64,000 nucleotides of DNA from Scatophagus argus (taxonomy: Eukaryota; Chordata; Actinopteri; Scatophagidae). Each line of letters opens with the position of its first letter. Within the stretch, counting starts at the first letter, position 1. The stretch is taken from contig NC_058498.1 in assembly GCF_020382885.2 (NCBI RefSeq), positions 20,613,001 to 20,677,000 of the forward strand, in the 5' to 3' direction. This document shows, in pieces, positions 1 through 64,000 of this stretch. The notes below the pieces were generated by a model. It saw nothing but the letters and a program-made list of their open reading frames with translations. It had not been told where the DNA came from and did not search any database. The position numbers and the translations under genes were made by a program.

Positions 1-144
1 TCCTGTTGGGAGACCTGTAATGGAGACTGGTCCAACCTGTTTGACTTCTTTTCAGGTCACACACACACCTGTGATGTTGGTGGCGAATGGCAGCCATTCA
101 AAAGTTTCAAAATAAAAAACAAAACGTGTAGAAAGGCGCTCTAA
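1..144 (+). other. possible 3' end of a coding exon, unidentified
   Basis: Frame 1 is open from the window edge to a TAA at 142-144 (47 codons). It is cysteine- and tryptophan-containing and looks more protein-like than the AT-rich DNA after it. An AG|GT step near 55 could instead be a splice boundary. I recognise no family. It may be the tail of a gene lying upstream of the window, or chance. Confidence 0.12.
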
Positions 145-794
145 AACTAATGTTAAATGAGCAAATATTCAACTTAATGCTTCTCCCAGTGCATTTAAAA
201 CCTATAAAATATGTTCATGTGTTCTTCACCAAAATTTGAACTGAACATAAAGATGATACGGAATCTCAGCTTTGAATACAGTAACATATTATTATGGAGA
301 CTTTAGGCGGGAGGAAAAATATTTTGCTATTAAATAGTATTTACACATTTAAAAACAACTGGATTCATAACATTATCATTCAGGTCATAGATTTTTTTTT
401 GGGGGGGGGGGTAAAAAAGATGAGAACTTTTCTTAAATGCGTCTTAAATTCTGGAAGTTATGCTGTAATATATTGTAATAAGATAATATCATGTTTTAAA
501 ATGCCTGCTCGAACTTTTATTCCATAAATATAATTTAAAGTGAATCTGTAGGATTATAAAAATAAAAAGTTTATCAAACACTTGGAATAGCTAATTGCTT
601 TTATATTCCTGCATCCACATCAACATAAGGCTTAACATTGAGTGATGCTGAAATAAAACGGACATGAAATTACCTCCAAAATAATCAGAAATGGAATAGA
701 AAAAAATATATATAGATAAATATATTTCCTTCGAGTTTAACAGAAGCTAAATTGGGATTTGGTGCAAGAAAATGAAGACAACAGTGTCATGAGG
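145..794. other. AT-rich stretch without recognisable gene
   Basis: This stretch is AT-rich and holds a T9-G11 homopolymer pair near 392-411. The only open frame (294-527, 77 codons) crosses that homopolymer and resembles no protein I know. It is the left flank of the LTR-bracketed block. Confidence 0.5.
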
Positions 795-1172
795 AATATA
801 GTGGCCCTTTGTCACTATCCGCGCACGCTGGTTGTTTAACTGGCTTGTACGCGTGCCAGTGTAGGTGCATGCAGGTGTAAATGCATAACACAGCCAATGT
901 CCAAACACTACTGATTGTACTCCAGGTTTATTAGGCTTCATACAGTCGACGCAAAAGTACTCACTTTAACCATAACAATTCAATCTGACCTGTGAAGTTA
1001 TACACCATGGCACGGTCAAAAACCGTGTGGATTCCCCAGCGTGCACCACTACGCTGATTAGCCCACCTCCCTTTATAGACTCAAACCATGGCCTAAAATA
1101 GATACTGCCACCCACTGGCAGAAATGCACACAACACTTGTGAACATAGAAAATAACCAATTTGGCTCCTACA
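795..1172 (-). mobile_element. BEL/Pao LTR (left copy, 3' LTR by orientation)
   Basis: A 378-bp segment matches 30968-31345 over its whole length with four single-base differences (about 1%). The right-hand copy sits directly upstream of a minus-strand BEL/Pao gag region, so both are read as LTRs of that family. On the minus strand it begins TGTAGGAGCC. The base pairs just outside the pair are AGGAA (left) and CGGAA (right), a four-of-five match that would suit a target-site duplication. The inner edge abuts unit A directly. Confidence 0.75.
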
Positions 1173-1249
1173 GTCAGCCTTTGACCAACTAGCTCAGAAG
1201 TTTGTTTTTGAGTGTCATGAATCTGGAAGAAGGCTTTGGGCGCAACATG

Positions 1250-1516
1250 TCAATTCCCACAGACAGTCAGTCCCACAAACACCTCAAATGTTTTGCAGAG
1301 CTGGGGTGGATAGTGCAGGTTCAGAGTATATTTCATCCCCAGAAGCAGGCAACATGCCCTGGCCAGATCGCCAAGATCAGTAAGAACTGGGACTCCCTCA
1401 ATGACGATTCCCACTGCATCTGGCTCATGGCAGACATATGTCTGCATGTTGTGCGTTTTCAAATGCTCGTGAACACTGTTCAGAAAAACAGAACAATAAG
1501 TGGCAACAGAGAACAA
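1250..1516 (-). pseudogene. SAMD3-like protein, C-terminal exon (unit A)
   Basis: The minus-strand translation contains DAVGIVIEGVPVLTDLGDL, then MKYTLNLHYPPQL and KTFEVFVGL. This arrangement (a 'VGIVIEG' strand, a 'LLGMKYTLNL' helix, 'YPPxLxxTFEVF') is what I associate with the C-terminal domain of the fish SAMD3-like family, which is often scattered among mobile elements. The frame ends in a stop after the conserved block. Compared with unit B, about 23 bp that include the likely splice acceptor are missing here; an alternative AG lies next to the join. Possible earlier exons lie at 2518-2608 and near 2808-2850. No SAM domain or start codon is present, so this is a 3' fragment at best. Assignment is from remembered family features. 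Confidence 0.4.
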
Positions 1517-1540
1517 TCGGCAAAAGTGTCAGGATAGGTC

Positions 1541-2060
1541 GGCGTCGCTGACGCAGAAATGAGCTGAACCCCGATGCAGAGTCAAATAGGCGCAGCCAGG
1601 CGAGGTGGAGGTCCAAAAACAATAGTCTTTATTTAGGATAACAAAACCTAACTCAAAAAACACACACTTACTGTGTCTTAGGATCTGTGAATATCTGTGG
1701 CTTAACTCCTGACAAAAACAGGGCAGGGCAGGGCAGGGCATGGCATTGCATGGCAAGGCAAGGCAAGGCAAAACTAACAATAGATCCTGGCTTGACCTGG
1801 GTGAAAAACGCAGACGCACAGACAAAGGTGACTGGGAAGACAAGGACTAAATAGACATGACAACGAGACACAGGTGACACACATCAGGAGGGAGAAAGCA
1901 ATCAGGAAAACTAAAAGCAAAGCTACATGAAAACAGGGCACACAGGGGAAGAGACACTTTCAAAATAAAACAGGACATGACAAAAACCTTGAACATAATA
2001 CATGGAAACACAAGACACACATGGAACATGACACATGGACTCAAAAATCAAAAACAAAGC
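1541..2060. repeat. interspersed repeat with GGCAGG/GGCAA tandem tract
   Basis: This stretch is rich in purine-heavy, transposon-like sequence that resembles a repeat common in fish genomes. I cannot name the family. It contains a 5-bp tandem tract (CAGGG grading into CAAGG) at about 1718-1770. Unit B keeps only a short stub of that tract near 14820, so it has expanded or contracted since duplication. Open frames across it on the minus strand are low-complexity shadows. Confidence 0.4.
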
Positions 2061-2517
2061 ATAACCAAAAACACCAGGCATGACAAAAAGCCTTCAATAA
2101 AATCACACATTAAAAGTTCACTATATTTTAATCGGTATGACATTAACCTACATATGCAATGCAGTATAATTAATTTAAACCATTATGTTACCACTTTTGA
2201 CGTTATGAAAATGATGACATACATTATGTTTTTAGTCCAATTTACACTGCTAGTATTACAGTTAATAGAAAACTGATTAGAAAGTCCTTCAGTATTTGAT
2301 TACCAGAGATAATATCCGATCAATAAAAATGACTTCACTTTGATTTGGCCATAGACTAAAGTGACTTTGTGGGGTGTGTGTCAGGCCGACTGCAGTTCTT
2401 GAGTATAATTTTTAAATCAGCTGCATCAAGTTTAAAAGTTTCAGAGCTCTACAATGTGCAGCCATCTCCTTAGAAATGAAGAGTGTAGCTTTTTGTCGCT
2501 TTTCAAACTATACTTAG

Positions 2518-2608
2518 GTAGCAGTCAGAGATGAGCTCTTGCCCACTCTCTTCCATGTATTCAATGAGGCATCTCAGCGTCACGTCTCTCTTCTTCACCA
2601 CAGAGATA
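2518..2608 (-). pseudogene. SAMD3-like internal exon (unit A)
   Basis: The minus strand reads SVVKKRDVTLRCLIEYMEES and then GQELISDCY after an AG acceptor at 2609-2610. The 'RxxVLRCLxxYLxE' pattern precedes the 'VGIVIEG' block in SAMD3-like proteins, so this exon and the one at 1250-1516 plausibly belong to one gene. The 3' side has no strong GT donor at the expected place, and a stop follows shortly. A further small exon candidate with AG and GTAAGC edges lies near 2808-2850. Expression is unproven. Confidence 0.3.
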
Positions 2609-3783
2609 CTTGGATCCAAGAGTTAATAAGTGAATAACAAAAAACTGAATCTTGCAGGCAATCTTAAAATTAATAAAGAGCTGTAAACAATGTTTTTGTT
2701 TTGCAATATTAACTCAATTAGGCAACACAATACAATAAAGTACTCATTGGATGAATATGCCCCTGCAATGTTGTTACCACTTTTGCCTCACCTTAAAAGC
2801 TTACCTACTCCATGAACTGCTCCTCCCAGTAGATCTGATGGTCTTCTGAAGAAGCAACACAAATGAAAGAAGAGTTTATTTATGAAAATATCAGAATAAT
2901 TAATGTTATTGCAAAGCAATCTTTTCACTTGAACAAATGGTTTCAAAGTATTTCAATAAATTTCAGACAAATATATCAACAGATTAAATTAAGCCATATG
3001 CAATTCATTTGCAACCAACAATTACTGAGAATATTTCATTTAATCATGTACTATATACTTAGTATGCAATGGTCATACTTTTTGTGTAGCAGTTACATTT
3101 AAACCAAGTCTCTGAAAAAGTATTTTTGATTAGCCCTTGTTTTTTGATGACACCGAGTAGACTGCACCTTGTAAAAATATTTCAGACCTCACTGCACATG
3201 TAAAAATATTAATAATTGTATGATAAAACAATGTTAAAGCAGACTAGATCCATGGACAACTACTTTGCTGAACTGTTGGTACAAGCCTGTCCAGTCCTAT
3301 CTTTCTACTTCTACTTTTTTACCCTCATTCAAAGAAAAAGCAGGAAGAGAACAAGACATACACACACATTTACACATTTTCATAATACCACGTTGCAGAG
3401 AGACAGAGACACCAGAAATATTTTATGTCCTCATCTTTTGCAATCATGCAGGGACGACAACAGTTACAAACCTAGCAGTTAACCTAACTTTTAACTGACT
3501 AGTGGACAAGGATGCGAGGCCATGCTACTAGGGTTTTGCTAGCTAATTTGGACAGAGGCAGAAAATTTAAGACAAGTGATTTGAGACAGAATAATTCACA
3601 TTCACTGAGGCTAACGTTATCTTGAAGTCAACTTCGAACAGCCCAAACATCTCTACTTTCACCGTCAGTGTAGTTGTTCCAGATTAATGTTAATGTTATA
3701 CCTTCGGTGTGGCCCCATGGCGCCCACAAAGTTGACAAACTTAACGTAAATTCAAAAAGAAAAGGGAATTAATTTACTGGATG

Positions 3784-3842
3784 AAATATACTTTTTAAAA
3801 TAAATTCCTATAGACTGCACCATTGAAGGACTTTTTACAGTG
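3784..3842. repeat. left arm of inverted repeat flanking the kinase (unit A)
   Basis: The reverse complement of this 59-bp block is found at 8647-8706 with a one-base indel. Similarity continues for roughly 25 bp more on the side away from the kinase. This arm ends in ...TTTTTACAGTG and the other begins CACTGTAAAAAG. The arms point away from the kinase, so they look like ends of elements lying outside it, not like terminal repeats of an element carrying the kinase. Confidence 0.75.
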
Positions 3843-5429
3843 TACTTATATATAGTAAGTAAGTCATATTTAATCTTAGTATGTTATTGTATGATCAAAG
3901 TGTTGCCCCATCCATGTAATACATATATGATGGTGAGTGTGGAAAACACAAAACAAAAGATATAAGTTAGCAACTTTTTACTGAGTGGTGCTTTCATGTA
4001 AATGCCAAAACAGTTGGGACACTGCAGGGAATCGAACCCCATCCCGCTAAAGCAGGAGTACCATTACCAGTGCCTTTTGTTTTTGTGGCTGAAATTTCAG
4101 CTAATCTGTTCTACAACGGAGGCATGGCGTGTAAACAGGGAGGAGTCAAACTTATTGTCCCATTAGTAACTGAGCTCACGGGCTCACTGAGCTTTCTTAG
4201 GTTTTGGGTTTTTTTTACTCTCTATTTTGTATTCGTCACATCTCTTGCTTTTGGTGTAACTGGACTGTTGAATGTTGCTGTGCAACTTTATGGTGTGACT
4301 GGGCCCTCATTCTGCCTCAGTAGCTGCTGGCTGCGTGTTGGGACCAACCACAGCATTTCTTTTATTGCAACTGAAGTATCGCAGGGAGACTTTTTGAAAT
4401 CAGAATTTTGTGTTTTACACTCAGCTGACAGTTACAACGGCACGTGAGTAAAGTTTGAAAACCACAGGTAACCAGCTAATGCCAAAGTTTTCTTTATTTG
4501 TTTGATTCAGAGTTAGCAAGCTTAATGAAATAGTAGGCTATTACTAAATACTTGAAATTAGCAAATTAATTCCTTTTTGCTTTTCATTTTTAGCTGTTTT
4601 TAATAGTAGTTCAGTATAGACATTTATGTATGTTTACATTTATCATGAATTCCCATCACTCATCATTAACAGATGATCAAGTCTATATGACTTTAGGTGT
4701 TGAAAGTTCAGTTGATGTATGAAGTAAGTATGAGTTCCTTAACTGATGATCTATTAAGTGGGAACTAATCATGTGGTGACTTTTGACTATAATAGTGAAC
4801 AACAGGAATTCATGATACTTGTTGCACTGGATCATCATCAGTCATGCATTATTCAGTACTACTGAGGTATATAATTTGTAGTCTAACCTTATTACAGCGA
4901 TAGCCCAGAAGCAATAAACAGTTAAAATGCTGTTACCGTCGCAGATCCAAAGTAAACAAAATCGCACCTGGGAAGCACGTGTCTCTGCACCTTATCGGAG
5001 ATCAGAGCTACAGCTTGACGCTCGTCTATGGCCTGGCACCCAGACTCTACATGGTGTGTGTTGCGTTAGCGAAAACATCCTCTGCACAGCAATAATAACA
5101 GTGCTCAAAGAATATCAGAGAAAAAAGAAATCGCCTTTTCACGCGCAGGGCAGTGATATAAGAATGGGCCGAATTATAATATCGCCAATAGCAACCTCTC
5201 TGCAAGCAACGGAAGTCGGTTCCATCTGACAGATGTCGGACAGAGAGCGTGTTTTACATTTTAACATTACTCTTCTTTAAAATAAATGAAAATATCTGTG
5301 CATGAATCGACCCCAGTTCCTTTCAGTCATGCATGAAATCCCCGTTGAGACGTGCAGTCGTGCTTAACGCGGCAAAAAGAGTTTATTGAAACTAAGTTAA
5401 AACTACAAATTAAAATTAGAACTACAACC
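3843..5429. other. kinase upstream region, non-coding
   Basis: No convincing gene. A 125-codon frame at 4070-4447 and a 100-codon frame at 4927-5229 are open in both units, but the units are 99% identical and the translations resemble nothing known. Two segments (about 3843-3875 and 4868-4917) recur downstream of the kinase at about 7787-7820 and 7852-7899, traces of an older duplication of the kinase locus. Near 4029-4041 the minus strand holds a pol III B-box match (GGTTCGATTCC) without a full tRNA fold. Confidence 0.5.
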
Positions 5430-5437
5430 TGACGTCA
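5430..5437. promoter_or_regulatory. perfect CRE palindrome upstream of kinase A
   Basis: TGACGTCA lies inside a 12-bp palindrome (CCTGACGTCAGG, 5428-5439), about 215 bp before the kinase ATG. This is the consensus site of CREB/ATF bZIP factors. Function is inferred. Confidence 0.35.
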
Positions 5438-5549
5438 GGGCTTCGGGGCTTTGATCTGTTGCGCTGCCACTTTTTTTTAAATCACTTGTCCTTTCTGCTT
5501 TGAAGATAAAAGCTCTTTGGGATCAAAGCGCTAGATGCGGTAAAAATAT

Positions 5550-5557
5550 TATAAATA
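5550..5557 (+). promoter_or_regulatory. TATA-like element of kinase A
   Basis: TATAAATA lies about 97 bp before the kinase start codon, a workable TATA distance for a transcript with a short leader. It is kept in unit B. No transcript evidence is available. Confidence 0.3.
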
Positions 5558-5653
5558 GAATAGCTCTTTGCCCGTTCGAATCTGTCCAAGACATACTTGG
5601 AGATAAAAATACCGTTTGTGTTGGATAGAACTGGAAGCATTTAACTTGAAGAA

Positions 5654-7282
5654 ATGGCCCACAACATAGATTTTAAACCAAAAGACATTCTGTACAATGA
5701 GTCAACCGAATACCAGATAAAGAAGTTCCTGGGACAGGGGATTTACGGAAAAGTGGCCAAATGCACAAAATTAAGCACTCGGGAAGTGATGGCCGTGAAG
5801 ATTATGCGGAGAGACTTGTCCTCCTATGGCAAAGAAGAGGTGGACATCCTCAAACAACTGAAAAGGCTTGAACCAGACAAACATAATTTGCTGAAGATAC
5901 TTGACAGTTTTAATTATATGGGACATGTTTGTATGGTATTTGAAATGTTGGACATAAGTCTTGAGGATCTGGTGATTATAACGTCCCCACTGCAATTGTC
6001 TGAGATCAGAGTAATGGCACAACAGATGTTAGTGGCTCTGAATGCCCTAAAGAGCATACCTATGGTACATGCAGACATCAAGCCAGACAACATAATGCTG
6101 GTTAACCATAAGATGCAGCCCTTCAAGTTGAAATTGATCGATTTTGGCATGGCAAAAAATGTTGCTGAAATAAGGAAAGGCAGCAAAATTCAAGCAATTG
6201 GTTACAGGGCCCCTGAGGTCATTTTGGGCCTCCCACTGGATGAGGCCATCGATATGTGGGGACTTGGCTGTGTTTTAGCGTGCCTGTACCTGGGCAAGCA
6301 CCTGTATCCACTATACTCTGAATATGACGTCATGAGTTTCATCATGCGGATGCACGGTCAGCCTGAAGATCACCTGCTAAATGCTGGAATTTATTCCAAG
6401 AATTATTTCATTAAGGACAAAAACTCCCCTGATTCTCCATGGAGATTCAAAACAGTAGCTGAATACAATCGTACAAAAGGTTGGGCGGAAACACCACGTG
6501 GCAGTGATTCTGACACGTTTAACAGCTTTGATGACTTGGCCAGACCAGAAGAGAAGACTACTAGTGAGTATGAAGACACACAGGCCTTTTTAAGCCTCCT
6601 CAGAAGCATGCTACATGTGGATCCTCAAAAGAGAATCAAGCCCAGTGAAGCCTTAGGTCACCATTTCATCACAATGAAACACCTTACTCGTGACACTAAT
6701 GACGACATGTATGTCGAATCGGCCTATCAGACCATTAAAAACTGCCAGTTGGAGACGTCATCTGTTGAATTCGAGCCATTTGTAACATCAAGCGACGAAA
6801 TTAGTTGGCATGGACCTTCCCCTAATAGTTCAGTCAGCTCAATTTCAACTAACAAAGTAACTGCTGAGGACACCGATAATGGACCACAATGCACGGCTGC
6901 TGAAAAAACGGACAGGGACACAGTTACAGATGACATGGACAAAACATCAAATCCTGAGGCTGATAAGAAACCACCTGGCACAAATGAGGCAGCTCCACCT
7001 GCCTCTCTATTAAGTGAGAGAGGCAAAACATCAAATCCTGAGGCTGATAAGAAACCACCTGGCACAAACGAGGCAGCTCCACCTGCATCTCTCTTAAGTG
7101 AGAGAGGCAAAACATCAAATCCTGAGGCTGATAAGAAACCACCTGGCACAAACGAGGCAGCTCCAGAAACAGGCTTTGTTGAAGTCAGGTCCCGAAGGAA
7201 GTGGTTCAAGAGGATCCGCAAATTCTTCACCAGAATGTTCAAATCTTTTGATTGCTGCACAGAGACCACTGTTCAACTGTAA
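5654..7282 (+). CDS. HIPK-like Ser/Thr protein kinase, copy A (catalytically complete)
   Basis: A 542-residue, single-exon kinase of the DYRK/HIPK group. The glycine loop is at 27-34 (GQGIYGKV), the ATP lysine is K49 and the helix-C glutamate is about E62. The catalytic loop HADIKPDN has D141, DFG begins at D163, and the segment IGYRAPEVILGLPLDEAIDMW (about 182-202) matches the HIPK activation and substrate region, as does the HIPK-type end DPQKRIKPSEAL near 323-334. HIPKs phosphorylate transcription factors and co-repressors; here the homeodomain-interaction and PEST regions of HIPK1-3 are absent. The tail has three copies of a 28-residue repeat from residue 430, then a basic, aromatic end (RSRRKWFKRIRKFF) and a CC pair that could bind membrane. 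The start is chosen for its good context (G at -3 and +4). The stop overlaps a GTAAGT donor-like site. It probably belongs to a fish-specific HIPK-like expansion. Confidence 0.93.
   Translation: MAHNIDFKPKDILYNESTEYQIKKFLGQGIYGKVAKCTKLSTREVMAVKIMRRDLSSYGKEEVDILKQLKRLEPDKHNLLKILDSFNYMGHVCMVFEMLDISLEDLVIITSPLQLSEIRVMAQQMLVALNALKSIPMVHADIKPDNIMLVNHKMQPFKLKLIDFGMAKNVAEIRKGSKIQAIGYRAPEVILGLPLDEAIDMWGLGCVLACLYLGKHLYPLYSEYDVMSFIMRMHGQPEDHLLNAGIYSKNYFIKDKNSPDSPWRFKTVAEYNRTKGWAETPRGSDSDTFNSFDDLARPEEKTTSEYEDTQAFLSLLRSMLHVDPQKRIKPSEALGHHFITMKHLTRDTNDDMYVESAYQTIKNCQLETSSVEFEPFVTSSDEISWHGPSPNSSVSSISTNKVTAEDTDNGPQCTAAEKTDRDTVTDDMDKTSNPEADKKPPGTNEAAPPASLLSERGKTSNPEADKKPPGTNEAAPPASLLSERGKTSNPEADKKPPGTNEAAPETGFVEVRSRRKWFKRIRKFFTRMFKSFDCCTETTVQL
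6941..7165 (+). repeat. 84-bp in-frame tandem repeat in kinase A tail
   Basis: Two full copies of an 84-bp unit and a third partial copy encode residues 430-504. The protein unit starts KTSNPEADKKPPGTNEAAP and continues PASLLSERG. The copies are nearly identical to each other in DNA and identical between units A and B, so the array was made recently, before the segmental duplication. It is Pro/Lys/Glu-rich and likely disordered. Confidence 0.9.
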
Positions 7283-7381
7283 GTATCACAATGGTAAGTA
7301 GTTGAATCCCAGTCTGGACCCTTCTGTCCTTCCTCTTCTTCTTCTTCTTCTTCAGTTTGCATGTTCTCCCTGTCTCCGGTT
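7283..7381 (+). repeat. partial SINE-like segment after kinase A stop
   Basis: From about 7301 (TTGAATCCCAGTCTGGACCC) this stretch matches part of the SINE-like repeat at 8338-8646, including the CTT tract. It joins directly to the minisatellite, which appears to have grown from the next part of the same repeat. Confidence 0.6.
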
Positions 7382-7740
7382 GGGTTTTCTCCGGGTGCTC
7401 CGGTTTCCTCCCACGATTCCCCCCCCCAAAAAAAGTCAATTACTATGTGATGTTGTATTTCATTGTCTGGGTTTTCTCCGGGTGCTCCGGTTTCCTCCCA
7501 CGATCCCCCCCCCCCCCCCCCAAAAAAAGTCAATTACTATGTGATGTTGTATTTCATTGTCTGGGTTTTCTCCGGGTGCTCCGGTTTCCTCCCACGATCC
7601 CCCCCCCCCCAAAAAAAAGTCAATTACTATGTGATGTTGTATTTCATTGTCTGGGTTTTCTCCGGGTGCTCCGGTTTCCTCCCATTTCCTCCCACAATCC
7701 AAAAAAACAATAGTCAATTACTATGTGATGTTGTATTTCT
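7382..7740. repeat. minisatellite with C-run/A-run units (unit A)
   Basis: Four units of roughly 90-100 bp. Each begins GGGTTTTCTCCGGGTGCTCC and ends near GATGTTGTATTTC. The first three contain a C homopolymer (up to about 16) followed by an A run; the last has a shorter join. The GGGTTTTCTCCGG part is the body of the SINE-like repeat at 8338-8646. Homopolymer lengths differ between units A and B. Long proline-rich frames across it are artefacts. Confidence 0.88.
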
Positions 7741-7904
7741 TTGCTAATTTTCCTTGTGTTTTTATGTTTGTGAAGAGTTTAGACTTTATTACTTATATAT
7801 AGTAAATAAGTCAAATTTAATCTTTTATTTTCCTTCCTTTTATTAATTCCTATAATTCGTAGTCTAACCTTATTACAGCGATAGCCCAGAAGCAATAAAA
7901 TAGT

Positions 7905-8028
7905 TGAAGAAGAAACAGGCTTTGGTGAAGTCAGGTCCCAAAGGAAGTTGTTCAACAGGATCTGCAAATTCTTCACCAGAATGTCCAAATCTTTTGATTG
8001 CTGCACAGAGACCACTGTTAAACTGTAA
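7905..8028 (+). pseudogene. kinase C-terminal tail fragment (unit A)
   Basis: The translation reads EETGFGEVRSQRKLFNRICK and onward to a stop, aligning with the last 40 or so residues of the kinase at 5654-7282 but with several substitutions. It is preceded by diverged copies of sequence that lies upstream of the intact kinase, so it is what remains of an older tandem kinase copy after an internal deletion. It lacks the whole kinase domain. Its end keeps the CTGTAAGTA stop/donor overlap. Confidence 0.8.
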
Positions 8029-8337
8029 GTAACAGGTCATAAATCCCTCGCTCTCCATGTTAGCATAGAGGCCTATGGTGGCTCCATCACCCAACTTCAA
8101 CTATACACGATCAGATTCCAAATTACATCATCAGCGAATGATAGCAGCACTACTGTCCGGGATATTTCTGCTCCCCATTTGTCCAATGGGAAGAAGCGGA
8201 GACGTACTTCATCTTTACATACACTGATCAGTTACAACATTAAAATCACTGAAAGGTGATGTGAATAACGTTAATCCTATCTTTACGATGCAATGTTCTG
8301 CGGGGAAACCTTGGCTTGCAGTAATCACGTGGATGGG

Positions 8338-8646
8338 TGTGGCATGGTGATGCAATGGTTTGCACTGTTGCCTCATAGCCAGAGGGTTCCAGGTTTGAAT
8401 CCCAGTCTGGACCCTTCTGTCCTTCCTCTTCTTCTTCTTCTTCTTCTTCTTCTTCAGTTTGCATGTTCTCCCTGTACCTGTCTGGGTTTTCTCCGGGTGC
8501 TCCGGTTTCCTCCCACAATCCAAAAAACATGTACATTAGGTTAATTGGCTATTCTACATTGCCCCTAGGTGCGAGTGTGTGAGTGTGTGAGTGTGTGGTT
8601 GTCTGGTCTTGTGTGTCAGCCCTGCGACTGACTGGCGATCAGTCCA
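8338..8646 (+). repeat. tRNA-derived SINE-like repeat (unit A)
   Basis: The head GTGATGCAATGGTTTGCACTG resembles a tRNA A-box region, and GGTTTGAATCC fits a pol III B box. A CTT microsatellite follows, then a body containing GGGTTTTCTCCGGGTGCTCC and TTAGGTTAATTGG, and a GTGTGAGTGTGTGAG tract. This layout is common as an interspersed repeat in percomorph fish. I cannot give its database name. Confidence 0.6.
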
Positions 8647-8732
8647 CACTGTAAAAAGTCCTTCAATGGTGCAGTCTATAGGAATTTATTTTAAAAAAGT
8701 ATATTTCTTCCAATAAATTAATTAATTAATTT
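8647..8732. repeat. right arm of inverted repeat flanking the kinase (unit A)
   Basis: It begins CACTGTAAAAAGTCCTTC and is the reverse complement of 3784-3842, with an additional AATTAATT stretch. See the left arm for interpretation. Confidence 0.75.
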
Positions 8733-9596
8733 CCTTTTTTAAATTTATTTAAGTTACACATGAGTAAAAAGTGTGAATGTTTTGGTAACTTATTATTATC
8801 CATCATAAAATTGATTTTACTGAACTTCACAATAAATTGCTTCCACAAAATGCTTCATTTCCAGCTTTAGCCAGTTCCCCTTGAGGTATGTCCCTATGCC
8901 ACAAAAATTATTCATCATTATAAGATTTGGGATCATTTCTCAGAGCATCTATTCAAAAAATCACTGACGTTTCATCAGTACTGACATTTCAATATGCCGG
9001 TTGTCCTGGGGGCGCCGACACCATTGCTAGTCAATACTTTGCTGCATTCTCTGTTGCATGTGGAAGTGGGAAACTTCAAACATTAAAATGTGGCTGCTGA
9101 ACTGCACAATCAGGCATAATTTGTTGCTCTTCTGCTGCGATTGGTGAAAAGATTGGTTTAACATGGCTCACTAAAAGGAACCTTATCAATGGCATCCATT
9201 TTTTCAGTGCCCATAATGTGAATATGCTGTATAGAAAGTGTGGGGTCATACTTCTCACAGTACCTATGTTGCCTGAAGGCAACGTGACAGAGGAAGGTCC
9301 TCAGCCTTCTTTGTTATGCTGTCACTCATGATTGAACGGCCCTCTAAGCAGATGCCACGCCCCCCACGTCAGATCAGGGCAAAAAGTTTGAAACTGAAAA
9401 GATGAGACCTGAAAGTGAACAAAAGATCTGAAAGCAAAAAAATAAATAAATAAATAAATAAATTCTGAAACCCGAAAAGATTTGAAAGATTTGGTATTTT
9501 TGCGTTTTAAGTTCAAAATCAAAATTTCAACTTTCAAGTTCAAATCTTTTTTTCAAATGAATGAAACTTTTGCACCTGATTTGGCTCCATACCTCT
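8733..9596. other. non-coding stretch
   Basis: AT-rich sequence with an AAATA tandem tract near 9440-9462 (replaced by a plain A run in unit B near 23822). I see no gene. Confidence 0.4.
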
Positions 9597-9860
9597 GACA
9601 CATGCAGACAAGCCATCAAGCCAGACAACATAATGCTAGTTAACCATAAGATTCAGCCCTTCAAGCTGAGACTTGTGGTTCATACAGTTTCCGAAATGAG
9701 GCAAGGCAACAAATTCAAAGACCAAGACTCCCCTGGTGCTCCATGGAGGATCAGTACAATACAGTCTCTATGACATACTTAAGATCTGCCCAAAAGAAAA
9801 GGATGCCACTGAGTGCAAGGACAAACAAGCCTTTTTAAGCCTCCTCAGACGCATATTAGT
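9597..9860 (+). pseudogene. kinase middle fragment, decayed (unit A)
   Basis: Short translated blocks match the intact kinase in order: IKPDNIMLVNHKIQPFKLRL (catalytic loop onward), then QDSPGAPWR (against NSPDSPWR), then DKQAFLSLLRRI (against DTQAFLSLLRSM). The DFG and activation segment between the first two blocks is missing and the blocks are not in one frame. This is a third, older and dead kinase copy within the unit. Confidence 0.82.
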
Positions 9861-12800
9861 TTTACGCATGCTTCATTGTATTTCCCTCACTATCAATATA
9901 ATACTCTACCATTTTCTCCCCAAGGAAACTCCTACAGGTAAACAGCATGTGTCTCTGAACTCGCTTCCCCAGGAGCTTCATGTGCTCCCACACAATCCCT
10001 CTCTGATCCATAGAGAAAGCACAGTACAGGGAAACATTTGGTCCAGGTAGACACTTACTTACAGTTACAGCCAACTCATAAGCTGCAATGAAATGGGGAG
10101 ATACATGATGAGTTAAACAATTTTAAACTTAAGTTCAGACTAACTGTAATGATGATGAGGTGAGGGGTAAATGGACATACTGGCCGGGTGTTCTCAGTCA
10201 GCTTAATGGTCTCAGCTCCACCCATAGTGAGGACCTGTGAGAGACAGTACACAGCCTCCTGTTTGCTGCCCTGCCCTGACAGGGTGGTGCTCTCTTTCTC
10301 CCCTGGGAGACAAAGGAAAACTTGACAGTGTCAGTCACATTTTTGAATAGATGTGAAGAAATATAGAATGGCAGTTTTAATAAAATATCTTTTTTTTTTT
10401 GCTAACTTTTTGAAACCGCTTCCTTGGCTTGATGAAAATGCATTTTGTTACCAAATTGACAGAGAAACTTTGCTCAAAAAGAAGCCAGCATAAAGATGGA
10501 GAACATATTGAGCAGAGATTATCAGGGTTACACTGGATGTCTGCGACTCTAGATGTCTGACAGAAAAGCTCTTATTTACTTGTATTGTTCCTCTGGGATT
10601 TTACGGATGAGTTATTTTTGACTTTCTTAATCCCATTAAGAAAGAATAACAGTAAAGTGAGATAAAAACCAAAGTGAAACATTTTTAGAATGACCCTCAA
10701 CCAAAATAAATCATTTTAAGGCAACAATAAAAGAAGCAACAAGGAAAAAAACAAAAAACAAAACCAGGCATGAATGACTCACCACCTCCCATTGTCCCTT
10801 CTGTTGTGTGCTTTGTGATAAAGAATATCCAGCCAGAATGAAAAAAAAAATACTTAGAGTGACAAGAATAAATCAAAATATCTCTATGATTTAGTGTAGT
10901 GCAACACAAATACCAGTAATGCTTCATTTCTTAAAATCTTCCTTTTTGGAGTCCAGTTGTGATTTTGTTTCAGCATGGTTCATTTCTGTGCTTTTATTTG
11001 AACTTTTATTGAACTACATTATCATGAAAGGAGGATATTTTGTCCACCTCATTTAAGCAGATTTAGTTTAAACGTAAATATCAGGACCACCCAATTGAAC
11101 TGAACATCCCCGAGAGATCTGTAGAGGTCATGACAGCTTTGACTATATTCAATGAGACAAAGCAAAGCAAAGTGTGGCAATGTACTGTATCTCTAAGGCA
11201 GCCTCACACTGCAGCCCATCTAACTGTTTCTTACTCATGATGTGCGTGAACTCTGTGCAGATGCACAATGAACAAAAGCTTGTGCAAGATAATATGCTTT
11301 CTATACCTTTGCGGTCTGACTTATGCAGGGCATTCTATTTTGCACCACGTATGACAAGAAGGAAGAAAATCAGTTAGTTGTTAGAGTTATAGAGCTCAAA
11401 ACAAGTACAGTTGGAGAAACCTTTGCTCCTGTATTTCTTTGCAGCAAAATACAAGCTCACAGGTCAACTCTACACGTCCTTAAGGGAGTTCATTCTTTTT
11501 ATAAGACTGAACTCTGACTGGGTCTCACTGGTGATACTTTTGCAGAGGGTAGCAGTTTTCATGCAATTTGCTTTCTTATGCTGGAGAGCTGTTGTATAAA
11601 TTCTAATCTCATGGCTAACAAGGGCCTTGTCACCTCTCCCTGCCATAGCATATTGGGAACTGACACCACAGATTCCCTTAAAACCAGATTTTCCTATGAT
11701 TTTGCCAGGCTGACTGTTGCATAATTTAAATGACACGGGATGATCTTGTGTTAGTTCTTTGTGCTCATACTTGTCTCTGCACACTGACTTGGGCTGCTCA
11801 TTATAGCAGCCCCCCCAGGTCCTCATAGATAAAGAAATGTGGTCACTGATAGAGCCAAGACTTAAAACATTATCAGAAATGAGTACATTTGATTTTATTT
11901 CAAATCTGCTGCTTACAAAAAAAAGTGAGACAAATGATTGAATGAAATTGTCAGAGCCCAAGACAATAAAAGCTAGGAAAGCTGTAAATAAAATGCTTGG
12001 TGGTGCTTTCAGTTGACTCAAATAATAACAAAGATATAATGCCTATGATATGCGTGTATATTTATTTTTATAGTGATGTACTTCATGTAAATTACCAAAA
12101 TGTATATTTTTTTTAATGGTGAGTCATGTAGTTCCCCATGTCATCTATCCTGACAGATAATGGTTATGGGTCTCTATAAGAAATGGCATCATTTAAATCC
12201 AGAGCCTAAAATAGCAATAACAAATAAATAATACGCTGTACAAATAATACACTACTTGGCATCAATTCGATTTTTTTTCAGCTCAGTCTTGAAGACTCAA
12301 GAGAGTGTGACATCTATATTTAAGTGCATTTGAATTCTTTGACAAACTGAGGTAAGGTCTGATTTGAAACATTTAAAACATTTTGGAAAATAGCAGGATG
12401 GATATTAGGTAGAACCAATACATAAAAACATATGCTTAATATATTGACATTATTTATTATATTTCCTAAACACTTGACAGTCATAGTTACTTGAAATTAT
12501 GTCAGTGATATGATTTTTCTGAATTTAAAGTATCTTGTTAAGGAGTTAGTAGCACCCCTAACAATTAACAACAGTTAATATACAGTATATAATATTATAA
12601 CTCATAAAAGAGACTATTTATAAATATGTAATATTTGTTCAGTCTTTGGAGTATTTTCTGTAAATTACAAAGCTTGTCTTTTTAATATTATTAGTAAGTT
12701 TGCTCAGCTAACCATTTCAAAGTTTACATCATCTCTGTATTAGCATTTTGTATTAGTGTACAAAAGTCTTGTATCAGTGAACAGAGAAAATACAAATACA

Positions 12801-12978
12801 AATCATAGGCAGGTAGTTTAGATAAATTTACCAGTAACAGACCCTTGTGGCACACACTGGGGCCTTTCTGTGATCTTCATTTGCTACAAATTGTTCATAC
12901 ATCCATAGCAGCACTCTGAAGCATCTCATATGGCACTCCACTTAGTGGTTCCTGTATACTGCATGTAAGAGTTACCCT
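9861..12978. other. mostly non-coding, weak exon candidates on minus strand
   Basis: No secure gene. Minus-strand segments with splice-like edges include about 10186-10306 (EAVYCLSQVLTMGG, AG on one side and GTATGT on the other). A 183-codon minus frame at 11470-12021 starts with a hydrophobic, signal-peptide-like stretch (ILFTAFLAFIVLG). That frame is intact in unit A but split in unit B by one extra C in a C run, which argues against a needed protein. The rest is AT-rich. Confidence 0.3.
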
Positions 12979-13939
12979 TTAAGTGCCAGGATATAACTGC
13001 TTATCCAGCAGATTTGACATTTCCATCCAGGATAAATCCCACTGCACTTCCGTTGCATCCTGCTTGGTTGCAGGAAGCTCCATGGCCGGCAGGGCTTCTT
13101 TGGAAACTGGCCAGCAACTACGAGTGCAAAACATCTGGTACCTTCACACAAATATGATCATAAGTTAGGCATTTGTGCAGCAGTGTGTACACAGGTCATT
13201 AGACAGATACAACACAAGATGTAGCGACTAACCTGTAGTGACGAACTAACCAAACAGTGAGAGGAATGAAGAACAGAAGTACCAGACCGCATGAAAGGAT
13301 GATCCATTTCCAAGAGCCTGATGAAGAGAACAAATAATATTTATATGAATGTGTCAGCAACAAAGATGTACCAAACAGTGCACCTCCACTACACTACATG
13401 ATGTCGTCTAATTTCTCATTAATAGTTGCAGTCACACCAGGAAACCCTTTGGATACGGCATACGGTGATCTGATTCACCAGATGCTGATGTCTTATCGCT
13501 ACAAAACACACTAGAGTTGAAAACACAACTGATATTTTGCTTTTATTCTTGTAAGAAAATGTAAATACATAATCAAAATTACCCCTTTAAATTTAATTTC
13601 TGTTCCGCAAGATAAACCTCAAATATTCATCTTCCCATACAAGTGAAAACATTTTCAGCTTAAACAACATGAGGCATATTACAAATGCAGGACAAAAATT
13701 AATAAATGGTTTCAGTACATAAATATGTTAATAATAATGACATATGACAATAATGACTTATTAGAAGGTAGAACTCTTTGCTTCATGCAGTCATTATTAT
13801 TGTGCTTACTGTCACTATCATTCTTATTGTTATTTATTAACTCCCCAAACTAGTCAGTAGATGTGTTAAGAATCTGAAATAATTTTACCATGAGTGGGAT
13901 CTGCTGTTCCATCTGTTGATGTGAAGGTGCCATGTTGTT
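12979..13939 (-). pseudogene. possible type I membrane receptor, 3' exons only (unit A)
   Basis: Three minus-strand exons join in phase at AG/GT sites. 13889-13939 is a Ser/Thr-rich stalk (HGTFTSTDGTADPTH). 13233-13317 is a transmembrane helix containing IILSCGLVLLFFIPLT followed by RHY. 12979-13117 is a cytoplasmic tail of about 45 residues containing EVQWDLSWMEMSNLLD and ending in TAA. The stalk-helix-short-tail arrangement suits a cell-surface immune receptor, but I recognise no family. Fewer than 320 bp remain upstream before the unit edge, so any ectodomain exons were left behind and the copy is probably dead. Confidence 0.33.
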
Positions 13940-14329
13940 CTCAATTTAACTGCCCATCAAGCAAGAGTTGTGAAGCAAAGAAAACAAAAAAACATATTAC
14001 ATTATACATTATACTCTTAAAACATGTGACATTAAAATAAAATACAGGGACTCCTGACCACAGCATTTGGCACCAAAGAACTTCAACTTATTAAGTGCAC
14101 AGTACAGTACACCTTAGTGTGGATTAAAACATTTACCATAAAACGGTTTATATACTTGAACTTCTGACATGCGGCCTTAACAATTAAACATTCATCTCAC
14201 TCATTCATTAAGCTCTGAAAAACACAACAAAAGGGCCATTTATGAGTGTGAGGTCAGCCTTTGACCAACTAGCTCAGAAGTTTGTTTCTGAGTGTCATGA
14301 ATCTGGAAGAAGGCTTTGGGCGCAACATG

Positions 14330-14575
14330 TCAATTCCCACAGACAGTCAGTCCCACAAACACCTCAAATGTTTTGCAGAGCTGGGGTGGATAGTGCAGGT
14401 TCAGAGTATATTTCATCCCCAGAAGCAGGCAACATGCCCTGGCCAGATCGCCAAGATCAGTAAGAACTGGGATTCCCTCAATGATGATTCCCACTGCATC
14501 TGGCTCATGGCAGACATATGTCTGCATGTTGTGCGTTTTCAAATGCTCGTGAACACTGTTCTCCGTTTTTCCCTG
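14330..14575 (-). pseudogene. SAMD3-like protein, C-terminal exon (unit B)
   Basis: Same exon as 1250-1516 but with the upstream edge kept: the minus strand reads GTCATACAG, an acceptor, then GKTENSVHEHLKTHNMQ in phase 0. DAVGIIIEGIPVL carries two V-to-I changes against unit A. No 5' part of the gene is present in the window. Confidence 0.42.
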
Positions 14576-15580
14576 TATGACATATAAAAACAGAACAATA
14601 AGTGGCAACAGAGAACAATCAGCAAAAGTGTCAGGATAGGTCGGCGTCGCTGACGCAGAAATGAGCTGAACCCCGATGCAGAGTCAAATAGGCGCAGCCA
14701 GGCGAGGTGGAGGTCCAAAAACAATAGTCTTTACTTAGGATAACAAAACCTAACTCAAAAAACACACGCTTACTGTGTCTTAGGATCTGTGAATATCTGT
14801 GGCTTAACTCCTGACAAAAACAGGGCAAGGCAAAACTAACAATAGATCCTGGCTTGACCTGGGTGGAAAAACGCAGACGCACAGACAAAGGTGACTGGGA
14901 AGACAAGGACTAAATAGACATGACAACGAGACACAGGTGACACACATCAGGAGGGAGAAAGCAATCAGGAAAACTAAAAGCAAAGCTACATGAAAACAGG
15001 GCACACAGGGGAAGAGACACTTTCAAAATAAAACAGGACATGACAAAAACCTTGAACATAATACATGGAAACACAAGACACACATGGAACATGACACATG
15101 GACTCAAAAATCAAAAACAAAGCATAACCAAAAACACCAGGCATGACAAAAAGCCTTCAATAAAATCACACATTAAAAGTTCACTATATTTTAATTGGTA
15201 TGACATTAACCTACATATGCAATGCAGTATAATTAATTTAAACCATTATGTTACCACTTTTGACGTTATGAAAATGATGACATACATTATGTTTTTAGTC
15301 CAATTTACACTGCTAGTATTACAGTTAATAGAAAACTGATTAGAAAGTCCTTCAGTATTTGATTAGCAGAGATAATATCCGATCAATAAAAATGACTTCA
15401 CTTTGATTTGGCCATAGACTAAAGTGACTTTGTGGGGTGTGTGTCAGACCGACTGCAGTTCTTGAGTATAATTTTTAAATCAGCTGCATCAAGTTTAAAA
15501 GTTTCAGAGCTCTACAATGTGCAGCCATCTCCTTAGAAATGAAGAGTGTAGCTTTTTGTTGCTTTTCAAACTATACTTAG

Positions 15581-15671
15581 GTAGCAGTCAGAGATGAGCT
15601 CTTGCCCACTCTCTTCCATGTATTCAATGAGGCATCTCAGCGTCACGTCTCTCTTCTTCACCACAGAGATA
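15581..15671 (-). pseudogene. SAMD3-like internal exon (unit B)
   Basis: This is the counterpart of 2518-2608 and gives the same translation (RDVTLRCLIEYMEESGQ). The caveats are the same. Confidence 0.3.
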
Positions 15672-16863
15672 CTTGGATCCAAGAGTTAATAAGTGAATAA
15701 CAAAAAACTGAATCTTGCAGGCAATCTTAAAATTAATAAAGAGCTGTAAACAATGTTTTTGTTTTGCAATATTCACTCAATTAGGCAACACAATACAATA
15801 AAGTACTCATTGGATGAATATGCCCCTGCAATGTTGTTACCACTTTTGCCTCACCTTAAAAGCTTACCTACTCCATGAACTGCTCCTCCCAGTAGATCTG
15901 ATGGTCTTCTGAAGGAGCAACACAAATGAAAGAAGAGTTTATTCATGAAAATATCAGAATAATTAATGTTATTGCAAAACAAAAGAAAACCTATAATCTT
16001 TTTACTTGAACAAATGGTTTCAAAGTATTTCAATAAATTTCAGACAAATATATCAACAGATTAAATTAAGCCATATGCAATTCATTTGCAACCAACAATT
16101 ACTGAGAATATTTAATTTAATCATGTACTATATACTTAGTATGCAATGGTCATACTTTTTGTGTAGCAGTTACATTTAAACCAAGTCTCTGAAAAAGTAT
16201 TTTTGATTAGCCCTTGTTTTTTGATGACACCGAGTAGACTGCACCTTGTAAAAATATTTCAGACCTCACTGCACATGTAAAAATATTAATAATTGTATGA
16301 TAAAACAATGTTAAAGCGGACTAGATCCATGGACAACTACTTTGCTGAACTGTTGGTGCAAGCCTGTCCAGTCCTATCTTTCTACTTCTACTTTTTTACC
16401 CTCATTCAAAGAAAAAGCAGGAAGAGAACAAGACATACACACACATTTACACATTTTCTTGATACCACGTTGCAGAGAGACAGAGACACCAGAAATATTT
16501 TATGTCCTCATCTTTTGCAATCATGCAGGGACGACAACAGTTACAAACCTAGCAGTTATCCTAACTTTTAACTGACACGTGGACAAGGATGCGAGGCCAT
16601 GCTACTAGGGTTTTGCTAGCTAATTTGGACAGAGGCAGAAAATTTAAGACAAGTGATTTGAGACAGAATAATTCACATTCACTGAGGCTAACGTTATCTT
16701 GAAGTCAACTTCGAATAGCCCAAACATCTCTACTTTCACCGTCAGTGTAGTTGTTCCAGATTACCGTAATGTTAATGTTATACCTTCGGTGTGGCCCCAT
16801 GGCGCCCACAAAGTTGACAAACTTAACGTAAATTCAAAAAGAAAAGGGAATTAATTTACTGGA

Positions 16864-16924
16864 TGAAATATACTTTTTAAAATAAATTCCTATAGACTGC
16901 ACCATTGAAGGACTTTTTACAGTG
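16864..16924. repeat. left arm of inverted repeat flanking the kinase (unit B)
   Basis: Counterpart of 3784-3842, ending in CAGTG; its partner begins at 23032. The hAT insertion lies just beyond it, at 16942. Confidence 0.7.
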
Positions 16925-16941
16925 TACTTATATATAGTAAG

Positions 16942-18243
16942 TAGGGGTGTGACGAGACACTCAGCTCACGAGACGAGACGAGACACGAGATTGGGTTCAC
17001 GAGATCGAGACGAGACGAGATTTTAAGAAAAATAAATTACAAATTATATGAATGCGTGACAACAGACTTTTATTTAACTTAGTTGCACATGGATTTAAAA
17101 CTATGTAAGCCTTGGATCAATGAACTTCTTCCTTTTAATTAACTTCTCATTTAACTTCTTCCTCTACAGTTGAAACTAAAATAAAATGTTATAAAAGTTA
17201 AAATATAAAAAAATGAATACAAAAAAATGAAATATATATATATATATATAATCTCCTTTTTTCCAATGCAAACGACATCTGCAAAAACAAAAAAGTTGTT
17301 CAATGTCAATACAGACTGCAATAGTGCAAACAAATCCTGACCAAGCATGTCACGCGGGGAACACCGAGCCCAGCTTGGGTAGCAAGATTTATAGTGTGTG
17401 CAAAGCACTTGATGTGCGGCTTCAATCCTGCCTCACGCACGGCCACATCCATATTACGCGCGTTGTCAGTAACAATGGCAATGTCGTGGTTGGGCTTTTT
17501 AAGCTCCCAGTCAGTAACCGCTGTCTGTAAAACATCAGCTATGTTAGCCCCCGTGTGGGACTCGAAAAGTGGGCGAGTCTGTAGTACAACATTTTCCATT
17601 TTCCAGTCACTGTTGATTGCGTGTGCTGTTATTGTGATGTAGCTTTGTGTACTTCTGGATGTCCAACCGTCTGTCGTTATGGCGATGCTTGGTGCGTCTT
17701 TCAGGATCTGCACAATCTTGCTCTTTGACTCTTCGTAGAGTTTCGGGATCACTGTGCGAGTAAAATGTGTGCGTGATGGGATAGTGTATTTTGGTTCTAG
17801 TGTGCGGAGGAGCCGCCGAAATCCTTCGTTCTCTACCACTGAAAATGGCCTCATATCGGCAGCAATGAAAACACCAATGTCTCTCGTTATTGCTGTGGCT
17901 CTGGCGCTTGACTGTGTAAGTTGAGGTCCCAATGTGTTTGTGAGCGTTGTCTGTTTTTTTGGCATATTCCTCGCTGGTGCAGTTGTTGATTTGAGTAATG
18001 AACTGTGGTAGTGCTGTAAATGTCTTTGCATTGTGCTCGTATTAGCCGCACTGTACGGCATTGCTTGCTTGCAGTGTCTGCATATTGTCCGTGTCTTGTC
18101 ACTTACTCTCAAATTGTTATGCCTGTGTTTTCCGGCTGCTTGTTGGATAACAAATCTCGCGAGACAGAATTTCAATGGTGCGCACAATCTCGTGGATTTT
18201 AATCTCGCGAGATCTCGTCGCACGAGATCTCGTCACACCCCTA
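16942..18243 (-). mobile_element. hAT DNA transposon, BED-finger type, 1302 bp
   Basis: Present only in unit B. The ends form terminal inverted repeats (TAGGGGTGTGACGAGA), and ATAGTAAG is duplicated exactly on both sides (16934-16941 and 18244-18251), the 8-bp target duplication typical of hAT elements. Unit A has the uninterrupted site at about 3853-3860. The subterminal DNA is full of CGAGA motifs. At 1302 bp it is shorter than a full hAT element and codes for only the N-terminal half of the transposase. Confidence 0.95.
17306..18223 (-). pseudogene. hAT transposase, N-terminal half (ZBED-like)
   Basis: A 305-codon minus frame without an ATG at its upstream end (the first codon is GTG, at the inverted repeat). 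A BED zinc finger is visible as CRHCKQAMPYSA with HLQHYH. Typical hAT blocks follow: SIAITTDGWTSRSTQSYITI, HDIAIVTDNARNM, and IKCFAHTINLATQ with the conserved cysteine and histidine. The C-terminal half with the final catalytic glutamate and the hAT dimerisation domain is missing, so it should not be active by itself. Similar proteins in databases are usually called ZBED1-like or E3 SUMO-protein ligase ZBED1-like. Confidence 0.85.
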
Positions 18244-19821
18244 ATAGTAAGTAAGTCATATTTAATCTTAGTATGTTATTGTATGATCAAAGTGTTGCCC
18301 CATCCATGTAATACATATATGATGGTGAGTGTGGAAAACACAAAACAAAAGATATAAGTTAGCAACTTTTTACTGAGTGGTGCTTTCATGTAAATGCCAA
18401 AACAGTTGGGACACTGCAGGGAATCGAACCTCATCCCGCTAAAGCAGGAGTACCATTACCAGTGCCTTTTGTTTTTGTGGCTGAAATTTCAGCTAATCTG
18501 TTCTACAACGGAGGCATGGCGTGTAAACAGGGAGGAGTCAAACTTATTGTCCCATTAGTAACTGAGCTCACGGGCTCACTGAGCTTTCTTAGGTTTTGTT
18601 TTTTTTTTACTCTCTATTTTGTATTCGTCACATCTCTTGCTTTTGGTGTAACTGGACTGTTGAATGTTGCTGTGCAACTTTATGGTGTGACTGGGCCCTC
18701 ATTCTGCCTGAGTAGCTGCTGGCTGCGTGTTGGGACCAACCACAGCATTTCTTTTATTGCAACTGAAGTATCGCAGGGAGACTTTTTGAAATCAGAATTT
18801 TGTGTTTTACACTCAGCTGACAGTTACAACGGCACGTGAGTAAAGTTTGAAAACCACAGGTAACCAGCTAATGCCAAAGTTTTCTTTATTTGTTTGATTC
18901 AGAGTCAGTAAGCTTAATGAAATAGTAGGCTATTACTAAATACTTGAAATTAGCAAATTAATTCCTTTTTGCTTTTCATTTTTAGCTGTTTTTAATAGTA
19001 GTTCAGTATAGACATTTATGTATGTTTACATTTATCATGAATTCCCATCACTCATCATTAACAGATGATCAAGTCTATATGACTTTAGGTGTTGAAAGTT
19101 CAGTTGATGTATGAAGTAAGTATGAGTTCCTTAACTGATGATCTATTAAGTGGGAACTAATCATGTGGTGACTTTTGACTATAATAGTGAACAACAGGAA
19201 TTCATGATACATGTTGCACTGAATCATCATCAGTCATGCATTATTCAGTACTACTGAGGTATATAATTTGTAGTCTAACCTTATTACAGCGATAGCCCAG
19301 AAGCAATAAACAGTTAAAATGCTGTTACCGTCGCAGATCCAAAGTAAACAAAATCGCACCTGGGAAGCACGTGTCTCTGCACCTTATCGGAGATCAGAGC
19401 TACAGCTTGACGCTCGTCTATGGCCTGGCACCCAGACTCTACATGGTGTGTGTTGCGTTAGCGAAAACATCCTCTGCACAGCAATAATAACAGTCCTCAA
19501 AGAATATCAGAGAAAAAGGAAATCGCCTTTTCACGCGCCGGGCAGTGATATAAGAATGGGCCGAATTATAATATCGCCAATAGCAACCTCTCTGCAAGCA
19601 ACGGAAGTCGGTTCCATCTGACAGATGTCGGACAGAGAGCGTGTTTTACATTTTAACATTACTCTTCTTTAAAATAAATAAAAATATCTGTGCATGAATC
19701 GACCCCAGTTCCTTTCAGTCATGCATGAAATCCCCGTTGAGACGTGCAGTCGTGCTTAACGCGGCAAAAAGAGTTTATTGAAACTAAGTTAAAACTACAA
19801 ATTAAAATTAGAACTACAACC

Positions 19822-19829
19822 TGACGTCA
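19822..19829. promoter_or_regulatory. perfect CRE palindrome upstream of kinase B
   Basis: TGACGTCA is retained at the same place as in unit A. A TATA-like TATAAATA also lies about 97 bp before the ATG. Conservation here only reflects recent duplication. Confidence 0.33.
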
Positions 19830-20045
19830 GGGCTTCGGGGCTTTGATCTGTTGCGCTGCCACTTTTTTTTAAATCACTTGTCCTTTCTGCTTTGAAGATA
19901 AAAGCTCTTTGAGATCAAAGCGCTAGATGCGGTAAAAATATTATAAATAGAATAGCTCTTTGCCCGTTCGAATCTGTCCAAGACACACTTGGAGATAAAA
20001 ATACCGTTTGTGTTGGATAGAACTGGAAGCATTTAACTTGAAGAA

Positions 20046-21674
20046 ATGGCCCACAACATAGATTTTAAACCAAAAGACATTCTGTACAGTGACTCAACCG
20101 AATACCAGATAAAGAAGTTCCTGGGACAGGGGACTTACGGAAAAGTGGCCAAATGCACAAAATTAAGCACTCGGGAAGTGATGGCCGTGAAGATTATGCG
20201 GAGAGACTTGTCCTCCTATGGCAACGAAGAGGTGGCCATCCTCAAACAACTGAAAAGGCTTGAACCAGACAAACATAATTTGCTGAAGATACTTGACAGT
20301 TTTAATTATATGGGACATATTTGTATGGTATTTGAAATGTTGGACATAAGTCTTGAGGATCTGGTGATTATAATGTCCCCACTGCAATTGTCTGCGATCA
20401 GAGTAATGGCACAACAGATGTTAGTGGCTCTGAATGCCCTAAAGAGCATACCTATGGTACATGCAAACATCAAGCTAGACAACATAATGCTGGTTAACCA
20501 TAAGATGCAGCCCTTCAAGTTGAAATTGATCGATTTTGGCATGGCAAAAAATGTTGCTGAAATAAGGAAAGGCAGCAAAATTCAAGCAATTGGTTACAGG
20601 GCCCCTGAGGTCATTTTGGGCCTCCCACTGGATGAGGCCATCGATATGTGGGGACTTGGCTGTGTTTTAGCGTGCCTGTACCTGGGCAATCACCTGTATC
20701 CACTACACTCTGAATATGACGTCATGAGAGTCATCATGCGGATGCACGGTCAGCCTGAAGATCACCTGCTAAATGCTGGAATTTATTCCAAGAATTATTT
20801 CATTAAGGACAAAAACTCCCCTGATTCTCCATGGAGATTCAAAACAGTAGCTGAATACAATCGTACAAAAGGTTGGGCGGAAACACCACGTGGCAGTGAT
20901 TCTGACACGTTTAACAGCTTTGATGACTTGGCCAGACCACAAGAGAAGACTACTAGTGAGTATGAAGACACACAGGCCTTTTTAAGCCTCCTCAGAAGCA
21001 TGCTACATGTGGATCCTCAAAAGAGAATCAAGCCCAGTGAAGCCTTAGGTCACCATTTCATCACAATGGAACACCTTACTCGTGACACTAACGACGACAT
21101 GTATGTCGAATCAGTCTATCAGACCATTAAAAACTGCCAGTTGGAGACGTCATCTGTTGAATTCGAGCCATTTGTAACATCAAGCGACGAAATTAGTTGG
21201 CATGGACCTTCCCCTAATAGTTCAGTCATCTCAATTTCAACTAACAAAGAAACTGCTGAGGACACCGATAATGGACCACAATGCACGGCTGCTGAAAAAA
21301 CGGACAGGGACACAGTTACAGATGACATGGACAAAACATCAAATCCTGAGGCTGATAAGAAACCACCTGGCACAAATGAGGCAGCTCCACCTGCCTCTCT
21401 ATTAAGTGAGAGAGGCAAAACATCAAATCCTGAGGCTGATAAGAAACCACCTGGCACAAACGAGGCAGCTCCACCTGCATCTCTCTTAAGTGAGAGAGGC
21501 AAAACATCAAATCCTGAGGCTGATAAGAAACCACCTGGCACAAACGAGGCAGCTCCAGAAACAGGCTTTGTTGAAGTCAGGTCCCGAAGGAAGTGGTTCA
21601 AGAGGATCCGCAAATTCTTCACCAGAATGTTCAAATCTTTTGATTGCTGCACAGAGACCACTGTTCAACTGTAA
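20046..21674 (+). CDS. HIPK-like kinase, copy B (probable pseudokinase)
   Basis: Full-length 542-residue counterpart of 5654-7282, with an intact frame. The ATP lysine K49, DFG (163-165) and APE (186-188) are kept. The catalytic loop reads HANIKLDN instead of HADIKPDN: D141, the proton-accepting aspartate of the HRD-type motif, is asparagine, and P144 is leucine. In known kinases this aspartate is needed for phosphotransfer, so copy B is probably inactive though it may still bind ATP or partners. Other changes from A: N15S, E16D, I30T, K60N, D64A, V92I, T110M, E117A, K215N, Y221H, S228R, F229V, E299Q, K342E, A357V, S395I and V402E. Only two silent changes are seen (N349, S356). The tail repeats and basic CC end are unchanged. 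Confidence 0.93.
   Translation: MAHNIDFKPKDILYSDSTEYQIKKFLGQGTYGKVAKCTKLSTREVMAVKIMRRDLSSYGNEEVAILKQLKRLEPDKHNLLKILDSFNYMGHICMVFEMLDISLEDLVIIMSPLQLSAIRVMAQQMLVALNALKSIPMVHANIKLDNIMLVNHKMQPFKLKLIDFGMAKNVAEIRKGSKIQAIGYRAPEVILGLPLDEAIDMWGLGCVLACLYLGNHLYPLHSEYDVMRVIMRMHGQPEDHLLNAGIYSKNYFIKDKNSPDSPWRFKTVAEYNRTKGWAETPRGSDSDTFNSFDDLARPQEKTTSEYEDTQAFLSLLRSMLHVDPQKRIKPSEALGHHFITMEHLTRDTNDDMYVESVYQTIKNCQLETSSVEFEPFVTSSDEISWHGPSPNSSVISISTNKETAEDTDNGPQCTAAEKTDRDTVTDDMDKTSNPEADKKPPGTNEAAPPASLLSERGKTSNPEADKKPPGTNEAAPPASLLSERGKTSNPEADKKPPGTNEAAPETGFVEVRSRRKWFKRIRKFFTRMFKSFDCCTETTVQL
21333..21557 (+). repeat. 84-bp in-frame tandem repeat in kinase B tail
   Basis: Same array as in copy A, two full units and a part, with no differences that I can see. 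Confidence 0.88.
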
Positions 21675-21770
21675 GTATCACAATGGTAAGTAGTTGAATC
21701 CCAGTCTGGACCCTTCTGTCCTTCCTCTTCTTCTTCTTCTTCAGTTTGCATGTTCTCCCTGTCTCCGGTT

Positions 21771-22131
21771 GGGTTTTCTCCGGGTGCTCCGGTTTCCTCC
21801 CACGATCTCCCCCCAAAAAAAAGTCAATTACTATGTGATGTTGTATTTCATTGTCTGGGTTTTCTCCGGGTGCTCCGGTTTCCTCCCACGATCCCCCCCC
21901 CCCCCCCCCCAAAAAAAAGTCAATTACTATGTGATGTTGTATTTCATTGTCTGGGTTTTCTCCGGGTGCTCCGGTTTCCTCCCACGATCCCCCCCCCCCC
22001 CAAAAAAAGTCAATTACTATGTGATGTTGTATTTCATTGTCTGGGTTTTCTCCGGGTGCTCCGGTTTCCTCCCATTTCCTCCCACAATCCAAAAAAAACA
22101 ATAGTCAATTACTATGTGATGTTGTATTTCT
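21771..22131. repeat. minisatellite with C-run/A-run units (unit B)
   Basis: Counterpart of 7382-7740, again four units. The C runs differ in length (one reaches about 20). Confidence 0.88.
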
Positions 22132-22295
22132 TTGCTAATTTTCCTTGTGTTTTTATGTTTGTGAAGAGTTTAGACTTTATTACTTATATATAGTAAATAA
22201 GTCAAATTTAATCTTTTATTTTCCTTCCTTTTATTAATTCCTATAATTCGTAGTCTAACCTTATTACAGCGATAGCCCAGAAGCAATAAAATAGT

Positions 22296-22419
22296 TGAAG
22301 AAGAAACAGGCTTTGGTGAAGTCAGGTCCCAAAGGAAGTTGTTCAACAGGATCTGCAAATTCTTCACCAGAATGTCCAAATCTTTTGATTGCTGCACAGA
22401 GACCACTGTTAAACTGTAA
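22296..22419 (+). pseudogene. kinase C-terminal tail fragment (unit B)
   Basis: Counterpart of 7905-8028 and essentially identical to it. An AATAAA just upstream is shared with unit A and could serve as a distal poly(A) signal for the intact kinase. Confidence 0.8.
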
Positions 22420-22728
22420 GTAACAGGTCATAAATCCCTCGCTCTCCATGTTAGCATAGAGGCCTATGGTGGCTCCATCACCCAACTTCAACTATACACG
22501 ATCAGATTCCAAATTACATCATCAGCGAATGATAGCAGCACTACTGTCCGGGATATTTCTGCTCCCCATTTGTCCAATGGGAAGAAGCGGAGACGTACTT
22601 CATCTTTACATACACTGATCAGTTACAACATTAAAATCACTGAAAGGTGATGTGAATAACGTTAATCCTATCTTTACGATGCAATGTTCTGCGGGGAAAC
22701 CTTGGCTTGCAGTAATCACGTGGATGGG

Positions 22729-23031
22729 TGTGGCATGGTGATGCAATGGTTTGCACTGTTGCCTCATAGCCAGAGGGTTCCAGGTTTGAATCCCAGTCTG
22801 GACCCTTCTGTCCTTCCTCTTCTTCTTCTTCTTCTTCTTCAGTTTGCATGTTCTCCCTGTACCTGTCTGGGTTTTCTCCGGGTGCTCCGGTTTCCTCCCA
22901 CAATCCAAAAAACATGTACATTAGGTTAATTGGCTATTCTACATTGCCCCTAGGTGTGAGTGTGTGAGTGTGTGAGTGTGTGGTTGTCTGGTCTTGCGTG
23001 TCAGCCCTGCGACTGACTGGCGATCAGTCCA
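22729..23031 (+). repeat. tRNA-derived SINE-like repeat (unit B)
   Basis: Counterpart of 8338-8646 with a shorter CTT tract. Confidence 0.6.
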
Positions 23032-23116
23032 CACTGTAAAAAGTCCTTCAATGGTGCAGTCTATAGGAATTTATTTTAAAAAAGTATATTTCTTCCAATA
23101 AATTAATTAATTAATT
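23032..23116. repeat. right arm of inverted repeat flanking the kinase (unit B)
   Basis: Counterpart of 8647-8732, beginning CACTGTAAAAAG. Confidence 0.7.
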
Positions 23117-23975
23117 CCCTTTTTTTAAATTTATTTAAGTTACACATGAGTAAAAAGTGTGAATGTTTTGGTAACTTATTATTATCCATCATAAAATTAA
23201 TTTTACTGAACTTCACTATAAATTGCTTCCACAAAATGCTTCATTTCCAGCTTTAGCCAGTTCCCCTTGAGGTATGTCCCTATGCTACAAAAATTATTCA
23301 TCATTATAAGATTTGGGATAATTTCTCAGAGCATCTATTCAAAAAATCACTGACGTTTCATCAGTACTGACATTTCAATATGCCAGTTGTCCTGGGGGCG
23401 CCGACACCATTGCTAGTCAATACTTTGCTGCATTCTCTGTTGCACGTGGAAGTGGGAAACTTCAAACATTAAAATGTGGCTGCTGAACTGCACAATCAGG
23501 CATAATTTGTTGCTCTTCTGCTGCGATTGGTGAAAAGATTGGTTTAACATGGCTCACTAAAAGGAACCTTATCAATGGCATCCATTTTTTCAGTGCCCAT
23601 AATGTGAATATGCTGTATAGAAAGTGTGGGGTCATACTTCTCACAGTACCTATGTTGCCTGAAGGCAACGTGACAGAGGAAGGTCCTCAGCCTTCTTTGT
23701 TATGCTGTCACTCATGATTGAACGGCCCTCTAAGCAGATGCCACGCCCCCCACGTCAGATCAGGGCAAAAAGTTTGAAACTGAAAAGATGAGACCTGAAA
23801 GTGAACAAAAGATCTGAAAGCAAAAAAAAAAAAAAAATAAATTCTGAAACCCGAAAAGATTTGAAAGATTTGGTATTTTTGCGTTTTAAGTTCAAAATCA
23901 AAATTTCAACTTTCAAGTTCAAATCTTTTTTTCAAATGAATGAAACTTTTGCACCTGATTTGGCTCCATACCTCT

Positions 23976-24239
23976 GACACATGCAGACAAGCCATCAAGC
24001 CAGACAACATAATGCTAGTTAACCATAAGATTCAGCCCTTCAAGCTGAGACTTGTGGTTCATACAGTTTCCGAAATGAGGCAAGGCAACAAATTCAAAGA
24101 CCAAGACTCCCCTGGTGCTCCATGGAGGATCAGTACAATACAGTCTCTATGACATACTTAAGATCTGCCCAAAAGAAAAGGATGCCACTGAGTGCAAGGA
24201 CAAACAAGCCTTTTTAAGCCTCCTCAGACGCATATTAGT
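23976..24239 (+). pseudogene. kinase middle fragment, decayed (unit B)
   Basis: Counterpart of 9597-9860, with the same scrambled kinase blocks. Confidence 0.82.
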
Positions 24240-27200
24240 TTTACGCATGCTTCATTGTATTTCCCTCACTATCAATATAATACTCTACCATTTTCTCCCC
24301 AAGGAAACTCCTACAGGTAAACAGCATGTGTCTCTGAACTCGCTTCCCCAGGAGCTTCATGTGCTCCCACACAATCCCTCTCTGATCCATAGAGAAAGGA
24401 CCAACATTTGGTCCAGGTAGACACTTACTTACAGTTACAGCCAACTCATAAGCTGCAATGAAATGGGGAGATACATGATGAGTTAAACAATTTTAAACTT
24501 AAGTTCAGACTAACTGTAATGATGATGAGGTGAGGGGTAAATGGACATACTGGCCGGGTGTTCTCAGTCAGCTTAATGGTCTCAGCTCCACCCATAGTGA
24601 GGACCTGTGAGAGACAGTACACAGCCTCCTGTTTGCTGCCCTGCCCTGACAGGGTGGTGCTCTCTTTCTCCCCTGGGAGACAAAGGAAAACTTGACAGTG
24701 TCAGTCACATTTTTGAATAGATGTGAAGAAATATAGAATGGCAGTTTTAATAAAATATCTTTTTTTTTTGCTAACTTTTTGAAACCGCTTCCTTGGCTTG
24801 ATGAAAATGCATTTTGTTACCAAATTGACAGAGAAACTTTGCTCAAAAAGAAGCCAGCATAGAGATGGAGAACATATTGAGCAGAGATTATCAGGGTTAC
24901 ACTGGATGTCTGCGACTCTAGATGTCTGACAGAAAAGCTCTTATTTACTTGTATTGTTCCTCTGGGATTTTACGGATGAGTTATTTTTGACTTTCTTAAT
25001 CCCATTAAGAAAGAATAACAGTAAAGTGAGATAAAAACCAAAGTGAAACATTTTTAGAATGACCCTCAACCAAAATAAATCATTTTAAGGCAACAATAAA
25101 AGAAGCAACAAGGAAAAAAACAAAAAACAAAACCAGGCATGAATGACTCACCACCTCCCATTGTCCCTTCTGTTGTGTGCTTTGTGATAAAGAATATCCA
25201 GCCAGAATGAAAAAAAAATACTTAGAGTGACAAGAATAAATCAAAATATCTCTATGATTTAGTGTAGTGCAACACAAATACCAGTAATGCTTCATTTCTT
25301 AAAATCTTCCTTTTTGGAGTCCAGTTGTGATTTTGTTTCAACATGGTTCATTTCCGTGCTTTTATTTGAACTTTTATTGAACTACATTATCATGAAAGGA
25401 GGATATTTTGTCCACCTCATTTAAGCAGATTTAGTTTAAACATAAATATCAGGACCACCCAATTGAACTGAACATCCCCGAGAGATCTGTAGAGGTCATG
25501 ACAGCTTTGACTATATTCAATGAGACAAAGCAAAGCAAAGTGTGGCAATGTACTGTATCTCTAAGGCAGCCTCACACTGCAGCCCATCTAACTGTTTCTT
25601 ACTCATGATGTGCGTGAACTCTGTGCAGATGCACAATGAACAAAAGCTTGTGCAAGATAATATGCTTTCTATACCTTTGCGGTCTGACTTATGCAGGGCA
25701 TTCTATTTTGCACCACGTATGACAAGAAGGAAGAAAATCAGTTAGTTGTTAGAGTTATAGAGCTCAAAACAAGTACAGTTGGAGAAACCTTTGCTCCTGT
25801 ATTTCTTTGCAGCAAAATACAAGCTCACAGGTCCACTCTACACGTCCTTAAGGGAGTTCATTCTTTTTATAAGACTGAACTCTGACTGGGTCTCACTGGT
25901 GATACTTTTGCAGAGGGTAGCAGTTTTCATGCAATTTGCTTTCTTATGCTGGAGAGCTGTTGTATAAATTCTAATCTCATGGTTAACAAGGGCCTTGTCA
26001 CCTCTCCCTGCCATAGCATATTGGGAACTGACACCACAGATTCCCTTAAAACCAGATTTTCCTATGATTTTGCCAGGCTGACTGTTGCATAATTTAAATG
26101 ACACGGGATGATCTTGTGTTAGTTCTTTGTGCTCATACTTGTCTCTGCACACTGACTTGGGCTGCTCATTATAGCAGCCCCCCCCAGGTCCTCATAGATA
26201 AAGAAATGTGGTCACTGATAGAGCCAAGACTTAAAACATTATCAGAAATGAGTACATTTGATTTTATTTCAAATCTGCTGCTTACAAAAAAAAGTGAGAC
26301 AAATGATTGAATGAAATTGTCAGAGCCCAAGACAATAAAAGCTAGGAAAGCTGTAAATAAAATGCTTGGTGGTGCTTTCAGTTGACTCAAATAATAACAA
26401 AGATATAATGCCTATGATATGCGTGTATATTTATTTTTATAGTGATGTACTTCATGTAAATTACCAAAATGTATATTTTTTTTAATGGTGAGTCATGTAG
26501 TTCCCCATGTCATCTATCCTGACAGATAATGGTTATGGGTCTCTATAAGAAATGGCATCATTTAAATCCAGAGCCTAAAATAGCAATAACAAATAAATAA
26601 TACGCTGTACAAATAATACACTACTTGGCATCAATTCGATTTTTTTTTCAGCTCAGTCTTGAAGACTCAAGAGAGTGTGACATCTATATTTAAGTGCATT
26701 TGAATTCTTTGACAAACTGAGGTAAGGTCTGATTTGAAACATTTAAAACATTTTGGAAAATAGCAGGATGGATATTAGGTAGAACCAATACATAAAAACA
26801 TATGCTTATTTATTATATTTCCTAAACACTTGACAGTCATAGTTACTTGAAATTATGTCAGTGATATGATTTTTCTGAATTTAAAGTATCTTGTTAAGGA
26901 GTTAGTAGCACCCCTAACAATTAACAACAGTTAATATACAGTATATAATATTATAACTCATAAAAGAGACTATTTATAAATATGTAATATTTGTTCAGTC
27001 TTTGGAGTATTTTCTGTAAATTACAAAGCTTGTCTTTTTAATATTATTAGTAAGTTTGCTCAGCTAACCATTTCAAAGTTTACATCATCTCTGTATTAGC
27101 ATTTTGTATTAGTGTACAAAAGTCTTGTATCAGTGAACAGAGAAAATACAAATACAAATCATAGGCAGGTAGTTTAGATAAATTTACCAGTAACAGACCC

Positions 27201-27334
27201 TTGTGGCACACACTGGGGCCTTTCTGTGATCTTCATTTGCTACAAATTGTTCATACATCCATAGCAGCACTCTGAAGCATCTCATATGGCACTCCACTTA
27301 GTGGTTCCTGTATACTGCATGTAAGAGTTACCCT

Positions 27335-28295
27335 TTAAGTGCCAGGATATAACTGCTTATCCAGCAGATTTGACATTTCCATCCAGGATAAATCCCACTG
27401 CACTTCCGTTGCATCCTGCTTGGTTGCAGGAAGCTCCATGGCCGGCAGGGCTTCTTTGGAAACTGGCCAGCAACTACGAGTGCAAAACATCTGGTACCTT
27501 GACACAAATATGATCATAAGTTAGGCATTTGTGCAGCAGTGTGTACACAGGTCATTAGACAGATACAACACAAGATGTAGCGACTAACCTGTAGTGACGA
27601 ACTAACCAAACAGTGAGAGGAATGAAGAACAGAAGTACCAGACCGCATGAAAGGATGATCCATTTCCAAGAGCCTGATGAAGAGAACAAATAATATTTAT
27701 ATGAATGTGTCAGCAACAAAGATGTACCAAACAGTGCACCTCCACTACACTACATGATGTCGTCTAATTTCTCATTAATAGTTGCAGTCACACCAGGAAA
27801 CCCTTTGGATACGGCATACGGTGATCTGATTCACCAGATGCTGATGTCTTATCGCTACAAAACACACTAGAGTTGAAAACACAACTGATATTTTGCTTTT
27901 ATTCTTGTAAGAAAATGTAAATACATAATCAAAATTACCCCTTTAAATTTAATTTCTGTTCCGCATGATAAACCTCAAATATTCATCTTCCCATACAAGT
28001 GAAAACATTTTCAGCTTAAACAACATGAGGCATATTACAAATGCAGGACAAAAATTAATAAATGGTTTCAGTACATAAATATGTTAATAATAATGACATA
28101 TGACAATAATGACTTATTAGAAGGTAGAACTCTTTGCTTCATGCAGTCATTATTATTGTGCTTACTGTCACTATCATTCTTATTGTTACTTATTAACTCC
28201 CCAACCTAGTCAGTAGATGTGTTAAGAATCTGAAATAATTTTACCATGAGTGGGATCTGCTGTTCCATCTGTTGATGTGAAGGTGCCATGTTGTT
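27335..28295 (-). pseudogene. possible type I membrane receptor, 3' exons only (unit B)
   Basis: Counterpart of 12979-13939, with exons at 28245-28295 (stalk), 27589-27673 (transmembrane) and 27335-27473 (tail, TAA). The retroelement begins at 28609, so the 5' exons are missing here too. Confidence 0.33.
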
Positions 28296-28608
28296 CTCAA
28301 TTTAACTGCCCACCAAGCAAGAGTTGTGAAGCAAAGAAAACAAAAAAACATATTACATTATACATTATACTCTTAAAACATGTGACATTAAAATAAAATA
28401 CAGGGACTCCTGACCACAGCATTTGGCACCAAAGAACTTCAACTTATTAAGTGCACAGTACAGTACACCTTAGTGTGGATTAAAACATTTACCATAAAAC
28501 GGTTTATGTACTTGAACTTCTGACATGCGGCCTTAACAATTAAACATTCATCTCACTCATTCATTAAGCTCTGAAAAACACAACAAAAGGGCCATTTATG
28601 AGTGTGAG

Positions 28609-30967
28609 GTCAGTATAGGCACCACTGCTTCCACTCAGTGGACCATTAACTACCCATCCCAACACAGTTTTAATAGCGTACGGGCCATTCCCGTGGCTGT
28701 TGATGACCTCCCATGGTTCCAGCAATTTGGGAGCGTTGGTTCCTATCAACAAATCAACATTTGCCTTTATGTGTGGGATGTGAACGTCCGACAAGTAAGA
28801 CCATTTATCCAGTTCCTCAGTTGTTACTATATTATTAGTGGTGACTGGCATTTTCCGTTGGCTCAAGACCTCTGGGAGACTATAAAAGTCATTGCCCTCT
28901 AATCCAGCCACCTCCAAACCAGTGATGGAATAAGATGGAACAACAGTCTCCTGGCCCATTGTGTTCAACAAAACACTGGTTCTTCTGCCTGTAATATTCA
29001 GCCTCTGCATTAGATCTTCGGAGCAGAACGTGGCCGAGCTACCAGGGTCCAGAAATGCATATGTTTGTATAATGTCACATCCTTTCACAGACTTCACTCT
29101 TACAGGAAGAATTGGGAGAACACAGCCATCCTTACCGGCCCCTGTATGCCCACATGTTTGGAAAGAAGCTGATTGTTTACCGAGTGGGCCCTTTAGCTGT
29201 TGTGAAGCTGGTTGTTTCTTTTGCTCTGGAGCAGGTGGTTGACTACTGATGTGCAGCACAGTGGGATGAGTTTGACCACAGACTTTGCATGTCAAGCGCC
29301 TCTCGCATTCCCGACTCATGTGACCATCACATAAGCATGCAAAGCAAACTCCCTTTTCCTTCAGAAGTTGAATTTTCTCCTTGTGTCTTTTCTCATTAAA
29401 CGGTTTACACTCCTCCAATGTGTGACTGTATGAACAGCAAAGGCATCCTGCTTTAACTGACTTTCCAAGCTCTGCTGGTGGCTCCTCCCCCCTTTCTGAT
29501 GAGGTCGTATGTTACAGTGGTGGCAACAATATTTCCTTTCACCCTGTTTCCAGGATAAGACTTAAACCGGGTGATCTTGGATGTCACCGAACAGAGGATC
29601 AGAAAGAATTTTAACATGACGCTCCACAAATACAACCAAGTCAGTAAAGCGAGCTCTCTGCTGTGTCTGTTCCATGATTCCATAAGCAATGGATCTCCAT
29701 TGCTCCCTCAACTTGTATGGCAGCTTTGCAAGAATGGCTCTCATATTTGCAGGCATATCCAACTTTTGCATATACTCCAATTCCTCCATTACATTACAAC
29801 AGCCACGCAAAAACAAAGAATATGCTTGGAGTGCTTTAACATCTTCACCCTTTATGGACTGCCAGGCTAGAACCTTTTCCATATAAGCATTAGCAATTTT
29901 ATATTGATTTCCAAAATGCTCCTGCAGCAGGTCCTTAGCCACTGCATAGCCGCGATCAGGAGCCAAGTGCTGGCAGCTACGTACCAGTTGTTGTGGCTGT
30001 CCTCTGGTAAATTGCTCCAGATAGAAAAGACAATCTGCTCCTTCTGCTTTATTCTCCACTCCTTGCTCGAATGCTTTTATGAATGCTCTGTATTGCAAAG
30101 GGTTCCCTTCGAATATAGGAATGTCTCTCGGCGGCAGAGATCTTGCAGTTTGCTGTTGCACCAAAGCAGCTGTTATTTCATTTTGTCTGTGCATGACGGT
30201 AAGTATGTCCTCAGATGCAATTTGATTTATGCAAGGATGAGTGAGTTGATGAGTGATTTGGGGTTGACGGATTTCCTTGTTTAATTGAGAAGTTGTCATT
30301 TGACCTTTAAGTTGGTGTGAATTTCCCATGCTTTTCTGGCGGTCATGCATATCGTAGTGATGTTCAGAATCCGTTTTAAAACTTGAGCCACGTTCCTTTG
30401 ATCGCACATCCTTTGTTCAGCTTTGCCTTTCGTTCCGCTTGCAACCTTAAAAGCTTATCAGCAAGCGCCTTTTCAGTCATTATAACTTTTCGTCCGCTTC
30501 CGGTTTCCATGTTTTCAGTCGCTCCACAGTTCGCAACAACCATCAAAGTTAACACAAAGTCAATCACGTATTCAATTAGGCCACCAATGCATTGGATTTA
30601 TGCCCCTTAATTGTGTGCACACAGGTCCAATGGCCATTATTGTAGCGCTACTCATACCTCGGCATCAGTGAGCTGGGCGCTATGCGGTGATCAGCTGATC
30701 TGATGCTCCGCTGCCTCGCCTGGCTCCGGTCTCCGCCGATCCGCTGCGGCCGTTCCTCCAACTACCGCCGAATTCCGTCGGAATCGCTGCGGCCCTCCGT
30801 AGCCGAACTCCACCTCACGCCAAGACCCAGCAGCAACAGCAGCTCCTTTCGATCGTCCTCCCACGATCACCTCCTCCCGGCGCCATGCGGGACGGGCCGC
30901 TTTCCAGACACAGCGAAGGCCGATTGTTGCTTTCCCAACGAGTCCGATGGGAACCAGGTTTTTGACT
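28609..30967 (-). mobile_element. BEL/Pao retroelement fossil, gag-protease part
   Basis: A broken BEL/Pao-type LTR element on the minus strand. Recognisable parts in order: a GC-rich leader next to the right LTR with a plausible tRNA primer site (TGGTTCCCATC), a Pao-type gag region around 29560-30530, a CCHC zinc-knuckle stretch and an aspartic-protease domain with a D-P-G-S active-site motif down to 28609. No reverse transcriptase or integrase part is seen; where it would follow, unit B begins. A few breaks are present in what remains. LTR divergence of about 1% suggests a young insertion. Confidence 0.85.
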
Positions 30968-31345
30968 AATATAGTGGCCCTTTGTCACTATCCGCGCACG
31001 CTGGTTGTTTAACTGGCTTGTACGCGTGCCAGTGTAGGTGCATGCAGGTGTAAATGCATAACACAGCCAATGTCCAAACACTACTGATTGTACTCCAGGT
31101 TTATTAGGCTTCATACAGTCGACGCAAAAGTACTCACCTTAACCATAACAATTCAATCTGACCTGTGAAGTTATACACCATGGCACGGTCAAAAACCGTG
31201 TGGATTCCCCAGCGTGCACCACTACGCTGATTAACCCACCTCCCTTTATAGACTCAAACCATGGCCTAAAATAGATACTGCCACCTACTGGCAGAAATGC
31301 ATACAACACTTGTGAACATAGAAAATAACCAATTTGGCTCCTACA
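30968..31345 (-). mobile_element. BEL/Pao LTR (right copy, 5' LTR by orientation)
   Basis: This 378-bp segment is the partner of 795-1172 (four differences). On the minus strand it runs TGTAGGAGCC ... CCACTATATT and leads into the gag leader. It is the right-hand border of the amplicon block; host DNA toward GTPBP6 begins at 31346. Confidence 0.8.
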
Positions 31346-32374
31346 CGGAATATTAAACTGTTTGGAAAAGTTAAAATAAAATAAATAAAAATAACACAAA
31401 GCTCGAAGGTACACCGACCCTGTACTTCATTAGGGGTCAGCCTGAACCTGTGAGACGGTGAGACTATCGTAACGTGAGGGATCGTTGGTGCTTAATGGAC
31501 CATCACCATCATCATGAGACAGCAGGATGGAGACGGATTTCTTCCTTAACAGTGCTTTTACTCTCCATGCCAACAAGTCGCACACCGTACCTCCACAACA
31601 CTTTCTGACACTTCCCGTCACATGACTAAAACTGACTAACCGGATTCCAACAGGAATGACCAATGACAAAAAGGTAAATGAAAAAGGATTAGACAAAGGT
31701 AGATTCAGCGATGCTTGCAAATATGTAAATAATCTGCAAACATAAAAGTGTAAATTTACCACAATAAATATATTTTAACAGTTATAAAACTATATAAAAC
31801 TGAATTACTTTATTTCTAAAGATGAATTAACGCATCTGCACTTAATAACCTGACACTATTTTCATCTCACTGTGTACCTTTTCTTAAGAGGAAGTGTGAC
31901 GCTCCGTATGCTGATTTGTTTTAAGTTACGGCGTGTTCACTTTTCAGTAAAAATGAACAAACCGTAAATTAGATGGTTTGAAGACAACAGCGATGCAGTA
32001 TACCTTTGTTCCCTGTGTTTGTCTTTCAGGCAGCTCCTTCCTCCCAAACGGGGTAAATATCCCTCTGCAGTAGGATATAAGTGACAAACGCAAACCCGAA
32101 CCATTGTCAAATTCAACAATTTAACTGCTCAAACGTTTGTTTATTAATCTATACGTGGACCTGGAACAGACCGCTGCCTGACAGGTGTCACTCTGGGCTC
32201 ATTTTCAAATCGTTCTCAAAACACGACAGCACTTGGGCTATCTGATAGTTAACATCTGTATTTATTTATTTATTTATTTTTGTGGCAGCCGACTTTAACT
32301 GTAACCTAAGACATATTTATTACATCAATATTTGTTGCTACAGTAGGTGGCAGTATGTAATTATTCAGTAGGTG
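31346..32374. other. GTPBP6 upstream intergenic region
   Basis: No gene seen. A 110-codon minus frame at 31430-31762 does not resemble a protein. A TTTA tandem tract sits near 32261-32280. Confidence 0.45.
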
Positions 32375-32476
32375 AAAGAAGAAGAAGAAGAAGCCGCAGC
32401 AGCAGAAGAAGAAGAAGAAGAAGAAGAAGAAGAAGCCGCAGCAGGAGGAAAAGAAGAAGAAGAAAAAGAAGAAAGT
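32375..32476. repeat. GAA microsatellite with CCGCAGCAG interruptions
   Basis: About 100 bp of GAA triplets interrupted twice by a GCCGCAGCAG block, roughly 110 bp upstream of the GTPBP6 start codon, so it lies in or next to its promoter or leader. Confidence 0.9.
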
Positions 32477-32581
32477 TTGACCTGTGGGACTTGTAGCATG
32501 CAGTAGACCAGCGTAAATTCGTTTGGTGTGAGCTCCAACTGCTGTCCCGATGACTCCGCCAGGAAAGCTTCCGGTGTCAAC

Positions 32582-35314
32582 ATGGCAACACTGAGGAGGC
32601 TCCATGCGAGGTTAGCGCTGCTGCAGGGACCCCGTACCCCGAGCTGTCACAGAGCAGCACCGACGAGCTGCTCACCCCGCCACACACCTCAGCGCGTAGC
32701 CGCCCTGAGACGCGCGTCTCCCCTGCAGTTTAGGACGTTTGCGCTCTCTGCATGGAGGGTGAGGAACACAGATGAGTTCAGCAGCGGTCGCCACACAGGA
32801 TTTACCGAGGAGGAGGAGGAGGAGAAAGATAAGGATGAGGATGATTTCATTGATGACAGCGAAGCGGAGGAGCTGTTTCGACAGCAGGTTCCCACAGGCA
32901 TCGGAGAGGGTCAGCACAGGGTGTTCATCGTTCACCCAGACGTAAAGTGGGGAAGCAGGAAGCAGTACCTGACCACAGGTAACAAGACAGGCACTCAGGT
33001 GTGAGTGTGTGCAGCATGCTGGGATGTTTATCTCACTCACTTTACTGCTCTTCCCTACAGCTGAGCTGATGATGGCCGAGGCTGTGGGACTTGTGAACAC
33101 ACTGGAGAACTGGAGAGTGGTGGACAAGATCATCCTCTCCACCAAAACACCAGAGAAGAAGAGGATATTTGGCAAAGGGAACTTCCAGTTTCTTACAGGT
33201 ATTATCTGTTCTGTGTTGGCCTGTGAATCTGTGTTCTGAGTTAGTGATTGTCTCCTAATAAGACTTTGGGCCTTTCTCCCTTTTCAGAAAAAATCAGACA
33301 AACACCAGGAATCACCGCTGTGTTTGTGAATGTTGAGCGTCTCTCTCCCTTGTCTGAGGTGAGCTTATTAGAGCATAATTGTGTGGTACATAAAGGTTTT
33401 GTGCACTGACAGCCATTTTTTTTCATCCATGCAGAGAGAGCTGGAAGAAGCCTGGGGGGTTAAAGTCTTTGATAGATACTCAGTGGTCCTTCACATCTTC
33501 CGCTGCAACGCCAGGACGAAAGAGGCCAAGTTACAGATTTCTCTGGCAGAGATTCCCTTGTTAAGGTAACTTTACCCCTTCAAAACATCGCATCACTGGC
33601 ACATTTCTCCTCAGAAGGAGACAAATTATGTTTTTTGCCATTACCCACTGGGATTTTAAAATGTCTTCATCTGATGGTGGCAGATCTCGTCTGAAAAATG
33701 AAATCACAGACTTGGACCAGCAGGGGGGAAGAACGAGATATATTGGAGGTTCAGGTAACATCCCGGCACCTAAGTGATGAACAGCAGTGTATGTCTGCCT
33801 GAATGGTGCTAAATGAGCTGGCCTGCTGGTGATTGGTCCTTACAGGTGAAACCCTGCTGGAGGTCCAGCAGAGACTGTTAAAGGAGCGGGAGATGAAGAT
33901 TCGCTCAGCGCTGGAAAAACTGCGGAAAAAGAGGCACCTACTGCGATCTCGGCGTAAACACAAGGAATTCCCCATCGTCTCTGTGTTGGGATATACGAAC
34001 TGTGGTGAGAGGCTGCAGACAGTGCTGCAATATTTAGGCCTCGAGTTTGATGACACTGACAGCATTTTCTTTTGCTTTTTCTCATGGTCCACCCAGGAAA
34101 AACAACTTTGATCAAAGCACTGACTGGTGATGATGGACTTCAGCCCAGAAACCAGCTTTTTGCCACCCTGGATGTCACAGTTCACGCCGGCCAGTTGCCC
34201 AGTCACATGACAGTTCTGTATGTGGACACTATTGGCTTCCTGTCCCAACTGCCCCACCAGCTCATTGACTCCTTTTCTGCCACTCTGGAAGATATTAAAC
34301 ACTCAGTATGTCCCTGATGTTCATATGAAGAGTGTTTGTGATGAAATGCAGGCTTTTTGGCTCATGGAACACTCAGTTGTTGACTTGGCGCTTGTCTTTT
34401 TTTGTTCCTCCAGGATGTGTTAGTTCATGTGAGAGACGTCAGTCATCCAGAGACGGTGAATCAAAAGGTGAACGTTCTGAACGTCCTCAAGAACCTGCAG
34501 ATCCCTGACAGACTGATGAGCTCCATGATAGAAGTCCACAATAAAATTGACCTTATTGACGAGTAAGAGAAAAAAATCTTGCGTTCAGCATACATTATAA
34601 GACTCTCTGTTTAGATTTAAAAAATAACACCAAGTTTGTAATTAACAGAAAACATATAAAATGAAGGCAGCATTGAAAATTTAGATGGTAAACTGATGGG
34701 TTGAATTTCCCAGTGCAGCCTTTTTTCCCAGTGCAAAATCTTTTAGGTAATAAACTGCCATATTTAACTGTAATCAAAACCATATAAAACACAGTATATG
34801 TGCATCTTAATTAACTCTAATAATTCAGGATGCTAGATAATGAACATTATGAGTGGCATCATTTTATTAGCCTTTTTTGTGTGTGCCATGTGAATGTGGT
34901 TTAGGCAGAACTTGGTCTAGTCTTCATAAAAAAAAAAACAATCCAACCCTTGTCTCAGTTATCAGTTTACAGAGCCACAGGTGCTGCCCATATCTGCCCT
35001 GGAACGACGAGGTCTGGATGAACTGAAGAAAGCCCTGGAAAAAGAGATTGTGAACTCTACAGGAAAACACATTTTAGATCTCAAAGTGGACCTCAGCACT
35101 CCTCAGTTAAGGTGAGAGCTGGTTTTCTTCACGTCTTTGTAATGTTAGAATAAAGGTGCATTCACGGTGTATGTGCCTCTTCACCCACAGTTGGCTGTAC
35201 AAGGAAGCCACCGTTCAGGATGTGCAGGTGAATGCAGATGAAGGCTCAGCTGTGGTCATGGTCATCATCAGCAGCGCTGCTTATGGACGCTACAAGAAAC
35301 TCTTTGCAAAGTAG
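32582..35314 (+). CDS. gtpbp6: GTP-binding protein 6, HflX-type mitochondrial GTPase
   Basis: Ten exons with AG/GT edges: 32582-32978, 33061-33198, 33288-33358, 33435-33565, 33684-33754, 33846-34004, 34097-34305, 34414-34562, 34959-35111 and 35191-35314. They give 533 residues (human protein 516). The HflX N-terminal domain carries PGITAVFVNVERLSP. An Arg/Lys-rich coiled segment precedes the G domain: G1 GYTNCGKTTL (G323-K324), G3 DTIGF (366-370), G4 NKID (435-438) and G5 near ISAL. Family members bind the ribosomal large subunit; human GTPBP6 acts in mitochondrial ribosome assembly and rescue. The chosen ATG starts an Arg-rich, acid-poor leader (MATLRRLHARLALLQ), a good mitochondrial targeting peptide. 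An in-frame ATG 54 bp upstream gives a less typical start. AATAAA at 35435 is the likely poly(A) signal. Confidence 0.95.
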
Positions 35315-36516
35315 GGAGGAGAGCTATCCCTCCTGCTCCAGGACAGCAGCTCCAAAGAAATTACTGGTCCATGCAATGTATACCATAAACATGTTTTTAA
35401 ACAAGACAGTGTAAGTATTGTATAGTATATTAAAAATAAAACAAAATAAACTTTAGTAAAGAACAATGTATTTTCTTGCAAACATATCCATTGCAAATTC
35501 AGAACATTTTAATTGAATGGAATAAATACAGAATTCCAAAGGATATGACGTTTATGCACGCTCTTGAGTGCCTTGCGTGCCCCTCTTACTCCCTTCCATG
35601 GCGTAAACAGCGTGCTACGCTAGCTAACATTAGCTGAGAAATGTAGTCCGCGAATGTCAACAAAAGACCAACAAACAACACAGAGAAGAACACAAATTCT
35701 AAAATAAAAGCTGTGCTGTAAGGCTGGCTAATGTTAGATAGCTAATGCAGTGAAAGTCAGCTAATTTATCTAAGGTACATGTCAGAGTCAAGGAAGGATT
35801 CTCAAACGGCTCAATTTCAAGGCTGCTATGTCATTGAATGCCACCAAAAGAGTGTTGACAGATTTTTCGAGGCTGCCTGTATGTATCCTTGGCGCACTGA
35901 AGGTACCATCAATTGAAGCTGTCACTTAGGCAGCCTTTATAGAAATGGTGAATGAGAAGGGATGGCATCACAGTATGCAATATGCACGAAAGGTTGGAAC
36001 TCTCCAATGATGCACACTCAGTAGCTTGTTCCAAAATATGTGTCCCCCGAATGGAAGGAGTCTTGCATAGTCTCTTAAGGGCCTGAATTACCAAGGAACC
36101 ATCCCTAAATTTAAGAAGCACTGCCAGACTCAAAAGGGCTGATCTGGCCGGTGGATTGGTTGACTTGCCATTTACAAATTACTTTGTCAGCTGGTGTTGC
36201 AGGCTACCTGGCTGGCTGTAACTTGGCTGCACGGTGTCAGTTGCTTTGGCTGATGGAGTAATATGCAAACAGTTAGTTAGCTGGTTAGTGTCACATGTAA
36301 CCAGCAGTCCAACTAACAACTTCAGTCTTGTGGAAGGCGTGTTTGTTGAGTACAAATGTGAGCATACGCAACAGGGCAGTGATTGCAGTTAACTTACCTG
36401 ACACTTGTGTTATTAATAAGAGGGATTTTCTCAAAGTTAGACACTGAATCTCCAATGCAGACAAAAGTGTATATAAATAATTGACTGAGATGTAGAAAAG
36501 ATAAATAATGTTTTTA
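35315..36516. other. intergenic region between convergent GTPBP6 and PLCXD1
   Basis: Holds the 3' ends of two convergent genes. Two AATAAA signals for GTPBP6 lie at 35435 and 35445. No other gene or clear repeat is seen. Confidence 0.5.
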
Positions 36517-38759
36517 TCAAACGGCTTTCTTCTGCAGAAGTTTTTGGTTCAGTGCAATGATGAGAGAGCAGAGGGGGAGTGGACCCACAAAGTCTCCTGC
36601 AATAATGTTAAGGCAGGTGGGGTCTGGCCCAGGTCTCTGGTCCATCAGCCATTTCCTCAAACACTCCCAGTTACTGAAGGTCAGTGTCCGCAGGGATTGC
36701 TTCGGGTTCTCGGCAATGTAAAACCTGTCAGCTGTCAGGTTCAGGCCAGAGACAAAGAAGCCTTCTGCGGGGGAGGGAAAAACACACAAGTTTGTATGTT
36801 CATGAAAACACCAGAATTACAGAAAAAACACACGCCACAGCGTAAATAAAACTCACCTGGACGTCCCAGGTCTTTGTTCCTGTCCAGGTAACTGATCACT
36901 CCCTGTGCTGTGCGCTGGTTGGCCCACCAGTAGGGGATAGCAGGCCACAGTTCCTGATGTCTCACTGCAGACTGGGAGTCATAGGACAGGACGACCTGGT
37001 AACCAGATGCCCATAGACTCCGCAGGGTCAGGACTGATTCCTGTGGAGGGCAGGTTAGGTTGTGTAAGACACTGTGCTGTTTTCACACACTAAATCAGCT
37101 GCACAAGGAGAAAACTCACTTTCTGGGGACAGAGTTTTGAGCCAAACAGCTTCTTGAGGGATAAAATAAAGGCTTGATGGAGTTTGTCGTCAATTCCCTC
37201 AAAATGGCTGCAAGCAAGGATAACAATCTCCTTTGGGTGAGAGTCCAGCCAGGTGGCAACAGACAACAGTGTTTCCTGTAAAGGAAGGATACTTACTGTG
37301 AACATACAATAACTGTGCAACCCGAAACTTTAAATTGAGATGATTATTCTCACCAAAACTGTTAAATGTGTGTAAATGATGTGTGTGAAGTACAGGTCGC
37401 TGGATGGATCGTTGGATTTGTGTGCAATGCGGAGGTCGAAGTACCGAATCCCCACGGAAAGTTGATCCTCAATGCTTTTGTCCTGAAAGGACGAGCGATT
37501 CATAAAACATGAGCAAAAATACATTTACCGCAATCATTGCTGGTAACATGTTTGGAAACAACACATGGAAGTACATTATATAACAAGAATCTATTAGAAT
37601 TTTACAGTAATTTATCTAAAATGGTTAAGTGGTACAAACAGATGGTCCTTCTTGATTTCTTGTTGGGAGACATTTGCTCATTCACAAAGCATATCGCTGA
37701 TTTTTTTTTTTTTTTTTTTTTTTAACAGGGAATGATTTATCCCCTCGCTTTTCATCTTGATTGAAAAAATGCCTTTCTCATGTGGCATATTAAAGTTTTT
37801 TTCCAAACATGCCACTTAAAGTTGCTTTAACCAGTTTATAGTAAAGATGGATGCTCAGAAAAACACAGTCACGTGTGGAGCTTTTCAGTTCTCCCAACAC
37901 ATCTGTGATTTGTGTTGCTGAGGTACTTTGGCAACACCACAAAGCATGTTAAGCATCTGAGATTTAATGACAGTGCAGAATATGCTGAGGTTATGCAGCG
38001 ATGGTCTAAAGAAGAAGGAAGGTGCTGCTATGGCGAGACTGAATCCTTTGACACAGACCGGCACTAACCAGGCTTCACACAAACACCGTAGCAATACCTT
38101 CTTACTCCCATAGGGGTCCTCATACCACTTCAATACATTTTAATAAGCACAAGTTGTCTGGCTACAGATGCTTCACATGCTCTGCTTATAGCACACATAC
38201 CTGAGTTGTAGCCCATTTGAAAATGACTGGTCTGGTAAAGCAGTAGAAAAGTTTATCCAGGAGCCTGAACCAGTCTGATTCAGACCGGACCAAAGGGGAG
38301 TTTATGTCCAGACAGTAACTCATGGCATCATGGCTCCCTGAATAAACAGGTGTGAACAGACACATTAAAGCTTTAAGAGTTCCTTAAACTGGAAAAAAAA
38401 ATGGAAAAGATTTGTTTCCACACATTCGAAAAAATATATGAAAGAAAAATAAAATGAGCCGATGGAGAAAGTTAAAGAGGTTAACAGAAAAACAGGAGAA
38501 AGCATGCACAAGTAACTTAGAGAACCTGAGCTTTACTGGGATAGAAGAAACAACAAATATCCAAACTTATAGTAGAGCTAGGAATAATAAAGCTGTCCTA
38601 CTTGAATGTAGATTTGTTGTACCGTGCTCCTTTATTCTGCACTGGTAAGAAACATTACAAAAGGAGAAGCGGTGTACCTGGTATGGCCAGGTTTGTCAGA
38701 GGAATGTCCCACAGCTCCTCGGGTAAAGCTGACATCCAGTCCTGGCAGCTCAGATCCAT
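36517..38759 (-). CDS. plcxd1: PI-PLC X domain protein (PLCXD1-type), first copy
   Basis: Six exons: 38678-38759, 38201-38337, 37354-37482, 37120-37275, 36857-37040 and 36517-36764. The total is 936 nt, 311 residues. The X-domain signatures are in place: AIPGSHD with H30, GIRYFDLRI (84-92), the second catalytic-type histidine H107 in LYFTH, and IPYWWANQ. Proteins of this family have the TIM-barrel fold of bacterial-type PI-PLC without PH, EF-hand, Y or C2 domains, and substrates are poorly defined. The neighbour GTPBP6 is also next to PLCXD1 in human PAR1, which supports the name. The start codon begins the first exon in the family's usual place (MDLSCQDWMSALPEELWDIP). Confidence 0.9.
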
Positions 38760-40953
38760 GTCACACAGTCAGCCACAGACCAGCAGGAGACTCACTAAAA
38801 CCTGCTCTGAACAAAAGATATGAGGAGCCGGTTTAGCTTAGTCATCATGTGATCGATCCTGCCTCCTTTTCTATGTCTAATTCCTCCAAACGATCGGCGG
38901 CAAACTAGTCTGCTCAACAAACAAAAGAGGAAGAGGAGAGGAGGGGGGATGAAAGTTTGAGTTTCCTGATTCTTCCGCGCTGTTGGAGGTGTTGGATGAC
39001 AGCTGCGTTACACTGAGTCTCAGGTGTACCACAGCAGCTAATGGGATCCCGCTGTTACTGGACTCTTCGGTAAAACACGGCCGCTTGTATTTCTGTGTAA
39101 TATGTGACTCATTATTTTTATATTTTATATTATTATTATATTATTATATTCATTATTTGTAATGAACTGAAGATTGTGTAGCCCCAAAGACTTTTCGTGG
39201 TTCACCTTGCGGTCTAGTAAAACTCTATGGCAAAACTTCCCAGGTAGATTCTGCGATGTGATTGGAGCAGACGCAGCCAAACACAAGTTCTCTGATTGGT
39301 TGACCTTTGTGGCACATTTATAACGTGCAAAACTTTGAGCATGCGTGGCTGGGGCAGACTGACGGAAAGTCTGCCGAGGTAAGATATTTTTTGGGCACAG
39401 ACTCGATTTTTGTCAGCTCAACCATAAGTTTTATGCACACAATTTTGTATTTTTCCCCAAAATACAAGTTGTGTGCTTGCAAAATGTATTTTTGTGCGCT
39501 CAGAAATGTCGCGCATTGGCTTCAATTTAAAGAGTGGACATTTACGTTGAGCAGGGGATGAACCTTTTAAAGTGTAGGACCAATGACCTCATATTACTGG
39601 AAACATGTTGGTAAGTGGATTAAATAAAATTAAATCTTTTTATTTTTATCAATACATTTACGTCATTTCATATACATTTTTTAATTGTATTTCTATTGAT
39701 GTAGTATAGTATAGTAGTATAATGCAATAAAGTAATCACACTGATTGACAAGTGGACAAGATTCCGTTGTTAAAACAGTAAAAACCTAACTTAATTGTGA
39801 AATGGAGTATGACTGGAAGGCACAAAAGTAAGCAAAATCTTTTTATTTCATCTTAAAATTCAAATATTAATAATCCAAACACAGAATAAGCAAACGGGAC
39901 TATAAATTGGCATTTTTTCTTATATTTAAAATGCAAACTCAACATTTCAATTTAAATTGGGTAAATTTAATTTAATTCAGCATATTAAAAGTCTATGATG
40001 ATCCCAGTGGCACAGTCCAGCCTCAACACTAATAATTTAACAACCATTCCCTTCCATTAGCGATGTATACTTTTATACCCCAGGCTAATAGAAGCAATTG
40101 TTTGGATATTCATGTCATTTTCTTATGTTTTACCTCTGAATAATAGACCTTTACATGAATATTTCGCACTGCACAGATTCCAGATCAGCAGAGTTTCATA
40201 CAAATGATGTTTACGACATCACAAACGGGAAAACCACATACTGCAAGGAAAGACGGGAGCTTTTTTTTCCCACTGTGGCCTTTTAGCATCTGAAAGCACC
40301 ACAGACACTTCCTTTGGGTAAATGAAACTGGCTTATAAATGCTCATCTTTATTGCAAAAGCTCATCTCCACAGGCACAGTGGTGCAGCATTAGTTGAAAT
40401 CGAGGCTGAACCTGTTGGTTAAAGTACATTATAAGCAGTAATAACAGTCAGAGTTGGGTTCATGCAAATAAGTTATCCATGCACTTGGCCATTCATTACA
40501 TTCCCTCTTGATAAATAATGTACGGCAGGTGATACAGTTTAGCTACTTGCTGCCCACATGTCATAATTTGATAATTTAAATAAGTTTGTGGCCTTATATT
40601 ACAGTCAAATGTGCTCATTGAATACATTGTTTGTGCTTACTCATCTAAAATGCCTATATTAAGGTTGAGACTAGTTGTTTCATTATTGCTTTGGTCACTG
40701 TAACTAAAACGGGCCACCTCACTGACCGGTGAAAACTGATACAGTACGTTGCATAAATATTATTAATAGCTGAATGTAAACAAACAAGTGCTGGTAAAAA
40801 TACCAAAAAGCAGCTCTAAACTGAATTGTACACTTTACTGCCTCCAATAAGTGCATTTATATGCATATGAAGAATTCAAGTATTTTCATATCACTCTTAA
40901 CAAAACAGGCTTGTGTGTGTATCATGCTGTGAATCACATTTTATGGTGAGAAG
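38760..40953. other. intergenic region between the two PLCXD genes
   Basis: The PLCXD1 promoter side (about 38880-39080) is moderately GC-rich. The remainder is AT-rich with an ATT tract near 39115-39160. The 84-codon plus frame at 39307-39561 has no family resemblance. I see no further gene. Confidence 0.45.
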
Positions 40954-43900
40954 TCATGAGGACCATTTCAGCAGTTTCTCATTCAGTGTAACGACAGTTG
41001 GTACAAAGTGGCTCTCTGTGATAAAGTCCCCAGCAATGATGTTGAGAGAGCCCACTTTGGAGCCGGGAGTCTGCTCTCTAACCCAACTCAGCAGCGTGGG
41101 GTACGTGGACATCACCAAGTCCTTCAGGGACTCTGTTGGGTGCGTGCAGATGTATTTCAGGTCCTCTGTCAGGTTAATTCCTGTGACAAAGAAACCTCCT
41201 GCAGCACAAAACACTGTACATTAAATTTTAGGATTTAAAGGTGATTAGTAAACAGTTTTATTCCCAAGCTGACAAAAACAGCAGAGTACCTGGACGGCCA
41301 TGTTTTTTCCTGTGCTCAAACTCCTCAATAAGAGCCTCAGCTTTGCATTTGTTGGCCCACCAGTAAGGAATATGTGGCCACAGGTCGTTGTGACAGCTGG
41401 CGATATTGTGTTCATAGGACACAATCACCGAACAGCCTAAAGCCCACAGGTTTCGAAGCGTTAACACTTCCTGAAATCAACACAATAGCAAACGTAGTTT
41501 CATTTACAGTCAAATACTTTTGACTCTATTTGAAGGGTAAGGCTGGCATTATTCCATACTTTTATTACTGTCAAGAAACCGATGATAAGACCAAAATCAG
41601 CAGTGTTAGTTTGTAATCTCTCTCAGTCTAGAGACAGACCAAGGAAGCGCTCTATGCTCTGACTTAACTACCCTGACAGCCCCAAGTGCGCTGATTCTGA
41701 CAGATCAAATTTGAAAAAAATGAAAAAATGAATCACAAATATATAGCTTAAACAACTGGGCACTGTAGTTTTTAGAAAATATTACTCAAACAGGAGTAAA
41801 AAGTGAACTTGTTGGGGATTGTTTTTCACATTTTGGTGCCCTTTAGAAGCTACACAGACAATACCCGTCAGTAGGATCAATTCATCATTGATCTGTTCGC
41901 TGACAATAAGAAAAGAGTGGCACAAAGTGGCTTATGGCCAGCCGTATTCAGACCTGCAGGAGATGTTGTACCGTTTTGGGGCAGAGTTTGGAGGTGAATA
42001 TGTTGCGTATAGCTGTGAGCAGCAGCATGTGGAGCTCCTGGCTCAGGCCGAGGAAGTGGCTGAAGGAGAGGATAACCACTTCTTTGGGATGAGCATCCAG
42101 CCACTCTCTTATCTCCATTAGAACGGTCTGCCAAGAAAGACACAAGTTACCATTCAGTCTGTCTCTACAACAGGATTCAGTACTTAAATGCACAATTCAC
42201 AGCCCTATTTCAGAATCTAACAGCATGGATCACTGCCAGGTTTGGTTATCTGGCAGTTCTTGATTGATCAGGTGAGACTAACTTGAACTCAAATGAAATA
42301 TCAAATGCATAAGCATTAAACTGCGCTCACACTCACACTTGGTCTGGTATGACTGGTGGACATAACCACATAACTGATTTTATGACTGAGTTAACAGACT
42401 CACCTAATCTTCTACAGTTACTGTTACTCAACATTCTAGCACTTACTATTTGTTTATATTTGTTGTTTGTGGCTGCTGTTCAGCTAATGTAACATACAGT
42501 AGGCTTGCTTTAAAGGTATAGTATGCAAGATTTGTTGGTTGCTGTTTGTAAACACGTTATTCAAACCTTACATTTTCTGTGCTGTTATTGGCTAAGGGCG
42601 GCACAACACCGGCAGGGTCTCTGCAGATAAATGCCCTGCCACACACTTTGCAGTGGGTCATAAATGACGATTAAGAAGATTTACTTTTGTTTTAATTGCC
42701 TTTATGAACAAGATTCTGAATAAAAATTCTGTATTCATATCGTTATTCATATTGTTGATTTCACTGTGACAAAACATTCATAGCTAATCTAATTAAAAAG
42801 CAGAGACAGGATGATTTAGTATCTCACTGTAGTGATGACTGCTGGACACTAAACAGTTTGTGGTTTACGGTCTCTTTATGGTATCTTTATGGTTATCGCT
42901 GTAGACACAGATGGCCTTCACAGGAGCGTAAATTTAACTGTGGCAAGAACTTCGTGGACATTTGTATCAGCATGCCATTACTTCACCTCCACGCTGAGTG
43001 TGGTGTATACTCCATGGTAGAAGTACAGATCAGTGGAGCTGTCATTGGGCCTGTGTGCAATCCTCAGGTCACAGTATCTGATCCCACAGTCCAGCTGCTG
43101 TTTGATAGTATGCTCCTGCAAGACACACAAGTCAGTATAAGAGGCTTTTCATTAACAATGAGTGAAAACTAAATGGTATGTTTATTACTGTCATTTATTA
43201 CCTGGGTTTTTGCCCACTTGTACACAAAGGGGCGAATGATGGGCTTCATGTATTTGTCCAACTTTTGAAGCAAGTCTGGCTGTGTAAGGTCTACAGGAGA
43301 TCTGTCATTCGTGTCCAGACAGTAGGTTAATGCATCATGGCTTCCTATGTAGGAAAAAAATAATAAACATTATCATTAATAGACATATTGTTTTTCCATG
43401 AAATCACTACGGTGGCCCTGAGCACTGCAATCAAAGAAAACACAGATAAATACACATGAAACAAAAGCAAATGAAGGAAACATCCTGACTTATAGGCCAA
43501 CAGATATGCACCGTAGCAAAACCCGCTGCTGTTTCTGTATTAGGTTTTCTGTTTGCTGTTGTGTCGTGGGGACTCAGAGCCGAGGCTCAAGACCACAGAC
43601 ATTAAATTCAAAGTTTAAGCTGTGTCTAATTATTTAAAAAAAAATCTTCTCTCTTCCAGTAGAATCATAACCGGGAGCAGCGAAGTCTTTAATGTCGACA
43701 AAAAAGCAGAGCAGTTCACAATGTGCATGAAGTACACATGAAGGGCTCTGAATAAAATGGCTGGAGACATTGCTTTATATACCTTAGGGTTTGGTACTTT
43801 CCACGCCTGTTGTCCATCCCTTTACCATCTTTATTTTTACACCATTAAGTCATCTTTTACCCTGGGATGGTTGGGGACTTTCCACAGGCTTCATTTTGAT

Positions 43901-44775
43901 TTATCTTGCACCTGCTTGTCTAATCCTTGGCTGTTTCAGGGGTTTTCAACTTTATTTTTTAATTACCGGTACTTCTTAAACACAAATTACACCAATCTTT
44001 CTCTTCCCCAGGCCTGTTTCCAGTTTTAGCCTAAGTTATTGCCAGTATCAGACACCATTATTTCCAGGCCTCTTTGTATAATATTTTTTAAAAATAATTG
44101 TTGCAAGATTACAATAAGATGTTCTTTTCAGGCTTTCTGAGATTGCATAAACAGTGTTTTACCACTATACAGACAGTTGTACCTTTTTCATACAGCTGTA
44201 TCTTGCTTTTCTTTCAATCATAAAGAGAACATAACATGACCACTTCATGCTATCATAAGGCACTGAATACTACATCTTTAGTTCATCACAACTTACTTAG
44301 AAATTATACCACACAGTGCACCTCTGTGCTAAACTGGTGAAGATGCTCCCATTAATTTGCTTGGGTTCAGTCTATTTGCATGTGTTTTCTTTAGCTGCAG
44401 TGCACTGAGCTCTTGGGGCCACCCAACAGATTGGTAAGTGCCTTGTTTTATTAATGGGCATTTTGTTTATTGTATTGTTGTCTGACACGTGAATGTACTG
44501 AGCTGCCATGACAACTTAATTTCTCTCCAGGGGTTAATAAATTCATCTTGTCTTATCTTATTATTAACATATCAGCTAGGACAGGACTTCCCTTAATAAC
44601 ACTCAATTTCCAACCACTTCCATCATGACTGTGGTGTGTTGTTACATGGCAGCCTACCCGGGATGGCCAGGTGGTACAGCGGGGTGTCCCACAGAGCACA
44701 TGGCAGGTGAGACATCCAGCTCTCCATGGGCAGCTCTCCCAGGCTCAGCTCGCTCACTCCGGACGCAGAGGACAT
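40954..44775 (-). CDS. PI-PLC X domain protein (PLCXD1-like), second copy
   Basis: Six exons: 44658-44775, 43202-43344, 42987-43115, 41972-42127, 41290-41470 and 40954-41198. The total is 972 nt, 323 residues. The signatures are AIPGSHD (H42), CGIRYCDLRI (97-106), H121 in LYFYH, and HIPYWWANK. Exon number, order and phases match the neighbouring gene, with exons 3 and 4 of identical length (129 and 156 bp), so the two are tandem duplicates. Translations have diverged widely, making this an old duplication. The first ATG in the exon is used; the frame stays open slightly upstream without another ATG. The first intron (43345-44657) shows nothing. A GC-rich, CpG-containing block at about 45150-45480 is probably its promoter. 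Confidence 0.9.
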
Positions 44776-47700
44776 ACTGAACTGCAGCTGCACCCCGTCG
44801 GTGAACACGCATTCAGTGGCACAGAGTGAGATGCTGCTGTCACACCAGCATTTTTTTGTTTATTTGGGGTAGTAATCTCATTAATGACGGACGGAAAACT
44901 TCAGTAACCTGAGAGCTGTAATTCCTGTCTATCTCACACTTACTTGATCAAACTGCTGCTGCTGCTTTCTGCAATCGCCAAATCAGCTGAACCAGCCAAA
45001 CCACCATAAATGGGAAACACGATGACTAAAACTACAGGCGTGCGCCAGGTGAAGTCGTCCATCCCACAGAATTACAAAATGTCACGACTGTGCATAAAAC
45101 ATGCATGACGAGATTCGGAGATAAAGCGTGGCAGCTCGCAGTCCTTTTACACCTACAAAGCCCGGGATGGCGAGGACAGCGAGCCCGGCGCATTTTAGCT
45201 AAAATGATCTATTATCCATAACGATCATATATCCACGTATGACCTGCTGTCCGCTTCAGGTGCAGTGTGTCCCTCGGTTCAGCGGGTGTCTGTCGGTCCT
45301 CCGAGGTGCAGACCGTGCGGGGAGGGCGGCAGCGCCGCGCCTGCTGACAGACAGGCAGATGCAGAGAGGCGCTTCTCTTAAAGAGCCCGCTGACATGTGG
45401 GATACAAACATGGCAGGAAACGCCAAACATGATGCGGCCCTGCCCAAATCCGCACAAGTCATGTCACAGCAGGCGTTTCCCATCAGCTGGTGATGGCAAA
45501 ACACCTGGTGAAACGTCACTGAGGGGCGTGGCCAAGCATAGCCGCTGATAGCACAGCGTGATAGAGTCAGATCAGGTTGAACTAGTGATTGCAGTCTTTG
45601 CCCTGTGGTGTTTCCTTGTAAACATGGTTATGTTCAGTGTATCCATAAAGTGAATGTTTCCTTCCTCATAAAACATTTGGAATTTAGCTTACAGTTGTCA
45701 TCTTCTGCTAAGCCTGTTTTTCTTTTTGCCTTTTTTTGCCTCAGAAGGCATATGTATCTCGTTGCTCACTTTAAAAATGAGGACCAACTTACAAACATGG
45801 CTCTAGCACTAGAAGAAAACTTGTTTTGGGTGGAACAATAACATGTCATTCCAGGAGTGTCTTGGGTCTGTATGGTATTTCTGAGTGACACAGGACAGGC
45901 AGGAAGGACACAGTGATGGGAGGGGTTTGATTTGAGCAGTGAAAAGTGGGCATGTCAACCAAACATCCAAACATGCAGCTAACGAATGAATCTTAGCTCT
46001 AAGCCGTTTAAAGTTGAAGACTGATTTATGGGTGGATGTCATGATGTAAGTGGCTGAAACGGACTGGTTCAAGCTCGTGTAAATCCCAGCTATGTTCAGA
46101 TGTTTCTGAATGTGCTCAAGTGCAAATTCTGTCAAATATTTGGCTTAAGGATGCCACCCACATGCTATGTGTGTCTTTCATGTTAGGATTTATATATTTT
46201 GACCTTTAATATCAATAGGGAATGATTTTTAAACATAGACCTTTGTACACAAATGTGCTTCCTAAGAGATAATTGATTAAATTGTCTGTTGTTTACCATA
46301 ATTTGGTTGGTCAGGCCTTCCTCACCTCCTCAAGCAGATCAATAGACCCTGAAACAGCACTAAGCAGTGTGGTGAGGCAAACTAGACAAACTGTTCAATA
46401 ACACGTGACTTTCTGACTGTGGATCAAACCACACCAGAGCTTTCAGTTCTCTGCCTCTCTGCTAGAAGCCTTTAGCCCCACCACACATTGTGACTTCAGC
46501 AGTGAAAGTTTCAATTAATAACAAATACCGTCACTGCATTTCATTTGGTGTTGCCACTTACAGGGTCTCGGTATTATAGTGCTGGCTAACCAGCATTCCA
46601 CAACTGAATAGTTTTCACTCATTAATGTTATTAATAATATCTGTACTTTTTCTGCTTAGTCTTCTGTGAAAAAGGCCCACATATACCGATCAACTGCAAC
46701 ATGAATACCACCAGCTTAATATTTTGCAAGTCCCCCTTGTGCTGCCAAAGCAGGCATCGGTGTATGTCAGGGACAGCTTAATGACTCCACATTAAACGCG
46801 CTGCCTACAGTGGTGGCTGACAAGTGTGACAATACTGCCATCTAGCGTTCCCTTCACACAACTGCTACAAAATCATCAGTGGTACACAACGACACCAAGC
46901 TATTCTACAGACGTTTTGACAGTAAGTCATTCATTTTCTTCTTTTTTTTCCAATTCCCAACCCACTTCAGTCACAGCAGTGTTTTCACACAATACAATTA
47001 AAAGGCCAAAATAGCAAACTGCATTTAGGCAGTTTTCATTTAAACAGTGGGGATGTAGTGCACAGACCACTCAACAAATCCTTCACTACACAATGTATAA
47101 CATTTATTTGTAAAACTGTTACACTGATATGGTTAAATGCGAAAAATTGACACCAGCTTGTTGTGATGAAATTGCTTTCCTCAACTGTTCTAAAACCCAC
47201 TCCTCATGTGCGTTACTGATGTGGCAACAGGTTAAATTTCATCTGCTTCCTCTTACCTCACTTGAAAAAGAAATCCGAGTAGACCTCATTCTGAGAGCCA
47301 ACAGAGGTTCAGGGTGTTTTTCAATAACCCATAAATTATACTAAGTGAATACTGATACCAAAAAGTACTGAAAGTTGACACTGATTGCTTGGTCAGATTA
47401 TTTATTCTTCATTCATTTATTGTCAGAAAAAATGACACAAGTAACATAAAAGACTGCAAATATGAGAAGTTCCAAAGTCTGTAATAATCAAGGCTTATCA
47501 TGTGATGATCCGAGACCAATAACAAAGGCAACCAATTACATATCTGTACTCAGTCTTTGCTTTGATGCATCCAAGTTCAACTATGTTACTGAAGGATACC
47601 TCAGGGAATGTAATCATACTCTCTTGCATACATTTTCTCTGATTCTGAGAGCAGAACTCAAATACCTTTCTATGATCCTCTAATCTAACCAGGATGTGAC

Positions 47701-48293
47701 TAAAGGTACTAACAGTGTGAAACTGCATTCCTACACACAAAAGGCATTTGTGTTTGTAAAAAACGACCTCACTACCGACAAATATAAAAGGTCACCAGGT
47801 CAGTTTATCACCTGTGGGCAAACAGGTTAACTGTAACAGGCAGTGTGCAACAAACAGTTGCAGCAGATACTAGAATTTACTACAAAATTCCCATCTGGCA
47901 TATTGGTTTGAATTACTGCATCACTTACATTATTTACATCCCAATTTGAACATCTTATGCACAGCAGATTTAATCAAAGGCAAACTGAACCTGTGTGTGG
48001 AGGAGCAGGAGTGTTTAATACAAAGTAGAGTACAAAAATGCAATGCTAGCCATGATAATCTCAGAAGACTGACTGATTTGTTCATCTCAAACCAACACCA
48101 ACCACTTTTTTTTTGTGAATTCTTCTGGGGGATGTTCTTGATGACCCTTCATGCAGTTTTTCCTTTGCATGTGCAGCACCAGGAGCACTGGGTCTTCGAT
48201 CCCTGATGGAGATGTGTTCGCAGAGATGGCCTGGCACTCGGGAAGACAGTCAGGAAAGAACAGCGGCAGTGAGTCAAGAGACAAAAACAGCTG
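44776..48293. other. intergenic region; PLCXD-like promoter and JADE3 3' UTR
   Basis: A CpG-rich block at about 45150-45480 lies upstream of the second PLCXD gene. Sequence from about 47400 to 48293 is likely JADE3 3' UTR; a minus-strand AATAAA lies at 47401-47406. Small frames in between have no family resemblance. No RNA gene or clear mobile element is seen. Confidence 0.4.
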
Positions 48294-51200
48294 TCACCTC
48301 TGCATCGGGTGTCTGGAACCCAGCGATTGTTTCCCATGACTGATCCCTTTCCTTGGAGCGTCTGGCTGAGGCAGCCCGACCTGCCGCCTGTGCCTCCCTT
48401 TGGCCTCTGGCTCTGAGTCACTGAGCTCCAAGTCGGGACAGTAGCCGTCACTGTCCTGGTACGACCGTGCGCTTTTCACTTTGTGTTCGGACATGGGTTT
48501 AGTCCACGGTCTCTCCTTAGTCGAGCCCTCTCGAGACAGTTTGTCAGAGGCACGCAGGTCCTCTGTGGTCCGTACCAGGTTAATAGTCGCCTCTTTAAAG
48601 GACCTGCCAAAGTGCTCCATGGCAGACTTGCGAAAGCTGCTTTTACTGAAAGCCTGATGTGAAGCATTCTGGTCATTGGGCGTCTGGCAAGAACTGTCCT
48701 TCTGAGACACAAACTTCTCAAAGAGGCCGTTAGACTTAGTCACACAGGCTTGTTCTTGGTCCAGTTTGCTGTTACTGTTGGAGGAGTGGCCGTGGAGCGC
48801 AGCGTGCAGGGCTAAAGGTTTGCCTGTGGGTTTTACTGGCAGCACTGAGCTGCTTGAGGATGACAGGCGCCCATTTGAGCGCTCCTCTCTCCGACCACGT
48901 CCATGCAGCTGAGGCTTCCCCTGACCCAGCCCTTCACCTGCATGTTCAGTCACATTGCCACTATTGTCTATGCAGAGCGGCCCATTGCCAGATTTGGAAC
49001 TGGGATTTCCATTTCCAAGGCTAGAGGATTTGGGCATTTTCAGCTTCAGGGTTATCCTCGGAGGGGGACGAAACAGCATACTCTCCACTGGGTATGAAGA
49101 AGGCAGACCTGATGACGAAGAAAGGTGTTCAACACTCAAATATCTACATAGTACATCAGTATTAATGGAATCAATTATTCACAATTATTCTAAAATGTGT
49201 CCTTGGAATGACATAGCACAGCAGATAGCTCACCAGCAGAGGCCTCCTGGTTCACAAGCTTCACGTGTAAGTTAAACATCTGCTCCTGGGCTTTACTCTG
49301 CAGCAGCTTCAGCTTCTCCCTCCGACTCACCATGTAACACAAATTTCTTACCTGCACAATGAGGAAAATGAAAAATCTAACTCTGTTCGATAACAACGAG
49401 TACATGTCTGTAAAGCTCTTTCCAGTTCTCTGCTCCCTCTCACACCACACTGATCTGACTACACATGCCTGAGATTTGTTGATGGCCATAAATATGTACA
49501 GGTACGTTTTCTGACACAAATGTATTGTCTCAATTTATATAATTTTGACAACAGTTTAAAAGCAGTCACTACAAATCTAAATTCAGTACAAATGTAAAAC
49601 AGACTGTTGGCCTAACAAAACAAGACGTGACAGTGGGCTTTACTCACTATTTTCTAACATTTTAAACTCTCAGAATAATTGAGCAGCCACATTAGGATTC
49701 ACCATTGCAGTCACCAAATACAGCCCTGTTAATTTTTACCTCCATTTCTCTGACTTGACTCTGATCAGCAATTTTCATGTCCTGCCACAACACTAAAATG
49801 TTGTTTTGAAGCCATTCATGGCTTTATGTGTTGTGTGGTTGTCTTGCTGGAAAATATTTTTCCAAGTGGCAAATGTCTTTCAGACTGCAGAAACTTTTCC
49901 TCCAGGATCTCTCCAAAATTTTTCATCCATTTTATCTTTACTTTCACATGCCCTCTGAGGCCTGCAGGAGTTGTGTTTCTGCTGATGTGCACAGATCGAT
50001 TTGTAGAGATCTGATTTAAACAGGGATCCATGTTGTATTAAAACAAACAAACACACAAACAAACAAACACAAAAACACTTAAGGAGGTGAATATTTTCTA
50101 GACAACAAATGAAATATGTTATAATGGGTTATACTCAAAGCTATCAGAACAATGATAGAGCAGTCATCAACTACCACAGGGAGCTCGCACACTCGCACGC
50201 ACACACACACACGCACACACACAAAAAGGCACCTACCCTCTCCAAATCTTGCCGCAGGTGCATGAACATCCGCATGCGTGTGTGGATGCTGTCCTCCTGA
50301 GGCTGCAGCGCCACGTTCTCCTCCTCCTCCTTAGGAGGCAGCAGAGCTTTGTTAAAGTTAGCTTTCCTCTTCAGCTTCCAGTACTGATAGATGAAGTCTG
50401 CCAGGTGCTCAGAGAGCCCGAGGGCCTGAGCCAGCTCCTCCAGCTGGATTAGAGTGCAGAAGTCCTCCTGCAGCTCCTGCAGTCTCTGTGCCCGCTGGCC
50501 CACCTTCTCTGCCTCAGCGGGGGGCTTAGAACGTGCTGGGCTCAGGCCAGCCTCACCAGTCTTAGACTTGCTGTGTTTGAGGCAGTAAGACTTGAATTTG
50601 ACTTCATCTCCTTCATCCAGGATGGTCTTCATCTCCAGGCTGTGCTCAAAGGCACATGTCACATGGAAAGGAGTGGTGCAGTTCTTTACAGAGCACTGTG
50701 AAAAGGGCAGACGGGTTATTATGTTTACATGGACTGCAACATGCTTACTGCACGCTACTATAGTTTAATAAAGACAACGTTTTGATCCGTGTCAGGTCAG
50801 AATGTTTGAAAAACAATAAGCACATGTATGCATCATGCACACTGGTAGGCTAACCAGCTCTACAAATGTCTGTACTACAAAGACCGTTCAACATACCAGG
50901 GATACCTTTTCAATAAGTGGTCTGACTTCACTAACCCTAACAATCACAATCTCACTAAGCTGTCCCAACTCAATAAGCCAACCCACGATTTTTCAATGTA
51001 GTCATGAGCACAATCACAAACATCAGCAAGTCTACTGGCAGCAGATTAACATGTTAGAAAAGAAGAGCAAAATATAATATTAAGCAAATATGAAGGTGTT
51101 AAACACATAATCCACGCTGAAAGCAACATGGTCTCAGCTGCCCAGTACAGGAGGACAGATGGCACAAAAAAAAATCTCAGGATGTCTGAATGTGTAAATT

Positions 51201-53487
51201 ACAAAAGACACACACAGCAATCCGAGGAAGGGCCGTGTGCCCCAAATGTCATGCGGCAGCGAATAAAAGCTCTTTCAGCGGGAGCTTTTTGGTGTGCAGT
51301 TCTCTCTTCTTATCAGCTCTCATCACTGGCCCATCATTAGGGCATGAGATCTGATTATAAACGCATTTGTGTATTCCATTAGATTAATAAGTTGTGTAGA
51401 TGTATTCTTCTGGCATGTAGCCTGTTGCTCTTTCAACTGCAGCCTCCTCTATGTCAAACAGACTTGGGAGCAAATAAATGAAAATATAAGAGCATAACTT
51501 AGTGGTAACTAGGTTTACTTTCATATCTTTTAAGTGCGGCAAGAACAAGGCTTTGGTTCTTCAGTCTCTGTTGATACGATATGTGATATGCCCCTGTGTT
51601 CCACTAGTAGCATGGAATAAGTTTTTTCATATGTTAGTCTTTGTGAGAAGCCAAAACGAGTCCTGCTTTGTTCGGTGCATGTTCTCAGATGGTGAACAGA
51701 CTGAGATAGGGTAGAGATTTCGGGTGGTCTATGCCTTTAATTCAACAAAGCTAACCGGATGAAGGTGTTGTGCACCATGAGCACTGCAGGAATCGATATT
51801 GCATTAATCAGTTGTAGGTTTAAGTGCACTCAGTGAGAACACAGAGCCACACTCACCTGGATACAGGCGCCTGTCTTTAATTTACACAGGCTGCAGATGA
51901 GAGACCAACGGCTGGGTGGGATGTGGGACACTTTGGTGATGGGCTCCATCCTCTCGGGACAAGCGATGCTCACCTACAGAGAGGGAAATATACAGTATGT
52001 TGAGGTGATTTAAGATTTACTGTGGAATAGAAAGAGGTTAAGGCTAAGTGTTTGTTTATTTACCTCTGGTATCCACAGAGCACAGCTGACATGTGCCCAC
52101 TTGGTGCCTGCACGCGTTGCCTTCATGGCACCGCCCTTCTTTGGACACAGAAGGCACTGAGGGTCGATACCGAGCACACATGTCCTGCACAGCCAGTTTC
52201 CAATAGGCACTTTGACTATGCCGTAACAAGCCTGTTGGGACAGCAGCAGGTTGGACGGTTTGGTGGCCAATATGATATTTAAAGTAAGTCAGTGTGTAAC
52301 ACAATAAAACACAATGAATGTGTGTACTCCTGTTTACCTGGTGCACACAGATGTTGCACTTGTCACAGAACACCATGTCATTCCCCTCCTCGCTGTCGGG
52401 GGATCGGCACACATCGCAGATGACGTCCTCGTCGTATTCAATCCCCAGGCCTTCCACTGTCTCGATGGCATGGTTCATGTTGTCATGGCACTGCCTCTCC
52501 AGGGCCTCCATGGCACGTTCCATTGTCAGCTCGTCTATGGGCTCCTCCCCTGGAAGACAAACAAGAGCAAAACCCCACATGGTCAGAGAAAACCCAGCAG
52601 ACTGATGGGGCATCACGAATCCAAATCTTAATACTCTTAATTCAAGCTTAGCAGACAGATGTCTGTGTCTGCAGATAGTGACTTTGCTGTCCAACAAACA
52701 GGGCAATGTGAATTTCACGGCAGATTATCCCATCATCATCCGGTCCCTCACCCATGCGATCGAGCTCTCTGTTGAGCGTGTGCAGCCAGTAAAGGTCCAC
52801 ATCGTCCAGATCGTAGCGACACATAGCCTCTGCCAGCTCTCTGATGTTGATATAACCCAGTTCTGTTGATTCCTGGCTCGAGCACTGGATGTACTTCCTC
52901 TGGTGAGAGTAAAGCACCTCCTTGGGCTTCTCTGCAATAACTCTGAACACAGAAGACATGATCAGTGATTGTTCAGACTGGTTTGTCCACTGGGGAACCT
53001 CTGGGAGTCTAATGGTGGTACCTGACTGACGGCTCTGGGATGGTGTCTGGACTTGCAAGCACCTGGACTCCCTTCTCCCACTCCTGCTTCCAGGTGTCTG
53101 CCAGCAGGTAGCAGTCCTCTGGGGACACATGGTGGGAGTCAGGCAGCTTCATGGCACTGATCAGGTCTTTTCTGAACACCTGTGGGAGTGGCACACTATC
53201 AATCAAAGAGCGCTCCTTGCGTTTGACAACACTCAGCACAGGATCTGAGGCCAAGCAGTGGAACTCACTTCAGCTGGTTTCTTCTGGTTGGAGGCGGGGG
53301 TTCCAGGTTTACTGCCATTCTTGTTGGAGGAGCAGAAGGAGGTAGAGGGACCTAAACAAGCGTAGAGGGTGTGAATAAAAGAGAAGCTGAGGAAAAAGTC
53401 CAATTTAGGTTATGTGGTCTTTAAGATAGATGACTCACTCTCATTGTCAGAACTGTCGCTGCTGCTTGATGACCGGAGACGTTTCAT
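48294..53487 (-). CDS. jade3: JADE3 (PHF16), PHD-finger scaffold of HBO1 complex
   Basis: Ten coding exons: 53439-53487, 53269-53351, 53022-53179, 52752-52942, 52338-52549, 52064-52231, 51857-51973, 50237-50695, 49234-49351 and 48294-49108. The total is 2370 nt, 789 residues (human 823). It starts [16 protein letters not shown]. An EPL1-type segment ([17 protein letters not shown]) follows, then a C4HC3 PHD finger from C205 ([20 protein letters not shown]), then an extended second PHD ([12 protein letters not shown] to HVTCAFEH). The C-terminus ([13 protein letters not shown], ending in PMQR) is that of JADE3. JADE proteins bring HBO1/ING/MEAF6 to histone H3/H4 tails in the nucleus. The large last exon is the most diverged, as is usual. 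Non-coding 5' exons probably lie toward 56300. Confidence 0.95.
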
Positions 53488-56400
53488 CCTGTAAGATCCT
53501 GCAGAAGAAGAGGGAGGACAGACATTAAGGACTGCATAGGGATTATAACTGTGTGTTTAATAGCACTAGCAAAACTTAAAAAAAAAACCTCTTTCACTGG
53601 ACCACCTGAGTTATCCAGAGAGAAAACAGTAACTCACCATAAATTTCCAGTTGAAAAGCATGCTAGTAGATTCCTGTGGTAGATCCTTAACCACTTAAGT
53701 TCGTGCCTGCAAATAAGAAATATGTCATCCCAACAAGCAAGTAGGTGTGAAAGAAAAAGATGCAGAAGGAGCAAAGGTTTAATGTTTTTATTTGCTGGAA
53801 AACTAACTGTGAAACACTGAGTATAGTGACTTACTGATTGTACCGAAAGCATTTAGCAAACAGAACCGCTGTAAGCGTGAATGCAATATTAAGACCCTAA
53901 TTTTTTTGCATTTATTTTTAAAATGTTGACAGCTTAAAGTGAAGGAAAGCAGAGCAGACAGGCGCACAGTATGCATGTGCCTTTAGCCAACTGATCCACT
54001 GGGACAACTCATTAAAAGGTTTCTAAACAGCGAGGAACTCAAACACACAGCAGCCACAAATACAGTAGTACGCTGTTTCAACAGACAGGACATGCCTCAC
54101 ATTCCCCATGAGGACAGGAGGGGTAGGAGGGGGCATGGAGCCAACTCCACTCCATACCATAGTATGAGTATGAGCCCTCGAGTTGTCGGTCGAGGTTATC
54201 CGTTATAAATAAGTTGCACAAGTCGGTGTTAAACAGCGGATAACGTTCAACCGCTGAGTGTAGATTTTTTTTTATTTGTCCAGAATCCTGACAGTGTTGT
54301 ATCTCACAGATTGACGCTGGTGCTCTATGAACTACAGCTAACAATTCTTTTCATTATGGATTAACCTACTGAATATTTTACTGATTAATCAATCAATCAT
54401 TTAGGCTATAATATATCAAAACTTGTGACAAACGCTCATCACAGTTTCCTAGAGCCAAAAAACTCTGACTCATTTACTGTCATTAATGACAAAGAAAAGC
54501 TTTAAGAAACTGGAACCAGCAAATGTTTGAAAAATGACTGAAATGATGTAGCGTCAAAATAGTTGCCAAACTGACCAGTTGTTGCAGCTCTACTGGTTAC
54601 AATGTCCGAACAAGGGCTACAGTCTGATCACAGTGACTCTTCAGAAACAACTTGACCATCAGCAGTTGTACCAGGATGCTTCTTGACTAAATCTCAGTGC
54701 TATTTTTAACATAAAATCAGTCAACACAAACCACCACAGGACACTGTGTGTTCACCTCCACAGCAGAGCCTGTTGTGGCGGCACTCAAAATGCCTGACAT
54801 CTGTCCCTGACACGAGTTGCCATCTCTGAAAGCAGCAAGCGTTGTGTGTTCAGTTACTTGAGACTGATAAATTAATGAAGGGTGAACAGTAAATAACACT
54901 GTGAAGTCTGACCCTTTCAAATATAATCAAGATAAAATGCATGGATAAACCTTACTGACAATTAATCAGACAAGTAAGTAATGTTACCCTGTGACTCCTT
55001 GTGTCTCCATTCCACCTGTTCAGTTCTATTAGGAAATACATGAATTTCTACATGATTTTTTAAAAGTTTCTTGGTCATTTTTGTGCCCTAAAAGTACTTA
55101 AGCAAGGAAGTGATTTGATGACTGCTGATATTCTATTAATTTTTTAAAACTTGATACTTTTCCCTCTGTTTTAAGTCATTGTACACTGAATATCTTTGGG
55201 GTTTGGTTTGGACTCTTTAATGGTGACTGGCAAGTGTCACATTTTTCTAAAATTTAAGACTTAACAAATAAATCAACAGTGGAAATAATCACTGGTTACA
55301 ACACTTACGTGCCCGTTCGCTGTGTTTTTATGAGTTTAGGTTATGAGGATGTTTGTACTACAAACTAAGTTCGTGACAGACAATTACTTAAAACGTTAAG
55401 TGTTGCTGAAGACAGAGACAGAGAAGACAAACCACCACAGTTTGTGTCAGAACTGTACTCCAGCCTTACTTATATAATTACTTCTATCAGGTACATTACA
55501 GTTTAATCATAGGCACCTCCAGTTCAGGAAACTGACTCATTCACCGCATGTCAGCTAGCATGAGCACATCTTTATGTCCCACTCCTATGAACTGGTTATA
55601 TGCACGGATGTGACATCACACTGATATGGGTTTCTGACTATCAGGAAACATTTCTTGTTTACATTTCTTTCCTTGTGTATTCTGCTACAATTAATGTACT
55701 CATGTCCGGTCGCTGATCGTGAATAGTGTGGGCTACAAGGAGACTGAGAGCTTCAGAAAAATAAACCCGTAAAGAGCCAAGAGGCAGCCCTGCCCAAAGA
55801 GCCTTGTTGGCGCCAAACACACATACACACAGGCAGGCAGGCCTGCAGCGGGCTGCACTGCAGGCTGTGGAGAAATCAAACATGGGCGCCACCATCATAC
55901 AAAGATGTCACTTCCTAAAGCCATTAAGCCTAATATTCATACAGCTCAGCTGGGTTTATTATTCAAGGTAGGGACCTGTGACGTATCAGAAACATGCTGA
56001 CTTAATAGTCGCTAACATTAATGTAGTAAAGAAGCAGAAAGACTCCTGGGAAAGCAGAAAAGAGCAGGCCCCGTGGCCTGGATAAAGCATACAGGGCAAA
56101 TCCTGGTACACTGAGCTGCACTGAACACACGAGCATATTGTTCACATTCCCCCCATCTTACCTTCAGCTCTCGTTCTGCTGTCCGCTTTATTGCAGCCAC
56201 GTATCAGCCCACAGAAATGTCCAGCGTTTACCTATAAAAACAGTGGCGCTGCTTCCAGCTACAGATTAATTTTAGTTTTTTGTGTCCCACCACAGTGGGA
56301 ACCTCCAGGGTTGCAATCTGTCCACCACCACGGCACAACAGCCCTATTGTACCGCGCGTCCCGCCGGGTCCTAAACCCCGCCACTTTCCCTCCAGCCTGG

Positions 56401-58118
56401 GTGCGCTTGATTAGTTTACTGGCGTCTCTCTTCATCCACACAGCACAGAAAAGTCCTCCACAATTGCGGCACATTGATATTAAATAACCAGCCAGTCAGC
56501 TGTGTTCTTTATCTTTTTTCTTTAATGTGATTCTTCCATTTCATAAAGACACTGCGTCATTTAAGTGTAGAAACAACAAATTACAGACAAATGTGCATTC
56601 ACAAAGTCACATTCCTCTACAAAAACTTGTATGCTCAAATATAAAAGATTTACAAATACAAAATTATACCACAAGAAGTCCCTATGCATTTATATTTTAT
56701 TAGAGAAATCTGTACAAAACTATTTCAGAGATCCAGCTAAATTTAGCCTTAACTGAAAATGCACTGTGTTGCCTGTTGCCACCAATAAATGAATAAATGA
56801 TAGGTGCCATCACAGACTGGACGAGGTTAAGCTGTAAGCCATAGACAAGAACATTCAACAGTGATCCAAATAGGGAAAACGCTGTTTCAATTGGTGGAAG
56901 TCAAGTAGCTGAAGTGAAAACTGAAGAAGACAGCAAATCGTTAAAGAATTTCCGATTTCAAAATCCATGAGTCAGTGAATCAGTGGCTTCACTCCAGATT
57001 CACCCTAGAATTCAGTAATTTTATAATTATGTTATGTATATCTTTTTCCAGCTTAACACAAAAAGCATACAGTCAGACAGGAGTATTTACATTTGGGGAT
57101 TGCTCAAAATGTTAAATTGCCCAGATTTATCTTAAAAAGTGATGGTTGCTCAGGTCACAAAGGAGAAACTAGAACTACATTAAGGGGGGAAGAATTATTT
57201 ACTATATTATTATAATGGACACTTGCTACCTGCATTGGCTCAACTTTGTCACTTTGTAAGCAGCATCACTTTAACACACTGCTTTGTTTCCGTAAGGTCC
57301 CGTTAAGAGTATGATGAACATGTGAAAAGGCCGATGGCAAAAGGGAGCCTCTTGTTACGAAATTTTTACTAAAAATTCTAATAAAGACCATGAAAGTGTG
57401 TGTGTACAAAAACATTCAGTAGAGCGTATAAAACAAATATTAGAAAATAAAAAAATGGTCACACGAGTTGCCTACATCAAAAACTCAGCAGGAGTTTACA
57501 CTGTTAAGTGTAAACGGATCAGTGGATCTGAATCGACAGCCAGATGCACTCTGATTTTCACAACTCAACTTTGGCCTAACGGATATAAATACAAATCTAG
57601 TTGTCATCTACACATCATGTCTCAAATGTACACATTTTAAACAAGTCCGTCATCTAAACCACATACACAAACAAATCCTCACAAGAAATAAAAATATGAT
57701 TTATATACATAAAGTATTTTCACTTAGGCATTCTTGTGCTCATGTTTTTTCACTGCAATGACGGTTTCAGACAGTAAGGATAGTTTTAAATTAAAATGAA
57801 TAACATCTACAGCAAAGAGCTACATTCACGATCAATAAAAGCAACAGAATTACTGAATACATTCATAGAAATATAAATAATCACAGCATTCTTAGCAACT
57901 ATTGGATGTTAAATGGTTTTCAGCAACTCTTTTGGGATGATGTGGGCTGGTGGCTGATGAACCGAACTGTTTCACCCAAACCCTGTGATTAATGTTTTTC
58001 TTTCCTACCAAAATTTTGAAGACAAAAACAGGCAAATAATAATCCAACGCGACTCATAATCAAACGCTGCACAGCGGCGGTTTGGGGGGGGGGGGGGGGG
58101 CAGTTTATGTTTTGATAT
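53488..58118. other. JADE3 upstream region and RP2 3' UTR
   Basis: A CpG-richer block near 56280-56420 is a candidate JADE3 promoter or first exon. The small frames there (56191-56487 plus, 56259-56474 minus) have no family resemblance. From about 57000 to 58118 the sequence is likely RP2 3' UTR, ending in a 17-G run at 58084-58100 (C run in the transcript). Confidence 0.4.
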
Positions 58119-61100
58119 TCACAAGCCCATCTGCATGTCAGCGAAGTTGAAGAAGTTGTCCACATCTCGAGAGGACGTGTTTTTGTTCTCAGAGACAAAA
58201 ACCTGTGGAGAAAAATACACAAAATACTTTCAAATTTTTGTCCTTAGAGAGAGAAAGAACTGATGTGTGTCAAACTGGAAAAGACACATGCCATATCTAC
58301 AGTGCAGTTACCTTGGTCCCACTGAACACCTCATTAGCGATGCTCTTGCAGGCCTCCACAACTCCATCACCGTTCAGCTCGAGGGCAATGACAGGACCTG
58401 CAGTGATAAGACATGAAAGTCACAATCTTCCTACATTGGTGATTTACAAACACTCACAATATAAACCAAGTCACGTTCTTACTTCCAGGAGTTTATCAGA
58501 CAGCAAGTTTGGTCTGACGGGGAGTGCAGTGTTTTGGTGAAAGAAAGCATCCAAAAGAAACAGCAGGAAGGGTTTTTGATATAATAGCTTATGAAAATAG
58601 TCATTATTTATGACCGTTGGAAGAACTGACCCTCTTAGCCAGATTTGGTGTTTTAAGACCCACAGTTCTTGCTTCACCCTGTTCTACTGTAGTACTTTGC
58701 AAATGCAAATGAGCACGCAGTAGCTGCAGGCTTCCAAAGCATTTCTGCAGAACAAGATCTAACAATCCTGGGTGAGTTACTGGGCAACAACAACAAAACA
58801 AAAAAGACCACAAAAAACAAGAAACTACCTTTGGTGATCCACTCCACAAGGTCCTCTGCACTGTTCTGAAACACTCTCTTCACATCCTCAGGTCGCATTG
58901 AGACCTCCTTCGTCTGGATCAGCACAAAACCTTTAGTTGTTGCCTGTGCACATGAGATGGAAAAAGTTAAACCATAAAATTCCAAGGTTTGCAGTGAGAA
59001 CCATCAAGTACTTAAAGAACATGAATGCACACAGAGGAGATAAGCTGTAAAGATGAGTCTTTCAACATGATGCCTTGATTGTGGATCCACATAAGGATCC
59101 TGTCTCACGCTAATGCGACAGAGTTATGCATACTTTGGCAACAACACAAACATTACTGTAATGTTTAAGTAGCAACAAAGCCAATTTAGCATTTCAGATA
59201 CAAGCCATTGAATGCATTTAGGTGCAACAGCCTCAATTTGAAAAAGTAGCACTTTAAAGTCAGATATACAATATATATATATATATACACTCAGAAGAAA
59301 TAACTGGGTGGTTTGATAAGACTTGTTATCTTAAGCCCTTTTTCTTGGATGATGTAATGTTACCTTCTGTGAAAGTTAACGTGATATTGCAATTTGTTTA
59401 GCTTCATTTAACTAACCAATTTCAGACTGTAATATTTAGCTGCTTGATATTTAACTTCCATTCTTTCTCAACAATGATGCAGAATAGGATGTGTTAGTTA
59501 ACACTGGTTTGCTTTTCTCTTGATTCAATCTGCATCATTTGCAAGCACGGTTAAAGCATGGCTGAGCGCACCCAGACTTCTAAAAACGTAATCAGTAAGG
59601 TAAGCTCTCATTCATCATAATCAACAACATTTTTCCATTCCCATCCTCGAGAAAGACTTGTAAACCAAATGAAACTGTTCACACTCCTGCTGTTTTCATT
59701 TTTCTCACCTCATCGATCATTTTTCGGGCGTTTGCAGTGGTGTACTCCCCAGCGAAGAAAACAAAGAGGCAGGACTCTTCACTGTCCTTACGCCTCCCTC
59801 CCTTTGTCAAAGGCACAATGCTGCGCGCAGGGTCAGTTAAGATTCGAACAGACTTGAATTCAGATTCAGCATCTGGGACAGGTACAAAATCCAGAACTGA
59901 CGACGCCTCTGGCAACAAGCTCCAGTTGTTCTCTCCAGCCACCGGCGTGAAGTCATGGATGTTGCTCCAGTTGTTGTTGAATATGCTGAGCCCGGCATCC
60001 TTGAAGTGAAAGGCTAGCTCAGGGTAGTAGTACTGAAAGCAACCAAACTTCATTCCTGTAGATGACTCGATGATGGGCTGAGTGGCGCAGCACAAGAACA
60101 CATCCATCTTTTTACAGTCCCGCGTGCGAAACTGCTGACAGGCCACCACACACTTGATGTCTTTACAGTCTCTGAAAAACACGCTGCCTTTGACAGGTCC
60201 TAGAACAATGCGGCAGTTGACACAGTCATCGATGGTGATGGTCGCTGAGTGGTCGAATACGTAGATGTTGCAGTTCTCACACTCCTGGATGACAAACTGT
60301 TGCCCATTCAGTTTGCCAGGCAGACGGCCCACTGTGACATCTTTGAGTCCTGTCAGCATGTAATCTTTAGGATCAACCTTTGTAAAGAGAAAGGTGACCA
60401 GATGAGTCTGTATTCACACAGACAATCAACGCATTTCAAGATCAGCACATTTTGAGATGCACCAAAATAACATTTTTGGAACCACATTTCCTCCTCCGTC
60501 CAATAACAACAGTGATTCTGATACTGAGCCTTAACTTCTGGACTAAATATACAATAAATAAATACATGATATAAACACATCAAGTGTTTACATCAATTTA
60601 CGTCAAGCATTTGGTGCAAACATATCAAGTGTTTTAGCCATGCTGATACAAATTATGCATCGTATGTATTTTTAAATGTTTCATTAACATTACAGCTCTT
60701 TCATACACATATTTCATAGCTTGTTAAGTTGCAGGTATTCATCAAACCATTTTCTGAATCCACAACCAGATCATGCATGAGGCAGTGTATTATTTGGTGT
60801 ACCACAATTGGGTGCAACATCCTATGAATCAAAACAGAAGTTCACCCGCGGTTAGTGAACGCCTATCGAGCCTGAACAAACGCGGTCAGCTGAGAAACAG
60901 TGAACTACACAGCGCTGCGTTGTAATCCGATAATGAGATAAGGCTGGAAGTGGAAGTGAGAAACACGCACACACACCCACACACACAGGCCCTGAAGCTA
61001 AAACTCTATAGTGTTTTCAACATATACTGACCACTGCATGACGCAATACTGGCTACTTAGGTGGCAGCTAACATGGAAAGCTCAATATTTTGCGACAGGA

Positions 61101-61667
61101 AGGGGGCGTGATAAATTGCTGCCGCGCGATGAATCTCAACAAGTAAACAGAGTTCGTTTTAACAGCTGCACCACTCAGGAAACCAGATTGGTAAAAATAT
61201 ATCAACGCACGATGACGTTAATGATTGGTACAACAGTATGTCCAACACTGGTTGGAACTACTAGAAGGCAGCTGAACATCTACGTTTTTGTTACACAAAC
61301 CCCAGCGACATTTTTAATCTCTACTTGAAATTTAAGGTGTTTTAAATGCAGCTAACAGCATCCTTGGGACAATGTCCAATAATGTTAGCCACCTTAACAC
61401 ACAAGTAAATGGTGCTAAGCTGCAAAGTTGAGCTAGTTAAGGCTTCAAACTGATATGAGTTCGTTTTATTTTATCTCTTAACTCAGAGCTCATATGTGTT
61501 ACCTTTTCTCTCTTATCCCAGCTGTACTGCTTCGGTGCCTCGTCGGTGTTGTTGCCAAGGGGAACCGCGTTGCTTGTCGTCGTAGTTTCGACAGTCGTTG
61601 TTGTCGGGGCACGATCCTCTTTTTCGGATGACTTTCTTTTGGATTTTTTGGAAAAGAAGCACCCCAT
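58119..61667 (-). CDS. rp2: RP2, ARL3 GTPase-activating protein
   Basis: Five exons: 61503-61667, 59709-60377, 58829-58943, 58312-58397 and 58119-58202. The total is 1119 nt, 372 residues (human 350). The N-terminus MGCFFSKK carries the G2 myristoylation and C3 palmitoylation signals for plasma-membrane targeting. A TBCC/CARP beta-helix domain follows ([27 protein letters not shown]), with ACQQFR ending in R139, the counterpart of the human R118 arginine finger that stimulates ARL3. The C-terminal NDPK-like domain includes [10 protein letters not shown], and the end is [11 protein letters not shown]. Exon 1 has a Thr-rich insert ([10 protein letters not shown]) absent from human RP2, which explains the extra 21 residues there. 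Exon structure matches the vertebrate gene. RP2 helps release lipidated cargo at cilia; human loss causes X-linked retinitis pigmentosa. Confidence 0.97.
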
Positions 61668-64000
61668 TTTTATCTTTCAGCGGCGACCAGATAAGACCTG
61701 CTTTCTAAACGCAGCGTTAGCTTGGAGAACACGAGAAAATGTGAGCAGAGGCTTACATGCACTTTGGTTGACAAGATTTTTTCAGCTTCCTGTTTCCCAG
61801 CTTCGTTTCGCAACCAATCGGTACCGTGACACTCGTTACAACAGCCAATCATAGACGTGGATAGAGTGATGATTCTTGTAGAAGAGGCGTGCACTCATGA
61901 GACGTTTGGATACAAATGGATTTCCAGGATAAGAGTTTATTTTGTCAAATAGTTTAATGCTTTAATGTACACAAAACAATGAAGAGACGCAGACATATTC
62001 TTCACGAGTTCAATTTAATATTATAATATAAAAGCACAAAATTCTGCCATTGTGAAATATGATGGCATTTCATTGCTGATGAAATGAATTCCTCCTTCGT
62101 ATTTTTTTCCTAGGACAAAATGCACTTACACGTCGCACGTTAAAAAGTAGGGTGTTTTCAAATTAGATTGACCCCGTCCTGACCACTTCCACCAACGGAC
62201 AGTAAAGAGGATCACCCAGGTAAAATTAAACGGCTGAATTTACCAGACTATAGTTAACGCACCGCTATCCCCACATTGGTCACACCTCTCTGGGTGTAGT
62301 CTTTCCCACAAATAGTTGCTTTTGCGAGTTTAGGCTACTAGCTGGAGCATATTGGGCCACCTTATATAAAATGATATCGGACAGCGAAGTATCAAATCAA
62401 ATTATGCAAAAATAATGGGAACGTGCGTTGTTTTACACACCATCCAGGTTTATATACTTATAGTTTATGTAGTGTAAGTGTTAAAAGGAACACAGACATG
62501 GACAACAAACCACAAACAACATGTAACCATGTCCAAGCAGACATCAGATTAGCCTGCAACTTAAGCCAGTAGGCCACTCTAATAATAGGTAATCCCCCAT
62601 CATGCCTCCCTGACCTTCCTGTACATCCCATTTTCATCCTGTGTAACTACATGAACTTTTGAATGTATTCTTCAAATGCAAAATGCTATTCTAGTGAATT
62701 TACGGAGTAGATGGTGTCTGATAATGAAGCATTTGAGTATGTAATTTTATACAGTGTGATGCAAAATAATTGCTGGGTGACAAAGCAAAAGAGCCCATTG
62801 GTGGAGGTAGATCTGAAATTACTGGAAAAGCAGACACACAATTATTAAAGTCTTACGAACATTTTACCAGACTTCCTTTACTCCATCAACAGCTTGTTCT
62901 GCCAGTTATTGTGCTGACAAAAAATAAAACAGCATTTGCTGAATGTGGTCACTTATTGGCTTCCAAACGAAATGCATTTTCATCATGCATGGAGCAATGT
63001 TGAATCAATTTGAGAGGCACGGCCATTAAATGAGCATGGAACCTGCAACACCTCTGTTATTGCACATGATGGCACAAGGCATGGCTGGATTAACACTCTC
63101 TCTGTGGTTGATGTGTGCACCCCGTCACCTCTAATTCAGTTTCTCATAAAGTTACATCTTTAAATACGTCTTTATTTAATGATACGCACAATGTGAGTAG
63201 CCTACAATATTAACTAAAATAATTAAACCCGCATTAACTGATTGCTTTTGGCCATTTGGGAGGCTATTAAAGCCAAAAATAAAATACCAGAAAAAACAGC
63301 ACTGAAAGCATGGACTGAAAACATAGGCATCAAAACATGTATTTGAAGAAAAGTTGGCAGTGTTGGCAACAAGTATTTAGCACTGACGAAAAGTTCCAAC
63401 ATCACACAGCCTTCAGGATTTCACCTGGAACTCCCAAGCCACAAATGTGTTTCTCTCTGCTGTTGTTTTTTCAGCCAGGTGGGGATTAAAGTTCAGTTTT
63501 AGCTGGTTTGGCAGAAGTCCTCTGAGAGAAGTTCAAACATAAGTTAATGTCATCCGTCAATATAGCTAATGAACAATGGCAGAAAGAAACTGAATCAACA
63601 TACTTAGTGTGTACTTGACCTACTTCACCTGAAACTCCCAAGAGTTTTATGTGAAGTCATGGAAGTTGTATTTTAGGTGACCTTTGTCATTAGTATGCAG
63701 ATTTGTAGATCACACCCTCTTTTCCCCTCTCATCAGAACCCTCCTTTCCACACCAGAGCTTTAATGAGAGCTGAAACTGAAAACCACTGGCGCTAAAAAA
63801 TACTGACAGGATTTTAAAAAAAAAATTGAAAAAAACTGTCACAGAAAAAGTCAAACATAAAAAAAATTCAGTAGACTCAACAAAATAGGAAGACATATAA
63901 AAATAAAATGAAACTATTTTTAATGCCTGGTTAATTTTTCAGTGCCACATCTTGATCTCTGCGGGTTCATCAGCACAACACCGTACACATTACCCACAGT
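61668..64000. other. RP2 upstream region, no gene recognised
   Basis: The first 150 bp are presumably the RP2 leader and promoter. The rest is AT-rich. The 77-codon plus frame at 62770-63003 and others resemble nothing known, and no mobile element could be identified. Confidence 0.4.

Follow-up and report, generated by a model that had tools for sequence, protein, structure and literature searches.

Self-comparison of the 64-kb window, the whole stretch of DNA analysed here, placed two LTR copies around ~30 kb that consist of two tandem units, A and B, followed by a gag-protease remnant (Table 1). The LTR copies (795-1172 and 30968-31345) align over 378 bases with four mismatches, at 965, 1061, 1113 and 1129 in left-copy coordinates. 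The first two aligned bases, AA, may lie outside the LTR, and we give the divergence as 4/376 (95% interval 0.29-2.7%). The initial annotation had described both the two 378-bp LTRs with four differences and the two tandem units, and the comparison agreed with it on each. A tRNA scan of the whole window with bacterial settings returned none, and we found no report of this locus in the literature searched, to which subscription journals mostly did not belong.

Table 1. Features of the LTR-bounded segment and its edges, in window coordinates
Feature	Position	Strand	Remark
Outer left word AGGAA	792..796	.	4/5 bases equal to 31346-31350; proposed target duplication of resident element X
Left LTR, TATAG...CTACA on + strand	797..1172	-	4 mismatches to right LTR; proposed X/Y hybrid; alternative start 790
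Inner word GTCAG, directly at left LTR edge	1173..1177	.	Proposed target duplication of element Y
Tandem unit A, 13,080 bp	1173..14252	+	Self-comparison, alignment
mascRNA-menRNA-like RNA, unit A	4018..4074	-	59.3 bits, cut-off 42.5
HIPK-like kinase copy A, single uninterrupted ORF, 542 aa, intact HAD	5654..7282	+	
GTCAG at A/B junction	14253..14257	.	Proposed empty target site of Y in array
Tandem unit B, 14,356 bp including hAT-like insertion	14253..28608	+	Self-comparison, alignment
8-bp duplication ATAGTAAG around hAT-like element	16934-16941 and 18244-18251		
hAT-like DNA transposon, unit B only	16942..18243	-	Ends TAGGGGTGTGACGAGA; zf-BED ORF
mascRNA-menRNA-like RNA, unit B	18410..18466	-	52.5 bits
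HIPK-like kinase copy B, 542 aa, HAD to HAN (D141N), P144L	20046..21674	+	
GTCAG after unit B	28609..28613	.	Second half of proposed Y duplication
TATAG, first five LTR bases, at joint with gag-protease remnant	28614..28618	.	
BEL/Pao-like protease and gag ORF pieces, two frames	28614..30416	-	Protease ORF extends into unit B to 28564
Possible primer-binding site (PBS)	30939..30956	-	13 nt inside right LTR
Right LTR, 5' LTR of remnant	30970..31345	-	Self-comparison
Outer right word CGGAA	31346..31350	.	Proposed target duplication of X

Each unit carries one HIPK-like kinase ORF. Among solved structures, copy A matched HIPK3 (E 1.4e-78, residues 11-370) and HIPK2 (2.9e-78) best, within the best 60 of 1715 matches, and the best matches of copy B were again HIPK2 and HIPK3. 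The match of copy A extends across the whole kinase domain and is closest to HIPK kinase domains as far as solved structures go. While these structural matches constitute the likeness to HIPK kinases, the kinase here is a domain in a single uninterrupted ORF with two full and one partial 28-aa repeats, and copy B is devoid of the catalytic Asp. The catalytic loop of copy A reads HAD as in HIPK2; that of copy B reads HAN with the adjacent P144L, and copy B is thus predicted to be inactive. No kinase relative was matched in viral_contigs, a viral collection in which absence says little, and no intronless HIPK expansion in fish appeared by kinase name or title among the literature matches listed.

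Between the two kinase ORFs, 19 of the 21 substitutions are non-synonymous (dN 0.0150, dS 0.0058), an excess that is not significant within the ORF itself (P 0.147). Divergence is higher in the ORF than elsewhere in the unit (P 0.001), and the non-synonymous changes of the ORF exceed the number expected at the rest-of-unit rate (19 vs 7.5, P 3e-4). Selection on the kinase is suggested.

The two units differ by 88 substitutions in 12,998 aligned columns (0.68%) and by 19 indels, the largest of which is 1,310 bp in B. Unit A retains the empty site of the hAT-like element of unit B, so that this insertion came after the two units had separated. The ORF of the element matched zf-BED with 20.8 bits (cut-off 20.6), and we take it to be hAT-like from its terminal repeats and 8-bp duplication. 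The divergence is unevenly distributed, with 76/8934 (0.85%) up to window position 10172 and 12/4064 (0.30%) beyond (P 1e-4), and is patchy as a whole (KS P 3e-5); this would suit exchange between units in an array. Between 13200 and 15300, across the A/B junction, the repeats fall into nine direct and four inverted families of 12-23 bases, none of them telling. In a six-frame Pfam scan of unit A, only the kinase scored above its cut-off; U1snRNP70_N reached E 0.073 and 14.1 bits (cut-off 23).

The mascRNA-menRNA family (RF01684) matched once in each unit, above the cut-off and with the tRNA-like feature present in both copies. The folds are weak, with z-scores of -1.31 and -0.87, and 20 and 37 of 200 shuffles do as well; no T run of at least four bases, as a sign of the U-rich tracts of a triple helix, occurs in the 300 nt upstream of the unit A copy. 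Passages of one study describe a single MALAT1-like gene in jawed fish and cite MALAT1-like elements in dozens of anole lizard transcripts and in some fish (PMC10869381).

The remnant between unit B and the right LTR is encoded on the minus strand. Its gag ORF matched DUF1759 (PF03564; E 7.8e-9, 36.1 bits, cut-off 25.4), and an aspartic-protease-like ORF in a different frame gave a weaker match that misses the Pfam cut-off (E 3e-4, 21.8 against 24.3 bits). The gag-protease part named in the initial annotation is thus present, and so is the non-viral DNA that it had placed where pol should be: no pol domain was found in the six-frame scan of unit A, to which unit B is 99.3% alike, or in the two ORF pieces of 28614-30969. 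We assume that DUF1759 ties the element to BEL/Pao. The likeness to BEL/Pao LTR retrotransposons lies in the gag, the protease-like ORF and the LTRs; in contrast to them, pol was not found here, which leaves no reverse transcriptase to compare, and the element can be classified as a BEL/Pao-like remnant only. Of the pattern matches to the protease ORF, 0/2 in viral_contigs and 0/15 in genome_contigs were confirmed, collections of viral and prokaryotic sequences in which absence says little.

The joints of the segment are marked by short words. The edge of the unit homology coincides to the base with the edge of the left LTR (1172|1173). GTCAG opens both units and recurs directly after unit B. 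The A/B junction reads GAG|GTCAGCC and is uninterrupted, while unit B ends with GAG followed by GTCAG and then by TATAGGCACC, where the protease-gag remnant starts. The same five bases therefore stand at three corresponding points, one bounded by the LTR edge, one by the LTR-end word and the middle one by neither. Unit B is followed by the same five bases with which the unit starts, a match with a chance of 0.0014 as calculated from the window's own words; because 1173 and 14253 are homologous starts, the matches count as one coincidence and not three. TATAG, the word with which the LTR ends, directly follows the third GTCAG and has a frequency of 0.0007 in the window.

The bases outside the LTR pair are AGGAA and CGGAA, as previously noted, and are alike at four of five positions (chance of at least four, 0.019). 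They differ from the inner GTCAG words, and the reading of both sets of words as target duplications depends on where the LTR ends. Beyond them, the outer flanks share low-complexity matches only; a single-mismatch inverted match over 11 positions, which 0.138 of shuffles equalled, was not used. The initial annotation considered that the outer words would suit one insertion event, a view that overlooks the inner words. Nor did it mention the TATAG that follows the last of the three GTCAG copies, the hAT-like element of unit B, the altered catalytic loop of copy B or the mascRNA-like RNAs.

We consider it somewhat probable that this arrangement arose from two elements fused through their LTRs. 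An element X of a BEL/Pao-like family would have been resident at this site, flanked by AGGAA and CGGAA. An element Y of the same family would have inserted at GTCAG within a pre-existing tandem array of the 13-kb kinase unit elsewhere. Y would later have lost its far LTR and pol by a deletion from one TATAG word to another, or would never have had them because its integration was truncated at such a word. A piece of the array comprising two units and Y, which would most simply have been excised as a circle, could then have recombined with the resident. A single crossover between the LTR of Y on the circle and an LTR of X would yield the observed order: X flank, hybrid LTR, GTCAG-unit, GTCAG-unit, GTCAG, Y remnant, hybrid LTR and X flank. 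The A/B junction would then be ordinary array sequence that displays the empty target of Y. Exchange with a linear array would also be possible but would require two crossings.

Different words nested outside and inside the LTRs are expected if two separate insertions were fused in this way, and, since the site of Y would set the phase of an existing array, the coincidence of LTR edge and unit edge needs no further cause. The unit homology starts exactly at the LTR edge, and no polypurine tract was seen beside the left LTR when inspected by eye. Position 1172|1173 therefore looks like the outer edge of an integration, whereas the inner side of a 3' LTR would be expected to look different. Between the two readings offered in the initial annotation, recombination of two element copies fits the differing outer and inner words better, while capture of a host segment followed by duplication is not favored. 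The same annotation had put both divergences at about 1% and concluded that insertion, segment gain and duplication were close in time. The units differ by 0.68% instead. The conclusion does not follow, because the LTRs would stem from two insertions, so that their divergence, with its wide interval, is not an insertion age, and the tandem would be older than both the insertion of Y and the move. Against the fusion of two elements stand the mismatch between the outer words and the fact that GTCAG alone could be junction microhomology; the reading is partly supported, conditional on the LTR end.

The position of that end bears directly on a possible, though rather doubtful, alternative, in which a native 13-kb segment was tandemly duplicated between GTCAG words by 5-bp microhomology, beside a truncated BEL-like element, and the left LTR is a solo LTR. 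If the left LTR is taken as 790-1172, it starts with TGA, reads TGACTAATATAG...CTACA and is flanked by a 4-bp duplication, GTCA, at 786-789 and 1173-1176 (word frequency 0.0043). The bases before TATAG, TGAGGAA on the left and TGACTAA on the right, are alike at five of seven positions (chance of at least five, 0.017). This boundary gives the LTR TG...CA ends and a gap of 6 nt to the possible PBS, whereas the favored boundary gives TG...TA ends and a gap of 13 nt, both of which are unusual. Microhomology would account for GTCAG. In contrast, the seven bases added to the LTR differ at 2/7 positions and the remainder at 4/376, and an LTR exactly at the edge of the duplication would be a coincidence, as would TATAG after GTCAG and the pair AGGAA/CGGAA.

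An artefact of assembly at the LTR is unlikely. X would be a plain LTR copy here, Y would belong to a circle or to a kinase array at another place, and at the near-identical LTR the assembly would have crossed from one to the other. A shared 376-bp repeat that two paths enter and two paths leave would, if mis-resolved, yield the observed order, and the window contains no N, so that the joints are not marked by a gap. However, a 13-kb tandem of 99.3% identity was kept apart, which suggests long reads, and these would span 376 bp.

Replacement of pol by a host segment inside one element, followed by duplication, appears very improbable to us: the LTR pair and the outer words are compatible with one insertion, but the loss of pol and the purine tract would have to stop precisely at the LTR edge, both borders would also have to be ends of the duplication, and TATAG after GTCAG would stay unexplained. 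Even less probable is that a 30-kb read-through RNA, which would have started in Y and crossed two units to reach a further LTR, was retrotransposed and that its integration duplicated the target as AGGAA/CGGAA. Such an event would account for both sets of words, and a possible PBS is present. We rate it low mainly because no polypurine tract was seen by the left LTR, and the RNA would be several times longer than a normal element. The least credible explanation is a false duplication of two haplotypes placed in tandem, which a divergence within the usual range of heterozygosity would allow, but the junction coincides with GTCAG to the base, and five bases would not suffice for an assembler overlap; it also keeps the phase of the LTR edge.

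For the preferred fusion of two elements through their LTRs, partial precedents exist. Cattle KIT translocations reportedly involved a circular intermediate. In human, circle-borne duplication was inferred for three candidate cases in sections of one report (PMC7188851). What both have in common with this locus is a duplicated block at a new site, with a circular intermediate as the explanation; here the proposed joint consists of LTR homology, two tandem units would have been carried, and the donor is not seen. In yeast, recombination at LTRs gives rise to circles or to additional copies of a host gene. Published accounts describe Ty circles whose formation agrees with recombination inside the genome (PMC4751563) and GAP1 tandem copies from recombination between flanking LTRs; re-integration of circles is only suggested there, and no GAP1 circle was found under selection (PMC6298651). 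The elements and the host differ, and for the present locus we propose in addition that part of an array entered a resident LTR.

If correct, the fusion would be the footprint of a tandem gene array moved in one step through LTR homology, readable from one sequence since empty, filled and resident targets all survive. Two LTRs around a segment need not belong to one element, and their divergence need not date an insertion. More tentatively, scattered retroelement copies might act as docking sites for element-tagged circles of the kinase array, so that the diverging kinase cluster would seed new chromosomal sites via LTR homology and leave nested duplications as marks.

Outside the segment, the right flank holds ORFs with a zf-HC5HC2H match above the cut-off and PHD and EPL1 matches just below theirs, which we take to be JADE-like, and an ORF matching TBCC, presumably RP2-like.

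The two tandem kinase units, A and B, diverge unevenly: their last 4 kb (10173-14252 and 24543-28608) differ by 0.30%, compared with 0.85% in the remainder, and the longest substitution-free run between them (~1,530 bp) ends at 13145 in unit A. Within the HIPK-like kinase ORF, 19 of the 21 substitutions between copy A and copy B are non-synonymous. Unit B also carries a hAT-like insertion, which is flanked by a perfect 8-bp duplication and contains a BED-like ORF, while unit A retains the empty site.

Features of units A and B and their kinase copies
Feature	Position	Strand	Score (bits)
Catalytic HAD (copy A) to HAN (copy B)	6074 (A) = 20466 (B)		
P (copy A) to L (copy B)	6084 (A) = 20476 (B)		
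28-aa repeats, C-terminal part of kinase, 2 full and 1 partial	6940-7165 (A), 21332-21557 (B)		
hAT-like insertion with its duplication, unit B	16934-18251		
mascRNA-menRNA-like tRNA-like RNA, unit A	4018-4074	-	59.3
mascRNA-menRNA-like tRNA-like RNA, unit B	18410-18466	-	52.5

The mascRNA-menRNA-like RNAs of both units fold weakly relative to shuffled sequences. In contrast to MALAT1, which has upstream U-rich tracts, none were found upstream of the unit A RNA. An A-rich stretch immediately precedes the latter.

In the BEL/Pao-like remnant, the gag and protease ORFs are separated by 50 bp (29512-29561) and lie in different frames, a difference that may reflect either decay or a programmed shift.
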